Assembly (NCBI GenBank): GCA_037349105.1 | Contig: JAYJMM010000036.1 | Coordinates: forward strand, 1,214,001-1,278,000 | Direction of reading: 5' to 3' | DNA: 64,000 nt | Source of the DNA: Limnomonas spitsbergensis | Lineage: Eukaryota > Chlorophyta > Chlorophyceae > Chlamydomonadales | The notes under the pieces: generated by a model | What the model was told of the DNA's origin: nothing | Seen by the model: only the letters and a program-made list of their open reading frames with translations | The model's database searches: none | Program-made: the position numbers and the translations under genes | Part shown: piece by piece, positions 1 through 64,000 of the stretch | How the letters are laid out: each line of letters starts with the position of its first letter | Numbering within the stretch: the first letter of the stretch is position 1

Positions 1-447
1 GGTCTATACTTAACCCTATAACTTACACCCCAAAAACCCTATACCAAACGAGTGGTGACCACGCGGTCAAAGCTCTTATGCTCACAGGGTGAGTGCTGGA
101 TTTAGGGTTATAGTTTAGGGTTGCCCTAGACATGACGCGGGCGAACAGGAGTTGAGTGCAGGTTGTTGAAATGGAGTTGCGAGGTTTAGATACAGATCAC
201 AGGCCCACATGGCGCCTTATGGGCGCCCTATTGACTGTGCAGGAGCCCTGCATCTCAACATCCAAAAGCAGACCCACAACCAGAAACCGTGAATGAAACA
301 CCACGAATCCAAAAAAACGAAAAACCTCAGCCTTCTGCCAACCCCTTGAAGACCACAATCCCTGACAGGGGTTAGGACATAAACCCTTAACCCTAACCGC
401 CTAAACCCTTAACCCTAACCGCCTAAACCCTTCATCCTCATTCGCAG
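1..447. other. intron of the SCYL1-type gene with telomere-like motifs
   Basis: No coding sequence is visible. The stretch holds degenerate interstitial telomere-like motifs (aaccctaaccgcctaaaccc at 388-430, and ttagggttatagtttagggt near 102-122). It ends in the AG acceptor of the first visible exon at 447. Confidence 0.6.
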
Positions 448-3400
448 ACCGTACCCTGCGCCGCAGCCTGCTTGAGAGTATGGACATGTACGGCCCGCAC
501 CTGACGACGGCCGTCATCGAGGATCAGATCTACCCTCAGCTGCAGGTATGTGTGTTTGTGTGATAGGGGGTGGGGGGCTGAGGGATCTCCCAGAACGGAG
601 CAAGGGAAAGGGAGGTGGAGCAAGGGGGGGAGGGTCTAACCTTGCCCTGACCCCTCTCCCCCCTCCCTGGACCCACAGACGGACCCGACCTCCCTTCCCC
701 TCCCTGCCCCGCTCACCCCCCTTGACGCAGAGACTAGCATCCCAAATCCTACTATCCCCTCACCCTCTCTTACCTACCCCTGCCTCCTCCCCTACCCTCC
801 TCAACCTGGGCCCGTGAGCTGGATTCGCCCCCTTTGCCCCCCCCCTCCCATCCTCTGTCCACCCCCTTCAGTCCCTCACTACCCTGTCTGTAACGTCCCA
901 GGACTTTGACGTTTAAGGCTGTACAGACGTACATTGATGTACATGCATATAATGGACAGTGTATCGTATCCCTTGGGACATGTTGAGGAGACACTGACAG
1001 CATAGAGCCAGGCGGGGCTCTTTACACTATATAACAAGGGGCAAGGTTTACTTCGGGCTACCTTTTCCTTTGGGGGGGGAGGTAGTTATTTCCATTGGGG
1101 GGGGAGGTAGTTATTTCCTTTGGGGGGGAAGGTAGTTATTTCCTTTGGGGGGGGAAGGTAGTTATTTCCTTTGGGGGGGAAGGTAGTTATTTCCTTTGGG
1201 GGGGGAGGTAGTTATTTCCTTTGGGGGGGGAGGTAGTTATTTCCTTTGGGGGGGGAAGGTAGTTATTTCCTTTGGGGGGGGGAAGGTAGTTATTTCCTTT
1301 GGGGGGGAAGGTAGTTATTTCCTTTGGGGGGGGGAAGGTAGTTATTTCCTTTGGGGGGGGAGGTAGTTATTTCCTTTGGGGGGAAGGTAGTTATTTCCTT
1401 TGGGGGGGGAAGGTAGTTATTTCCTTTGGGGGGGAAGGTAGTTATTTCCTTTGGGGGGGAAGGTAGTTATTTCCTTTGGGTGGGAAGGTAGTTATTTCCT
1501 TTGGGGGGGGAGGTAGTTATTTCCATTGGGGGGGGAGGTAGTTATTTCCTTTGGGGGGGGGAAGGTAGTTATTTCCTTTGGGGGGGAAGGTAGTTATTTC
1601 CTTTGGGGGGGAAGGTAGTTATTTCCATTGGGGGGGGAAGGTAGTTATTTCCTTTGGGGGGGGAGGTAGTTATTTCCTTTGGGGGGGGAAGGTAGTTATT
1701 TCCTTTGGGGGGGGGAGGTAGTTATTTCCATTGGGGGGGGGGAGGTAGTTATTTCCATTGGGGGGGGAAGGTAGTTATTTCCATTGGGGGGGGAAGGTAG
1801 TTATTTCCATTGGGGGGGGGAGGTAGTTATTTCCTTTGGGGGGGGAGGTAGTTATTTCCTTTGGGGGGGAAGGTAGTTATTTCCATTGGGGGGGGGAGGT
1901 AGTTATTTCCATTGGGGGGGAAGGTAGTTATTTCCTTTGGGGGGGAAGGTAGTTATTTCCATTGGGGGGGGAGGTAGTTATTTCCATTGGGGGGGGGAGG
2001 TAGTTATTTCCATTGGGGGGGAAGGTAGTTATTTCCATTGGGGGGGGGAGGTAGTTATTTCCATTGGGGGGGGGAGGTAGTTATTTCCATTGGGGGGGAA
2101 GGTAGTTATTTCCATTGGGGGGGGGAGGTAGTTATTTCCTTTGGGGGGGGAGGTAGTTATTTCCTTTGGGGGGGAAGGTAGTTATTTCCTTTGGGGGGGG
2201 GAGGTAGTTATTTCCATTGGGGGGGGGGAGGTAGTTATTTCCTTTGGGGGGGAAGGTAGTTATTTCCATTGGGGGGGGGAGGTAGTTATTTCCATTGGGG
2301 GGGGGAGGTAGTTATTTCCATTGGGGGGGGAGGTAGTTATTTCCTTTGGGGGGGGAGGTAGTTATTTCCATTGGGGGGGGGAGGTAGTTATTTCCATTGG
2401 GGGGGAAGGTAGTTATTTCCATTGGGGGGGGAGGTAGTTATTTCCATTGGGGGGGGGAGGTAGTTATTTCCATTGGGGGGGGGAGGTAGTTATTTCCATT
2501 GGGGGGGAAGGTAGTTATTTCCATTGTTTTCTTCTCCTTCTTTCCCTATTAACTTAAGTTTCTTTTCTCCGAACGAGACAGTTGGGCGCCCACGCGGCCG
2601 AGCCTTTTTGAGCAGGGCCCAGAGGTGTTATGTCATTGACACTATATAACACATATTATATTCAACCTTATAGCAGACTGAGTGCTACCCTGTTCCCCCC
2701 CCCTGCCCCCCTCACAGTCGGCCCACAGATAGCCTTCACCTCCATTCCCCTCCCCTCTCCTCTTTTGTCCTCCACCACCAAAGACGGACTTCGCCACCCT
2801 CAAACTGTCAAACCTTATCAGGCCCCCTACCCCACCCTCCCCACCTTTCCAACTTCCCCCACCCTCCCAACCCTGACAATGGTCGAAATGAGCGCACTGG
2901 TACAGCATGTTAATGACGTTACACATCCTGGGCCCTGATCAAAAGGCTCAGCCGCGTCCTGCATACTGGTCCAGCATGAGCATGTGACAACAAGCATTTC
3001 CAAATATCTTCCCAACCCCACAGACCTGCTCACCCGTCCCCCATCCCCACCGTCCTCCCCCTCCACACACCCCTGCGCCCACAGACTGGCTTCACGGACG
3101 GCAACGCCTACATCCGCGAGCTCACCCTCAAGTCCATGCTGGCGCTGGCTCCTAAGATGAGCAACAAGACGCTCACGCAGAATGTGCTCAAGCACCTGTC
3201 CAAGCTGCAGGTGATGGCTGGAGGAGGAGGGGCGATTGTGAGTGTGTTGTGCGCTGTTGTAAGGGTTTTGAGGGCACTCTGGCTGTGCTGTGTGCCTGGT
3301 GAAAGCACCCGAGCAGAATGTGCTCAAGCACCTGTCCAAGCTGCAGCTGACAGCAGGGAGGGAGGGTCGAATGTGAGCGTGCTACTTGCTGTTGTAAGGG

Positions 3401-6400
3401 TTGTGCAGACAGTCTGGCTGTGTGCCTGGGGAAGGCACCTGCGTCGAATGAGCTCAAGAACTTCAGAAGAGGTTAAGATTCTGTGAGGGAAGGGTGCGGC
3501 CTTGCGGGCGGGGCCCAGCTCCATGAGTTAAATTTGGGTTCCTTGATCAGGCACCCAGGCTGAATGTGCTCCAGTACTCCAGTCAAGGGTGACAGAAGTG
3601 TCGAGGGGCGACTCTTGAGTGCCACATTTTCAGTAGCATGGGCCTTGATAGCCCCCCTGGCTTTATGTCTTAGGTTTGGGGGGGGGGTCGGTCCCCCCCC
3701 TTCCCCCCTCCCCACCAGGTTGATGAGGAGCCCTCAATCCGTGCCAACACGACGGTCCTGCTGGGCAACCCTGCCCCCTCCACCCTCTTCCCTTCACCCT
3801 TCACACAAGATTGCCCCCCCCCCCCTTGCACCCTCCCTCTTACCCCCGCCCCACCAGGTTGATGAGGAGCCCTCCATCCGTGCCAACACGACGGTCCTGT
3901 TGGGCAATGTGGCCAAGTACCTAGGGGAAGCTACCTGCAAGAGAGTGCTCCTCAACGCCTTTACTCGCGCACTCAAGGACGGATTCCCACCGGCGAGGAT
4001 CGCAGGGCTCAGGGCCATAGTTGCAACAGGTACCCAACTGATTTCTACCCAACCGATTTCCAATCGGTACCCAACTGATATCGACCCAACTGATTTCCAA
4101 CCGGTGCCCAACTGATATCGACCCAACTGATTTTTGCCAAACTGATTTCTTACCGGTACCCAACTGATATCTACCCAACTGATTTCTTACCGGTGCCGTG
4201 AAGTTTGAGGTCCATGAAGGTGGGGTCTTGATTAGGCGGGTCTTAAGGCAGGAATGAATCACAGGTCAAAATTATCCGCTGTGATACGGTCCCGGTGCAT
4301 CCATCCACATGGGGAGGGTCAAGTACCTGCATCCACCCTATCCACTCAAGCTGCAGGCTGGAGAACCCTATTGTGGCCAGCCTTGCTGCCTCCGCCACTA
4401 GTCTTAGGCCGGTCCAGGTTAATTCATATCCAGGCCCTGGGCGGTTGCGAGGCGGCCTGCTGAAGTTCAACTCATAGCCGGGAGGGGGAAATTGATCTCG
4501 ACCCCAAATGAACCCCTCAACCCCAAATCTCCTCTCTTGGCAGAAAGAACGCTGATGTTGTTAAGATTGACATATATCTGGTACTGTTGTACTGCTGAGA
4601 CGCTCTCCTCTCTTGGCCCCTCAGCTAGCCCCACCCCCAGCGTCGTATCACGGAGCCGAGGAAGTTAGACACGTAGCCGGGAGGGGGAAACTGATATCTT
4701 AACCCTGAATGAACCTCTTTGCCCCAAACCTCCTCTCTTGGCCCCTCTGCTTGCCCCACCCTCAGCGTCGTATCACGGAGCCGAGGAAGCCGCGTTGCGT
4801 ATTCTGCCCGCCATCGCCCCCATGTGCATTGACTCTGCGGCAGACGTGCGGTCCTCGGCGTTACAGGTGGGTGCGTCAGGATGCAGGGCTTGCTTAACCC
4901 TATCAGGGTAAACCCTATCAGGGTGCCGGGCTTGCTGAACCCTATCAGGATGCAGGGCCTGCTGAACCCTATCAACCTATCAGGATGCAGGGTCTGCTAA
5001 ACCCTATCAGGGTGCCGGGCTTGCTGAACCCTATCAGGGTACCGGGCCTGCTGAACCCTATCAGGGTGCCGGGCTTGCTGAACCCTATCAGGGTGCCGGG
5101 CTTGCTAAACCCTATCAGGGTGCCAGGCTTGCTAAACCCTATCAGGATGCAGGGCCTGCTGAACCTTATCAGGATGCAGGGCCTGCTGAACCCTGTCAGG
5201 ATGCAGGGCCTGCTGAACCCTATCAGGATGCAGGGCCTGCTGAACCCTATCAGGGTGCAGGGTCTGCTAAAACCTATCAGGATGCAGGGCCTGCTAAACC
5301 CTATCAGGGTGCAGGGCTTGCTGAACCCTATCAGGGTGCCGGGCCTGCTAAACCCTATCAGGGTGCCGGGCTTGCTGAACCCTATCAGGATGCAGGGTCT
5401 GCTGAACCCTATCAGGATGCAGGGTCTGCTGAACCCTATCAGGATGCCGGGCCTGCTGAACCCTTTTAGGATGCAGGGTCTGCTAACCCCTATCAGGATG
5501 CAGGGTCTGCTGAACCCTATCAGGATGCAGGGTCTGCTAAACCCTATCAGGGTGCCGGGCCTGCTAAACCCTATCAGGATGCAGGGTCTGCTAAACCCTA
5601 TCAGGGTGCCGGGCCTGCTGAACCCTATCAGGATGCAGGGTCTGCTAAACCCTATCAGGATGCAGGGTCTGCTTAACCCTATCAGGGTGCCGGGCTTGCT
5701 GAACCCTATCAGGATGCAGGGCCTGCTAAACACCTCAAATCTCCCCCCCCCTCAGTCCCCGACCTCTCCACACCTCCATTCCTTCTCCCCAGGCCCCGAC
5801 CTCAATATCCCTCCACCCTGCCGCACAGACGCACAGCCCTGCCCCCTGACCTACTTACTGACCTGCGATAGCCTCTGTAACACCACCCTCCTGGCCCCTC
5901 CCCCACAGTGTTTTTTGAAGTGGGTACCGGACCACCTTTGATGGGCCGCCCTGCAGCCACCCCTGGGCCGATTGACACCAAACCTGGACTGGCCTCAGGC
6001 TGGAGGCCTTGGCAGCAGGGCTTGCGGAGCCAGGGGCTGGTGGACGTAGGCCACAGTGTAGCTGAAAGTGATGCGGTAACCACTGCAAGAAACAGTGTAG
6101 CTGAAAGTGATGCGGTAACCACTGCAAAAAACAGTGCTCCCCCACTGCACCCCCTCCAGTGCATGGACACGTTCATCAAGGTGCTCCATGACTACGACGT
6201 CAAAGCGACTGCAGCGGCCGTGGCGGAAGTCAGCGGGACTTTGACCACCGGGGGAGCTCCCACGATAGGTGTGTGGGGAGAAGGGAGCGCGGTGTTTATA
6301 TGTTTTGTGATTCAGCTGCATGTCAGCTAGTAGGCCCCATTTGTGGCCAGCCATGCTGCTTTGGCCACCAGTCTTAGGCCGGTCCAGGTTTGTTCCTAAG

Positions 6401-8452
6401 TGGGCCTTTGGCGGCCGCTGGGCGGTCTGCCGAAGGTGGACTCGTGGCCAGAAAACGCGACACTGGTGGAGCGGGGAGGCAGGACAGGGTAAAGGAGGGC
6501 AGGGGCGGGGCAGGGTGTATGAGGGAAGGATGAGGCGCAGATCCTGGCAGGGTGTATGAGGGAAGGATGAGGCGCAGATCCTGTGTTCCTAAATAGTTTG
6601 GCTGGTCGGCACATCTGTTCAACAATGATGTAGGTGTGTGGGGTGGAGCGGGGGAGCAGGGCAGAGTAAAGCAGTGCGGGCCAGGGTCGGGGCGAATGAG
6701 GGAAGGTTGAGGCGCAGCACGTGCCAGGTCCTGTATTGCTAGGCGTGTAGACCGCCCCTGTGCTACGCTCTTGAACATGATGGTAGGAATCCAACATGCA
6801 GGCTTCCACCGCCAGCTCTGGCAATGCTGTGCCCCCTTTGCCTTCGCACCAGGAAGTGGGAAGACTATGCCCCACCGCAGGGGCGTGAGCATGTTGAAAC
6901 TGTAAACCCTTAACCCTGAACTATGCCCCACCGCAGGGGCGTGAGCATGTTGAAACCCTAAACCCTGAACCCTGAACTATGCCCCACTGTTAAGGAAACA
7001 GTGTGTCATGGGCCAAGGCCACGTTCGTGCTGTTACCATCCTTAGGACCAACATAGCTGACGGTCCCTCCCAGGTCCCATGTCCCTCTCTGCTGGTGCTC
7101 TGTCCCTCTGGACTCGTGTTTCTTTGAGCGGAAAACCGCCTAAGGCGACAAACACGGGATATGAATATGTATACAGACTTTCAATCATGTCGCCGAGTCG
7201 AAAAACGTTGCCAACGGGAGAGAGAGGCAAAGATAGAGAAGGGGAGAAAGAGAAGGGGAGACAAAAAGTAAAGAAAGGGGAGGATTGCAGGCAAGGCGGC
7301 AGTTGTGTTATGTCCCCTCTAGGAACCCTGCTCTTGACTTCTGGTGCCCTATCCCTCATGACCTTGGTCCCATGTCCCTCATGACCCCTCCACTTGCTGC
7401 CTAGCATCCCTCCCAAGGCAGCAGTTGTGTTATTTTCCTGCCAGTCATCGTCTGGTTGCTGCCTTGCATCTCCCCCAAGGCGCTGGTCCCCTGTCCCTCA
7501 TGGTCCCCTGTCCCTCATGCCCTTGGTCCCCTGTCCCTCATGACCCCTCCACTTGCTGCCTTGCATCTCCCCCAAGGCGCTGGTCCCCTGTCCCTCATGG
7601 TCCCCTGTCCCTCATGGTCTCCTGTCCCTCATGACCCCTCCACTTGCTGCCTTGCATCTCCCCTAAGGCGCTGGTGGCTCCATGCTGACCTGGGCGGTCT
7701 CAAGCCTGATGGGCTCCACGGGCCTTTCAGCCAAGGCGGTAGCTCCCCCCCTCACCGCCTCAGCTCCGGCCCCGCCGGCCCCAGCAGCAGCAGCAGCAGC
7801 GGTCGGCGGTCCTGCTCCTCCCCCGCGGCACTCAGCGGCCAGCTCTTCGGCGGTGGCTGGCGGTGGGGGGACGCGCGGCGCCGTCTCAGCCGCCCGCGGA
7901 GCCTTGAATATGGCCGGTGGCGGCAGCAGCGGAAGCCTCCGGGCGGCGGCGAGCGACGGATGGGGCGATGACGACGCAGGTGGTTCGGCGAGCGCGGGCG
8001 GGGCGGCCGAAGGCTGGGGTGATGATGACGATGAGTTGGAGGCTTTGCGAGCCAAGGAGGAGTTGGTGGAGGCCAAGGCCAGGAGCAGGCTATCAGCTCG
8101 GCCTTCGGCTGTGTCTGCCCGGCCAGCCAGCGCAGCAGGACCCAAGTCTTCAGCAGCAGCAACAGCAGTAGGGGCAGCAGGGACTTGCGGGGGAGGCGGC
8201 GGAGGAGGCTGGGATGCAGCAGAGCCCGGCGACAGCGATGACAAGTGGGACGATATGGACAGCGAGGGCGGGGCAGCAGTGGCGAAGCAGCCTGTTGTTG
8301 CTGCTGCTGCTCGGCCCCGACCTGCTCGCTCTGGTGCCCCTGTGGAGGGAGGCTCGGGCAGCAGTGCCAAGGCCAAGCCTAGGGCAATGAAGCTTGGGGC
8401 GCAGAAACTGGGCGCACAGAAGTTGGGGGGGCAGAAGCTGGACTTGGATTAG
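448..8452 (+). CDS. SCY1-like (SCYL1-type) pseudokinase protein, C-terminal exons
   Basis: Six exons with matching phases: 448-545, 3085-3210, 3858-4029, 4766-4866, 6160-6268 and 7668-8452 (stop TAG at 8450). The 5' end, with the pseudokinase domain, lies before the window. The joined protein reads as the HEAT-repeat region of SCY1-like proteins: LLESMDMYGPHLTTAVIEDQ, YIRELTLKSMLALAPKM, EEPSIRANTTVLLGNVAKYL, then FTRALKDGFPPARIAGLRA. These follow the human SCYL1 pattern (REQTVKSMLLLAPK; IRCNTTVCLGKI). The last exon starts with a TWAVSSL motif, then an Ala/Pro-rich linker, acidic Trp motifs (WGDDD, KWDDMD) and repeated QKL ending in KLDLD. That tail resembles the COPI-binding end of animal SCYL1 but lacks its basic pair. 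SCYL1 is known as a catalytically inactive Golgi/COPI trafficking factor; that role here is inference. Introns 1, 3 and 4 hold minisatellites, and several junctions have decoy copies. Confidence 0.86.
1049..2526. repeat. G-run minisatellite, unit about 28-31 bp, about 50 copies
   Basis: The unit is a run of 6-10 G followed by aggtagttatttcc and a TTT or ATT variant. It lies wholly inside SCYL1 intron 1. Length variation is almost entirely in the G run. Two subtypes (tcctttgg and tccattgg) are intermixed, with the ATT type enriched toward the right. The G runs could form G-quadruplexes in the transcript, since the gene is also on the + strand (inference). Confidence 0.95.
2577..2640 (-). mobile_element. 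SINE-like family copy in SCYL1 intron 1
   Basis: Carries the core gttgggcgcccacgcggccg, agcctttttgagcaggg and gtgttatgtcattgac. Orientation is given relative to the copy at 26263. It sits directly after the G-run minisatellite. A rougher copy in the other orientation is at 2905-2962. Confidence 0.7.
3211..3600 (+). repeat. decayed tandem copies of SCYL1 exon 2 end and donor
   Basis: The end of the exon at 3177-3210 reappears nearly intact at about 3316-3350 (gcagaatgtgctcaagcacc is shared), but there it is followed by CTGAC, so the donor GT is lost. Weaker copies occur near 3440-3470 and 3560-3585. Each copy brings the same downstream intron sequence (tgctgttgtaagggttgtg-like). Confidence 0.85.
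3700..3770 (+). repeat. upstream copy of SCYL1 exon 3 acceptor and exon start
   Basis: The segment ccaccaggttgatgaggagc and about 45 further bases of exon 3 occur twice, at about 3713-3768 and 3852-3905. Only the second copy continues into the full exon (3858-4029). The first breaks off into intron-like C-rich sequence after codons for LLGN, so it is an acceptor decoy. Confidence 0.9.
4022..4200 (+). repeat. minisatellite starting at SCYL1 exon 3 donor
   Basis: Units built from ggtacccaactgatatcgac and acccaactgatttcttaccg repeat four to five times, beginning at the donor GT (4030). The splice-site bases ggtaccc are part of the repeated unit. Confidence 0.85.
4365..4465 (+). mobile_element. 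fragment of the MITE-like family core
   Basis: Shares the ccagccttgctgcc, ttaggccggtccaggtt and gcggcctgctgaag blocks with 6340-6440 and with the interiors of the complete copies at 30718 and 33039. No terminal inverted repeats are visible. Confidence 0.5.
4469..4790 (+). repeat. tandem copies of intron end plus SCYL1 exon 4 acceptor
   Basis: A unit beginning tagccgggagggggaaa and running through tcctctcttggcccct into cagcgtcgtatcacggagcc occurs as a complete copy (about 4672-4790, carrying the true acceptor at 4765). One truncated copy ends near 4663, where the exon-like sequence stops after gaggaag, and a partial first copy lies near 4469-4545. Confidence 0.85.
4879..5735. repeat. 27-bp minisatellite, about 31 copies, in SCYL1 intron 4
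   Basis: The unit is gaaccctatcaggatgcagg plus gcctgct, with variants ggtgccggg and gatgcaggg. It begins about 12 bases after the exon 4 donor. The 27-bp period keeps both strands open (the 253- and 318-residue open frames here), which is a by-product of period and not coding evidence. Confidence 0.95.
5904..6150 (+). mobile_element. MITE-like element with terminal inverted repeats, in SCYL1 intron 4
   Basis: The left end is agtgttttttgaagtgggta followed by ccggaccacctttg. The right end holds two copies of gtgatgcggtaaccactgca and ends in aaaaaacagtg, the inverted counterpart. The interior shares the gccttggcagcaggg and ggctggaggcc blocks with the elements at 30718 and 33039. The right end lies directly before the exon 5 acceptor (6159). 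Confidence 0.7.
6335..6440 (+). mobile_element. fragment of the MITE-like family core
   Basis: Contains gtggccagccatgctgcttt, ttaggccggtccaggttt and a ggcggccgctgggcggtctg tail, like 4365-4465. It sits in the last SCYL1 intron. The following 6455-6735 stretch has an imperfect tandem of cagggtgtatgagggaagga that I cannot assign further. Confidence 0.5.
7330..7667 (+). repeat. tandem copies of the acceptor region of the last SCYL1 exon
   Basis: A unit of roughly 70-100 bases (cacttgctgccttgcatctc, ccccaaggcgctggt, ctgtccctcatg repeats) occurs about four times. The final copy supplies the true acceptor ctaag at 7667 and runs into the exon as gcgctggtggctcc. Earlier copies carry the same caaggcgctggt junction at about 7475-7487 and 7570-7583 but continue as ctgtccctcatg. 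Confidence 0.85.
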
Positions 8453-8454
8453 GG

Positions 8455-8600
8455 GTGAAGAAGCAGCCTGCTGCTGTTGCTCAAGCCCGACCTGTCCGCT
8501 CCGTCGCCGCTGCGGCTGGTGGCCTAAAGAAGCGGAGCCTCGGCCAAGCCTAGGGCGCAGAAACTTCGGAAGTTGGGGGCTCAGACACTTGACTTGTAGA
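8455..8600 (+). pseudogene. decayed tandem copy of the SCYL1 coding 3' end
   Basis: Immediately after the stop codon the sequence again shows agcagcctgctgctgttgct, cgacctgtccgctc, ccaagcctagggcgcagaaa and cacttgacttgtag. These are a diverged copy of 8285-8452 including a second stop codon. It is out of frame with the gene. Confidence 0.8.
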
Positions 8601-9360
8601 AGTGGTAGTATATTACATGAGGTGGGTACGCTTTGTGAAGTCTGAACAGTCTAGAAGCATGACGCAGCTAGATTGTTAATGGAGACAATGAGTGATGCAT
8701 CGATTACCGTACATGCTATACCGGTGGACGGTAGTCAGTATAATTGAAATGGAGTGTACAAATATTGTGTCTTGCGGAGCATCACTTTTCATGTATGATG
8801 AAGGTTAATGACGTCACACTTATGAAAGTGTGTTGGACGCCGACGCGGCCGAGACTTTGCAGCATGGCCCAGTGGTGTGACGTCATTGATTTACAAAATT
8901 TTGGAGTTTTTACAGTCCAACAGAGCATTACATTTGATGCATGGGACATAAAGGTACAGGCACTTGATACACTAGGACAGGAAGCGAAAACCAGTGACCC
9001 CCCTGGGCAAGCAACTAGCACACAGCCACAAGACAGTGGCGTGGGAATGAACCCCATGTGAGTCACCCTTTAGTTAGGCGCCCACGCGGCCGAGCCTCTT
9101 TGAGGAGGGCTCAGAGGTGTAACGTCGTTGACTTGTGGGTCACGCGCAGGAGGGCTTGGCCGCGTGGCCGTCCAACTGCCTGGTTGGAAATTAAAAAGAA
9201 GACTATATTGAAACAGAGGGAGGGAAAGAAGACAACAGAACCAAAAAGTGTGGCATAATTGTTTGCCACCTAGGCCGAAAACCCTCAAAAAGTCCGCCCA
9301 CCAGGCCACCACGCTTCAAATGCATGGAGCAGGTTTCTCCTAAATGCTACTGGCACCTGT

Positions 9361-9570
9361 TTAGAACAGGGCATACCCGCTGGGCACTGCTGAACGCTCG
9401 GCCGCGTGGGGTTGGTAGGGAATGACTAGGCTCAATTCCAGCGACCATGCACAGCCTGGGCCATGGTGCAGCCATGCCACCCTCCTATGTGAGGGGGCAG
9501 GACCATGGAACCCGGGGGAAAAGAGAAGATCGTGTGGCGGGTTCGATCCCTCAACCTCTAGGTATACTGG
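9361..9570 (+). mobile_element. dispersed repeat with a tRNA B-box-like motif
   Basis: Contains catacccgctgggcac, ctcggccgcgtggggttggt, accatgcacagcctgggcca and ends with gcgggttcgatccctcaacc, which matches a pol III B box (GGTTCGANTCC). The same order of blocks recurs at 10345-10555 and inverted at about 44262-44395. I infer a SINE-like element with a tRNA-derived part; the A box is unclear. Confidence 0.5.
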
Positions 9571-10031
9571 CAACTGTAAGGTGACCTGTTCAGGCCATAT
9601 AATGCCCAGCGCTCCATTTCAATCAGCGCATTGACGATATGTGCAGCCGGAGTTCAAGCTTATTAGACTTTAGGGCCTCAATAACGTTACACCTCTGGGC
9701 CCGCTCAAAGCTCGGCCGCGTGGGCGCCCAACTGTTCAGAAGGGAAGTTTTTTTACAGGCTTTGTTGAGGGCTAGTATCTAGTGGAACTCAGGTGTCGGA
9801 CTGGGTCTTCTTTGCCTTGCCGGCCTCTCCTTTTGGCCTTAGGGTGTGTATTACAGTATTAGCCAACGTGTGGTAGAGATGGAGGCAAGAGAAGGCAAAT
9901 CAGGGACAAGGGCGGCCAGGCGGAAACATGCTGAAGGGCAGCTAGGCGGACAAGGGCGGCCAGGAGGAAAAAGGGGGGCAGGGATGTGTATAGAGGGGGT
10001 GGGCGGGTTTCCTCACCAAGCGTCCTTCATA

Positions 10032-10212
10032 TTCTCAAGAAGAGACCAGCAGTGACTGGTGTTGCACCTTTCTCAAGAAGAGACCAGCAGTGACTGGTGT
10101 TGCACCTTTCTCAAGAAGAGACCAGCAGTGACTGGTGTTGCACCTTTCTCAAGAAGAGACCAGCAGTGACTGGTGTTGCACCTTTCTCAAGAAGAGACCA
10201 GCAGTGACTGGC
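10032..10212. repeat. 38-bp tandem repeat, about 5 copies
   Basis: The unit ctcaagaagagaccagcagt followed by gactggtgttgcaccttt is repeated almost without variation, and the last copy runs into a SINE-like element at about 10208. Near-identity of copies suggests recent expansion. Confidence 0.95.
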
Positions 10213-10344
10213 GTCACACTTCTGGGCCCCGCTCTTCAAGCTCGGTCGCATAGGAGCTCAACTGTCACGCAAGAAGAAAGGGAAGATGGGGCTGAAAATG
10301 ATGAGGTTGAGATTACGGTACCCTGTTCCTACTGGAACGTGTTG

Positions 10345-10555
10345 AGACCGGTGCATACCCGCTGGGTTCTTCTGGTCGCTCAGCCGCGTGGGGCTGGTAG
10401 GGGATGACTCATTCCAGGTACCATGCACAGCCAGGACCATGGGGCTGCCATGCTACCCGCCCATGTGAGGGAGCAGGGACATGGAACGTGGCGATCTGGA
10501 CAGGGGGAGGTAGAAGATCGTGTGGCGGGTTCAATCTCTCAACCTTAGGGTGTGG
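10345..10555 (+). mobile_element. second copy of the B-box-containing repeat
   Basis: Same block order as 9361-9570 (catacccgctgggttc, ccgcgtggggctggtaggg, ccatgcacagccaggacca, tgtggcgggttcaatctctc), about 80% alike by eye. Its B-box-like motif has decayed (ggttcaatctc). Confidence 0.5.
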
Positions 10556-11280
10556 ATGCCACCAGCGTCGTATCACTGGACCATTTCCCCCCTCTTGTCA
10601 CTTCTGGAAGCGGGTCAAAAAGTGTGTATTGGCTGGATGCAGGGGGGGAAATGCTTTGCTTTGCTGACGCTTCACGCACATCCTCGCACTTGATATTTCT
10701 GTAAATAGAACGATAATATTTCGATTGCTGATGGTTCCTCTGTCACCATTATGACGATTGATCCATCCAATACGACGACTATGAGAAAGGGCCCAACGAC
10801 TGATTTCAACTTTCAAAACAATGCTCAAAACAACTGGCTTTCGCTGCAGTATTAGCTACATGTAACGGGTGACGGCGTTTTAGTGATACATAGGGGCGAA
10901 GGCCCATATTCCAAGATATTTCGGATGAGGAGGGAGACTAAAAACAAGCAGATGCCTCATTGACTCGCTGCCTACTCCATATCAGAGAGATCAGAAAGAA
11001 CGAGACTGAATGAGGAACATGCTCGTAAGCCGCAACCCTGTCATCTCCAAAACATGGTAGTCCAATCCGGCTGAACCTGTGCCGTATCGTGCTGTATCGT
11101 GGTATTTTGGTAGTGCAATTCGGCTGAACCAGTGCCGTATTGCGCCGTATCATGCAGTATCGTGCTACCATGCTCCCAAACCCTCAACAGCGTCCTTTCC
11201 CACTTCTTCCGCTCCACTCCCTGGCCTTTTTAAATGCTGCACGGTGGATTTGCGCAGATATGTTATCACAACCAAATGAT

Positions 11281-14200
11281 TTACAGCCCAGGCAAGCTGT
11301 TGACGTTGCCGACAGCGAGGCCTGTCGTCAACAGGCCAAACACGAGGAAGGGCTGCGCAGCCGCCTGGTACTTGACGTCGTTGGCAATGGGGTCCGGGAT
11401 GAAGAACCTGACAAGCAGTGGTTTTCAGAATCTCAGTCGTGGCAGAATCTTTAAAATCTCAGTCGTGGTAGAATATTAAAAATGGCAGTCGTGGCAGAAT
11501 GAGCGAAATTATAAGAAATAAGACATGCATAAAAGCAGTGTCAGGAGAGCGAGAGTCCCAGCCGTATGCCAAACAAGACGTGGGTTCAGGATTCACATGA
11601 TGCAGCGAGTTCCTTTTCTTTTCTCCCAACGGAACAGTTGGGCGCCCACATGGCCGAGCCTTTTTGAGCAGGGCCCAGAGGTGTTATGTCATTGACATTA
11701 TGCAATAAGGGTCTAGGTGAACCCTTATTTTTAATTGTAAATGCTCCTGTGGTTATTTTACAACGGTTCCTTTTCGACCGTACACAATATCATGAAATGG
11801 GTGTGAGTTTTGTTAAGCCGCCCAACTCGCAAACATCCCTTAACCCCGTACTCAGGCAGAGCGAGCGCAATCTTGAGCTCAGGGGCACCATGTCAAGACT
11901 CAGAGGCCATGGGGGTCAGCGAGCCAGGTAGAGGCCCGTCACTCACGTTGAAACCTAAAACCTAAACCCTAAGCCCTTTACCCTAAACTAGGGCCCATGG
12001 GAGGCAGCAAGCCAGGCAAAGGCCCGTCACTCACGTTCAAACCTCAACCTTAAGCCCTAAGGCCTAAGGCCTAAACCCTAGTCTAGGGCCCATGGGAGGC
12101 AGCGAGCCAGGTAAAGGCACGCCACTCACGTTTAAATCTAAACCTTCAGCCCTAAGCCCTAAGGCAAAACCCTAAACCTGGGCCCATGGGAGGCAGCAAG
12201 CCAGGCAAAGGCACGTCTCTTACTTGAACTGAAAGAAGATCTGAGGCAGGATGAGTCCGAGGAGCACGGCGGCATATGTGTACTGGTGCAGGCCAGCGGC
12301 AAGGTAACCTGAAGCCATGACAGGCAGGGGATGGGCAGGTGGTGGGCAGGTGGTGGGCGGGTGGTGGGCAGGTGGTGGGCAGGAGGTGGGCAGGTGGTGG
12401 GCAGCAGGTGGTGGTTTGAGGGAGTGGTAGCATCAAAAATAATGAATAAACTACGCCGGCAGGGGTGTGAGAGTTGAGGAAACAGCACAGCATGGGCCGA
12501 GGCCTCGTCCGCGCCGTTACCATTGGCAGCATCAGATACAGATAACCAGCAGGCAGGCGGTGGACACTTTTAGGGTTTCTCTCTAAACGTTTAAGGAGTT
12601 TTAGGGCCAGACCACTTCAAAGTTAAGGGCTGAAGGGCTCAGCTTAGGGCTCAGTTTAGGGCTCAGTTTAGGGCTCAGCAGCATCAGATACAGCAGACAG
12701 GCGGTGGACAGGAAGACATCCGAGCGACAGATGCGAAGGACGTTCTTTCCTCCCAACCCTCTAGTTAGGCACCCACGCAGCCGAGCCTTTTTGAGCAGGG
12801 CCCAGAGGTGTAACCTCATTGACATCCGAGGGACAGATGTGAAGGACTGATGTCCAGCAGGCATACGCTAGCAGGCAGCCAATGCGCGGCTGTAAACAGA
12901 GTAGAATTCGCTCAATATTAATTATTTTGGCCTGCGCGGCTAATATTAATTCAAAAATCGCCGCTGCGAGGAGTGTCAGTCAGGTGCACGGAGAAATTGA
13001 AGAGGTGCACGCTGGGAATAAAAACAGCAAATATCAGAAAGACGCGCGCTTCCGCGCGACGGTTCGATTTGGCATCCGTTCATTGATCCTTGTCAAGTCT
13101 GATCGAGTACTCCAGCATAGCACTACTGGTGACTCAGATGAGCACTAGCGGTAGGAAGGGAGGAGGCAGAGGCTGCTGAACGTGAGAATGCCAGGGCGAG
13201 GGCGGCAGCAGTGACGAAGAGGCCGGTTGTACGCCCCAGATCCATGCTTACCGTCGTAGCACGGTTTTGACCAAGTTTTACTGCACTGGCTGCTGCGCGG
13301 ACGGAAATTAATCATATCGTGACTGATTTGCGTTGGTAAGTTAGATAACCTGGAATTATGCCTGCTATATAAATACATAAAAACACCGGCTCCCCTGGCC
13401 CACCTGCCACACCCAGCTGTGTTACATCGATGGCCCCGACGCAAATCCACTTTGCCGTGTCGACACCAAAAGCGACGGGCAGTGACTGTAGCCCCATCTC
13501 CCTGAGAATGATGTTTCAAGGGTCCAGGGTTCAGGGTTTGGACATTGCAGCACGATTGCCCTTGTATGGGAGTGACAAGGGATTAGAGTTCAGGGTAAGG
13601 CACCTGCAGCAGCACCGCCCTGGTAAGAGAGGGTTTAGGGTTTAGGGTTGTACGTCAAGCCACGGCCACAACATCTCCCTTAAAAGGACGTCTCGAGGGT
13701 AAAGGCCTCAGCGACTACAGCACTGCGGCCCCGAGAAGGTCCCCACCCCCACCAGTCCCCCGCTTACCCCCTTGCTGTCCCCACCCCTACCTGCCCAACA
13801 CAGTTCCCCCTCTGCTGTTGTCACCCCCACCTGCCCCTGCTCGCCCCTGTCTCCCTCAATGCTCTTAAAATCGTTCACGATCCACCCCTACCCACACCTG
13901 TCTCCTTCAATGCTCCTGACCAGCCCCCCCCCTCCTGCCCCCATCCCCTCCTGTCCCCCCCATCCCCTCAGTTCTCCTGATGTGCCCCCTGCCCGCTTCC
14001 TGCACCCCCACCTGTTCCCTCAATGCTACTGATATCCCATCCCCCCCTGGCCCCTCACCTGTCACCCTCAATGCTCTTGAAGTCATTCACGATGGCAATG
14101 CCCAGCCCCGCAAAGGAGTACAGCACGGTCAGGACCATGACATCCGCGCTAAGCTCACCAAACAGTGCCTGATGGCGGCAGGGGGGGAGGGAGAGAGGGA

Positions 14201-17200
14201 GGGAGGGAGGGGATTGGCTTGGGGGGGCTATGCCCAGACCCGCAATGAGATGCATCACAACCAGGACCATCACGTCCACGCTGATCTCAATAAACGGTGT
14301 CTGATGACGGCAGGGAGGGAGGGAGTGTTTAAGGGATAGGGGAGGGGATCGGCTTGAAGTGGTATGTATGCCCAGACCCGCAATGAAATGCTGCACAACC
14401 AGGACCATCACGTCCATACTCAGCACACCAAACAGTGCTGGAAGGGGGAAGGGGTGGGGAGAGGGGGAAGGGGGGGGGAGAGGGGGAAGGGGGGGGGAGA
14501 GGGGGAAGGGGGGGGAAGAGGGGGAAGGGGGGGGGAGAGGGGGAAGGGGGGGGGAGAGGGGGAAGGGGGGGGGAGAGGGGGAAGGGGGGGGGAGAGGGGG
14601 AAGGGGGGGGAGAGGGGGAAGGGGGGGGAGAGGGGGAAGGGGGGGGAGAGGGGGAAGGGGGGGGGAGAGGGGGAAGGGGGGGGGAGAGGGGGAAGGGGGG
14701 GGGAGAGGGGGAAGGGGGGGGGAGAGGGGGAAGGGGGGGGAAGAGGGGGAAGGGGGGGGGAGAGGGGGAAGGGGGGGGGAGAGGGGGAAGGGGGGGGGAG
14801 AGGGGGAAGGGGGGGGGAGAGGGGGAAGGGGGGGGAGAGGGGGAAGGGGGGGGAGAGGGGGAAGGGGGGGGAGAGGGGGAAGGGGGGGGGAGAGGGGAAG
14901 GGGGGGGAGAGGGGGAAGGGGGGGGGAGAGGGGGAAGGGGGGGGGGAGAGGGAGAAGGGGGGGGGGAGAGGGGAAAGGGGGGGGGGGAGAGGGGAAAGGG
15001 GGGGGGGGGAGAGGGGGAAGGGGGGGGGGAGAGGGAGGGAATGGGGTAGGTGATGGGTTGGATAGTAGGGATTTAGGGATGAAGAAAGGGCGAGGGTCGG
15101 TGAAAGGGCGAACGTACGTGAAGGGGCGAGGTAGAAGTGGGGGTACGTTGCGATTGGCCGGTGCTAGTGGGAGGGGTGGGGGGGGACAGGGTTAAAGAAT
15201 AAGCCTTCCGTGGCGGTTTGGGGGGGGAGGTGACGGGGCTGAAGGTGTGCGTGTGAAGGTGGCCCAGATTCAAACACACAGATCCAGATCCAAATCTAAA
15301 GCTCACACTTGACCCTTGAACCAGGGTAGTGATATGCAGGACGAGACCAGTGTGCAGCTCCCAGCCCAGCCTCCAAAGTTGATTCCAACATCCAGATCCA
15401 TGCACACAGTTCCAGATCCATGCACACAGTTCCAAATCCATGCACACAGATCCAGATCCATGCACACAGATCCAGATCCAACCCTCTGACCTGACCCGCC
15501 TACCAGGGCCGCACAATGTAGGACAAGCCGAGCGCAAAATTTCCGGCCCAGCCCCACAAATAAATTCCAACATCCAGATCCAGATACATGCACACAGATC
15601 CAGATCCAGATCCAACCCTCTCACCTGACCCGCCCACCACGGCAGCGCAATGTAGGACGAGCCGAGCGCAAAGTTACCAGCCCAGCCCCATTGCTTTAGC
15701 TTCAGTGGCGGGGCTGAGTAGATATAGGAGATGATGGAGCCAAAAATGGCCAGGTAGAGCAGTGTCGGCTGCAGGGAGACAGACGGTGGGGGGACTATTT
15801 TGAACGTGGGGCACATGAGGGGTGACAGGGACAAGGAGTGACATGCAGTTCTGTACAATTGCGCCGTAATTGAGAAACCGTGCAAGTAATTACGGCCCCT
15901 CGCGGGCAAAAGAAGCTGCATTTCAGAATTTGCCTTGTTACGGTGAAATAACGGACAAAATTACGACGAAATTACCTTATTACAAAATTACAGTGGGAAA
16001 TTACGATAAATACGGGAAATTACGGGAAATTACGATAAATTACGGTGACAAGAATTCAGGTATGCACTCCAGCTACGGTAAGGCCCGTATAATCGGCACA
16101 GCACTGGCGACAAGCTCATCATGATCATAAGGAGAGCCGAGTTGCACACATTTCACATGTGTAATAACAAAGACGGTTTGTGTGCGACTTCCTGACGACG
16201 GCAACTTCCCATAGAGGCGCTCTATTATGAGAGGAAGCAGTATATGCTGGAAGATCAGAAGAACCAAAAGGGGTTTCAGGATCTACAGGACCCCCCCCCC
16301 CCCCCCCTCCAACCCCTACCTGCCTGCTGCTGTCCTCCTCTCCCCCCCTGCCCCCCCCTCCCCCCTCATCTAGCGTCCCCCTCTCCCCCCCTGCCCCCTC
16401 CCCGGGCTTCCGCCTCTCCCCCCTAGCTCCCCCTGCCCCCCCTCCCAAGAGCTCCTGCCTCTACAGGACTTCTGCTCGCCCCACCTGCTCATGGCCGGCC
16501 CAGTTGTCGAGCAAGAAGGCAGTACCGAGGCCGGCACCCAGCAGTACAAAGATCTGCGTGACGACCTCCTCCTTTGAGATCTTGCCTAGGTGGGTGGGAA
16601 CAGAGGCAGGAGAGATGGAGAGGAGGGAGAGGCAGAGGAGAAATCAAGAGGAGGGATGAAGAGGAGGGAGGGGCAGAGGAGGGAGATAAGGAGGGAGGTG
16701 GGAGATACTGAGGCAGGGGAGGGCCAGCACACACACACGCCCACCTAGTCTCCCTCATACGATCCAAACCCCATTTCGATCGCACCCTACCCAGTAAGCC
16801 ACCCACCCTGGATGATCCCCAGACAGGCCGGTCCTGAGGGCGTTGGCGCGGCAACTAGGCTAGGGACACAGACACACACATTCCACCCTAAACCCTAAAC
16901 TAAACACACAGACACACGCATTTTGTGCTCGGCAACTGGACTAGACACACAGGGTGCCACCCGAACTGGATGATCCCCAGCCAGCTTGGACCCAAGGGGA
17001 TTGCGCGGCAACTGGACTAGAAACACACGTGCCACCAAGACTAGAGGATTCCCAGCCAGCCAGTGCGGTCCTGAGGGGACTGCGTGGCAACTGGACTGGA
17101 CACACAACCACACGCACTTCCCTAAACCCTAGACACACAGACACACGCATCACCCTAAACCCTTGACACACAAACACACGCATCGCCCTAAACCCTTGAC

Positions 17201-20200
17201 ACACAAACACACGCATCGCCCTAAACCCTTGACACACAACCACACGCACTTCCCTAAACCCTAGACACACAGACACACGCATCACCCTAAACCCTTGACA
17301 CACAAACACACGCATCGCCCTAAACCCTTGACACACAAACACACGGATCGCCCTAAACCCTTGACACACAACCACACGCACTTCCCTAAACCCTAGACAC
17401 ACAGACACACGCATCACCCTAAACCCTAGACACACAAACACACGGATCGCCCTAAACCCTTGACACACAAACACACAGATCGCCCTAAATCCTAAACCCT
17501 TGACACACAACCACACGCACTTCCCTAAACCCTAGACACACAAACACACGGATCACCCTAAACCCTAGACACACAAACACACGCATCACCCTAAACCCTA
17601 GACACACAAACACACGGATTGCCCTAAACCCTTGACACACAAACACATGCACTTTGTGCGTGGCAACTGGACTAGACATGGCAACTGGACTAGACACACA
17701 CGTGCCACCCAGACTAGAGGATTCCCGGACGGCCAGCGCGGACCTGAGGGGACTGTGCGACAACTGGGCTAGGGAAACAGACACACAGGGTTCAGGGTTT
17801 TGACTACTGGACTGGACACAAAGGGTTTAAAGTTAAGGGTTAAGGGGTTTAAGGTTTGAGGTTTTGACTACTGGGCTCGACACACAGGGTTAAGGGTTTA
17901 GGGTTAAGGGTTTAGACTACTGGACTGGACACACAGGGTTAAGGGTTTAGGGTTTTGACTACTGGACTGGACACGCGGGGTTAAGGATTAAGGGTTTTGA
18001 CTACTGGACTGGACACGCAGGGTGCCACCTGCACTGGATAATCCCCGGCCAGCGCGGACCCAAGGGGATTGCGCGGCAACTGGACTGGACAGTGCACACA
18101 GACACTTAGGTTTGGCATCCCAGCCCCGATACCAGATAAGCACCCATACTGGATGCAAAAAGACAAAGGTCCTGGATTGCAGCCCCCATGCATACTGGAT
18201 GAGCCCCCTCATACTAGATATGCAAACATTCAACCTGAATCCCATCCCCCATACTGGATGAGGCCCCCCACACCAAATGCCTCCCTTCCCTACACCCGAG
18301 GGAATGGGGCGTTGAGGCTCGTTGATGGCATCAATGCCCTTGTCATACACACAAATTTATTCTGGATCCCAGCCCCCATAGCCCCACGCCGCATTCGACC
18401 CCCCGGCCCCACGCCTAATTCGACCCCCCGCACCCGAGGGGATGGGGCGGTAAGGCTCGTTGATGGCATCAATATCCCTGTCGTACCAGTCATTGATTGT
18501 CTGTGGGGGAACACAGGTTCAAAACAGCGGGTTCGCAAAGGGAATGCCAGAGGGAGGTTTGTGGGGAGCACCTGTGTTTCTTTTCGTGCGTGCCAAAGCA
18601 CCTACGGGGGGGCCGCCAGGCGGCCATCATCGCGCCGATTGGGACCAAAGCTTGACCGGCCTACGGCCAGGAGCCCTAGGAGTAAGAAAGAAAGAAAGCT
18701 ACGCCCAATAAGGGCGTGGGGGTTAAGGAAACAGCGCAGCTTGGGGCCGTAGCCGCATTTGCTCCCTAGGAGTAGGCACTTTCCTGCAAATCTGTAGGCC
18801 GTGATGTAGCTGAAGTGTGGCTAAATCACTCTAGAGTGACCAGTGGGGAACATCGGTTGGAAGCATTAAGTTCGCAGAGTGAATGTCCGAGGGAAGTTGT
18901 GTCCAACCTTTCACATGTTGTTGCGTTTCATCACAAACAGTATGAACAGCTCGTCGGTTGTCCGCGTTCAATCTTAGGGAGTTAAGCAGCAGCAGCGGCA
19001 GCGGCAGCAGCACCATTGGCAGCAGCAGCAGCAGCGGCGGCGGCGGCAGCAGCACAATAGGCAGCAGCAGCAGCAGCAGCACCATTGGCAGCTGCAGCAG
19101 CAGCAGCGGCGGCGGCAGCAGCACAATTGGCAGCAGCAGCGGCAGCGGCAGCAGCAGCAGCGACAGGGTAATTTGGAGCGGAAATTGTCCTTCGGACTCG
19201 AATAATTCGAAGTCAACACAATACCGTTGCAGAATACCAAAGCACGAGCAGTGATGTTTGAAAGGCACGCCAAGCGGAAGTGTGGTTTACAGTTTTTATC
19301 CCTGCTGCTGCTGACCCTCCAATTAGCATTCCTCGGAAAATAAAAACAGTTTGAACGGGCCTACGGCTGGTGACCAAGGCAGCAGCGCTTGAGTGCACTA
19401 GTCCCCTAAAACATGCAGTGTTGTGGCTGAAGTGTAGCTACAGTGTAGCTGAAGAGTACCTGAAGTGTAGCTGAATCCCTCGTGTCTCACCTGGGTGAAA
19501 CCTGTTAGAAAGGGCCCCGACATCATCATGCAGGTCAGCAGCTTGCCGACGTCGGTCGGGTCGTTCCATACATAGTGGCCAGAGGCGGCGGCACCGCAGG
19601 CAACACCTAGTACAAGAGAGAGGGAATTAAGTCTGGCGCCTCTCAACGGCATGCAAGAGAGGTGGAGAGATCAAGGCATGCGGGTCAGGAGCTGACCACA
19701 GGCACCGCCTGATGGTAGCATAAGAAGGGGACATAGATTGTGCAGGACGGCAGGTAATACCCGTTGGTAGGCACAAGAGAGGGGGGCATGACGCCATGAC
19801 AGGTAATATCTAACGGCAGGTGAGAGAGGTAGGGAGGGGGGGGGGGGGGGTAATTAGGCCATATATGAATAAGCTGTACGTGTTATTAGGCTGTCACGTG
19901 GCCATGTGTAGCAGGCTGCTGGGTGGCCAGCGCTGGGCTGATGGGGAGCAAACTTTGAACAGCCTACTCCCGGTGGCCCAAGCTGCAGGACACGGTGCTA
20001 CAATTTTCCAGGCGTACGCCAAGGTGTATCTGAATTGTGGTTAAATGCCCTCAATTCAACAGAGGCACTTGCTACGGTACTCACCCCAGATTAGCGGAAT
20101 CCATGTGACTGGCTTGGTCAGCTGGACGCGGATCTTCCAGATGTTGGTCTCGTCGGAGGCGCCCTTCATCTGAGAGTCACGAAAAGGTTCAGATACATTG

Positions 20201-20994
20201 GCATCCATGCGCTGAGAGGAAGACAAGGCGGAGTGAAGCACCATGCAGTATGCCGTGCGACATGAAAGGAGGCGCCCTTCATCTGAGAGTCACAGAGGAA
20301 AGCGGTGCAGATGCATTCAGCATCCATAGCCATACCCTGGACAAATCGATGCAGACTAAAGCAGCATGCAGCATGGCACGAGGCGAGGCGCCATGCAGCA
20401 TGGCAGGAGGCGAGGTGCCATGCAGCATGGCAGAGGAGAGGCGCCATGCAGCATGCAGCATTGCAGAAGCGGGGCGCCATGCAGCATGCCATGCAGCATG
20501 GAAAAAGGCTATGCATGCTGAGGAGATGCGGTGGCAACAAAACAGAGCCGGGTATAATGCTGACCAGGTGTACGGCAAGTCTTACCCCGAGCATTTGCCT
20601 GACACCGCCGCTGTCCGACTTTTCCTTAGACGCCTGCTCCGCGAGCACTCGGACGCTATGCCGGGCAGCTGCAAGCATTGTCAACACACGACGCATTTGA
20701 GGACTTGATCGTCACAGTGTGTGAGGGGGCTATATACGATCATCTGATCCTATCAACTTCGGATTTCTGCCGGAAATCGACCACATCGCTCGGCTACCAG
20801 CTGCAGGCGACGATCCCGATGCCAAGAATTATATTTCAAAAAGGTCTGCAAGAAGAGAACCAATCACCTGGGCGCGCCTCATGCCAGAACGGCGTGGGTC
20901 GCACCGTCCTGCATACCAGTGGCACGTCGAGAGATGCCACCGGGCGCACCGATGCCGCCGACTGCCTGCAGCTTGCTTTGTGTGCGACCTGCAT
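11281..20994 (-). CDS. chlG: chlorophyll synthase, chloroplastic
   Basis: Ten exons with consistent phases, read on the minus strand: 20586-20696, 20085-20169, 19491-19606, 18434-18500, 16485-16585, 15625-15768, 14059-14168, 13404-13501, 12224-12308 and 11281-11407 (stop TAA at 11281), about 347 residues. A possible upstream transit-peptide exon is 20917-20994 (MQVAHKASCRQSAASVRPVA). The enzyme attaches the phytyl or geranylgeranyl chain to chlorophyllide in plastid membranes (UbiA prenyltransferase family). Visible motifs are LTKPVTWIPLIWG, CMMMSGPFLTGFTQ, the first Asp motif NDWYDRDIDAINEP, YIYSAPPLKLKQ, the second Asp motif DFKSIEGDR, QSLPVAFGVDTAKWICVGAI, PQIFFQFK and VKYQAAAQPFLV. All are close to plant CHLG. 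Only the start is uncertain: ATG at 20696 gives a short N-terminus, so the extra exon is likely. Introns carry repeats at five splice junctions. Confidence 0.96.
11408..12223 (-). repeat. chlG last intron with four tandem copies of the donor region
   Basis: A unit of about 89-95 bases (gggcccatgggaggcagc, gagccaggtaaaggc, then cactcacgtt) occurs near 11905, 11994, 12087 and 12181. The rightmost copy supplies the true donor of exon 12224-12308, and the other three retain a GTGAGT donor-like hexamer on the minus strand. A SINE-like copy lies at 11635-11698. Confidence 0.85.
12310..12412. repeat. short 11-bp tandem repeat in chlG intron
   Basis: gcaggtggtgg repeated with ggcgggtggt variants, directly upstream (in transcript sense) of the exon at 12224-12308. 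On the minus strand it is C/T-rich and could serve as a polypyrimidine tract for that acceptor (inference). Confidence 0.8.
14169..14440 (-). repeat. two extra copies of chlG exon 7 acceptor and exon start
   Basis: The true exon (14059-14168) begins ALFGELSADVMVLTVLYSFA. Two diverged copies lie in the preceding intron: one (about 14229-14315) reads SVDVMVLVVMHLIAGLGI and the other (about 14365-14440) reads LSMDVMVLVVQHFIAGLGI. Neither continues past the glycine-rich loop into the NDFKS segment, so both look like non-functional junction copies. Confidence 0.9.
14440..15040. repeat. G/A-rich 23-25-bp minisatellite in chlG intron 6
   Basis: About 26 units of a G run plus agagggggaag. On the transcribed strand this is a 600-base C/T tract directly upstream of the duplicated exon 7 acceptors. 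It is homopurine on one strand with mirror symmetry, so triplex formation is possible (inference). The open frames rich in Gly, Arg, Glu and Lys here are low-complexity artefacts. Confidence 0.95.
15310..15624 (-). repeat. decayed copies of chlG exon 6 end and donor, with 21-bp minisatellite
   Basis: The true exon end (GNFALGSSYIALPWWAGQ then GTGAGAG) is echoed at about 15500-15555 and 15308-15365, where the frame reads WELHTGLVLHITTLVQG. Between and beside the copies are repeats of agatccatgcacacagttcc and agatccagatccag (15385-15485 and 15570-15615). Confidence 0.85.
15840..16080. repeat. aattacg-rich interspersed tract in chlG intron 5
   Basis: Many short direct and inverted occurrences of aattacg, ttacggtga and gggaaattacg between 15840 and 16050. 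No coding capacity. Probably a decayed minisatellite or foldback remnant. Confidence 0.55.
16870..17660. repeat. 33-bp minisatellite containing telomere-like motif, chlG intron 4
   Basis: Units of cgccctaaacccttgacaca plus caaacacacgcat alternate with variants having ccctagacacacagacacac. Each unit carries one CCCTAAAC motif. The minus strand reads as an 11-residue repeat. Flanked on both sides by a ggcaactggactagacacac and tgccacccgaactggatgat segment. Confidence 0.9.
17700..18100. repeat. mixed tandem repeat with TTAGGG-like tracts, chlG intron 4
   Basis: Repeats of gactactggactggacacac separated by gggttaagggtttagggtt-like tracts (17790-18000). They are followed by a copy of the gtgccacctgcactggataa block seen at 16955-17090. 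Confidence 0.8.
18290..18352 (-). repeat. decoy copy of chlG exon 4 end and donor
   Basis: Reads YDKGIDAINEPQRPIPSG followed by GTGTAGG on the minus strand. It is a near copy of the true exon end at 18434-18485 (YDRDIDAINEPYRPIPSG), 140 bases downstream in the transcript. It lacks the TINDW start and changes the catalytic DRDID to DKGID. Confidence 0.93.
18970..19170. repeat. CAG/CGG trinucleotide-rich tract in chlG intron 3
   Basis: Interrupted agcagcagcggcggcggcag runs with three agcaccattggcagcagc interruptions. It lies between exons 19491-19606 and 18434-18500, so it is intronic in the chlG transcript. Confidence 0.9.
20262..20296 (-). repeat. decoy copy of chlG exon 2 acceptor
   Basis: The acceptor and exon start at 20155-20178 (ctcagatgaagggcgcctcc on the minus strand) are repeated exactly at about 20268-20291, where the sequence then turns into tttcatgtcgc instead of the DETNIWKIR codons. 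Confidence 0.9.
20370..20510. repeat. gcatgcagcatgg minisatellite in chlG intron 1
   Basis: Irregular tandem repeats of ccatgcagcatggcaggagg and gcatgcagcattgcagaag, about six units of 20-30 bases, with no strand open in a gene-like way. Confidence 0.8.
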
Positions 20995-22364
20995 TTCTGA
21001 GGACTGCAAACGGGAAGTATCTTAGACCGATCGAGCCCTCAGATTTCCCATTGGTCACACCCAATCCTGATCACACATGCTACAGCCAGGGGCCCGACGT
21101 GAGCAGACGTGAGCTCACGCGTGAGCTACTGCCGAAGGATGGGACCTACAGGCTGTAGTCCAGTGTTTTTTGTGGTGGTCTCCAGACCGCCTTTGAGTGT
21201 TGCTAAGCAGCCACACTCCACAGCTGGTCCGATGGGTGCTTCACCTTGAGCGGCCTAAGGCCAGTGAACCAACCAATGCGTGGCCTCCGGCCGGTGAACC
21301 AATCATCAGCATGGCATGTTCATACCCCATGGGCTTATATGCTTTAGAGTAAGTTTCGGATTCGGGAGAAATTTTTTCAAAGTGTGTTAGTATGTTACCG
21401 GGGCATATCACACCACCATACCCACAAAAACAGTAGAAACAGGAACAACAAGTGTTGACAACTAAGCCTACAGCTCTGCCTTATGCTCCTCCTCAGACCT
21501 GGTGCCCGACTCACTGGCGTTGCCGCCTCGCAGCACGGCTGTGGTCTACTGAGGAACTCACAGTGCGGCTGGTTCAGCAGAGGACGCAGCAAGATAGGTC
21601 AACAGTTCAAAATCCAGGACAGTACCGGCGTCGTACAGGTTAGGACACCATGCAACCCCATGTTACCCCATGCAACCCCATACCCCCCAGACGCCCACCC
21701 TGCTGCCATGTCCCCCTGCTGCCGCCTGACACCTTAGGAACGTGAGCTTAATCTGGCATGCAGCCGCAAATATCCATGTATTCAGCTGCCTAGTTTAGGG
21801 TAAAGGGTTTAGCAGTAAGAGCTTCTTGGGTGCGGGGTTACGCTCTATAATGGCAGTCAGCTAAAATGCAATGCAGAAATTTGTAGCTGTAGACTCAATG
21901 TACGCAGTGTACCATGCTTCACTGTGTTGGAGCGCTCCGTAAGTTAATTGTGACATTGCAATTGTGACTGTGCAATACCGAGTCCATCAAATTCAGGCTT
22001 CAATGCCTATCTTCAGAAACTGATGATCATGTGGGCGCCTTGCAATGCATTCCTTTGCTTTGTTTCCTCTTTCAGGGTATTCCTGACATATTGCCTGTTT
22101 CTCTTTGTTGAGGGCTAGGATCTGCAAAGAGCCAATTTTTACATTCAACGAGGTGTTTCAGGAAGTAATGGTTACACACAAATATGGTACTGCAATACAG
22201 TCTGGGAGATGCCAGCCTTCCGGATGAATGTGTCAAAATAAGGGCCCTTGAAGAGAACTAGGTACAAATATTTACTTTTGCGAAATACATAGCTTTGCGC
22301 ATAATCAGCCACCATTTAAGCTCTAGTAATTCAAATGTCGAGACGACCTTGCACAGTTCCCCTT
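20995..22364. other. intergenic region upstream of chlG
   Basis: Should hold the chlG promoter (minus strand) and the 3' flank of ferritin-like gene A. I see no recognisable promoter element. Near 21250-21300 there are cggcctaaggccagtgaacc and ggcctccggccggtgaacc fragments related to the MITE-like family, and ccatgcaaccccatgttacc repeats near 21650. Confidence 0.5.
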
Positions 22365-24772
22365 CTATTTGATGTTGCCGTTCATGCCCATGGGGAAGAA
22401 GCCTCCTGAGCCGGAGCCCCCGAGGTACACAATCGATAGCACTTGCGCTGGGGTGCGTGCGAAGGGCAGCGCATTGGCGTCGGCAGGTACCAAGATGTTC
22501 TCCAGGGTGCCCTGGTTCATGATGCCAATGTCGTCGGGCACCTGCAAGCCGTCCCTTGTGCCTGATGCGGCCGCTCGCAGGTTTGAGATGGCTTGGACAA
22601 TGGAGGAAGTGGGGACACCTGCATGGAAGGAACATGGGATGGATTTGAAGGACAAAGCAGCGGGGTAACGGCGGATGTGGCTTCAGCCCAGGCTACCTGC
22701 TTCCTGTGTTGTTTCTCAAAAGAGGGCATCCTACCGTAGGAGAATATGTCCTACAAGCGCCTTTTTATTGTTTTGTTTTTGTTTTATTTCTCAAAAGAAG
22801 TCAACCTACCACAGGGGAATGTGTACTCCATGCGCCTTTTTATTGTTTTTGTTTTGTTTCTCAAAAGAGGTCAACCTACCGCAGGAGAATGTGTACTCCA
22901 TGCGCCTTTTCATTGTTTTGTTTTTGTTTTGCTTCTCAAAAGATGTCAACCTACCGAAGGGGAAGGTGTACTCCATGCGGCTGTTTATTGTTTCGTTTCT
23001 GTTTTATTTCTCAAAAGAGGTCAACCTACCGTAGGGGAATATGTACTCCAAGCGCCGGTTGATGAGCAGTGTGCGGATGGCTCCAGCGTGGTAGGCCTCA
23101 GTGCCCAGCAGTCCAGAAGTAGCCGACAAGTATTCCGCAGAGACGACGTCAATGGCACCCTGCATTCAGCACATACGCGGGAAGCACATCAGGGCTGCCA
23201 TGCATTTGAGAGTCTGGCAGAGATCTGATGGTCTGCGGAGTGCCAGGGAACCCAGTAAGGAAACCACACTGCCGTGGCAGCCAGAGTAGCATGAGTGCAT
23301 GATCATATCACATCAGCCATATGATAGAAAATGGCAAAATATTTAAATATGATATACAAGAGCTCTCATCCCCCTCCTCACAGACATAACATGAGAGCGC
23401 AGCGGACAATCAGGTCACAATGGCTGTGTGACCAGAGTGGTAGGCGAGCTTGCCAAACTAGGCAGGCAAGCGCATCAGCAGGCAGGCATGCAGAATAGCC
23501 GGGGAACCTACGAGGTAGGCAGTTACGCCGACGTCCTCGAAGATGTAGGCGGCATGGTAGAACAGAAGATCATTGGCATACCTGCAACAGTGAAGAATGA
23601 TCGACACAATTAAATGAAGGACAAAATTCAAGAATTCCTCATTCGGATGCTGGGGGCGAGACCTGATCCTATAGGCTGGTTGACAGGGTCACGTCTATTG
23701 AAACCAGTGCTGGGCCGATTACCGTCCTTGCGGTAGCTGAACTGCGTAGCTGATTTTCAGTTGATGCAAATTCAGCTGCTTTTATCTGAAAAGTACCGTA
23801 CTTACTTTCACGATTTCTGAATTACAGCGCAATTGCACAGCACTGATTAAAACTGGCGTTGGCAACAGTCTGTATTACAAATTTACAATGTACCTGCGCT
23901 GCGCTGGTACGCAAGGTATGGGCTTGCGGGAAAAAGGGTGCAACTAGATCCCTATTCACAGCATACAACATGCTTGTATTTCAACACAGTGTGATGACAA
24001 CTCACGCGTCAAAGGAGGGGCTGAGGGTGGCGTTGAAGGCCGCATTGGCTGCGGTGGAGAAGGCCATGCCAATATCCATCTCGGGCTGGTCCACCGGCAT
24101 CACACCGGCATCCATGATAGCATTCCGCAGGAACTGGACATGTGCCAGCTCGTCCGCGGCGATGTCGAGCGCGACGGCGCGGCCGGCATCTGTCAGCTTG
24201 GCCTTCATGCATCCAGTGGGCATGACGCCCAGGTTGCCCCACAACCCGCAGGGGATTGGCTGGCCCGTGGCGGCGCAGCTGTAGAAGTTTGCTTCCAGAT
24301 ACCTGGAGTAAAGCAGGCAGGTAGGGGGCTCAAGATTAAATCCTTGGCCATTAGATCAGAAGGTCATTGATGCCCTGCAGTCCGAAGGGCACCGATGGTC
24401 GCTACTGTAACAACTTGACTTCAAGGAACGGGTACCAGGGAGACGTGAGGTAGTGGGCCTTCAGGTACCGGTACCAAGAGGAGGCCAGGCAGCAGGCCAG
24501 AGCGGGACGGGCACATCGCCTACCTAAACCCTAGACCCTGAACCCTAAACGAGGGAACAAGATACAGATTTCAGCGGGGTTGGAACCAGACCCTCGGAAT
24601 GTGCTCTATCGCGAGAGCTCCAGGTTTGTTACGCAGGCGCTGCTAAAATAACACAGCAGCTTGCCATCACTTACTCGAGGTTGAGGGCGAACTGGAGCAC
24701 ATCCACGTCGAGATGTGCGGCCTGACCCAAGCTGAGTCCAATCAGGGCAACCAGGCAACAAAGAGCCTGCAT
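22365..24772 (-). CDS. desiccation-related PCC13-62-like (ferritin-like domain) protein, paralogue A
   Basis: Five exons, phases consistent: 24675-24772, 24006-24302, 23512-23581, 23030-23159 and 22365-22618 (stop TAG), 282 residues. An N-terminal hydrophobic stretch (LCCLVALIGLSLGQA) looks like a signal peptide. The ferritin-like fold is indicated by E in YLEANFYSCAA, an ExxH in DELAHVQFLRNAI, then E in YIFEDVGVTAY and a second ExxH in LGTEAYHAGAIR. The C-terminus is FARTPAQVLSIVYLGG, GGFFPMGMNGNIK. The family (Ferritin_2) is named after a dehydration-induced resurrection-plant protein; metal binding here is inference. The ATG overlaps a possible acceptor (tgcatgcag) conserved in paralogue B, so translation may really begin in an upstream exon. 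Exons 2-5 match paralogues B and C. Confidence 0.92.
22712..23029 (-). repeat. four extra copies of gene A exon 4 end plus donor
   Basis: A unit of about 73 bases (ctcaaaagaggtcaacctac, then ggggaatgtgtactccatgc, then a tttttattgttttgtttt tract) occurs five times. The rightmost, at 23010-23060, contains the true donor and last codons of the exon. The other four, in the intron, carry exon-like sequence degraded by substitutions. Confidence 0.92.
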
Positions 24773-27301
24773 GCAGGGTTGCAGGCAAGAATCACTTGGC
24801 TGATAGGAGACAACGATGTCTACTTCTCTGACAAAGATGCTTCTGATTCTATGTGGGTAGTGGGGAGGATGACTATGGACGAAGCTCATCCCACCACAAG
24901 TCCAATTCAGCCTGCTGGGAGCGTCATATGGTACCGGTACCGGTCGGCAGTTTTCAACCACTAGTGGTGAGACAGGAAATCAGAAACAGGTGCGTTGTGC
25001 GCCGAGAGAACTACAATCCAGCTGGGATTACTGCTTTCTATTGCTGCGTCGCGCACACGATCAACTGCGCCTGGCAGGGAGCGTCATTTCGCTATCGGTT
25101 TCCTTCAACTACTCCCGGTAGTCGTTTGCCAGGAAAGTCCAGGTGCAGTATATGGGAGCAGCAATCTGGGAGACCTCATCAGCAGCCAAGCAGTCATCTC
25201 CGCACCTTAGCGGTTAGCGAAGCCATTGGATCGGGTGGTCTTGGAACTGTTGTCGAAAGGTGTTTCAGGTGCGGGCCTGCGGGGGATACCGGTAGGTTCC
25301 GATCGTCCTATCTACAGGGATAGGAGTGTGTGTTCGTCGAATCAGCAATGTGCAGCAGATGTTAGTTTGCAGAATCACTAATTGTCCGGCTGTGCAGTTT
25401 TATAGCCGCTGCTGTTGACACGGTACCGGTTGCCATGACTTGACAGCATAAGCAGCGCGCATGACACGATGACACATAGTTTCTGACGCATTTCGCACCG
25501 ATATGGTAATCCTTCGAGGTCCCCCGTTTCGCAGTAACTTCCTGACGGATGCAGCAGACGGAAGTCTCTGGACGTAGGCGTGCAATGCCCCTTGAAAGGC
25601 AAGGCAACGCTAGCACGTCCAAATACGGCGACGGTACGCACCACAGACGCATGCTCAGGCGATACACTGATGGCCCCTCTGGTTGCCAATCCCGACTGTT
25701 GCAGCCCCAACTGCTGGTCCAGTGGTCCCAGCCTTCCCCCCCCCCTCTGATCCCCGCCTGAATGGTGCAGCCCAGCCCGTTCCAGCCCTGATTGGTTTCA
25801 GCTCCGTTTGGTCAAAATCCCCGCTCAGCCAGCCCCCGTTCATAAATTTGATGTTGATTACAACGGGCGGGCTGACCGCTGGACAGCCATTATCCCTACT
25901 GCTAGACTTGGAGAGCCAATTCTCAGACAGACAAACCGAAAAATAATGGAGCTGGTTCAGCTCACGTCCAGGCAGTCTCAGAGGAGAGCGAGCATGCAAG
26001 TAAAATAAGGAAATGAAAGGAGATCTCTACAATGTTGAGAGAGAGCCCCACTCGAGGAAAGCCAGGTAGAAAATGAAAAGCTTGCCACTCCAACATGCAG
26101 CGTCGAGGCAGAGATTGAAAGCACCGAAGACATGGCCAAAAGAAAGCCGCAATAGTAGCTTAAACGCTGAGCGCATCTTGAAATAGCTTCAAAACCGGGA
26201 CAGAGACTACCAGAGCCAAGGAAAATGCCCGGAATACAAAGATCAGAGCCGGCTAGAAACAATGAGACATGAAGTCAATGACATTACACCTCGGGGCCCT
26301 GCTGAAAAAGGCTCGGCCGCGTGGGCGCCCAACTGTCCCGTTGGAAGAAAATAAACCGAAGGTAAGAGGGAAAGAGGGAGAAGAACACAAAGGAGAAAGA
26401 AATACCCATGAGACATGAAGTGCCGTCACTATCCCAAAGAGATGACCCCAGTCAATGAAAGTCAAGAGTAGGGTCCCTGGACCAGGCCTGGGTGGCAGAT
26501 CACGTGTTTTACCGATGTATTACGCTTACCATTTCATTGCTCGACAGTTGCCACACGATTGCATTATATCGTGTGACAATGATCCACGAAGTTACTTTTC
26601 CCACACAATATAACAAATACAGGGACAGGTGGGCGCCCACGCGGCCGAGCCTTTTTGAGCCGGGCCCAGGGGTGTAATGTCATTGACAATTTACTTGTAA
26701 CATGGTATGCATTCCGGTGAGGGTCATGCACACACATGTCTCAACATTTATAAATAACTGTTATGTCACGGCGCCCGGTAATTGTAATCTCGCACGTTAG
26801 GCCTGTTTTGAAATATAATCGACACTCCAAAGCTTGTATTTGATGATCCAGCGGCAAGCACACAGGCCCAGACATATTAAAAGACAACAGAGACCGGTGC
26901 ACAACCGCACAAAACATAGCGGGCATACAATCTAGAGCGAAACGACCGTGCAATATCAGTCAATGCACGTTACACCTCTGGGCCCTGCTCAACTAGGCTG
27001 AGCCGCATGGGCGCCCAACACCGTACGGCATTGGTGATTATGAAAGACCATGCATTGGAAGCATGAGTATGACCCAGTTGGTTTGGGATGAGGCCAGCCA
27101 ACACCTTAATCACAAAGCAAACAAAAGCCGGCAGGCCCCAGGTATTGCACCCAGGTACTGCACCATACACAAACGTAATGCAATCTACGGTTACGGCGCG
27201 GATGTGGCTTCGGCCCAGGCTGCGCTGTTTCCTTAACTCTCGCGCTTTCCCCGGGGGCGTAGCGCCGTAGCTTTCTTTCTTTCTTATGCAACATACATGG
27301 G
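24773..27301. other. intergenic region between gene A and the TIR-ARM gene
   Basis: Contains a diverged two-copy repeat at about 24916-25000 and 25076-25145 (both starting ggagcgtcat and ending in caggtgc), three SINE-like copies (26263-26420, 26629-26690 and 26960-27020) and a dispersed repeat at 27190-27284. No open frame here has recognisable protein features. Confidence 0.55.
26263..26420 (+). mobile_element. SINE-like element with 14-bp target site duplication
   Basis: atgagacatgaagt flanks the element on both sides (26264-26277 and 26407-26420). The body starts caatgacattacacc, passes through ggctcggccgcgtgggcgcc and ends in a purine-rich tail (ggtaagagggaaagagggag, aagaaat). A long direct repeat plus purine-rich tail points to target-primed reverse transcription. 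About 18 other copies of the core are scattered in both orientations in this window. Confidence 0.75.
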
Positions 27302-30300
27302 TTACGAGAGTACGTGTAAGGCACGCATTGCCAACTCTCTCACCTCCAGCACATCTGACCTTGACAGCTTGATAAGCTGGGTGATGGCACCGGGAAGAGC
27401 GACGATCCTGGCTTTGGTCTCCACATTCAATGCAAGGTTGTAAAGCGCCAAGATGGCCGCACGTCGCGTCATCTTCGAGCTAGACCTCAGCAAGGTGACC
27501 ATGCGTGTGAGGGCGCCCGGAGCAGCGGCAATCTCGGCCTTGATCGCCACATCGATGGCAAGGTTGCACAATGCCCCCACAGCGTTCTCTTGCACATGCG
27601 TGCAGCTCGAGTGCAGCAAGACAACCAGCTGGGTGATGGCACCAGGGACGCGAGCAATCTTGACCTTATTCTCCTCATTGACTGACAGGCTCCAAAGGGC
27701 TCCCGCCACATTCTCCTGCACCACCGCTGTGCTCGAGCCCAGTGAGGCAACCAGCTGGGTGATGGCACCAGGAGAAGTGCCAATCTTGTCCTGGTTCCCC
27801 GCTTTGGTCGCAAGGGCCCATAGAACTCCTGCTGCCTGCTCTTGCACTGCCACCGAGCGTGAGCTCAGCAAGACAACCAAATGGGGGATGGCACCGGGAG
27901 CGTCAGCGATCCTGGCCTTGTTGTCCGGGTTGTCTGACAGGGCCCACAAGCCTCCGGCTGCCTTCTCCTGCACTGCCTCTGACCTAGAGGTCAGCAAGGC
28001 AACCAGCTGGGTGACGGCACCGGGGTCCGCTACGATCCTCACTTCATTCTCCTTAAGCTTTGAAAGGTCCCATAGCGCACATGCTGCTACCTCCTGCACT
28101 TTCACGGAGCTCGATCTCAATGAGGCGACCAGGTGTGTGATGGTAGCGGGAGCCGCAACAACAACCACCTTGCTCTCCCACCATGCCACAAGGTTGCTCA
28201 GTGCTCCGACTGCGCACTCCTGCAATTCCATCGAGCTCGAGCTCAGCAAAACAACCAGCTGGGCAAAGGCTCCAGGAGCAACCGCGATCTGAACCCTGTT
28301 CGCCACATTGATTGAAAGGGCCCATAGCGCCCCTGCCGCCTGCTCTTGCACTGCCACCGAGCACGAGCTCAGCAAGACAGCCAACTGGGTGATGGCATGG
28401 GGAGCATTGGCAACCTTGGCCCTGTTCACCACACAGGCTGAAAGGCTCGCCAACGTTCTTGCTGCTGCAGCCTGCACTGATGCTTTGGGGGAGAAGAGCT
28501 TGGCCACAATGCTGACGATGTCAGAGTCTGAGCTCTTTGTAGCAACCTGGTTCGCATCGGGAGGCTCATATTCTTAATCCGTACCAACATCGTCCATGTT
28601 ACAGTATCACAAAAGGAAGGTGCACAAGGATAAGCAATAACGTGCTACTGGCTTCTATCGCAAAAGATTCATTCTCAGCGCTCACAAGGTCAGGCTTCTT
28701 GTACAGATTCCAAGCAGCATGGCCAGGCAGTACGTCAGCAGCAACAAGACAACTTTATGGAGGTCTGGGATAGGCATGCCCCCTGCACCTTTGTTATTTT
28801 ATTAGGTTAGGGTGTAGACATCTCTGTACCTTATCAGATGTGTTGGTTTAGGAGATGGGTAAAGCTCATGTAATGCTAGTGGATAAATGTTGCGACCGAG
28901 GCGACCGATCTTGCTTACTTACGTCTCTATCGTAACCACCCTTGCACACCCTTTCTTCTCCTCAGTGATCCCAGTGGACAAAATATTGCAATAAGACCAC
29001 CAGTCCTGCCTTTTTGCCATCCTTACACACACCCTTTTCTGACCTTCATTCCTCGTGGGCCGCTCGCCTTCTCATCCGACCGCTCCTTTCTGCCGAGGGG
29101 CTTGAGGTTGCGGTTCGCCAACAAGGTGCGCAGCTCGGATATCATCTGCACCAGGGATCAAGAAAAATACAGCAGGGTTAAGGGTTCAGGGCCACATATT
29201 CAAAATCTGTTAAGGGTTCAGGGCCACATATTCAAAACCTGTTAAGGGTTCAGGACCACATTTTCAAAACGCGTGAAGGGCTCAGGGCCATATATTCAGA
29301 TTCAATCCATTCTGAATCCCCCAACCTTAAGCATTTTTATAACCTGAGTCTAGTAAGTAATAACACACGGCCAGCCCATCCTCTTAGGGTCAGGCACGGT
29401 CAAACGGCACCGTTGATCTAAATCATGATCATGATTAGTAAAAGCTTACAAAGTACAACAAATCTGCTACATCACACTAACTCGAGGCGGCTTAGCCCAA
29501 GATAGGTGCACCGGCAAAACTGGCATACTGCATAAGGGCATGCCCACCTCATTGAACCAGGAGACAACCTCCTTTCCTTGGCATGCCCCACTCTTGGGAA
29601 TGCACTCTAGCGAAAGCATCAGAGGCTCTAGGCTCGGCGGAGGGTACTCGCCGCTGTACGACAGCGGGATCAGTACCTGTGAGGGAACAAAGGAAGGAAG
29701 TATGAGAGGCTATGGAAGATTGGGATCAACAAAGATCTGCACTCTGCAGGCGCACTTTCAAGGTATAGTATGTGTCACTATGTAAGCAGGAGTGACAAAG
29801 TACGAGCCGCTGTGGGACAATGGGATCAACAAAAAACTGCAGGGGCACTTTCAAGGCAAGGCGTGTGTCACTATGTAGACGGGAGTGGAAAAGTACGAGC
29901 TCATGTGGGACACTGGGATCATAAAATCCGTTCCCGTCATCCCGTCACCTGTCCATATCTCTCTTTTTCTCTCCCTACAAGGGGGCTCGTAACAGAAAGA
30001 AAGAAAGAAAGCTACGCCCCAGGGAGGGGGTAGAGTTAAGGAAACAGCATAGCCTGGGCCGAAGCCACATCCGCGCCGTTACCATTTCGTAACAAATATA
30101 TGCAAGTGCACGTCCAAGGCTGAGTACCTGCAGCTGCCACTGCAAACAAATGGATGGAACACATGGAGATGTTTGAGAGTCCTTTTGAGGCCTGGAGACA
30201 CGGAAATAGCTACATGCAGTACTGGCAAGAAACGAGTACCGCCCGGCATACCGGTACCTGTATGACGGGTGTAAAATAAAATAAATATGATCTGCCTTGC

Positions 30301-31197
30301 GGCATGCCTTGATTGGCCAGTGTCTATCTGTGTGTCTGTGTCCACTAGTAGCACCCACCTTATTCCTCAGGTAAGCCAGGGAGAACTCAGCCTGCTCATA
30401 TTTGGAAGCTCCGTAATGGTCAGAGCAGACGGCAATGAATGCCGTGCATCGCTCGAGGGCATCTTGTGAGACTTGGACCCAGTCAACCTCACCCTGCATT
30501 ATTGGGTAAGTAGCACGGGATCAAAGCTACGCCCTGTGGGGGGCGTAAGAGTCAAGGAAACAGCGCAGCCTGGGCCGAAGCCACATCCGCTCCGTAACTG
30601 TTATCGCGCGGGATCATGCATAACGCACAGGATGATGCACAACGCGAAATCGCCAGAAGAGGGTGAGGGATAGAAAGCAAAGATACATCTGGTGGACAAG
30701 CCCTTGGACCCAGTCAACAGTGTTTTTTGCAGTGGTTACCGCACCACTTTCAGCTACATTTCAGCTACACTGAGGCCTACCGCTATCCCCCCCACCAGCC
30801 CCTGGCTTGGCCAGCCCTGCTGCCAAGGCCTCTGGCCGGAGGCCGGTCCATGTTTGGTGTCAATCAGCCCATCAAAGGTGGTCCGGTAACCACTAAAAAA
30901 AACTGCCAGTCAGCCTCACCCAGTATTGGGTAGGTAGCACAATTGCACGGTCACGAAATATGAACACATGAAGGATTTAATTTAATTCATGGCGGCATGA
31001 AAACAAACAAACTCATAATGCATATTACAGCACAAGCTGTCTCTTGACAAGAGTACTAACGCACCGGTAGGACTTCTTCGCCGAAAAAAACAGACCAGCC
31101 ATCCTGCACCAATGCCTCGTACAGCTTGTTTGCAAGGCCGTCCCCATAGCGACCCGTGTCACCTGAGTGGTACGAAATCATGATGTCCCAATGCGGC
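27302..31197 (-). CDS. TIR domain plus armadillo-repeat protein
   Basis: Exons 31065-31197, 30359-30493, 29548-29676, 29044-29145 and 27302-28564 (stop TAA at 27302) join in frame to at least 586 residues. The acceptor of the last exon is the least certain. The first four exons form a TIR fold: WDIMISYHSGDTGRYGDGLA (strand A and box 1), LYEALVQDGWSVFFGEEVLP, DALERCTAFIAVCSDHYGAS, SKYEQAEFSLAYLRNK with a Glu where TIR NADases carry the catalytic one, then VLIPLSYSGEYPPPSLEPLM. The last exon holds about nine 42-residue ARM repeats (PGAITQLVVLL, VQENAVGALCNLA). TIR domains act as NAD-consuming enzymes or adaptors in immunity and cell death; ARM repeats bind proteins. The pairing recalls animal SARM1, but with the opposite order and no SAM domains. 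Enzymatic activity is inference. Upstream exons may exist. Confidence 0.87.
29994..30087 (+). mobile_element. dispersed repeat with AAAG run and aaggaaacagc core
   Basis: Starts with (agaa)n agctacgcccc and continues gttaaggaaacagcatagcc, gggccgaagccacatccgcg, ccgttacca. Copies on the + strand are near 6985-7040, 12455-12525, 18690-18765 and 30526-30601. Inverted copies are near 22665-22715, 27190-27284 and 36470-36520. It usually lies inside introns or next to genes. Class unknown; short interspersed element is the best guess. Confidence 0.65.
30494..30940 (-). repeat. duplicated acceptor region of TIR exon 2, split by a MITE
   Basis: The true acceptor context (ttggacccagtcaacctcac, then cattattgggtaagtagcac) spans 30473-30515 on the + strand. 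A second copy starts at 30703 (cttggacccagtcaac) and resumes at 30908 (ccagtcagcctcacccagta, ttgggtaggtagcac), interrupted by the MITE-like element at 30718-30905. Confidence 0.85.
30718..30905 (+). mobile_element. MITE-like element with about 30-bp inverted ends and about 9-bp target duplication
   Basis: The left end gtgttttttgcagtggttac is complementary to the right end ggtaaccactaaaaaaaact. The flanks ccagtcaac and ccagtcagc fit a 9-bp target duplication with one mismatch, as seen for Mutator-like elements. The insertion splits the duplicated TIR acceptor copy. No transposase is encoded. Confidence 0.75.
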
Positions 31198-32965
31198 CTG
31201 CAAGGGCCACATCAGCACTCAGACGCATCCGGACTGTTCTAAGCATTGGCAGGTTCTATGCCGGTTGGGTCGCCTAGTCTAGGATACAAATGTAATTCAT
31301 TTTTCAAGCAATGTTTGCACATCATCACACACAACTCGCGTGTCAGGATTCCCTGAGGGGAACAAAACCACCAATGCCAAATTGGCAGAATCCTTCAGTT
31401 TCCTGACAGAATGAATGATGGCTTGACTCACATTTCACACGGCGCTGTTATTTTGTGGGATAGAGATGGTATTGCCGGTGCAGCTGCTAATAAATGGGCC
31501 GAGCGGAGCGTTCACTCAGTCGCCTGAAGGAAGTCATTGAAATGCTGGTACATTAGAAAGAGAGTGACGCATTATTGGCCCCAGAGGGCATTGCAGAGGG
31601 AAACCAATCACGCATGCGCAGCAGCTCAGCAGGGGCCACAAGCGAGCATGCCATGCCAGCTGAGAAATAAAGCACAGGGACACTACACATGATAAAGTGT
31701 ATCATCACTGGGATTTCTTTGCATGCACTGGTCTGTGATTGGCCAGGAAGTACCAGCAGGGGACTGGGATAGGTCAGGCAAGGGAAAGGCTGGGTATGTC
31801 AGTGCATAGGGGCAATGTTCACTAATGCACGCTTCAGCTACAGTTGATGCATTGAGCTACATCACGGCCTTTGGCCGTGGGCGCCTGGTGCCGCAAGTCC
31901 TAATGCTTAGGCCACTGGCTGCAGGCCAGTCAAGGGTTTGTACCCACCGGCCCAGTCATGGCTGCCCAGCAGGCTGCCGAAGCCCAAAGGTAGTCTGCTG
32001 GGCACTACCGTCGACACAGAGTGAGGGGCGCGGAAGACTGGAGGGCTGAGTCCCTTACTTAGCTCGGGTTTGTAGACCCAGGATGGGTCTATTGACCTAA
32101 TGATGTACCGGTACCTTGAACTGCCCGTTTTATCGTTGCTGTATCGTTGCTGTATCGTTGCTGTGAGGGAATTTTTAGTTGCTGTTGAGCGCCCTCACCT
32201 TTTCTATGCTAGCTAGTTTGGTTCCCGTAGCGTCAGTTCGGGGCCGATGATCGCTCAGCTTGGATAAATGGGTTCTGGATCAGTCGCGGATTATTTTTTG
32301 ACCTTGACCCCGTTCGATACTATAAGCTGCAAGTGATGTGCTCGGCAGCAGCGGCAGCGGAAGCTTGTTTGTAGGAATTTGTACGGTTCGTCAGATCAGG
32401 GTCGCTCGTGCATGCGATGCGATATTGTAACAATTTTGTGTTCCCTATTCAGCAGGATTTGGACAGCCAGCCTCCAGGGTACCGCATTGCGCACCTCAAT
32501 GGGAAGTAAAAAGGGTGAAAAGGGTGGAAAGGTTATTGAATTCATGCCATGCATCTCACCCCTGATCTTACCATGCAGATTCGAATCTCTCAGGACACAC
32601 TCTGGCGTTATATTTTTCTCTCTAGCATGGAACATGATCTGTCCGACCTAATTATATGGATTCAACAGAACCTGATTGATTGAGATGGGAATGGGGCTGT
32701 TTCATTTCGCTGACTCATCACCTCTACCAGATTCGCCTCACTGCCTCTCCAACCTCCCTCTGGCGAGAAGCAGCTGATGCAGCCGATTCCAGGTAAATGA
32801 AGCAGGCGCACGGTCAATGCCTGGGAATTACAGCAAATGTCAGCTTCCTGGCAGCTGCTCCTTCCAATGACTGTGTACGCCTGCGCCTGTTGCCCGACAT
32901 TTCAAGGGTTCTTGCATCCGTGCTGGAGGGTCATTTACACTGTTCCTTATTTTTTGTCTCCTATT

Positions 32966-33030
32966 TTAGTTGGGCGCCCACACGGCCGAGCCTTTTTGAG
33001 CAGGGCCCAGAGAGGTATAACGTCATTGAC
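32966..33030 (-). mobile_element. SINE-like family copy
   Basis: Core gttgggcgcccacacggccg through gtataacgtcattgac, abutting the MITE-like element at 33039. Further family cores, not listed separately: 11635-11698, 12765-12825, 34069-34140 (opposite orientation), 38995-39062 (opposite, decayed), 41449-41512, 45525-45590 and 46448-46514. Confidence 0.7.
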
Positions 33031-33038
33031 CATGGTGC

Positions 33039-33250
33039 ACTGTACAACAGGTTTTTTTCCCGTGAGTGGTATACATCTATCAGCTACAGTTCAGCTACAC
33101 TGTGGTCCCGGGCCACAAGCCCATGGTTTGGTCAGCCCTGCTGCTAAGGCCTCTGGCCGGAGGCCGGTCCAGGTTTAGTGGGAATCGGCCCAGGGGTGGC
33201 CGCGGGGCGGCCCAGGAAAGGTGGTCCGGTACCCACTAAAATAAACAGTG
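33039..33250 (+). mobile_element. MITE-like element flanked by 11-bp direct repeat
   Basis: ctgtacaacag occurs immediately left (about 33036-33046) and right (about 33253-33263). The interior shares ctaaggcctctggccggagg and ccggtccaggtttagtggga with the 30718 copy, and the right end ggtggtccggtacccactaa is the usual inverted terminus. Confidence 0.7.
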
Positions 33251-33570
33251 CTGTACAACAGAATCATCGAATGGTCGACTGCACCGTAGGAGACCTCGTC
33301 GAAGCTGTGGAGGGTGCTGGTGGGTGAGTCGAGCATTCAAATGTGTGTTACCCCAAACAAAGCTGCGGCCTGTGGGCATGCAGCGTTCCTATACTGATAC
33401 AATATCTGAGACTACCGATGTACACATTAGCTACATGAGTAGAACCCTTCGGTGGCACAGACAGTATAGAGCAAGGTCGGGGCTCTTCACAGCGGACAAC
33501 ACTTAAACATATTCTTACCACCGAGAGTGTTATAGGGCACCCCCTTCATGCTTGCTCTGGAAAATGATCT
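33251..33570 (-). CDS. weak candidate exons of unknown identity
   Basis: On the minus strand a segment near 33545-33510 reads MKGVPYNTLG and is followed by a GTAAGAAT donor. A second, near 33310-33255, reads FDEVSYGAVDHSMILLY after a CAG acceptor, and appears cut by the MITE-like insertion at 33039-33250. They could be upstream exons of the TIR-ARM gene or part of another gene. No family recognised. Confidence 0.2.
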
Positions 33571-34428
33571 GCTGGGTCCTGCTGGCCGGGTTATGGCCGG
33601 TTTGAGGCCGGGTTATGGCCGGGTTGCTGCTGGGTTATGCCTGGTTGCTTGGCTGCGTGTGGACCCAAACAAAGCATGCGCCGAAAGCAAGGTGCTGGGA
33701 AATAGCCTCAGTCATCCTTTAAAACGGAAGAGTTGTCTGCAGTGGGCTCTAGGTCAACAGAACAATGCCCTGCAAATTGGCAGCAGGGGCTGTCCAGTTT
33801 TGTTAAGGCCCCACGTATTGTGAACATTCTGAAATTGCAGACAGATAAACTGAATTTGTTTGTAAAGCTTTCTCCTGCTCGGTTGACGATAGTAACCATT
33901 CTCATTTGTCACTGATTTTAGTGATTATTCATAAATTATTTTGAAATTGCGTAGCCTAGGATAAAGAAGCCGTGCAAAATTCGTCGTATTTACATAATAC
34001 CAGCGCTCACATGATAAATATCTAAAATTACACATCCCGCTGCCAGATTGGACTTGCAAGCATGAAGGTCAATGACATTACACCTCTGGGCCCTGCTCAA
34101 AAAGGCGCGGCTGCGTGGGCGCCCAACTGTCCCGTTGGAAAAAAATAAAAGGAGCTGAAGGTAAGAGGGAAAGAGGCTAGCAGGTACCAAGCTGACATAT
34201 TGAAACTAACCTCACCAGGAGGACTTGGCTCAGTGCAAGTTTCACAAAAAACGGAAAACAAACAAAATTAAGTATCGGCCTTACTTTGTGTCCACAGAAG
34301 AGAAACAATAATACATGCAACACGTAGCTCTGGCCTTTTGAAAACATCCATGTTCGCCGAGACATGACTCGCCAAGGCTTGGTGAGACTGCAGCGCTCAA
34401 CAACGTCTTTGTCTTAAATGCCTGTCAT

Positions 34429-37389
34429 CTATCTGATATTGCCATTCATTCCGAAGGGGAAGAAGCCGCCCCAGGTGGTGCCCCCCAGGTACACGATAGA
34501 CAACACTTGTGCAGGGGTGCGTGCAAAAGGCAGCGCATTGGCGGTGGCAGGCACAAGGACATTCGCCTTGGTCGTGGGGTTGATGATGCCCATGTCGTCA
34601 GCCGCGCCGGAAGCGAGGGCCCGCAGGTCAGAGATGGCCTGAACAATCGTCGTAACGTTGACACCTGCAAACGATTGCCACGCACAGGTAGGCGGCTGGG
34701 TTAGAACCTGATACATTTGCAGGTCGAAGGAAGCAGCGTGGCCATGGCCTCAGGCCACGCCGCACTGTGGTTTAGGGTTTAGGGTTTTAGGTTTGAGGGG
34801 TTAAGGGTTTAAGGTAGTTTCCTGAACTCTCACTGCGGGGCGTAATGTTCTCTCTTTCTTTGCAGACCTATGTCTAACTTAACCCTCGACATACCAACAG
34901 GCATTTTTTGCCGTGCAGCCGCCAAAAGGCCGACAGGGAACACCACCTTAACCAGCCCACCACCATTGGCCCAAGAATGAGAGCTGGATGCACCAGGCCT
35001 GCCCGGCCGTACGCCGTGATGTTGCTTAATTTTAGCTGAATCGCGTTAAATAAATGATGTTGCACGCCCAACATGTGGTATTGCACACGAAGTACAGGAG
35101 GTCATGTCAGCTCATGATCATCACATCCCATTCCCTGTTCCAATCATCCTGTCCCCTCATCCAATCATGTCCCCTCTTCTTCTCTCGTCCCCTGTTCGTC
35201 ATCTCGATCCCATCCCTTTTGTTGAAGACACAGATTATTCATTGCATTTGCTTGTAGCAGGAACAGTCCCCAGGAGGTCACGTGTCAAGAGATAGAGCCT
35301 TGTCAAGCAAGGCTCAGAGGTGTAACGCTATGAGGCGTAACATCATAGGGGTGTAACTCCACAAGGTGTGACGTCATGGAGGTGTAACGTCACAAGGTGT
35401 AACGTCATGAAGGTGGAACGCCATAGACATGTCAGGAGATAAGCCCCCCTGACGTGATGTTCCACACCCCTCCTACTAGTTGCTGGACGTCTTCTGAAGA
35501 TCCCACACACTTTTAAGTCGCTCTATTCCCCTTATACCTATCGAGCTTGCCCACGCGGCTGAGCCTTTCTGAGCAGGGCCCAGAGGTGTGTGTAACGTCA
35601 TTGACTGATCGAGTTTGCCCACACGGCCGAGCCTTTTAAGCAGGGCCCAGAGGTGTAACGTCATTGACTGATCGAGCTTGCCCACCAGCTCACCATACGG
35701 ATGGACAAAGTGGGAGCCTATTTCGATGAGCGTGGTGCGAATGGCGCCAGCGTGGTAGGCCTCAGTCCCGAGCAGCCCGGAGGTGGCCGACAGGTAGGGG
35801 GCAGAGACAACGCTGATGGCACCCTGGAGGCGATGAGAAAATAATGCATGTTTGAGCGGAGTTGTCAGCTAGGCATGGAAGTGAGGAACTGCAACGCATC
35901 CCAGGTGCCTCCGTGTGTACCTGTGTTCCTGTGCCACAGTCTGCATGCGCTTTTATGACCAGCAATTAGAGGCTAGGCCCGTCCTGGCTGTGGGCAGCTT
36001 CTAGAACCTGCGCTGTGATGAGGCTGCAATCTGCTGCTCACCCTGGAAGCGATGATGTCAACTAGGCGTGGAAGTGAGGACCAGCAACTCATTCCAGATT
36101 TCCAGGTGCCGCTATGCAAGAACCGAAGAGCGTGTATTCAAGCCACTGTCTGACGCTGCAGCCTGCTGCTCAGTGCTCACCTGGTATGCAGTCACGCCCA
36201 CGTCCTCGAAGATGTAGGCAGCATGGTAGAAGAGGACGTCGTCGCCGTACCTGCAGGACAGGCCCAAGCAATCGATGATGTGGAAATTGAACAACAGGAT
36301 TGGCAGTTTACTGGGTCGTGGCTCATCAGGAAATCCTGGAGGTGCTCAGTCTGGATTTCCACTCGTTCAAATGCTATCCTAAATCCAGTAAGGTCGAAAG
36401 CTATGTGATATGTACGGATGACCTCTTTGTTGTGTTGAAGAGGTTTAGGTTGCTCACTTCGGCCCATAATGCGCTATTCCGTAACTCTCACGCCCCCCGC
36501 GGGGCGTAGCTTTTTTCCCTCCCTAGGCGGCTCACCCAGTGAAAGTGGTGGGCAGGAGAACCCTGAAGGCCGCATTGGCTGCAGTGCCAAAGGCCCTGCC
36601 AATATTAAGCGCAGGCTGGTCAACGGGTGTTGCGCCGGCTGCCACGAGCGCAGCTCGCAGGAACTTGACGTGGGCCAGCTCATCCTCGTAAATATCCATG
36701 GCCAGTGCTTGAGCAGAGGGTGACAGCAGGGCCTTCTTGCAACCAGTGGGGGCGACACCATTAGTGCCCCACAGGCTGGATTCAATAGGCTGGCCGGTGG
36801 CGGCGCAGCTGTAGAAGTTGGCCTCAAGGTACCTGCAGGGAGGGTGATTCATACATGCGCGTTATTACGGTGACTGATCTTGCTGTCCTCCAAACATTCT
36901 CAACCCTGAAGGGACACGACGTTGATCCCTGAAGACCAGGCTTCCTTATTGCGAGCATTATTACCTCCAGCCCATGCAGTAGTTTGTCTGATGTTAGATA
37001 GCGTACCAGTTCAGTCAGTTGGACTGCATACCGTATGTGATCAATGCAAGGGCTGTTGAGGGCCACGGCTGCAACAATCCACTGGTGTTGCAGCAACACC
37101 AGAGTTTATTTCAGTGCCCATCAGACCTCCTTTGGTGAGCTGCTAGGCAGCTAACAATTTGCTGATGGGCGGGACTAAATTAACGTGGCTGGACCGGCCA
37201 AATCAGCAGGCACCTTGCTGTCAGGGTACCTGACTCAGGTACCCCTATGTGGCTCTGTTATGCATCTGAATTGTACATTTGCAGCACCTGCTGTACTCAC
37301 TCGAGGTTAAGGGCGAATTGGAGCACGTCGGCATCTGTCACAGCTTGGACGATGCTCACACCCATCAGGGCCACTAGGCAGAAAAGGGC
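34429..37389 (-). CDS. desiccation-related PCC13-62-like (ferritin-like domain) protein, paralogue B
   Basis: Exons 37301-37389, 36536-36832, 36181-36250, 35694-35823 and 34429-34664 (stop TAG), 273 residues as seen. Exons 2, 3 and 4 have exactly the same lengths as in paralogue A (297, 70 and 130 bases). Motifs: signal-like ALFCLVALMGVSIVQA, YLEANFYSCAA, DELAHVKFLRAAL, YIFEDVGVTAY, LGTEAYHAGAIRTTL, TPAQVLSIVYLGG and GGFFPFGMNGNIR. This keeps both ExxH pairs of a ferritin-like bundle. There is no in-frame ATG in the first listed exon (a stop lies upstream in frame), so an unseen 5' exon spliced at 37390 is needed. Likely secreted or endomembrane; stress role by family only. Confidence 0.91.
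34765..34820. repeat. interstitial telomere-like tract
   Basis: ggtttagggtttagggtttt and following ttaagggtttaagg. Similar tracts occur at 13625-13650, 16890-16905, 24525-24550 and 17790-18000. Confidence 0.75.
35550..35693 (-). mobile_element. tandem pair of SINE-like cores next to gene B exon 4 donor
   Basis: Two cores (35553-35605 and 35616-35670) are each bounded by gatcgagcttgccca-type sequence that also abuts the exon 4 donor at 35693. This suggests that one insertion near the donor was then tandemly duplicated together with its flank. Confidence 0.65.
35824..36180 (-). repeat. gene B intron 3 partly duplicated including the exon 4 acceptor
   Basis: The segment caccctggaggcgatga, then ctaggcatggaagtgaggaa and tcccaggtgcc (35820-35912) returns as caccctggaagcgatgatgt, ctaggcgtggaagtgaggac and ttccaggtgcc (36040-36108). 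Both copies end near a ctgctgctcac donor-side block (36030-36042 and 36165-36180). Confidence 0.8.
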
Positions 37390-39811
37390 CTGTACATCAC
37401 AATATGGCAAGGCGGGTGATCAAGTAAAGGCTGCAGTAGGCGTACGTATTTCCATGACTACGTGCCAGCAAGCAAATGTTCTGAACAATATGCGAAGGCG
37501 CTGGAGCCCTGTCTTGTTTGCCACATCGTCACGGCCAGCGATGTTACCGTATGTTGCAGTGTTGCACTTTTTATGAAGGAGTGCAACGACTGCAGCCCAC
37601 GAGTGCCACCTTATAATTTAGAAACACTCGATAGGTTGCGTTCCAATAGTGCTTCTTATGATGATATGAATGCAAGAGGCTCGTGCGGGAGAGGATTGCA
37701 TCATCATTGCATGGCTGACATTCAAACACCGTCAACCCATCCTGGCTGGTAATCCCGGACAATCACGTAGCACTTCATTCGGGGATGCAGAGAAACTTTT
37801 ACTGCAGGCCACACGCACCGTTGCTGTGCATGACTTCATCATGTTCTCTGTCGTTTCAGGAGATAGAGCTCAATGGTGATACTATGTGCGATGCTCGGGT
37901 AGAGGTTATGCCTCGTCAAGTGTGTTTTATCGCAGTCCAGAAGTTCGAACCTGTGATCCATCCCGCACGTTAGGTGGATATGTCGCGGGGCTGGATGACA
38001 CGGGAAGGGACGCAAATACTTGACAGAAATTACAACTGTGATGACACGATGACACTCAATTGTAATGCTTTACTTCCCACCCATCCTCACACTCACAATT
38101 CAGTTGCGAGGCCGATAAACCACAAGCCCACGTCATATTGCGGGTGCTGAGCTCCACACCCACCATCTCACCCCTTGGCGTACTGTTCTATCTTTCTCCC
38201 GTTGCCCACCATCATGAGGTTGGGTGGCGGGTGCTGAGCTCCATACCCACCATTTCACCTCCCGACATGCTGTTCTAAGTTCTAACGTGCTCCCCTTGCC
38301 CACCATCATGAGGTCGGGTGGCAAGTGCTGAGCTCCACACCCACCATCTCAGCCCTTGACATGCTGTTCTAACTTGCTTCCCTTGCCCACCATCACGAGG
38401 TCCGGTGGCAAGTGCTGAGCTCCACACCCACCATCTCAGCCCTTGACATGTTGTTCTAACTTTCTCCCCGTACTTCTTCAACCACTGCAGCTGCACTTCA
38501 ACCACTAGAGTTGTACTTCACCCCCTGAAGCTGTACTTCTAGGATCCGTGGGCAGGCAGGATATGGCTGGGCGGGGAAGGGTGGGGCTCAGGAGATTGGA
38601 AGCAGCTTGGTGGCAGCTGTGGATTTGTACATAAGGCATCGTTCATCCGCTTTCCAGGGCATTTGCAGATGGCAGTCCTCGGACGCATTGATTTGTTTCA
38701 TCGTCCTTCCTCGCGTCCTACTGTGAAGTGTGAGGTTATGTGAAGTTTTTACAGTCCATCAGAGCATCACATTTAATGCAAGGGACATATTTCCGTAAAC
38801 CGGTACACGCACTTGATACACACTTCAGAAATAATGATAAAGTGTTGGAGTCAAAGATTTAGAGTCCTGGGCGGTGTGAATGTTCATACTCCCAAGCAAA
38901 ACTCAAGGCTATCTAACCACCTGCTTTTCAGGGCAGGAGCCAGGCTGTGAGGTGCCAGGCAGGCATGCTATGGCCCAGTTTACAGTCGTTTGCGTCTGGG
39001 TACGACAGTTTGATGTTGTTACCCCACTGGACCCTGCTAAAAGAGGCTAGGCTGCGTGGGTGGAAAGGAATCTTCAGGAGGGAGGGGAGCAGAGCAGAAA
39101 ATGAAAGAACGCCAGGGATTGAAGGGAGGAGCGACGACATATGCTTCTCACTAGCCGATTGGACAGTTGTAGAAGGCCGCAGAATTTTAGGGCAGCCAAG
39201 ACCGCATTCAAATTTTGGCATTTACCTTTGATTTGTGGTCTTGCGCTGGGATGCTCAATTAAATGGGGCATGTGTCCCGGCCCTGAGCCTCCGGACAATC
39301 AGAACTGAGGCACTCCCCATTCCTACCCTCCCTCCAAAAGAGCCTTGTTTGTCACATTGCATGTACTTGGAAGCAGAGGCTGGCAGAAATATATATATGT
39401 ACCGACGGCAACTTTGCCCTCTCAGGCCTACGTCCTAAACCTTGCCATGCATTAACCATTGTGGGACATCATATCATCCACCAGCCCTGTTTGCTGTGGG
39501 TCAGGACAAGCTGCACTTCTTGCCGATACACTTCCTTTGGCTCCGCCACCGCGGCCAGCGCAATCCCCAGCATACACCTTCATCTCGACCAGCCCTGTTT
39601 GCTGTCGGGGCCGGGCAAGCTGTAATTCTTGCCTACCAGTGCGTACGTTTCCTCTTGCGCCATCATCTCATGCCAGCGTGCTGCCCAGCATGTATCTTCA
39701 TGTCCTCCACCAGCCCTGTCAGCTGTCAGAGTAGGACCATCCATAGTTCCCTGTCGGCGTACGGTTCCTTTGGGTTCACCATCTCTTACCCCTGGCTGTT
39801 ATCGTCATCAC
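37390..39811. other. region without a supported gene
   Basis: Upstream flank of gene B. It contains an 85-bp tandem repeat at 38135-38500 and a decayed SINE-like copy at 38995-39062. No protein motif was recognised in the short open frames. Confidence 0.5.
38135..38500. repeat. 85-88-bp tandem repeat, about 4 copies
   Basis: The unit contains gtgctgagctccacacccac, catctcagcccttgacatg and cccttgcccaccatcatgag. Copies diverge by up to a fifth by eye. Origin not clear; no flanking exon identified. Confidence 0.85.
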
Positions 39812-39910
39812 CTCCACCAGCCCAGATCGCTTTCGGGGCAAGGCAAGCTATAATTATTTCCGACGTACGCATCCTTTTGTTCCACCATCTCAATCTAGCG
39901 CGCTCTCCGG
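39440..39910. repeat. 110-118-bp tandem repeat, about 4 copies
   Basis: The unit contains ccaccagccctgtttgctgt, gcaagctgtaattcttgcc and gcgccatcatctca. On the minus strand three of the copies read as variants of a YVGNNYSLPCPES-like peptide, so the repeat may derive from an exon. Confidence 0.8.
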
Positions 39911-40800
39911 AGAGACGTCTGGTTCGCCTTAGGAAGCAGAAACCAGAGACCCAGGTCCAAGGCCATGTCGCGCTTGTGCGACGCATGCCCTGCGTTGGGG
40001 GTTAAAGGTTTAAGGCTAAGTGTTTAGGTTTAGGGCTACGCGTTTTAGGTTTCCCCGACAACCCAGGTCCAAGGTCATGCTGCACCTGTGAGACGGCATG
40101 CCCTGCTTTAGGGTCTAGGGCTTAGATATAGGGCTTATGAAAGCGTCTAAGGTTTCCCTGACAACTCAGGTCCAAGGCCAAGTCACACCTGTGAGACGCA
40201 TGCCCTGCTTTGGGGGTCTAGGGCTTAGATCCAGGGTTTAGGAAAGCGTTTAGGGTTTCCCTAACAACCCTGGTCGAAGGCCAAGTCGCACCTGCGAGAC
40301 GCATGCCCTGCTTTGGGGGTCTAGGGCTTAGATATAGGGCTTAGGAAACCATTGAGGGTTTCCCTGACAACTCAGGGCTAGGGCCATGTGGCGCTTGTGA
40401 GACTCGTGGTCCGTGTCTCAGCGCATGGATATCAGAGTAACAATTCGAATGCCTGAGGTGCAGGCAGGTACATTCATATACCAGTACCTGAGGTACAAAT
40501 TATGTGCTGGTAGGTGAATTCAAATGCCTGATAAGCAGACAATCAACAGGTAGGTACATTCAATTACCTAAGGAGCAGACGATCTACATGTAGGTACATT
40601 CAAATACCTAAAGAGCAGACGATCTACAGGTAGGTACATTTAAATACCTGAGGTGTAGGAGATGTACAAGTAGGCGAACTTCTTGTCGCAGAAGTCGCTG
40701 TTGACGTCAGTTGTCCCAGGGGCACCCGGTCCATGGGTGAAGCCACATGGCGGTCCTGTTCTTGGCCTTGTAGTTTGAGGGCACGTTACAGAACTGACAC
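39812..40800 (-). CDS. candidate exons of an unrecognised gene
   Basis: The best candidate exon is about 40669-40790 on the minus strand, reading CGFTHGPGAPGTTDVNSDFC then KKFAYLYISYTS before a GTATTTAAATG donor. A second possible exon, at 39812-39894, reads EMVEQKDAYVGNNYSLPCPE after a CTAG acceptor. Both are flanked by tandem copies of themselves or their splice junctions (39440-39810, 39950-40390 and 40437-40668), the same pattern seen at certain exons elsewhere in the window. Reading frames between candidates could not be joined with confidence, and no family was recognised. Confidence 0.25.
39950..40395. repeat. about 118-bp tandem repeat with TTTAGGG-like spacer, 4-5 copies
   Basis: Each unit has acccaggtccaaggccat, gcgagacgcatgccctgctt and a gggtctagggcttag-type spacer. 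On the minus strand each copy holds a CAG acceptor-like site followed by ggcatgcgtc. Confidence 0.85.
40437..40690. repeat. 43-bp tandem repeat at a candidate donor
   Basis: Five to six units of gagcagacgatctacaggta and ggtacattcaaatacctaa. The last unit merges into the candidate exon end (gtaggagatgtacaagtagg), so each unit preserves an AG-GTATTT donor-like junction on the minus strand. Confidence 0.85.
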
Positions 40801-41002
40801 CAATTTAGCCTTTATTGACCAGCATGAGCATCGACACACTGTAGCACAGACCTTAACATGGAAAAGACAGAGACAGCAAACTCGTCATCCTTACCTCTTT
40901 GTGGCATGGTGAGGATGGCAGATACATGTACACATGCGAGGACCCTCTGACTTGGCTTGCATAGCCATCCCACGTCCTCCGTCGCAAGCACAATAAAGCC
41001 GA

Positions 41003-41335
41003 CCCGCCCTGCCCCACCCGCCCACCCCACCCCACCCCGCCCGCCCTGTCCCGCCCCACCCACCCCACCCCGCCCGCCCTGCCCCGCCCCACCCGCCCCA
41101 CCCGCCCCACCCGCCCCACCCGCCCCACCTGCCCCGCCCTGCCCCACCCCGCCCTGCCCCACCCCACCCCACCCACCACACCCGCCCCACCCGCCCCACC
41201 TGTCCCGCCCTGCCCCACCCCACCCGCCCCACCACCCACCCCACCCGCCCCACCCGCCCCACCCGCCCCACCTGCCCCACCTGCCCCGCCCTGCCCCACC
41301 CCGCCCCGCCCTGCCCCACCCCACCCTGCTTCGCC
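41003..41335. repeat. C-rich 10-11-bp minisatellite
   Basis: Tandem cccgccccac with ctgccccgcc and accccaccc variants, about 30 units. The Pro-rich and Gly/Trp-rich open frames across it are artefacts of low complexity. Confidence 0.95.
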
Positions 41336-41599
41336 CAGCTTTTCATAACCAGCACATGCCCGCCTTTATTTCCATCCCTCCCCCCCCCCCCCCCCCCTCC
41401 TCTTTCCCCTGTCTACTGGTGTTTGTTTCGTTCTGTCCTCCCAACCCTTTAGTTAGGCGCCCACGCGGCCGAGCCTTATAGAGCTTGGCACAGAGGTATA
41501 ACGTCATTAACATGCCCGCCATTGAGGCAATGGCAACAACACAGCTCAACTAACAACAGCCCAAAACTCCGCCCCGTTCTAAACCTGCCTGCCTTGGCC

Positions 41600-41690
41600 T
41601 GCATGGCTAACTCCTGCATGGCCAAACCCTGCATGGCCAACCCCTGCATGGCCAATCCCTGCATGGCCAACCCCTGCCCTCTCTTGTGAC
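41600..41690. repeat. 15-16-bp tandem repeat
   Basis: gcatggccaacccctgcatg repeated about five times with single-base variants. Confidence 0.9.
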
Positions 41691-41754
41691 AAAACAAACA
41701 AACCGGACCCACAGCCCGACCCAAGCCTCTGCTTACATGCGCATATGTGAGTGT

Positions 41755-42060
41755 TGATGCAGGGTGACCACGCCCTCTTCATCAGCCGGTGCAGTCCGTT
41801 CTGGGCAGAGGCAGGGCCGGACGGGCGTAGGGGGGAGCGTGTCAGCAAGATTGAGTTTACGAGTTGCAATTTGAGTTATTTTTTAGATTCACCAGCCGAT
41901 GCAGTTATGGGCAGAGGCAGAGGCAGAGGCAGGGGTGGACGGGTACATGGCGAAACATGTAAAATTAGGTTTACCAGTTGCAGTATGAGTTGTTTTGTTA
42001 GACTCACCAGCTCATGCAGTCCGTTCAAGCCAGAGGCAGGGGCAGACGGGTGCAGGGGGA
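41755..42060. repeat. about 120-bp tandem repeat, 3 copies, with donor-like junctions
   Basis: Copies share tcaccagc-cgatgcagt, gggcagaggcagggg and gacgggtgcaggggg-type blocks. On the minus strand the copies read GLHELVSL- or HRLVNL-like followed by GTGAGT, GTGAAT or a lost donor (CTGATGAAG). This is consistent with a duplicated exon end, but the parent exon is not identified. Confidence 0.7.
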
Positions 42061-43854
42061 GTGGGTAGGGTTCAGAGTTGACGAGTAACGGTTTACGGGT
42101 TTTGTTACATTCGCCAACTCAGCAGTCTCGGTTAAGGGTTGACTGGGTTGGGAATTGGCTTCACCAAGTCTGATCTGCAGTCTTATCTGGCCGGACAGAG
42201 GAAAAGAACGCCACTGGTCTTAGGCGGGGTAAGCTTTTAACCTCATCGGCCCAGTGGTGCCCCCCCGGCTGTACCCCCGAAAGGTGGTCCGGCGTGCATT
42301 CAAACATCATTGCACTACACTCCCGGTCTTTGAGGTCTGTCCGCAGGATCCCACCCCTCTAATTTAAATAAAACGCCAACAGCTCTTGACTTTTTTAAAT
42401 TAACTTTATAATATCTTGCTACCATTCTTCCAAATCAATCCACATATCCATGTGCCACACACCGCACACCTGGTCATTTGCAGGATCCCACGCCTCTAAG
42501 ATCCCCCCGTAAAACCTTGTTTTTAGCGACGCTAAGGCAAGATTTTGAAGCTACGCTAGGAACCCAAGCTGAACTCGAGGGCTCTCAAAAAAATCTCCCC
42601 CACGTAGTGCGTAAAAAACGCACGTACCGCTTGGGATCCCAATTGAGCTCGAAGAGGTTATGCTGAGGCTCTTCCGCCTACAGGTGGAGGGCGGAGGCGG
42701 GCCCTCGCACAAAAGTGCGCCCCCCCTCGAGTTCTATGCACACAACTAGAGCCCAAGACGCAAAGTGCACATTTACCTTCCGGGACCCTAATTGTTTGTG
42801 AGGGGTGAATAAGAATCGACGCGCAACGGCCTGCTGGGGGTGGGCGTGGCCGGAGGGGGGGCGAACTTCGACAGGGGGGGAAGTGGCCCTACAGCATCAA
42901 TACTAGACCATAAACAGAATGACCATATTCAAGGTACGGTACCATAGTTACCCGCCTTCACCTACGGTGAGGGCAGGGTGTTTTTCACCCAATTTAGGTC
43001 CCAGAAGGTCACTCAGGGCTGCGCCTCTACCGTCTGGTACCCAAATGGACCCCTTGTAGGTGCTAAGCGCACTAACCATCTGGTACCCAAATGATATTTT
43101 CGGTGGAGGGCCAAGGCGGACCCCTCGCACTTGTGTGAGAGGCAAAGAAGCGGGATTGCTCCCCTGCAGATTGCAATCCCGCCCTAAGAAGCGCAATTTG
43201 GGTCCCAGCCGGTAAGGGCGTGGAAAACTACGTTGCAAAATAGCAGAGCTATTATTAGTTGAAAGAGGTTATAAACAATCTTTTGCGTAAATCGTACGCG
43301 GGATCCGACTGGCCCAATAAGCTATGCGCCCAATAGGCTATGAGCCGGACGGGCCCGCACTGCTGATATAACTCTTCTTGTCTATTTTATTCAAAAAACA
43401 AGAAATCCCTAGCTTACCCTAAAGTGCATGCGATTTTAAATGTGATAGTTTCTCATCTTGTCAATCATCTTGAACAAGAACATGTTTATCGTTTTGACCC
43501 AAGCACATTAGTTATTAGTTTGGACCCCCGCAGGCAAAGCGCCTTAGATGCCGAGTCCGAATAATGCGATCGGGTTTGCCGCACTGCTTACTCCTTCAGG
43601 AGTGAGCAGGGCGGCATCCCGGAGTAGCGTTTCTGTCTTAAAGCGCTATCATGATTAACCCTTTTCAAGGTGCACTGCACAAGTCCTCATGGCCCTATGA
43701 TTCGGGCCCCAAGTTTGCTACAATGATTGGCATAATAGAAAAATCAACCTAAATTCAGATTTTAGTCTGCAAAGGAATGTACCGGTAAGGAATTAGAGGG
43801 CCATGGGGGAGTATATTGGCTCTTGGGGCATTTTTGTAGCCCCCGGGGACGCCG

Positions 43855-44000
43855 TATAGATAAAGTGTATCATTAACCCGCGGGTAAACCGTACCGATCA
43901 CTCCCTCAGATTAAGGGCCAAGGGTTAAGGGTTAAGAAACCCTAAATCTGAAGGAGTGATTGGTACGTCTAACCCACGAGTTAACGATACACTATCTATA
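43855..44000. repeat. long imperfect inverted repeat (foldback)
   Basis: The left arm 43855-43912 starts tatagataaagtgtatcatt and ends cactccctcagatt. The right arm 43945-44000 is its imperfect reverse complement, ending gatacactatctata. The loop of about 32 bases holds aagggttaagggttaagaaa, a telomere-like tract. It could be a MITE or foldback element. Confidence 0.85.
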
Positions 44001-44261
44001 CCAAAACTCACATGAAACTTTATTCAGTTGCTACCATCTGAAGACTATGCCCTACAGCATCAAAACTATACCAATGACCATATGAAAGGTACCATACTGT
44101 ACTTTTGCTTTGCCTCCCCTCATAGTCAACATTGTTTGAGGTTGAGGGATCCATGAATTGTACCCCATCATGAGGGGGGGCTGTAGATAATTATGCGCCC
44201 CATCAATCCACCATCCTTACGTATTAGAATCCGCCACACGATCATCTCTCCCCCCCCCCCG

Positions 44262-44395
44262 CCTAGAACGCCGGGTTTCATGTTCCTGCCCCCTCACATG
44301 GGAGGATGGCATGGCTGCACCATGGCCCAGGCTCTGCATGGTAGTCGGAATTGAGCCTAATCATTCCCTACCAGCCCCACGCGGCCGAGCAACAA
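44262..44395 (-). mobile_element. inverted copy of the B-box-containing repeat
   Basis: catgttcctgccccctcaca, catggctgcaccatggccca and ccctaccagccccacgcggc are the reverse complement of blocks at 9361-9510. The B-box end appears truncated. Confidence 0.5.
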
Positions 44396-45972
44396 CCTTA
44401 AGTATAAGACCTTAACGATAATATGAAAGGCACTCATTAAGCTCTAATGCTAAAGGATAATATAATCGTGTCGCAAAATGGGAGGGGATGGGGGCCAAAG
44501 TTGGGGGGCGTCAAAAGAAAAGTGGTTTTAAGAGGGAAAACTATTTTTTATACACCGGGTTGAGTCGGGAGCTACACCGTTGCATTCCTCGTGGCAATGT
44601 TGTCGATTTGCATGATAAAATATAGCAGGTTTTAAACCAGATCCCCTAGACATCCCATTTTGGCAGAGGGGGCGGCTCCACAACCCAAGCCACTGTTGTT
44701 GGCATGCCCATTCTTTTGTCAAGCAGATCATACCAGTGATTGCTATGATATGAGCAATGGCTTATGGCTGCAGTCTGTGAATATTGGTTCAAGGTCTTCA
44801 AGTTCATACTCTTCTCCTTATCCAGTTACTCCGTCACGTGGCCCATCACAGCAACTGCTAGGCACGACCTATTTACCTTCGGGTTGCGCGATCCATTTGT
44901 AGTATTAGCCACATACAACAATGCCATCCCTGGCAGTGCTCAGAGAAGATACGCTCCTTGTCCCTACAGCTAAGGGGGCATGTACAGCGTGGGCAAATTG
45001 ACACCGGGGCAACCCCTGATGTATTTGCAGGGGCGCTCATGCACTTGAAGTACTCCAGGCGGAGTGAGGCTGATGTATCAGAAGCGTCTTTAGCGTGGGG
45101 TGGTTAAGTCTGTGTCCTCCTCGAGGCGCCAACCCACACGTTCATCCCCTTTGCAATGTCAGCCTCCCCTTCTCCGGTTATCATTGCGATGTGCGAATTG
45201 TAGACCCTTGGCGTCATCTTGGTCAGCAGGAGCTGACGGAGGCAGATGTGACGAGATATGCCACTGGACGTTTGTGAACCACGTCAACTCATCAGTTCGG
45301 CCTCCTTCATTTTTGCTACTCCTGCTAGGTTCTATCAGCACCCTGTCCGTCCAGTAAACTGAGTAGCTGCTGGTGCAAGCAGTGGAAATTATTTAAATTA
45401 GGCGTAAGTCCCATAGTTCTCTGCACAGTAAATTCGAACTGCCTAACATATTTGCCGTTCCTTTCCAGCCTTTCGTCTGTCCCTTAACTTTTTCCACCCC
45501 TTTTCCTTTTTCTGTCCCTTTTACTTAGGCACCCCCGCAGCCGAGCTTTTTTCAAGCAGGGCCCAGAGAGGTAACTTCGTCATTGCCATGTTTGCAGTTT
45601 ACACCGAGGTTTACACACATATATCTCAAAATCCCTCATTGCGGATGCCCATAATAATTAACATGAATATGTATGTGCTGTACTGCTGTAATGACTTCAG
45701 ATGTCCATCCCTGCATGGGAGGGCCTGCGAGCAAGGATCTTGCTTCTTCAGGAAAAAAAGAGGCAAAAATAAATATAGAAACCGATACACATAGCTTGTT
45801 AAGCTTGTGTGGGTCCGCAGTACCTAAGAAATTCCAAAATAATTTGACGTGACCTATCAACTATTGTCCTGAGTAAAACGACTGTCAATGTTTGTCAACC
45901 CTTGTAGCCATGCACATTTTCACGACCGCCTACCTTAATCGCACGAGGAAGCTGTCTTGTCCTAACTGTCGT

Positions 45973-46658
45973 TTACTTGACATTTCCGTTCATGCCCATA
46001 GGGAAGAAGCCTCCCTTGCCCGAGCCCCCTAGATACACAATGGCCAACACTTGAGCAGGGGTGCGTGAGAAGGGCAGCGCGTCAGCCGTGGCAGGCACCA
46101 GGATGTTTGCCTTGGTCGTGGGGTTGATGATCCCCATGTCATCAGCCGCACCAGAAACAGCGGCACGCAAGTTGGAGATGGCCTGAACAATTGTGGACAC
46201 GGGGACACCTGCGGGCAGCCAGGCAATATAGCGAGCAGCTTTGAGAATACAGACTGGCATACACCAATCCAACATGGTGGGAAAGGTACTTACATGATGA
46301 ATATACATTTTCGGAAGGCTTGGGTGGGATGCTGTTTTTGTGAAAGACGTGGATATTGTTGAGGCCTGGGACTTCCTTTACCTTTCTTTTCCAGACTTTT
46401 ATCTGCCCCTTCACTTTATTCCCCCCTTCTCCATTTTCCCTGCCCCTATCAGGCAGTTAGGCGCCTTCACGGGCGAGCCTCTTGGAGCTGAGCCCAGAGG
46501 TGTAACGTCATTGACTTTCTTGGCATGTACTGCATTGCAGGCTGGGCTGTTTATAGAGTTATATGCGTGCCACCACCACCACCTAGCCAGCTAGCTGGCA
46601 CATTTGGCACAACAGTGACCTCAGTACTCACCGTAGGGGAAGACGAACTCAGAGGCCA
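45973..46658 (-). CDS. desiccation-related PCC13-62-like protein, paralogue C, 3' part; exon 4 interrupted by satellite
   Basis: The last exon is 45973-46208 (stop TAA), the same length as in paralogue B (236 bases). It reads VSTIVQAISNLRAAVSG, DDMGIINPTTKANILVPATA, TPAQVLAIVYLGG, GGFFPMGMNGNVK. The upstream exon end is at 46632, where MASEFVFPY plus a split Gly codon and a GTGAGT donor match the ends of exon 4 in paralogues A (EYIFPY) and B (HFVHPY). Only about nine codons of exon 4 are recognisable; from 46659 the sequence becomes the 36-bp array. The part of exon 4 that should encode the second ExxH (TEAYHAG) and exons 1-3 are absent from the window. Either the array lies within the exon, or a new acceptor (ctctgag before TTCGTC) makes the array intronic, or the gene is broken. 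Confidence 0.83.
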
Positions 46659-49600
46659 TGTGGCATTGCTGTCCTTCTCGCAAAAAAGTGACAATGGTGG
46701 CATTGCTGTCCTTCTTGCAAAATGTGACACTGGTGGCATTGCTGTCCTTCTTGCAAACAGTGACACTGGCAGCATTGCTGTCCTTCTTGCAAGCAGTGAC
46801 ACTGGCGGCATTGCTGTCCTTCTTGCAAAAAGTGACACTGGCGGCATTGCTGTCCTTCTTGCAAAAAGTGACACTGGCAGCATTGCTGTCCTTCTTGCAA
46901 AATGTGACACTGGTGGCATTGCTGTCCTTCTTGCAAAAAGTGACACTGGCAGCATTGCTGTCCTTCTTGCAAACAGTGACACTGGCAGCATTGCTGTCCT
47001 TCTTGCAAAAAGTGACACTGGTGGCATTGCTGTCCTTCTTGCAAAATGTGACACTGGCAGCATTGCTGTCCTTCTTGCAAGCAGTGACACTGGCAGCATT
47101 GCTGTCCTTCTTGCAAAATGTGACACTGGCAGCATTGCTGTCCTTCTTGCAAGCAGTGACACTGGCGGCATTGCTGTCCTTCTTGCAAACAGTGACACTG
47201 GTGGCATTGCTGTCCTTCTTGCAAACAGTGACACTGGTGGCATTGCTGTCCTTCTTGCAAACAGTGACACTGGCAGCATTGCTGTCCTTCTTGCAAACAG
47301 TGACACTGGCAGCATTGCTGTCCTTCTTGCAAAAAGTGACACTGGTGGCATTGCTGTCCTTCTTGCAAACAGTGACACTGGCAGCATTGCTGTCCTTCTT
47401 GCAAACAGTGACACTGGTGGCATTGCTGTCCTTCTTGCAAAAAGTGACACTGGCAGCATTGCTGTCCTTCTTGCAAGCAGTGACACTGGTGGCATTGCTG
47501 TCCTTCTTGCAAACAGTGACACTGGCAGCATTGCTGTCCTTCTTGCAAACAGTGACACTGGTGGCATTGCTGTCCTTCTTGCAAAAAGTGACACTGGTGG
47601 CATTGCTGTCCTTCTTGCAAGCAGTGACACTGGTGGCATTGCTGTCCTTCTTGCAAGCAGTGACACTGGTGGCATTGCTGTCCTTCTTGCAAGCAGTGAC
47701 ACTGGTGGCATTGCTGTCCTTCTTGCAAGCAGTGACACTGGCGGCATTGCTGTCCTTCTTGCAAGCAGTGACACTGGTGGCATTGCTGTCCTTCTTGCAA
47801 ACAGTGACACTGGTGGCATTGCTGTCCTTCTTGCAAAAAGTGACACTGGTGGCATTGCTGTCCTTCTTGCAAACAGTGACACTGGTGGCATTGCTGTCCT
47901 TCTTGCAAACAGTGACACTGGTGGCATTGCTGTCCTTCTTGCAAACAGTGACACTGGCAGCATTGCTGTCCTTCTTGCAAACAGTGACACTGGTGGCATT
48001 GCTGTCCTTCTTGCAAACAGTGACACTGGTGGCATTGCTGTCCTTCTTGCAAACAGTGACACTGGTGGCATTGCTGTCCTTCTTGCAAACAGTGACACTG
48101 GCAGCATTGCTGTCCTTCTTGCAAACAGTGACACTGGTGGCATTGCTCTCCTTCTTGCAAAAAGTGACACTGGTGGCATTGCTGTCCTTCTTGCAAAAAG
48201 TGACACTGGCAGCATTGCTGTCCTTCTTGCAAGCAGTGACACTGGTGGCATTGCTGTCCTTCTTGCAAAATGTGACACTGGCAGCATTGCTGTCCTTCTT
48301 GCAAGCAGTGACACTGGCAGCATTGCTGTCCTTCTTGCAAAATGTGACACTGGCAGCATTGCTGTCCTTCTTGCAAACAGTGACACTGGCAGCATTGCTG
48401 TCCTTCTTGCAAAAAGTGACATTGGCAGCATTGCTGTCCTTCTTGCAAGCAGTGACACTGGTGGCATTGCTGTCCTTCTTGCAAACAGTGACACTGGCAG
48501 CATTGCTGTCCTTCTTGCAAACAGTGACACTGGTGGCATTGCTGTCCTTCTTGCAAAAAGTGACACTGGTGGCATTGCTGTCCTTCTTGCAAGCAGTGAC
48601 ACTGGTGGCATTGCTGTCCTTCTTGCAAACAGTGACACTGGTGGCATTGCTGTCCTTCTTGCAAGCAGTGACACTGGTGGCATTGCTGTCTTTCTTGCAA
48701 AAAGTGACACTGGTGGCATTGCTGTCCTTCTTGCAAGCAGTGACACTGGTGGCATTGCTGTCCTTCTTGCAAAATGTGACACTGGCAGCATTGCTGTCCT
48801 TCTTGCAAGCAGTGACACTGGCAGCATTGCTGTCCTTCTTGCAAAATGTGACACTGGCAGCATTGCTGTCCTTCTTGCAAACAGTGACACTGGCAGCATT
48901 GCTGTCCTTCTTGCAAAAAGTGACACTGGCAGCATTGCTGTCCTTCTTGCAAGCAGTGACACTGGTGGCATTGCTGTCCTTCTTGCAAACAGTGACACTG
49001 GCAGCATTGCTGTCCTTCTTGCAAACAGTGACACTGGTGGCATTGCTGTCCTTCTTGCAAAAAGTGACACTGGTGGCATTGCTGTCCTTCTTGCAAGCAG
49101 TGACACTAGTGGCATTGCTGTCCTTCTTGCAAACAGTGACACTGGTGGCATTGCTGTCCTTCTTGCAAGCAGTGACACTGGTGGCATTGCTGTCTTTCTT
49201 GCAAAAAGTGACACTGGTGGCATTGCTGTCCTTCTTGCAAGCAGTGACACTGGTGGCATTGCTGTCCTTCTTGCAAGCAGTGACACTGGTGGCATTGCTG
49301 TCCTTCTTGCAAGCAGTGACACTTGCAGCATTGCTGTCCTTCTTGCACACAGTGACACTGGTGGCATTGCTGTCCTTCTTGCAAACAGTGACACTGGCAG
49401 CATTGCTGTCCTTCTTGCAAACAGTGACACTGGTGGCATTGCTGTCCTTCTTGCAAGCAGTGACACTGGCGGCATTGCTGTCCTTCTTGCAAGCAGTGAC
49501 ACTGGTGGCATTGCTGTCCTTCTTGCAAACAGTGACACTGGTGGCATTGCTGTCCTTCTTGCAAACAGTGACACTGGCAGCATTGCTGTCCTTCTTGCAA

Positions 49601-52600
49601 ACAGTGACACTGGTGGCATTGCTGTCCTTCTTGCAAACAGTGACACTGGCAGCATTGCTGTCCTTCTTGCAAACAGTGACACTGGTGGCATTGCTGTCCT
49701 TCTTGCAAACAGTGACACTGGTGGCATTGCTGTCCTTCTTGCAAACAGTGACACTGGTGGCATTGCTGTCCTTCTTGCAAACAGTGACACTGGTGGCATT
49801 GCTGTCCTTCTTGCAAACAGTGACACTGGTGGCATTGCTGTCCTTCTTGCAAGCAGTGACACTGGTGGCATTGCTGTCCTTCTTGCAAACAGTGACACTG
49901 GTGGCATTGCTGTCCTTCTTGCAAACAGTGACACTGGTGGCATTGCTGTCCTTCTTGCAAGCAGTGACACTGGTGGCATTGCTGTCCTTCTTGCAAGCAG
50001 TGACACTGGCAGCATTGCTGTCCTTCTTGCAAACAGTGACACTGGTGGCATTGCTGTCCTTCTTGCAAACAGTGACACTGGTGGCATTGCTGTCCTTCTT
50101 GCAAACAGTGACACTGGTGGCATTGCTGTCCTTCTTGCAAGCAGTGACACTGGTGGCATTGCTGTCCTTCTTGCAAGCAGTGACACTGGTGGCATTGCTG
50201 TCCTTCTTGCAAGCAGTGACACTGGTGGCATTGCTGTCCTTCTTGCAAGCAGTGACACTGGTGGCATTGCTGTCCTTCTTGCAAGCAGTGACACTGGTGG
50301 CATTGCTGTCCTTCTTGCAAACAGTGACACTGGTGGCATTGCTGTCCTTCTTGCAAGCAGTGACACTGGCAGCATTGCTGTCCTTCTTGCAAACAGTGAC
50401 ACTGGTGGCATTGCTGTCCTTCTTGCAAACAGTGACACTGGTGGCATTGCTGTCCTTCTTGCAAACAGTGACACTGGTGGCATTGCTGTCCTTCTTGCAA
50501 GCAGTGACACTGGTGGCATTGCTGTCCTTCTTGCAAACAGTGACACTGGTGGCATTGCTGTCCTTCTTGCAAGCAGTGACACTGGTGGCATTGCTGTCCT
50601 TCTTGCAAGCAGTGACACTGGCAGCATTGCTGTCCTTCTTGCAAACAGTGACACTGGTGGCATTGCTGTCCTTCTTGCAAGCAGTGACACTGGCAGCATT
50701 GCTGTCCTTCTTGCAAAAAGTGACACTGGTGGCATTGCTGTCCTTCTTGCAAACAGTGACACTGGTGGCATTGCTGTCCTTCTTGCAAGCAGTGACACTG
50801 GTGGCATTGCTGTCCTTCTTGCAAACAGTGACACTGGTGGCATTGCTGTCCTTCTTGCAAACAGTGACACTGGTGGCATTGCTGTCCTTCTTGCAAGCAG
50901 TGACACTGGTGGCATTGCTGTCCTTCTTGCAAGCAGTGACACTGGTGGCATTGCTGTCCTTCTTGCAAACAGTGACACTGGTGGCATTGCTGTCCTTCTT
51001 GCAAACAGTGACACTGGTGGCATTGCTGTCCTTCTTGCAAACAGTGACACTGGTGGCATTGCTGTCCTTCTTGCAAGCAGTGACACTGGTGGCATTGCTG
51101 TCCTTCTTGCAAACAGTGACACTGGTGGCATTGCTGTCCTTCTTGCAAACAGTGACACTGGTGGCATTGCTGTCCTTCTTGCAAACAGTGACACTGGTGG
51201 CATTGCTGTCCTTCTTGCAAGCAGTGACACTGGCAGCATTGCTGTCCTTCTTGCAAACAGTGACACTGGTGGCATTGCTGTCCTTCTTGCAAACAGTGAC
51301 ACTGGTGGCATTGCTGTCCTTCTTGCAAGCAGTGACACTGGCGGCATTGCTGTCCTTCTTGCAAACAGTGACACTGGTGGCATTGCTGTCCTTCTTGCAA
51401 ACAGTGACACTGGTGGCATTGCTGTCCTTCTTGCAAACAGTGACACTGGTGGCATTGCTGTCCTTCTTGCAAACAGTGACACTGGTGGCATTGCTGTCCT
51501 TCTTGCAAGCAGTGACACTGGCAGCATTGCTGTCCTTCTTGCAAGCAGTGACACTGGCAGCATTGCTGTCCTTCTTGCAAGCAGTGACACTGGTGGCATT
51601 GCTGTCCTTCTTGCAAGCAGTGACACTGGCGGCATTGCTGTCCTTCTTGCAAACAGTGACACTGGTGGCATTGCTGTCCTTCTTGCAAACAGTGACACTG
51701 GTGGCATTGCTGTCCTTCTTGCAAACAGTGACACTGGCAACATTGCTGTCCTTCTTGCAAAAAGTGACACTGGTGGCATTGCTGTCCTTCTTGCAAGCAG
51801 TGACACTGGTGGCATTGCTGTCCTTCTTGCAAACAGTGACACTGGTGGCATTGCTGTCCTTCTTGCAAGCAGTGACACTGGTGGCATTGCTGTCCTTCTT
51901 GCAAGCAGTGACACTGGTGGCATTGCTGTCCTTCTTGCAAAAAGTGACACTGGCGGCATTGCTGTCCTTCTTGCAAACAGTGACACTGGTGGCATTGCTG
52001 TCCTTCTTGCAAACAGTGACATTGGTGGCATTGCTGTCCTTCTTGCAAGCAGTGACACTGGTGGCATTGCTGTCCTTCTTGCAAAAAGTGACACTGGTGG
52101 CATTGCTGTCCTTCTTGCAAACAGTGACACTGGTGGCATTGCTGTCCTTCTTGCAAGCAGTGACACTGGCAGCATTGCTGTCCTTCTTGCAAGCAGTGAC
52201 ACTGGCAGCATTGCTGTCCTTCTTGCAAGCAGTGACACTGGTGGCATTGCTGTCCTTCTTGCAAACAGTGACACTGGTGGCATTGCTGTCCTTCTTGCAA
52301 AAAGTGACATTGGCGGCATTGCTGTCCTTCTTGCAAAATGTGACACTGGCAGCATTGCTGTCCTTCTTGCAAAAAGTGACACTGGCAGCATTGCTGTCCT
52401 TCTTGCAAAATGTGACACTGGTGGCATTGCTGTCCTTCTTGCAAACAGTGACACTGGCAGCATTGCTGTCCTTCTTGCAAGCAGTGACACTGGTGGCATT
52501 GCTGTCCTTCTTGCAAACAGTGACACTGGTGGCATTGCTGTCCTTCTTGCAAAAAGTGACACTGGTGGCATTGCTGTCCTTCTTGCAAGCAGTGACACTG

Positions 52601-55600
52601 GTGGCATTGCTGTCCTTCTTGCAAACAGTGACACTGGTGGCATTGCTGTCCTTCTTGCAAACAGTGACACTGGTGGCATTGCTGTCCTTCTTGCAAACAG
52701 TGACACTGGTGGCATTGCTGTCCTTCTTGCAAACAGTGACACTGGTGGCATTGCTGTCCTTCTTGCAAACAGTGACACTGGTGGCATTGCTGTCCTTCTT
52801 GCAAACAGTGACACTGGTGGCATTGCTGTCCTTCTTGCAAAAAGTGACACTGGTGGCATTGCTGTCCTTCTTGCAAAATGTGACACTGGCAGCATTGCTG
52901 TCCTTCTTGCAAAATGTGACACTGGTGGCATTGCTGTCCTTCTTGCAAGCAGTGACACTGGTGGCATTGCTGTCCTTCTTGCAAACAGTGACACTGGTGG
53001 CATTGCTGTCCTTCTTGCAAAAAGTGACACTGGCGGCATTGCTGTCCTTCTTGCAAAAAGTGACACTGGCAGCATTGCTGTCCTTCTTGCAAAATGTGAC
53101 ACTGGTGGCATTGCTGTCCTTCTTGCAAAAAGTGACACTGGCAGCATTGCTGTCCTTCTTGCAAACAGTGACACTGGTGGCATTGCTGTCCTTCTTGCAA
53201 ACAGTGACACTGGCAGCATTGCTGTCCTTCTTGCAAAATGTGACACTGGTGGCATTGCTGTCCTTCTTGCAAAAAGTGACACTGGCAGCATTGCTGTCCT
53301 TCTTGCAAAAAGTGACACTGGCAGCATTGCTGTCCTTCTTGCAAACAGTGACACTGGTGGCATTGCTGTCCTTCTTGCAAAAAGTGACACTGGTGGCATT
53401 GCTGTCCTTCTTGCAAGCAGTGACACTGGCGGCATTGCTGTCCTTCTTGCAAGCAGTGACACTGGCAGCATTGCTGTCCTTCTTGCAAAAAAGTAACAAT
53501 GGTGGCATTGCTGTCCTTCTTGCAAGCAGTGACACTGGCAGCATTGCTGTCCTTCTCGCAAAAAAGTGACAATGGTGGCATTGCTGTCCTTCTTGCAAAA
53601 AGTGACACTGGCAGCATTGCTGTCCTTCTTGCAAAAAGTGACACTGGTGGCATTGCTGTCCTTCTCGCAAAATGTGACACTGGCAGCATTGCTGTCCTTC
53701 TTGCAAGCAGTGACACTGGCAGCATTGCTGTCCTTCTTGCAAAATGTGACACTGGCAGCATTGCTGTCCTTCTTGCAAAAAGTGACACTGGCAGCATTGC
53801 TGTCCTTCTTGCAAAATGTGACACTGGCAGCATTGCTGTCCTTCTTGCAAAAAGTGACAATGGTGGCATTGCTGTCCTTCTTGCAAAATGTGACACTGGC
53901 AGCATTGCTGTCCTTCTTGCAAAAAGTGACACTGGCAGCATTGCTGTCCTTCTTGCAAAAAGTGACACTGGCGGCATTGCTGTCCTTCTTGCAAAAAGTG
54001 ACACTGGTGGCATTGCTGTCCTTCTTGCAAAAAGTGACACTGGCAGCATTGCTGTCCTTCTTGCAAGCAGTGACACTGGTGGCATTGCTGTCCTTCTTGC
54101 AAGCAGTGACACTGGCAGCATTGCTGTCCTTCTTGCAAGCAGTGACACTGGTGGCATTGCTGTCCTTCTTGCAAGCAGTGACACTGGCAGCATTGCTGTC
54201 CTTCTTGCAAAAAGTGACACTGGTGGCATTGCTGTCCTTCTTGCAAAAAGTGACACTTGCAGCATTGCTGTCCTTCTTGCAAAAAGTGACACTGGCAGCA
54301 TTGCTGTCCTTCTTGCAAAAAGTGACACTGGTGGCATTGCTGTCCTTCTTGCAAAAAGTGACACTGGCAGCATTGCTGTCCTTCTTGCAAAACGTGACAC
54401 TGGCAGCATTGCTGTCCTTCTTGCAAAAAGTGACACGGGTGGCATTGCTGTCCTTCTTGCAAAAAGTGACACTGGCAGCATTGCTGTCCTTCTTGCAAGC
54501 AGTGACACTGGCAGCATTGCTGTCCTTCTTGCAAAATGTGACACTGGCAGCATTGCTGTCCTTCTTGCAAAAAGTGACACTGGCAGCATTGCTGTCCTTC
54601 TTGCAAAATGTGACACTGGCAGCATTGCTGTCCTTCTTGCAAAAAGTGACAATGGTGGCATTGCTGTCCTTCTTGCAAAATGTGACACTGGCAGCATTGC
54701 TGTCCTTCTTGCAAAATGTGACACTGGCAGCATTGCTGTCCTTCTTGCAAACAGTGACACTGGCGGCATTGCTGTCCTTCTTGCAAACAGTGACACTGGT
54801 GGCATTGCTGTCCTTCTTGCAAAAAGTGACACAAGTGGCATTGCTGTCCTTCTTGCAAAAAGTGACACTGGCAGCATTGCTGTCCTTCTTGCAAAATGTG
54901 ACACTGGCAGCATTGCTGTCCTTCTTGCAAACAGTGACACTGGTGGCATTGCTGTCCTTCTTGCAAAAAGTGACACAAGTGGCATTGCTGTCCTTCTTGC
55001 AAAAAGTGACACTGGCAGCATTGCTGTCCTTCTTGCAAAATGTGACACTGGCAGCATTGCTGTCCTTCTTGCAAACAGTGACACTGGCAGCATTGCTGTC
55101 CTTCTTGCAAAATGTGACACTGGCAGCATTGCTGTCCTTCTTGCAAAAAGTGACACTGGCAGCATTGCTGTCCTTCTTGCAAAATGTGACACTGGCAGCA
55201 TTGCTGTCCTTCTTGCAAACAGTGACATTGGCAGCATTGCTGTCCTTCTTGCAAACAGTGACACTGGCAGCATTGCTGTCCTTCTTGCAAAATGTGACAC
55301 TGGCAGCATTGCTGTCCTTCTTGCAAGCAGTGACACTGGCAGCATTGCTGTCCTTCTTGCAAAATGTGACACTGGCAGCATTGCTGTCCTTCTTGCAAAA
55401 TGTGACACTGGTGGCATTGCTGTCCTTCTTGCAAAAAGTGACACTGGCAGCATTGCTGTCCTTCTTGCAAAAAGTGACACAAGTGGCATTGCTGTCCTTC
55501 TTGCAAAAAGTGACACTGGCAGCATTGCTGTCCTTCTTGCAAAATGTGACACTGGCAGCATTGCTGTCCTTCTTGCAAACAGTGACACTGGTGGCATTGC

Positions 55601-58600
55601 TGTCCTTCTTGCAAAAAGTGACACTGGTGGCATTGCTGTCCTTCTTGCAAGCAGTGACACTGGCGGCATTGCTGTCCTTCTTGCAAGCAGTGACACTGGC
55701 AGCATTGCTGTCCTTCTTGCAAACAGTGACACTGGTGGCATTGCTGTCCTTCTTGCAAACAGTGACACTGGTGGCATTGCTGTCCTTCTTGCAAAAAGTG
55801 ACACTGGTGGCATTGCTGTCCTTCTTGCAAAAAGTGACACTGGTGGCATTGCTGTCCTTCTTGCAAAATGTGACACTGGCAGCATTGCTGTCCTTCTTGC
55901 AAAATGTGACACTGGTGGCATTGCTGTCCTTCTTGCAAAATGTGACACTGGCAGCATTGCTGTCCTTCTTGCAAAATGTGACACTGGTGGCATTGCTGTC
56001 CTTCTTGCAAAAAGTGACACTGGCGGCATTGCTGTCCTTCTTGCAAAAAGTGACACTGGCAGCATTGCTGTCCTTCTTGCAAAATGTGACACTGGTGGCA
56101 TTGCTGTCCTTCTTGCAAAAAGTGACACTGGCAGCATTGCTGTCCTTCTTGCAAACAGTGACACTGGTGGCATTGCTGTCCTTCTTGCAAACAGTGACAC
56201 TGGCAGCATTGCTGTCCTTCTTGCAAAATGTGACACTGGCAGCATTGCTGTCCTTCTTGCAAAAAGTGACACTGGCAGCATTGCTGTCCTTCTTGCAAAA
56301 AGTGACACTGGCAGCATTGCTGTCCTTCTTGCAAACAGTGACACTGGTGGCATTGCTGTCCTTCTTGCAAAAAGTGACACTGGTGGCATTGCTGTCCTTC
56401 TTGCAAGCAGTGACACTGGCGGCATTGCTGTCCTTCTTGCAAGCAGTGACACTGGCAGCATTGCTGTCCTTCTTGCAAAAAAGTAACAATGGTGGCATTG
56501 CTGTCCTTCTTGCAAGCAGTGACACTGGCAGCATTGCTGTCCTTCTCGCAAAAAAGTGACAATGGTGGCATTGCTGTCCTTCTTGCAAAAAGTGACACTG
56601 GCAGCATTGCTGTCCTTCTTGCAAAAAGTGACACTGGTGGCATTGCTGTCCTTCTCGCAAAATGTGACACTGGCAGCATTGCTGTCCTTCTTGCAAGCAG
56701 TGACACTGGCAGCATTGCTGTCCTTCTTGCAAAATGTGACACTGGCAGCATTGCTGTCCTTCTTGCAAAAAGTGACACTGGCAGCATTGCTGTCCTTCTT
56801 GCAAAATGTGACACTGGCAGCATTGCTGTCCTTCTTGCAAAAAGTGACAATGGTGGCATTGCTGTCCTTCTTGCAAAATGTGACACTGGCAGCATTGCTG
56901 TCCTTCTTGCAAAAAGTGACACTGGCAGCATTGCTGTCCTTCTTGCAAAAAGTGACACTGGCGGCATTGCTGTCCTTCTTGCAAAAAGTGACACTGGTGG
57001 CATTGCTGTCCTTCTTGCAAAAAGTGACACTGGCAGCATTGCTGTCCTTCTTGCAAGCAGTGACAATGGTGGCATTGCTGTCCTTCTTGCAAGCAGTGAC
57101 ACTGGCAGCATTGCTGTCCTTCTTGCAAGCAGTGACACTGGTGGCATTGCTGTCCTTCTTGCAAGCAGTGACACTGGCAGCATTGCTGTCCTTCTTGCAA
57201 AAAGTGACACTGGTGGCATTGCTGTCCTTCTTGCAAAAAGTGACACTTGCAGCATTGCTGTCCTTCTTGCAAAAAGTGACACTGGCAGCATTGCTGTCCT
57301 TCTTGCAAAAAGTGACACTGGTGGCATTGCTGTCCTTCTTGCAAAAAGTGACACTGGCAGCATTGCTGTCCTTCTTGCAAAACGTGACACTGGCAGCATT
57401 GCTGTCCTTCTTGCAAAAAGTGACACGGGTGGCATTGCTGTCCTTCTTGCAAAAAGTGACACTGGCAGCATTGCTGTCCTTCTTGCAAGCAGTGACACTG
57501 GCAGCATTGCTGTCCTTCTTGCAAAATGTGACACTGGCAGCATTGCTGTCCTTCTTGCAAAAAGTGACACTGGCAGCATTGCTGTCCTTCTTGCAAAATG
57601 TGACACTGGCAGCATTGCTGTCCTTCTTGCAAAAAGTGACAATGGTGGCATTGCTGTCCTTCTTGCAAAATGTGACACTGGCAGCATTGCTGTCCTTCTT
57701 GCAAAATGTGACACTGGCAGCATTGCTGTCCTTCTTGCAAACAGTGACACTGGCAGCATTGCTGTCCTTCTTGCAAACAGTGACACTGGCAGCATTGCTG
57801 TCCTTCTTGCAAAATGTGACACTGGCAGCATTGCTGTCCTTCTTGCAAAATGTGACACTGGCAGCATTGCTGTCCTTCTTGCAAAATGTGACACTGGCAG
57901 CATTGCTGTCCTTCTTGCAAAATGTGACACTGGTGGCATTGCTGTCCTTCTTGCAAAAAGTGACACTGGCAGCATTGCTGTCCTTCTTGCAAAAAGTGAC
58001 ACAAGTGGCATTGCTGTCCTTCTTGCAAAAAGTGACACTGGCAGCATTGCTGTCCTTCTTGCAAAATGTGACACTGGCAGCATTGCTGTCCTTCTTGCAA
58101 ACAGTGACACTGGTGGCATTGCTGTCCTTCTTGCAAACAGTGACACTGGCAGCATTGCTGTCCTTCTTGCAAAATGTGACACTGGCAGCATTGCTGTCCT
58201 TCTTGCAAACAGTGACACTGGCAGCATTGCTGTCCTTCTTGCAAACAGTGACACTGGTGGCATTGCTGTCCTTCTTGCAAACAGTGACACTGGTGGCATT
58301 GCTGTCCTTCTTGCAAAAAGTGACACTGGTGGCATTGCTGTCCTTCTTGCAAAATGTGACACTGGCAGCATTGCTGTCCTTCTTGCAAAATGTGACACTG
58401 GTGGCATTGCTGTCCTTCTTGCAAAAAGTGACACTGGTGGCATTGCTGTCCTTCTTGCAAACAGTGACACTGGTGGCATTGCTGTCCTTCTTGCAAAAAG
58501 TGACACTGGCGGCATTGCTGTCCTTCTTGCAAAAAGTGACACTGGCAGCATTGCTGTCCTTCTTGCAAAATGTGACACTGGTGGCATTGCTGTCCTTCTT

Positions 58601-61600
58601 GCAAAAAGTGACACTGGCAGCATTGCTGTCCTTCTTGCAAACAGTGACACTGGTGGCATTGCTGTCCTTCTTGCAAACAGTGACACTGGCAGCATTGCTG
58701 TCCTTCTTGCAAAATGTGACACTGGTGGCATTGCTGTCCTTCTTGCAAAAAATGACACTGGCAGCATTGCTGTCCTTCTTGCAAAAAGTGACACTGGCAG
58801 CATTGCTGTCCTTCTTGCAAACAGTGACACTGGTGGCATTGCTGTCCTTCTTGCAAAAAGTGACACTGGTGGCATTGCTGTCCTTCTTGCAAGCAGTGAC
58901 ACTGGCGGCATTGCTGTCCTTCTTGCAAGCAGTGACACTGGCAGCATTGCTGTCCTTCTCGCAAAAAAGTAACAATGGTGGCATTGCTGTCCTTCTTGCA
59001 AGCAGTGACACTGGCAGCATTGCTGTCCTTCTCGCAAAAAAGTGACAATGGTGGCATTGCTGTCCTTCTTGCAAAAAGTGACACTGGCAGCATTGCTGTC
59101 CTTCTTGCAAAAAGTGACACTGGTGGCATTGCTGTCCTTCTCGCAAAATGTGACACTGGCAGCATTGCTGTCCTTCTTGCAAGCAGTGACACTGGCAGCA
59201 TTGCTGTCCTTCTTGCAAAATGTGACACTGGCAGCATTGCTGTCCTTCTTGCAAAAAGTGACACTGGCAGCATTGCTGTCCTTCTTGCAAAATGTGACAC
59301 TGGCAGCATTGCTGTCCTTCTTGCAAAAAGTGACAATGGTGGCATTGCTGTCCTTCTTGCAAAATGTGACACTGGCAGCATTGCTGTCCTTCTTGCAAAA
59401 AGTGACACTGGCAGCATTGCTGTCCTTCTTGCAAAAAGTGACACTGGCGGCATTGCTGTCCTTCTTGCAAAAAGTGACACTGGTGGCATTGCTGTCCTTC
59501 TTGCAAAAAGTGACACTGGCAGCATTGCTGTCCTTCTTGCAAGCAGTGACACTGGTGGCATTGCTGTCCTTCTTGCAAGCAGTGACACTGGCAGCATTGC
59601 TGTCCTTCTTGCAAGCAGTGACACTGGTGGCATTGCTGTCCTTCTTGCAAGCAGTGACACTGGCAGCATTGCTGTCCTTCTTGCAAAAAGTGACACTGGT
59701 GGCATTGCTGTCCTTCTTGCAAAAAGTGACACTTGCAGCATTGCTGTCCTTCTTGCAAAAAGTGACACTGGCAGCATTGCTGTCCTTCTTGCAAAAAGTG
59801 ACACTGGTGGCATTGCTGTCCTTCTTGCAAAAAGTGACACTGGCAGCATTGCTGTCCTTCTTGCAAAACGTGACACTGGCAGCATTGCTGTCCTTCTTGC
59901 AAAAAGTGACACGGGTGGCATTGCTGTCCTTCTTGCAAAAAGTGACACTGGCAGCATTGCTGTCCTTCTTGCAAGCAGTGACACTGGCAGCATTGCTGTC
60001 CTTCTTGCAAAATGTGACACTGGCAGCATTGCTGTCCTTCTTGCAAAAAGTGACACTGGCAGCATTGCTGTCCTTCTTGCAAAATGTGACACTGGCAGCA
60101 TTGCTGTCCTTCTTGCAAAAAGTGACAATGGTGGCATTGCTGTCCTTCTTGCAAAATGTGACACTGGCAGCATTGCTGTCCTTCTTGCAAAATGTGACAC
60201 TGGCAGCATTGCTGTCCTTCTTGCAAACAGTGACACTGGCAGCATTGCTGTCCTTCTTGCAAACAGTGACACTGGCAGCATTGCTGTCCTTCTTGCAAAA
60301 TGTGACACTGGCAGCATTGCTGTCCTTCTTGCAAAATGTGACACTGGCAGCATTGCTGTCCTTCTTGCAAGCAGTGACACTGGCGGCATTGCTGTCCTTC
60401 TTGCAAACAGTGACACTGGTGGCATTGCTGTCCTTCTTGCAAACAGTGACACTGGTGGCATTGCTGTCCTTCTTGCAAACAGTGACACTGGCAGCATTGC
60501 TGTCCTTCTTGCAAACAGTGACACTGGCAGCATTGCTGTCCTTCTTGCAAAAAGGGACACTGGTGGCATTGCTGTCCTTCTTGCAAACAGTGACACTGGC
60601 AGCATTGCTGTCCTTCTTGCAAACAGTGACACTGGTGGCATTGCTGTCCTTCTTGCAAAAAGTGACACTGGCAGCATTGCTGTCCTTCTTGCAAGCAGTG
60701 ACACTGGTGGCATTGCTGTCCTTCTTGCAAACAGTGACACTGGCAGCATTGCTGTCCTTCTTGCAAACAGTGACACTGGTGGCATTGCTGTCCTTCTTGC
60801 AAAAAGTGACACTGGTGGCATTGCTGTCCTTCTTGCAAGCAGTGACACTGGTGGCATTGCTGTCCTTCTTGCAAGCAGTGACACTGGTGGCATTGCTGTC
60901 CTTCTTGCAAGCAGTGACACTGGTGGCATTGCTGTCCTTCTTGCAAGCAGTGACACTGGCGGCATTGCTGTCCTTCTTGCAAGCAGTGACACTGGTGGCA
61001 TTGCTGTCCTTCTTGCAAACAGTGACACTGGTGGCATTGCTGTCCTTCTTGCAAACAGTGACACTGGTGGCATTGCTGTCCTTCTTGCAAACAGTGACAC
61101 TGGTGGCATTGCTGTCCTTCTTGCAAACAGTGACACTGGTGGCATTGCTGTCCTTCTTGCAAACAGTGACACTGGCAGCATTGCTGTCCTTCTTGCAAAC
61201 AGTGACACTGGTGGCATTGCTGTCCTTCTTGCAAACAGTGACACTGGTGGCATTGCTGTCCTTCTTGCAAACAGTGACACTGGTGGCATTGCTGTCCTTC
61301 TTGCAAACAGTGACACTGGCAGCATTGCTGTCCTTCTTGCAAACAGTGACACTGGTGGCATTGCTGTCCTTCTTGCAAAAAGTGACACTGGTGGCATTGC
61401 TGTCCTTCTTGCAAAATGTGACACTGGCAGCATTGCTGTCCTTCTTGCAAGCAGTGACACTGGTGGCATTGCTGTCCTTCTTGCAAACAGTGACACTGGC
61501 AGCATTGCTGTCCTTCTTGCAAGCAGTGACACTGGCAGCATTGCTGTCCTTCTTGCAAAATGTGACACTGGCAGCATTGCTGTCCTTCTTGCAAACAGTG

Positions 61601-64000
61601 ACACTGGCAGCATTGCTGTCCTTCTTGCAAAAAGTGACACTGGCAGCATTGCTGTCCTTCTTGCAAGCAGTGACACTGGTGGCATTGCTGTCCTTCTTGC
61701 AAACAGTGACACTGGCAGCATTGCTGTCCTTCTTGCAAACAGTGACACTGGTGGCATTGCTGTCCTTCTTGCAAAAAGTGACACTGGTGGCATTGCTGTC
61801 CTTCTTGCAAGCAGTGACACTGGTGGCATTGCTGTCCTTCTTGCAAACAGTGACACTGGTGGCATTGCTGTCCTTCTTGCAAGCAGTGACACTGGTGGCA
61901 TTGCTGTCTTTCTTGCAAAAAGTGACACTGGTGGCATTGCTGTCCTTCTTGCAAGCAGTGACACTGGTGGCATTGCTGTCCTTCTTGCAAGCAATGACAC
62001 TGGTGGCATTGCTGTCCTTCTTGCAAGCAGTGACACTGGCAGCATTGCTGTCCTTCTTGCAAACAGTGACACTGGTGGCATTGCTGTCCTTCTTGCAAAC
62101 AGTGACACTGGCAGCATTGCTGTCCTTCTTGCAAACAGTGACACTGGTGGCATTGCTGTCCTTCTTGCAAGCAGTGACACTGGCGGCATTGCTGTCCTTC
62201 TTGCAAGCAGTGACACTGGTGGCATTGCTGTCCTTCTTGCAAGCAGTGACACTGGTGGCATTGCTGTCCTTCTTGCAAACAGTGACACTGGCAGCATTGC
62301 TGTCCTTCTTGCAAACAGTGACACTGGTGGCATTGCTGTCCTTCTTGCAAAAAGTGACACTGGCAGCATTGCTGTCCTTCTTGCAAACAGTGACACTGGT
62401 GGCATTGCTGTCCTTCTTGCAAACAGTGACACTGGTGGCATTGCTGTCCTTCTTGCAAACAGTGACACTGGTGGCATTGCTGTCCTTCTTGCAAAAAGTG
62501 ACACTGGTGGCATTGCTGTCCTTCTTGCAAACAGTGACACTGGTGGCATTGCTGTCCTTCTTGCAAGCAGTGACACTGGTGGCATTGCTGTCCTTCTTGC
62601 AAACAGTGACACTGGTGGCATTGCTGTCCTTCTTGCAAACAGTGACACTGGTGGCATTGCTGTCCTTCTTGCAAGCAGTAACACTGGTGGCATTGCTGTC
62701 CTTCTTGCAAGCAGTGACACTGGCAGCATTGCTGTCCTTCTTGCAAACAGTGACACTGGTGGCATTGCTGTCCTTCTTGCAAACAGTGACACTGGTGGCA
62801 TTGCTGTCCTTCTTGCAAACAGTGACACTGGTGGCATTGCTGTCCTTCTTGCAAGCAGTGACGCTGGTGGCATTGCTGTCCTTCTTGCAAGCAGTGACAC
62901 TGGTGGCATTGCTGTCCTTCTTGCAAGCAGTGACACTGGTGGCATTGCTGTCCTTCTTGCAAACAGTGACACTGGTGGCATTGCTGTCCTTCTTGCAAGC
63001 AGTGACACTGGCAGCATTGCTGTCCTTCTTGCAAACAGTGACACTGGTGGCATTGCTGTCCTTCTTGCAAACAGTGACACTGGTGGCATTGCTGTCCTTC
63101 TTGCAAACAGTGACACTGGTGGCATTGCTGTCCTTCTTGCAAACAGTGACACTGGTGGCATTGCTGTCCTTCTTGCAAGCAATGACACTGGTGGCATTGC
63201 TGTCCTTCTTGCAAACAGTGACACTGGTGGCATTGCTGTCCTTCTTGCAAGCAGTGACACTGGTGGCATTGCTGTCCTTCTTGCAAGCAGTGACACTGGT
63301 GGCATTGCTGTCCTTCTTGCAAACAGTGACACTGGTGGCATTGCTGTCCTTCTTGCAAACAGTGACACTGGTGGCATTGCTGTCCTTCTTGCAAGCAGTG
63401 ACACTGGTGGCATTGCTGTCCTTCTTGCAAGCAGTGACACTGGTGGCATTGCTGTCCTTCTTGCAAGCAGTGACACTGGTGGCATTGCTGTCCTTCTTGC
63501 AAACAGTGACACTGGTGGCATTGCTGTCCTTCTTGCAAGCAGTGACACTGGCAGCATTGCTGTCCTTCTTGCAAACAGTGACACTGGTGGCATTGCTGTC
63601 CTTCTTGCAAACAGTGACACTGGTGGCATTGCTGTCCTTCTTGCAAACAGTGACACTGGTGGCATTGCTGTCCTTCTTGCAAGCAGTGACACTGGTGGCA
63701 TTGCTGTCCTTCTTGCAAACAGTGACACTGGTGGCATTGCTGTCCTTCTTGCAAGCAGTGACACTGGTGGCATTGCTGTCCTTCTTGCAAGCAGTGACAC
63801 TGGCAGCATTGCTGTCCTTCTTGCAAACAGTGACACTGGTGGCATTGCTGTCCTTCTTGCAAGCAGTGACACTGGCAGCATTGCTGTCCTTCTTGCAAAA
63901 AGTGACACTGGTGGCATTGCTGTCCTTCTTGCAAACAGTGACACTGGTGGCATTGCTGTCCTTCTTGCAAGCAGTGACACTGGTGGCATTGCTGTCCTTC
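46659..64000. repeat. 36-bp satellite array, about 480 units, running off the window
   Basis: The unit is tggcattgctgtccttcttg followed by caaacagtgacactgg. Nearly all variation is confined to two places: the three bases after cttgcaa (ACA, GCA, AAA, AAT, AAC) and the two after actgg (TG, CA, CG). Seven or more 37-base units (gcaaaaaagt) shift the frame. The period is 12 codons and the unit lacks stops in three minus and two plus frames, so the 5812-, 4954-, 4138- and 2323-residue open frames are expected by-products. In one minus frame the unit reads KKDSNATSVTVC, in the others ARRTAMPPVSLF and QEGQQCHQCHCL. No start, signal or non-repeat domain is attached except the tail of paralogue C. 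Confidence 0.97.

Follow-up and report, generated by a model that had tools for sequence, protein, structure and literature searches.

Sixteen of the 60 splice junctions modelled in the window analysed here (64,000 nucleotides; G000:C36:1214001-1278000, part of a 260-Mb genome in 124 contigs) have a second copy of the exon edge and its splice site in the adjoining intron. These copies probably arose because tandem duplication is dense and roughly uniform across non-exonic DNA and selection keeps the gene-side copy; a modest excess near the junctions is left over.

Six genes were modelled in the window: SCYL1-like, chlG, TIR-ARM and ferritin-like A, B and C. The frames of the models are open without the copies, and a Pfam scan of four of the proteins agrees with the assignments (HEAT, UbiA, TIR_2 with Arm, and Ferritin_2); the name SCYL1 is that of the earlier note, and the HEAT repeats are compatible with it. 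Among the best 120 of 2958 matches, the chlG protein is 79-81% identical to its counterparts in Sanguina aurantia, Chlamydomonas sp. UWO 241, Gonium and Haematococcus, as well as 85% identical to a metagenome protein. The identities to green-algal proteins therefore indicate that the source is a chlorophycean green alga.

For each junction, the best two-sided ungapped match lying 12-600 bases away was scored under three rules: loose (at least 4 points on each side and 14 in total, at +1/-1), middle (7 points on each side and 18 in total) and strict (6 points on each side and 20 in total, with mismatches at -3). Triplets of values below are in the order loose, middle, strict. Under the loose rule 14 of the 60 window junctions pass, or 13 after the match at TIR-ARM 5D was discarded as an ARM repeat inside the exon. 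The weak member of these 13 is chlG 5D, with 4 exon bases, an intron identity of 0.61 and GG in place of GT. Gapped alignment, applied to three junctions picked by eye among the 46 that fail the loose rule (300 shuffles each), brings the total to 16. The copies are as follows (D, donor; A, acceptor; paired identities are those of the exon and intron parts).

3313..3381, plus strand: SCYL1-like (2D), decayed copy of exon end and donor, GT changed to CT; real 3177-3246, exon end 3210; gapped score 49, best shuffle 17; within tandem array 3177-3422, period 135.
3693..3768, plus strand: SCYL1-like, acceptor and 50 exon-start bases, AG kept; real 3832-3907, exon start 3858; identity 0.96 (exon part) and 0.85 (intron part).
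4095..4133, plus strand: SCYL1-like, 9 exon bases, donor and intron start; real 4021-4059, exon end 4029; arrays 4024-4197.
4605..4664, plus strand: SCYL1-like, acceptor and 24 exon bases, AG kept; real 4730-4789, exon start 4766; identity 1.00 (exon part) and 0.92 (intron part).
7524..7584, plus strand: SCYL1-like, acceptor and 8 exon bases; real 7615-7675, exon start 7668; array 7456-7675 holds two more copies.
20268..20293, minus strand: chlG, acceptor and 15 exon bases; real 20155-20180; exon and intron parts identical.
18288..18348, minus strand: chlG, 53 exon bases and donor, GT kept; real 18426-18486; exon part 0.87 identical.
16342..16394, minus strand: chlG, weak copy of the exon 5 donor, 4 exon bases, GT lost; intron part 0.61 identical.
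15467..15556, minus strand: chlG, 66 exon bases and donor, GT kept; real 15601-15690; 0.88 and 0.96 identical; one further copy present (copy count 2).
14226..14336, minus strand: chlG, acceptor and 75 exon bases, AG kept; real 14094-14204; 0.73 and 0.81 identical; a further copy behind (copy count 2); arrays 14094-14438 and 14098-14485.
13891..13919, minus strand: chlG, 22 exon bases and donor; real 14052-14080; 0.86 and 0.86 identical.
13672..13711, minus strand: chlG, acceptor and 7 exon bases; real 13495-13534.
12011..12063, minus strand: chlG (9D), copy reaching the exon 9 donor; real about 12200-12247, exon end 12224; gapped score 20, best shuffle 15; in array 11907-12217.
22705..22843, minus strand: ferritin-like A, 34 exon bases, donor and intron; real 22925-23063, exon end 23030; array 22700-23056, a minisatellite with 4 copies besides the real one, the best 0.79 and 0.84 identical with GT kept.
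30906..30940, minus strand: TIR-ARM (2A), acceptor and exon start; real 30479-30516; gapped score 25, best shuffle 17.
36039..36055, minus strand: ferritin-like B, acceptor and only 4 exon bases; real 35820-35836.

The number of copied junctions per gene is 5 of 11 in SCYL1-like, 8 of 18 in chlG, 1 of 10 in each of ferritin-like A and TIR-ARM, and 1 of 9 in ferritin-like B (the copy with only 4 exon bases), and no junction copy was found at the two junctions modelled in ferritin-like C.

A second sample was taken from kinesin genes elsewhere in the same genome. A Pfam kinesin search gave 139 exon matches, from which 20 + 2 + 2 gene regions and one 3-kb locus (L026) were fetched; another 3-kb locus, L036, was left out, its translation not being that of a kinesin. 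The regions were picked on match strength and exon number, not on the presence of copies. The junctions are predicted ones, based on frame, phase and splice matrices for which 27 donors and 28 acceptors from the window served as the training set. The first enlarged sample held 175 junctions (89 donors and 86 acceptors), and the final one, window and kinesin genes together, comprises 204 junctions, along with 62 introns that are 150 bases or longer. Of the 204, 52, 32 and 25 are duplicated under the three rules, i.e., 12-25%. Donors and acceptors are affected about equally in the first enlarged sample (21 of 89 and 18 of 86), where 38 of the 39 copies lie on the intron side, the sole exception being the ARM repeat. 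The junction-spanning units have a median length of 124 bases.

The earlier note had counted at least twelve splice junctions with copies in the adjoining intron, a figure borne out by the 13 ungapped and 16 combined cases, and it was right that both donors and acceptors are affected and that copies have grown into minisatellites, as at the ferritin-like A donor. Its placing of them in almost every gene holds for five of the six genes, but SCYL1-like and chlG together contribute 13 of the 16, and ferritin-like C none of its two.

The basic fact behind these copies is that the introns are very heavily loaded with tandem duplications. Depending on the rule, local tandem repeats cover 40-53% of intron positions, compared to 4-7% of kinesin exon interiors; the 24-33% covered in window exon interiors can be put down mainly to the ARM repeats. 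Counted as ancestral sites within the window, 12-19% of intron sites are in tandem repeats, versus 3-6% in five intergenic stretches (17 kb). Heptamers of the TTTAGGG type are 5.6 times over expectation in introns and are denser at tandem-covered positions (239 of 17254 versus 83 of 23201). The possibility that telomeric filler was inserted between copies found no support, the heptamers lying within the copies (157 of 9585) and hardly in the spacers (7 of 3856). Dispersed repeats occur in the introns as well, more of them at depth: at least 6.1% of intron bases overall have matches at other loci in this small sample, versus 2.5% within 80 bases of a junction. Of seven deep 400-base intron chunks drawn at random, five were queried, the remaining two both lying in window arrays. 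One of the five is wholly and another partly a high-copy element, two mainly match their own neighbourhood in tandem, and the fifth has a single weak match elsewhere.

The junction copies would follow from a high rate of small tandem duplications throughout non-exonic DNA, most visible in introns. If a duplication spans a splice junction, splicing could go on at the gene-side site, which would leave exon and protein unchanged and turn the extra copy into intron. Units wholly inside an exon would alter the protein and would mostly be removed by selection. Purifying selection would then preserve the gene-side copy while the others drift, and some arrays would become minisatellites. The open frames suggest that the gene-side splice site is the one used. 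Selection is also the presumed cause of the asymmetry between the copies: purifying selection alone would suffice to keep the gene-side copy intact. As for the duplications themselves, fill-in of staggered breaks followed by end joining would do. According to PMC8355091, small tandem duplications in mammalian cells arise by break fill-in at 3' overhangs and subsequent end joining, a general source of such duplications.

A related event is described in passages on a potato RdRp gene, in which a tandem duplication across an intron-exon boundary produced a new spliced intron and exon, and a second tandem duplication lies inside an intron (PMC4974935). Like the potato event, as there described, those reported here cross an intron-exon boundary, and at acceptors they likewise duplicate the acceptor together with its signals. 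In potato, on that account, a new intron and exon resulted; in the alga the extra copy seems to become part of the existing intron and to decay. A literature search, mostly of open-access papers, found no count of junction-spanning decoys in the titles and abstract openings of the matches listed.

Whether junctions are hit more often than other positions was assessed using the following approach: (i) In a paired test, the junction ends of the 62 introns were compared with sites at least 40 bases deep in the same introns. (ii) A canonical coverage profile was drawn up in which junction events are assigned to the real junction and interior arrays are weighted by 1/copy number. (iii) Neutral introns were simulated and passed through the same analysis code as the real data. 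Raw position coverage was rejected as a background: its values (introns 46%, junctions 13%, middle rule) would make junctions look depleted, but it counts multi-copy arrays repeatedly. Two versions of ancestral-site weighting gave way to the profile and the paired test: with the copies of junction events left in (junctions 22 of 175 versus 14.1% of intron sites) the measure is biased, and with those copies taken out (ratio 1.16 to 1.59) the bias is the opposite one.

In the paired test, junctions exceed deep sites by ratios of 1.69 [1.30-2.15], 1.55 [1.04-2.13] and 1.88 [1.19-2.78] over all 62 introns, with Wilcoxon p values of 0.007, 0.19 and 0.12. The ratios are 2.20 [1.59-3.05], 2.01 [1.17-3.20] and 2.14 [1.14-3.75] in the kinesin loci, and 1.21 [0.77-1.69], 1.09 [0.56-1.57] and 1.50 [0.64-2.65] in the window alone, where all three intervals include 1. 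We read this as a modest enrichment of junctions over deep intron, clear by the loose rule, borderline by the middle and strict ones. Coverage under the middle rule declines smoothly from the junction and shows no sharp peak: it is 0.185 at the junction, 0.162 at 1-15 bases, 0.162 at 15-40, 0.149 at 40-80, 0.112 at 80-160 and 0.119 beyond 160, with overlapping intervals throughout. Tandem density thus rises towards the intron ends (0.16 at 15-40 bases versus 0.12 beyond 160), a modest trend given the overlap. At 194 junctions, units of at least 80 bases have 2.0-2.7 times, and units below 40 bases 0.3-0.4 times, their interior frequency; the excess at junctions therefore sits in the long units.

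The simulated introns received three unit-length classes placed uniformly, with exon-internal events rejected, exon and splice consensus conserved, and substitutions and small indels added. A first set of simulations, in which every unit length followed a single copy-number law, yielded ratios of about 0.5-1.0; it was discarded, since copies of long units are few here. After the rates had been fitted to the interior fractions seen in the data, the predicted junction hits among the 194 junctions are 27.8 [17-39], 19.0 [10-27] and 11.8 [6-18], compared to 48, 28 and 22 observed. For units of at least 80 bases the simulated hits are 15.6, 11.1 and 7.1 versus 34, 20 and 15 observed, and the junction-to-interior ratio of this class is about 1.2-1.4 in simulation versus the observed 2.0-2.7. 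The uniform model under-predicts junction hits, and this counts against our main explanation. Relative to deeper bases, those 15-80 from a junction have a coverage of 1.32, 1.32 and 1.24, versus 0.63-0.69 in simulation. In a bootstrap over loci, 0.2% (loose), 7.6% (middle) and 9.3% (strict) of the values fall at or below the neutral ratio. When young DNA was inserted into the simulated introns, the paired ratio became 1.13, 1.03 and 1.01 at 9% insertion (0 of 36, 1 of 36 and 0 of 36 replicates reach the observed value) and 1.20, 1.10 and 1.09 at 23% (0 of 44, 3 of 44 and 3 of 44). Dispersed repeats and other young DNA diluting the deep introns may account for part of the near-junction excess. 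What is left over is modest, about 1.3-1.9 times the neutral expectation, and could be shifted by the assumptions on age, insertion rate and homogeneity.

This leftover could also reflect an alternative in which splice junctions or exon edges are themselves mutational hotspots, where duplications would begin at about twice the rate of the remaining intron, atop the general duplication. The paired ratios, both over the 62 introns and in the kinesin loci, and the behaviour of the long units are as this alternative would have it, and published observations point the same way. In the passages of PMC3887541, the introns of Chlamydomonas and Volvox have the highest tandem-repeat density, with a U-shaped increase towards the intron ends that is strongest in these two green algae, and the near-junction excess found here agrees with that enrichment. 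Like those genomes, as there described, the present alga concentrates local direct repeats in its introns, with a rise near intron ends. Unlike the units of 1-50 bases treated in those passages, the junction-spanning units here are mostly longer, as their median shows; the passages also do not ask whether copies contain the junction itself, which in the present alga they do. The window ratios do not separate from 1, however, and under the middle and strict rules the bootstrap is borderline. In addition, there is no sharp junction peak, donors equal acceptors, and junctions are spread almost evenly along the copies (KS p = 0.05); moreover, the models take account of site age and of dilution by repeats in part only. 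On balance we consider such hotspots possible but unlikely. The same doubt attaches to a version limited to units of at least 80 bases, with about a twofold effect, in which a sixth to a quarter of junctions would carry decaying decoys and introns would grow from their ends.

Coding ends that lack a splice site bear on the same question. Past the stop codon of the SCYL1-like gene (8452), the 3' end of its coding sequence recurs in decayed form:

8473..8603, plus strand: SCYL1-like, decayed copy of the 3' coding end; real 8303-8423.

The ungapped rule missed it; its gapped score is 43, against 19 for the best of 200 shuffles, and the aligned part stops about 29 bases short of the stop codon. 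No copy was found at four other stop codons and two start codons. The single SCYL1-like case suggests that the duplication pattern would not be specific to splice sites, and it speaks for the main explanation. One stop codon in five is compatible with the rate at junctions, the numbers being too few to decide, and this tally, with neither of the two start codons copied, was counted against the main explanation.

Returning to uniform duplication with retention of the gene-side copy, the extra copies show decay of a neutral type. Exon and copy differ at 36 of 357 first, 40 of 355 second and 73 of 349 third codon positions (10.1, 11.3 and 20.9%; p = 1e-5). This is the expected pattern, because a drifting copy adds differences equally everywhere and synonymous drift in the exon adds about as much again at position 3. 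The best reading is that the decoys are probably decaying neutrally.

It is improbable that selection instead maintains the copies, for instance in a back-up or regulatory role in splicing. Such a role would fit the GT or AG still present in 31 of 38 copies, a count favoured by the matching rule, and the 10 of 38 whose score equals or exceeds that of the real site they derive from. The mean scores of the copies are lower than those of the real sites, however, at 3.2 versus 8.8 bits for 20 donors and 5.2 versus 7.4 bits for 18 acceptors, the codon-position differences are those of free drift, and unit lengths show no clear frame preference (remainders 0, 1 and 2 in 16, 10 and 12 of 38). The 38 include L046.3D, which collapses on re-extension and is still in the counts.

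An artefact of chance similarity to the splice consensus, low-complexity DNA or assembly error could draw on the simple tracts and giant arrays in which the introns are rich, but is very improbable: at unrelated places of the concatenated sample the loose rule matches at most 0.57% of junctions and at most 0.84% of intron positions, rates that refute it, the copies differ by many point changes, unlike a simple assembly duplication, and the pattern recurs on many contigs.

These results narrow the larger claims of the earlier note. That tandem duplications are nucleated at junctions in almost every gene is overstated, given neutral simulations at 1.0-1.2 and window intervals that include 1. Junctions appear to be copied more often than other intron positions, at 1.55-1.88 times versus the simulated 1.0-1.2, but the significance depends on the rule. 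For a genome-wide process linked to splice sites there is the modest excess, but most copies need no junction-specific process, because about half of the introns is local tandem repeat. Only the gene-proximal copy is intact as regards the reading frame, but not as regards the splice dinucleotides, which most copies keep in the rule-favoured set. A source of decoy splice sites and of intron growth is supported at the level of the sequence.

In genomes of this kind, gene prediction and spliced alignment can settle on the wrong copy. With local self-copies at 12-25% of the sampled junctions, the alga offers a large natural set of decoys of known origin and graded age, which could show how a spliceosome picks one of several near-identical sites and how introns grow longer.

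In the intergenic DNA of the window, the fraction of ancestral sites affected by tandem duplication is 0.03-0.06, about one third of the 0.12-0.19 obtained for introns; the intergenic sample comprised 17 kb, from the window only, in five pieces (8600-11150, 20800-22250, 25400-27200, 31350-34300 and 37600-45850). Telomeric heptamers of the TTTAGGG type occur 361 times in introns, as opposed to 64 expected from a second-order model (5.6-fold; 49 kb from the window and the kinesin loci, a second gene sample of the same genome), and within these introns their density is about four times higher at positions covered by local tandem repeats. The corresponding excess in the 17 kb of window intergenic DNA is 2.4-fold over the second-order expectation, and no such heptamers occur in the 6.1 kb of window exons counted.

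Dispersed or apparently interrupted sequence was recorded in the window:

18682-18759, within an intron of chlG, short element some 75-80 bases long (genome sequence search)
2581-2640, 12770-12830, 26620-26690 and 41450-41515, among many places, motif of about 60 bases, GGCGCCCACGCGGCCGAGCC...CCCAGAGGTGTAACGTCATTGAC, both orientations (by eye)
30706-30940, decoy copy of the TIR-ARM acceptor (an intronic duplicate of the exon edge and splice site), apparently interrupted (sequence match of its inner part)

The chlG-intron element has at least 40 further copies in the genome, with 81-96% identity, among the matches listed from 2001 candidate places. The GGCGCCCACGCGGCCGAGCC...CCCAGAGGTGTAACGTCATTGAC motif, which by eye recurs all over the window, is probably a small dispersed element.

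Within the TIR-ARM decoy, positions 30721-30871 show an 86% match to a dispersed element found in sampled locus L059, and an insertion there seems to split the decoy copy. If the insertion is real, the acceptor duplication would predate it. A similar element was noted by eye near 33060-33250.

The right-hand part of the window is occupied by a single repeat:

46660-64000, 36-base satellite, running to the window end

At contig position 1290000-1290600 the satellite persists, with a 98% self-match at 36 bases; it was not found at contig position 1310000, where a different tandem repeat starts. The array therefore extends over at least about 30 kb, if continuous. Its onset lies inside the remnant of exon 5 of ferritin-like C, which exon modelling places at 46632-46659 (28 coding bases), and the gene looks to have been cut by the satellite.
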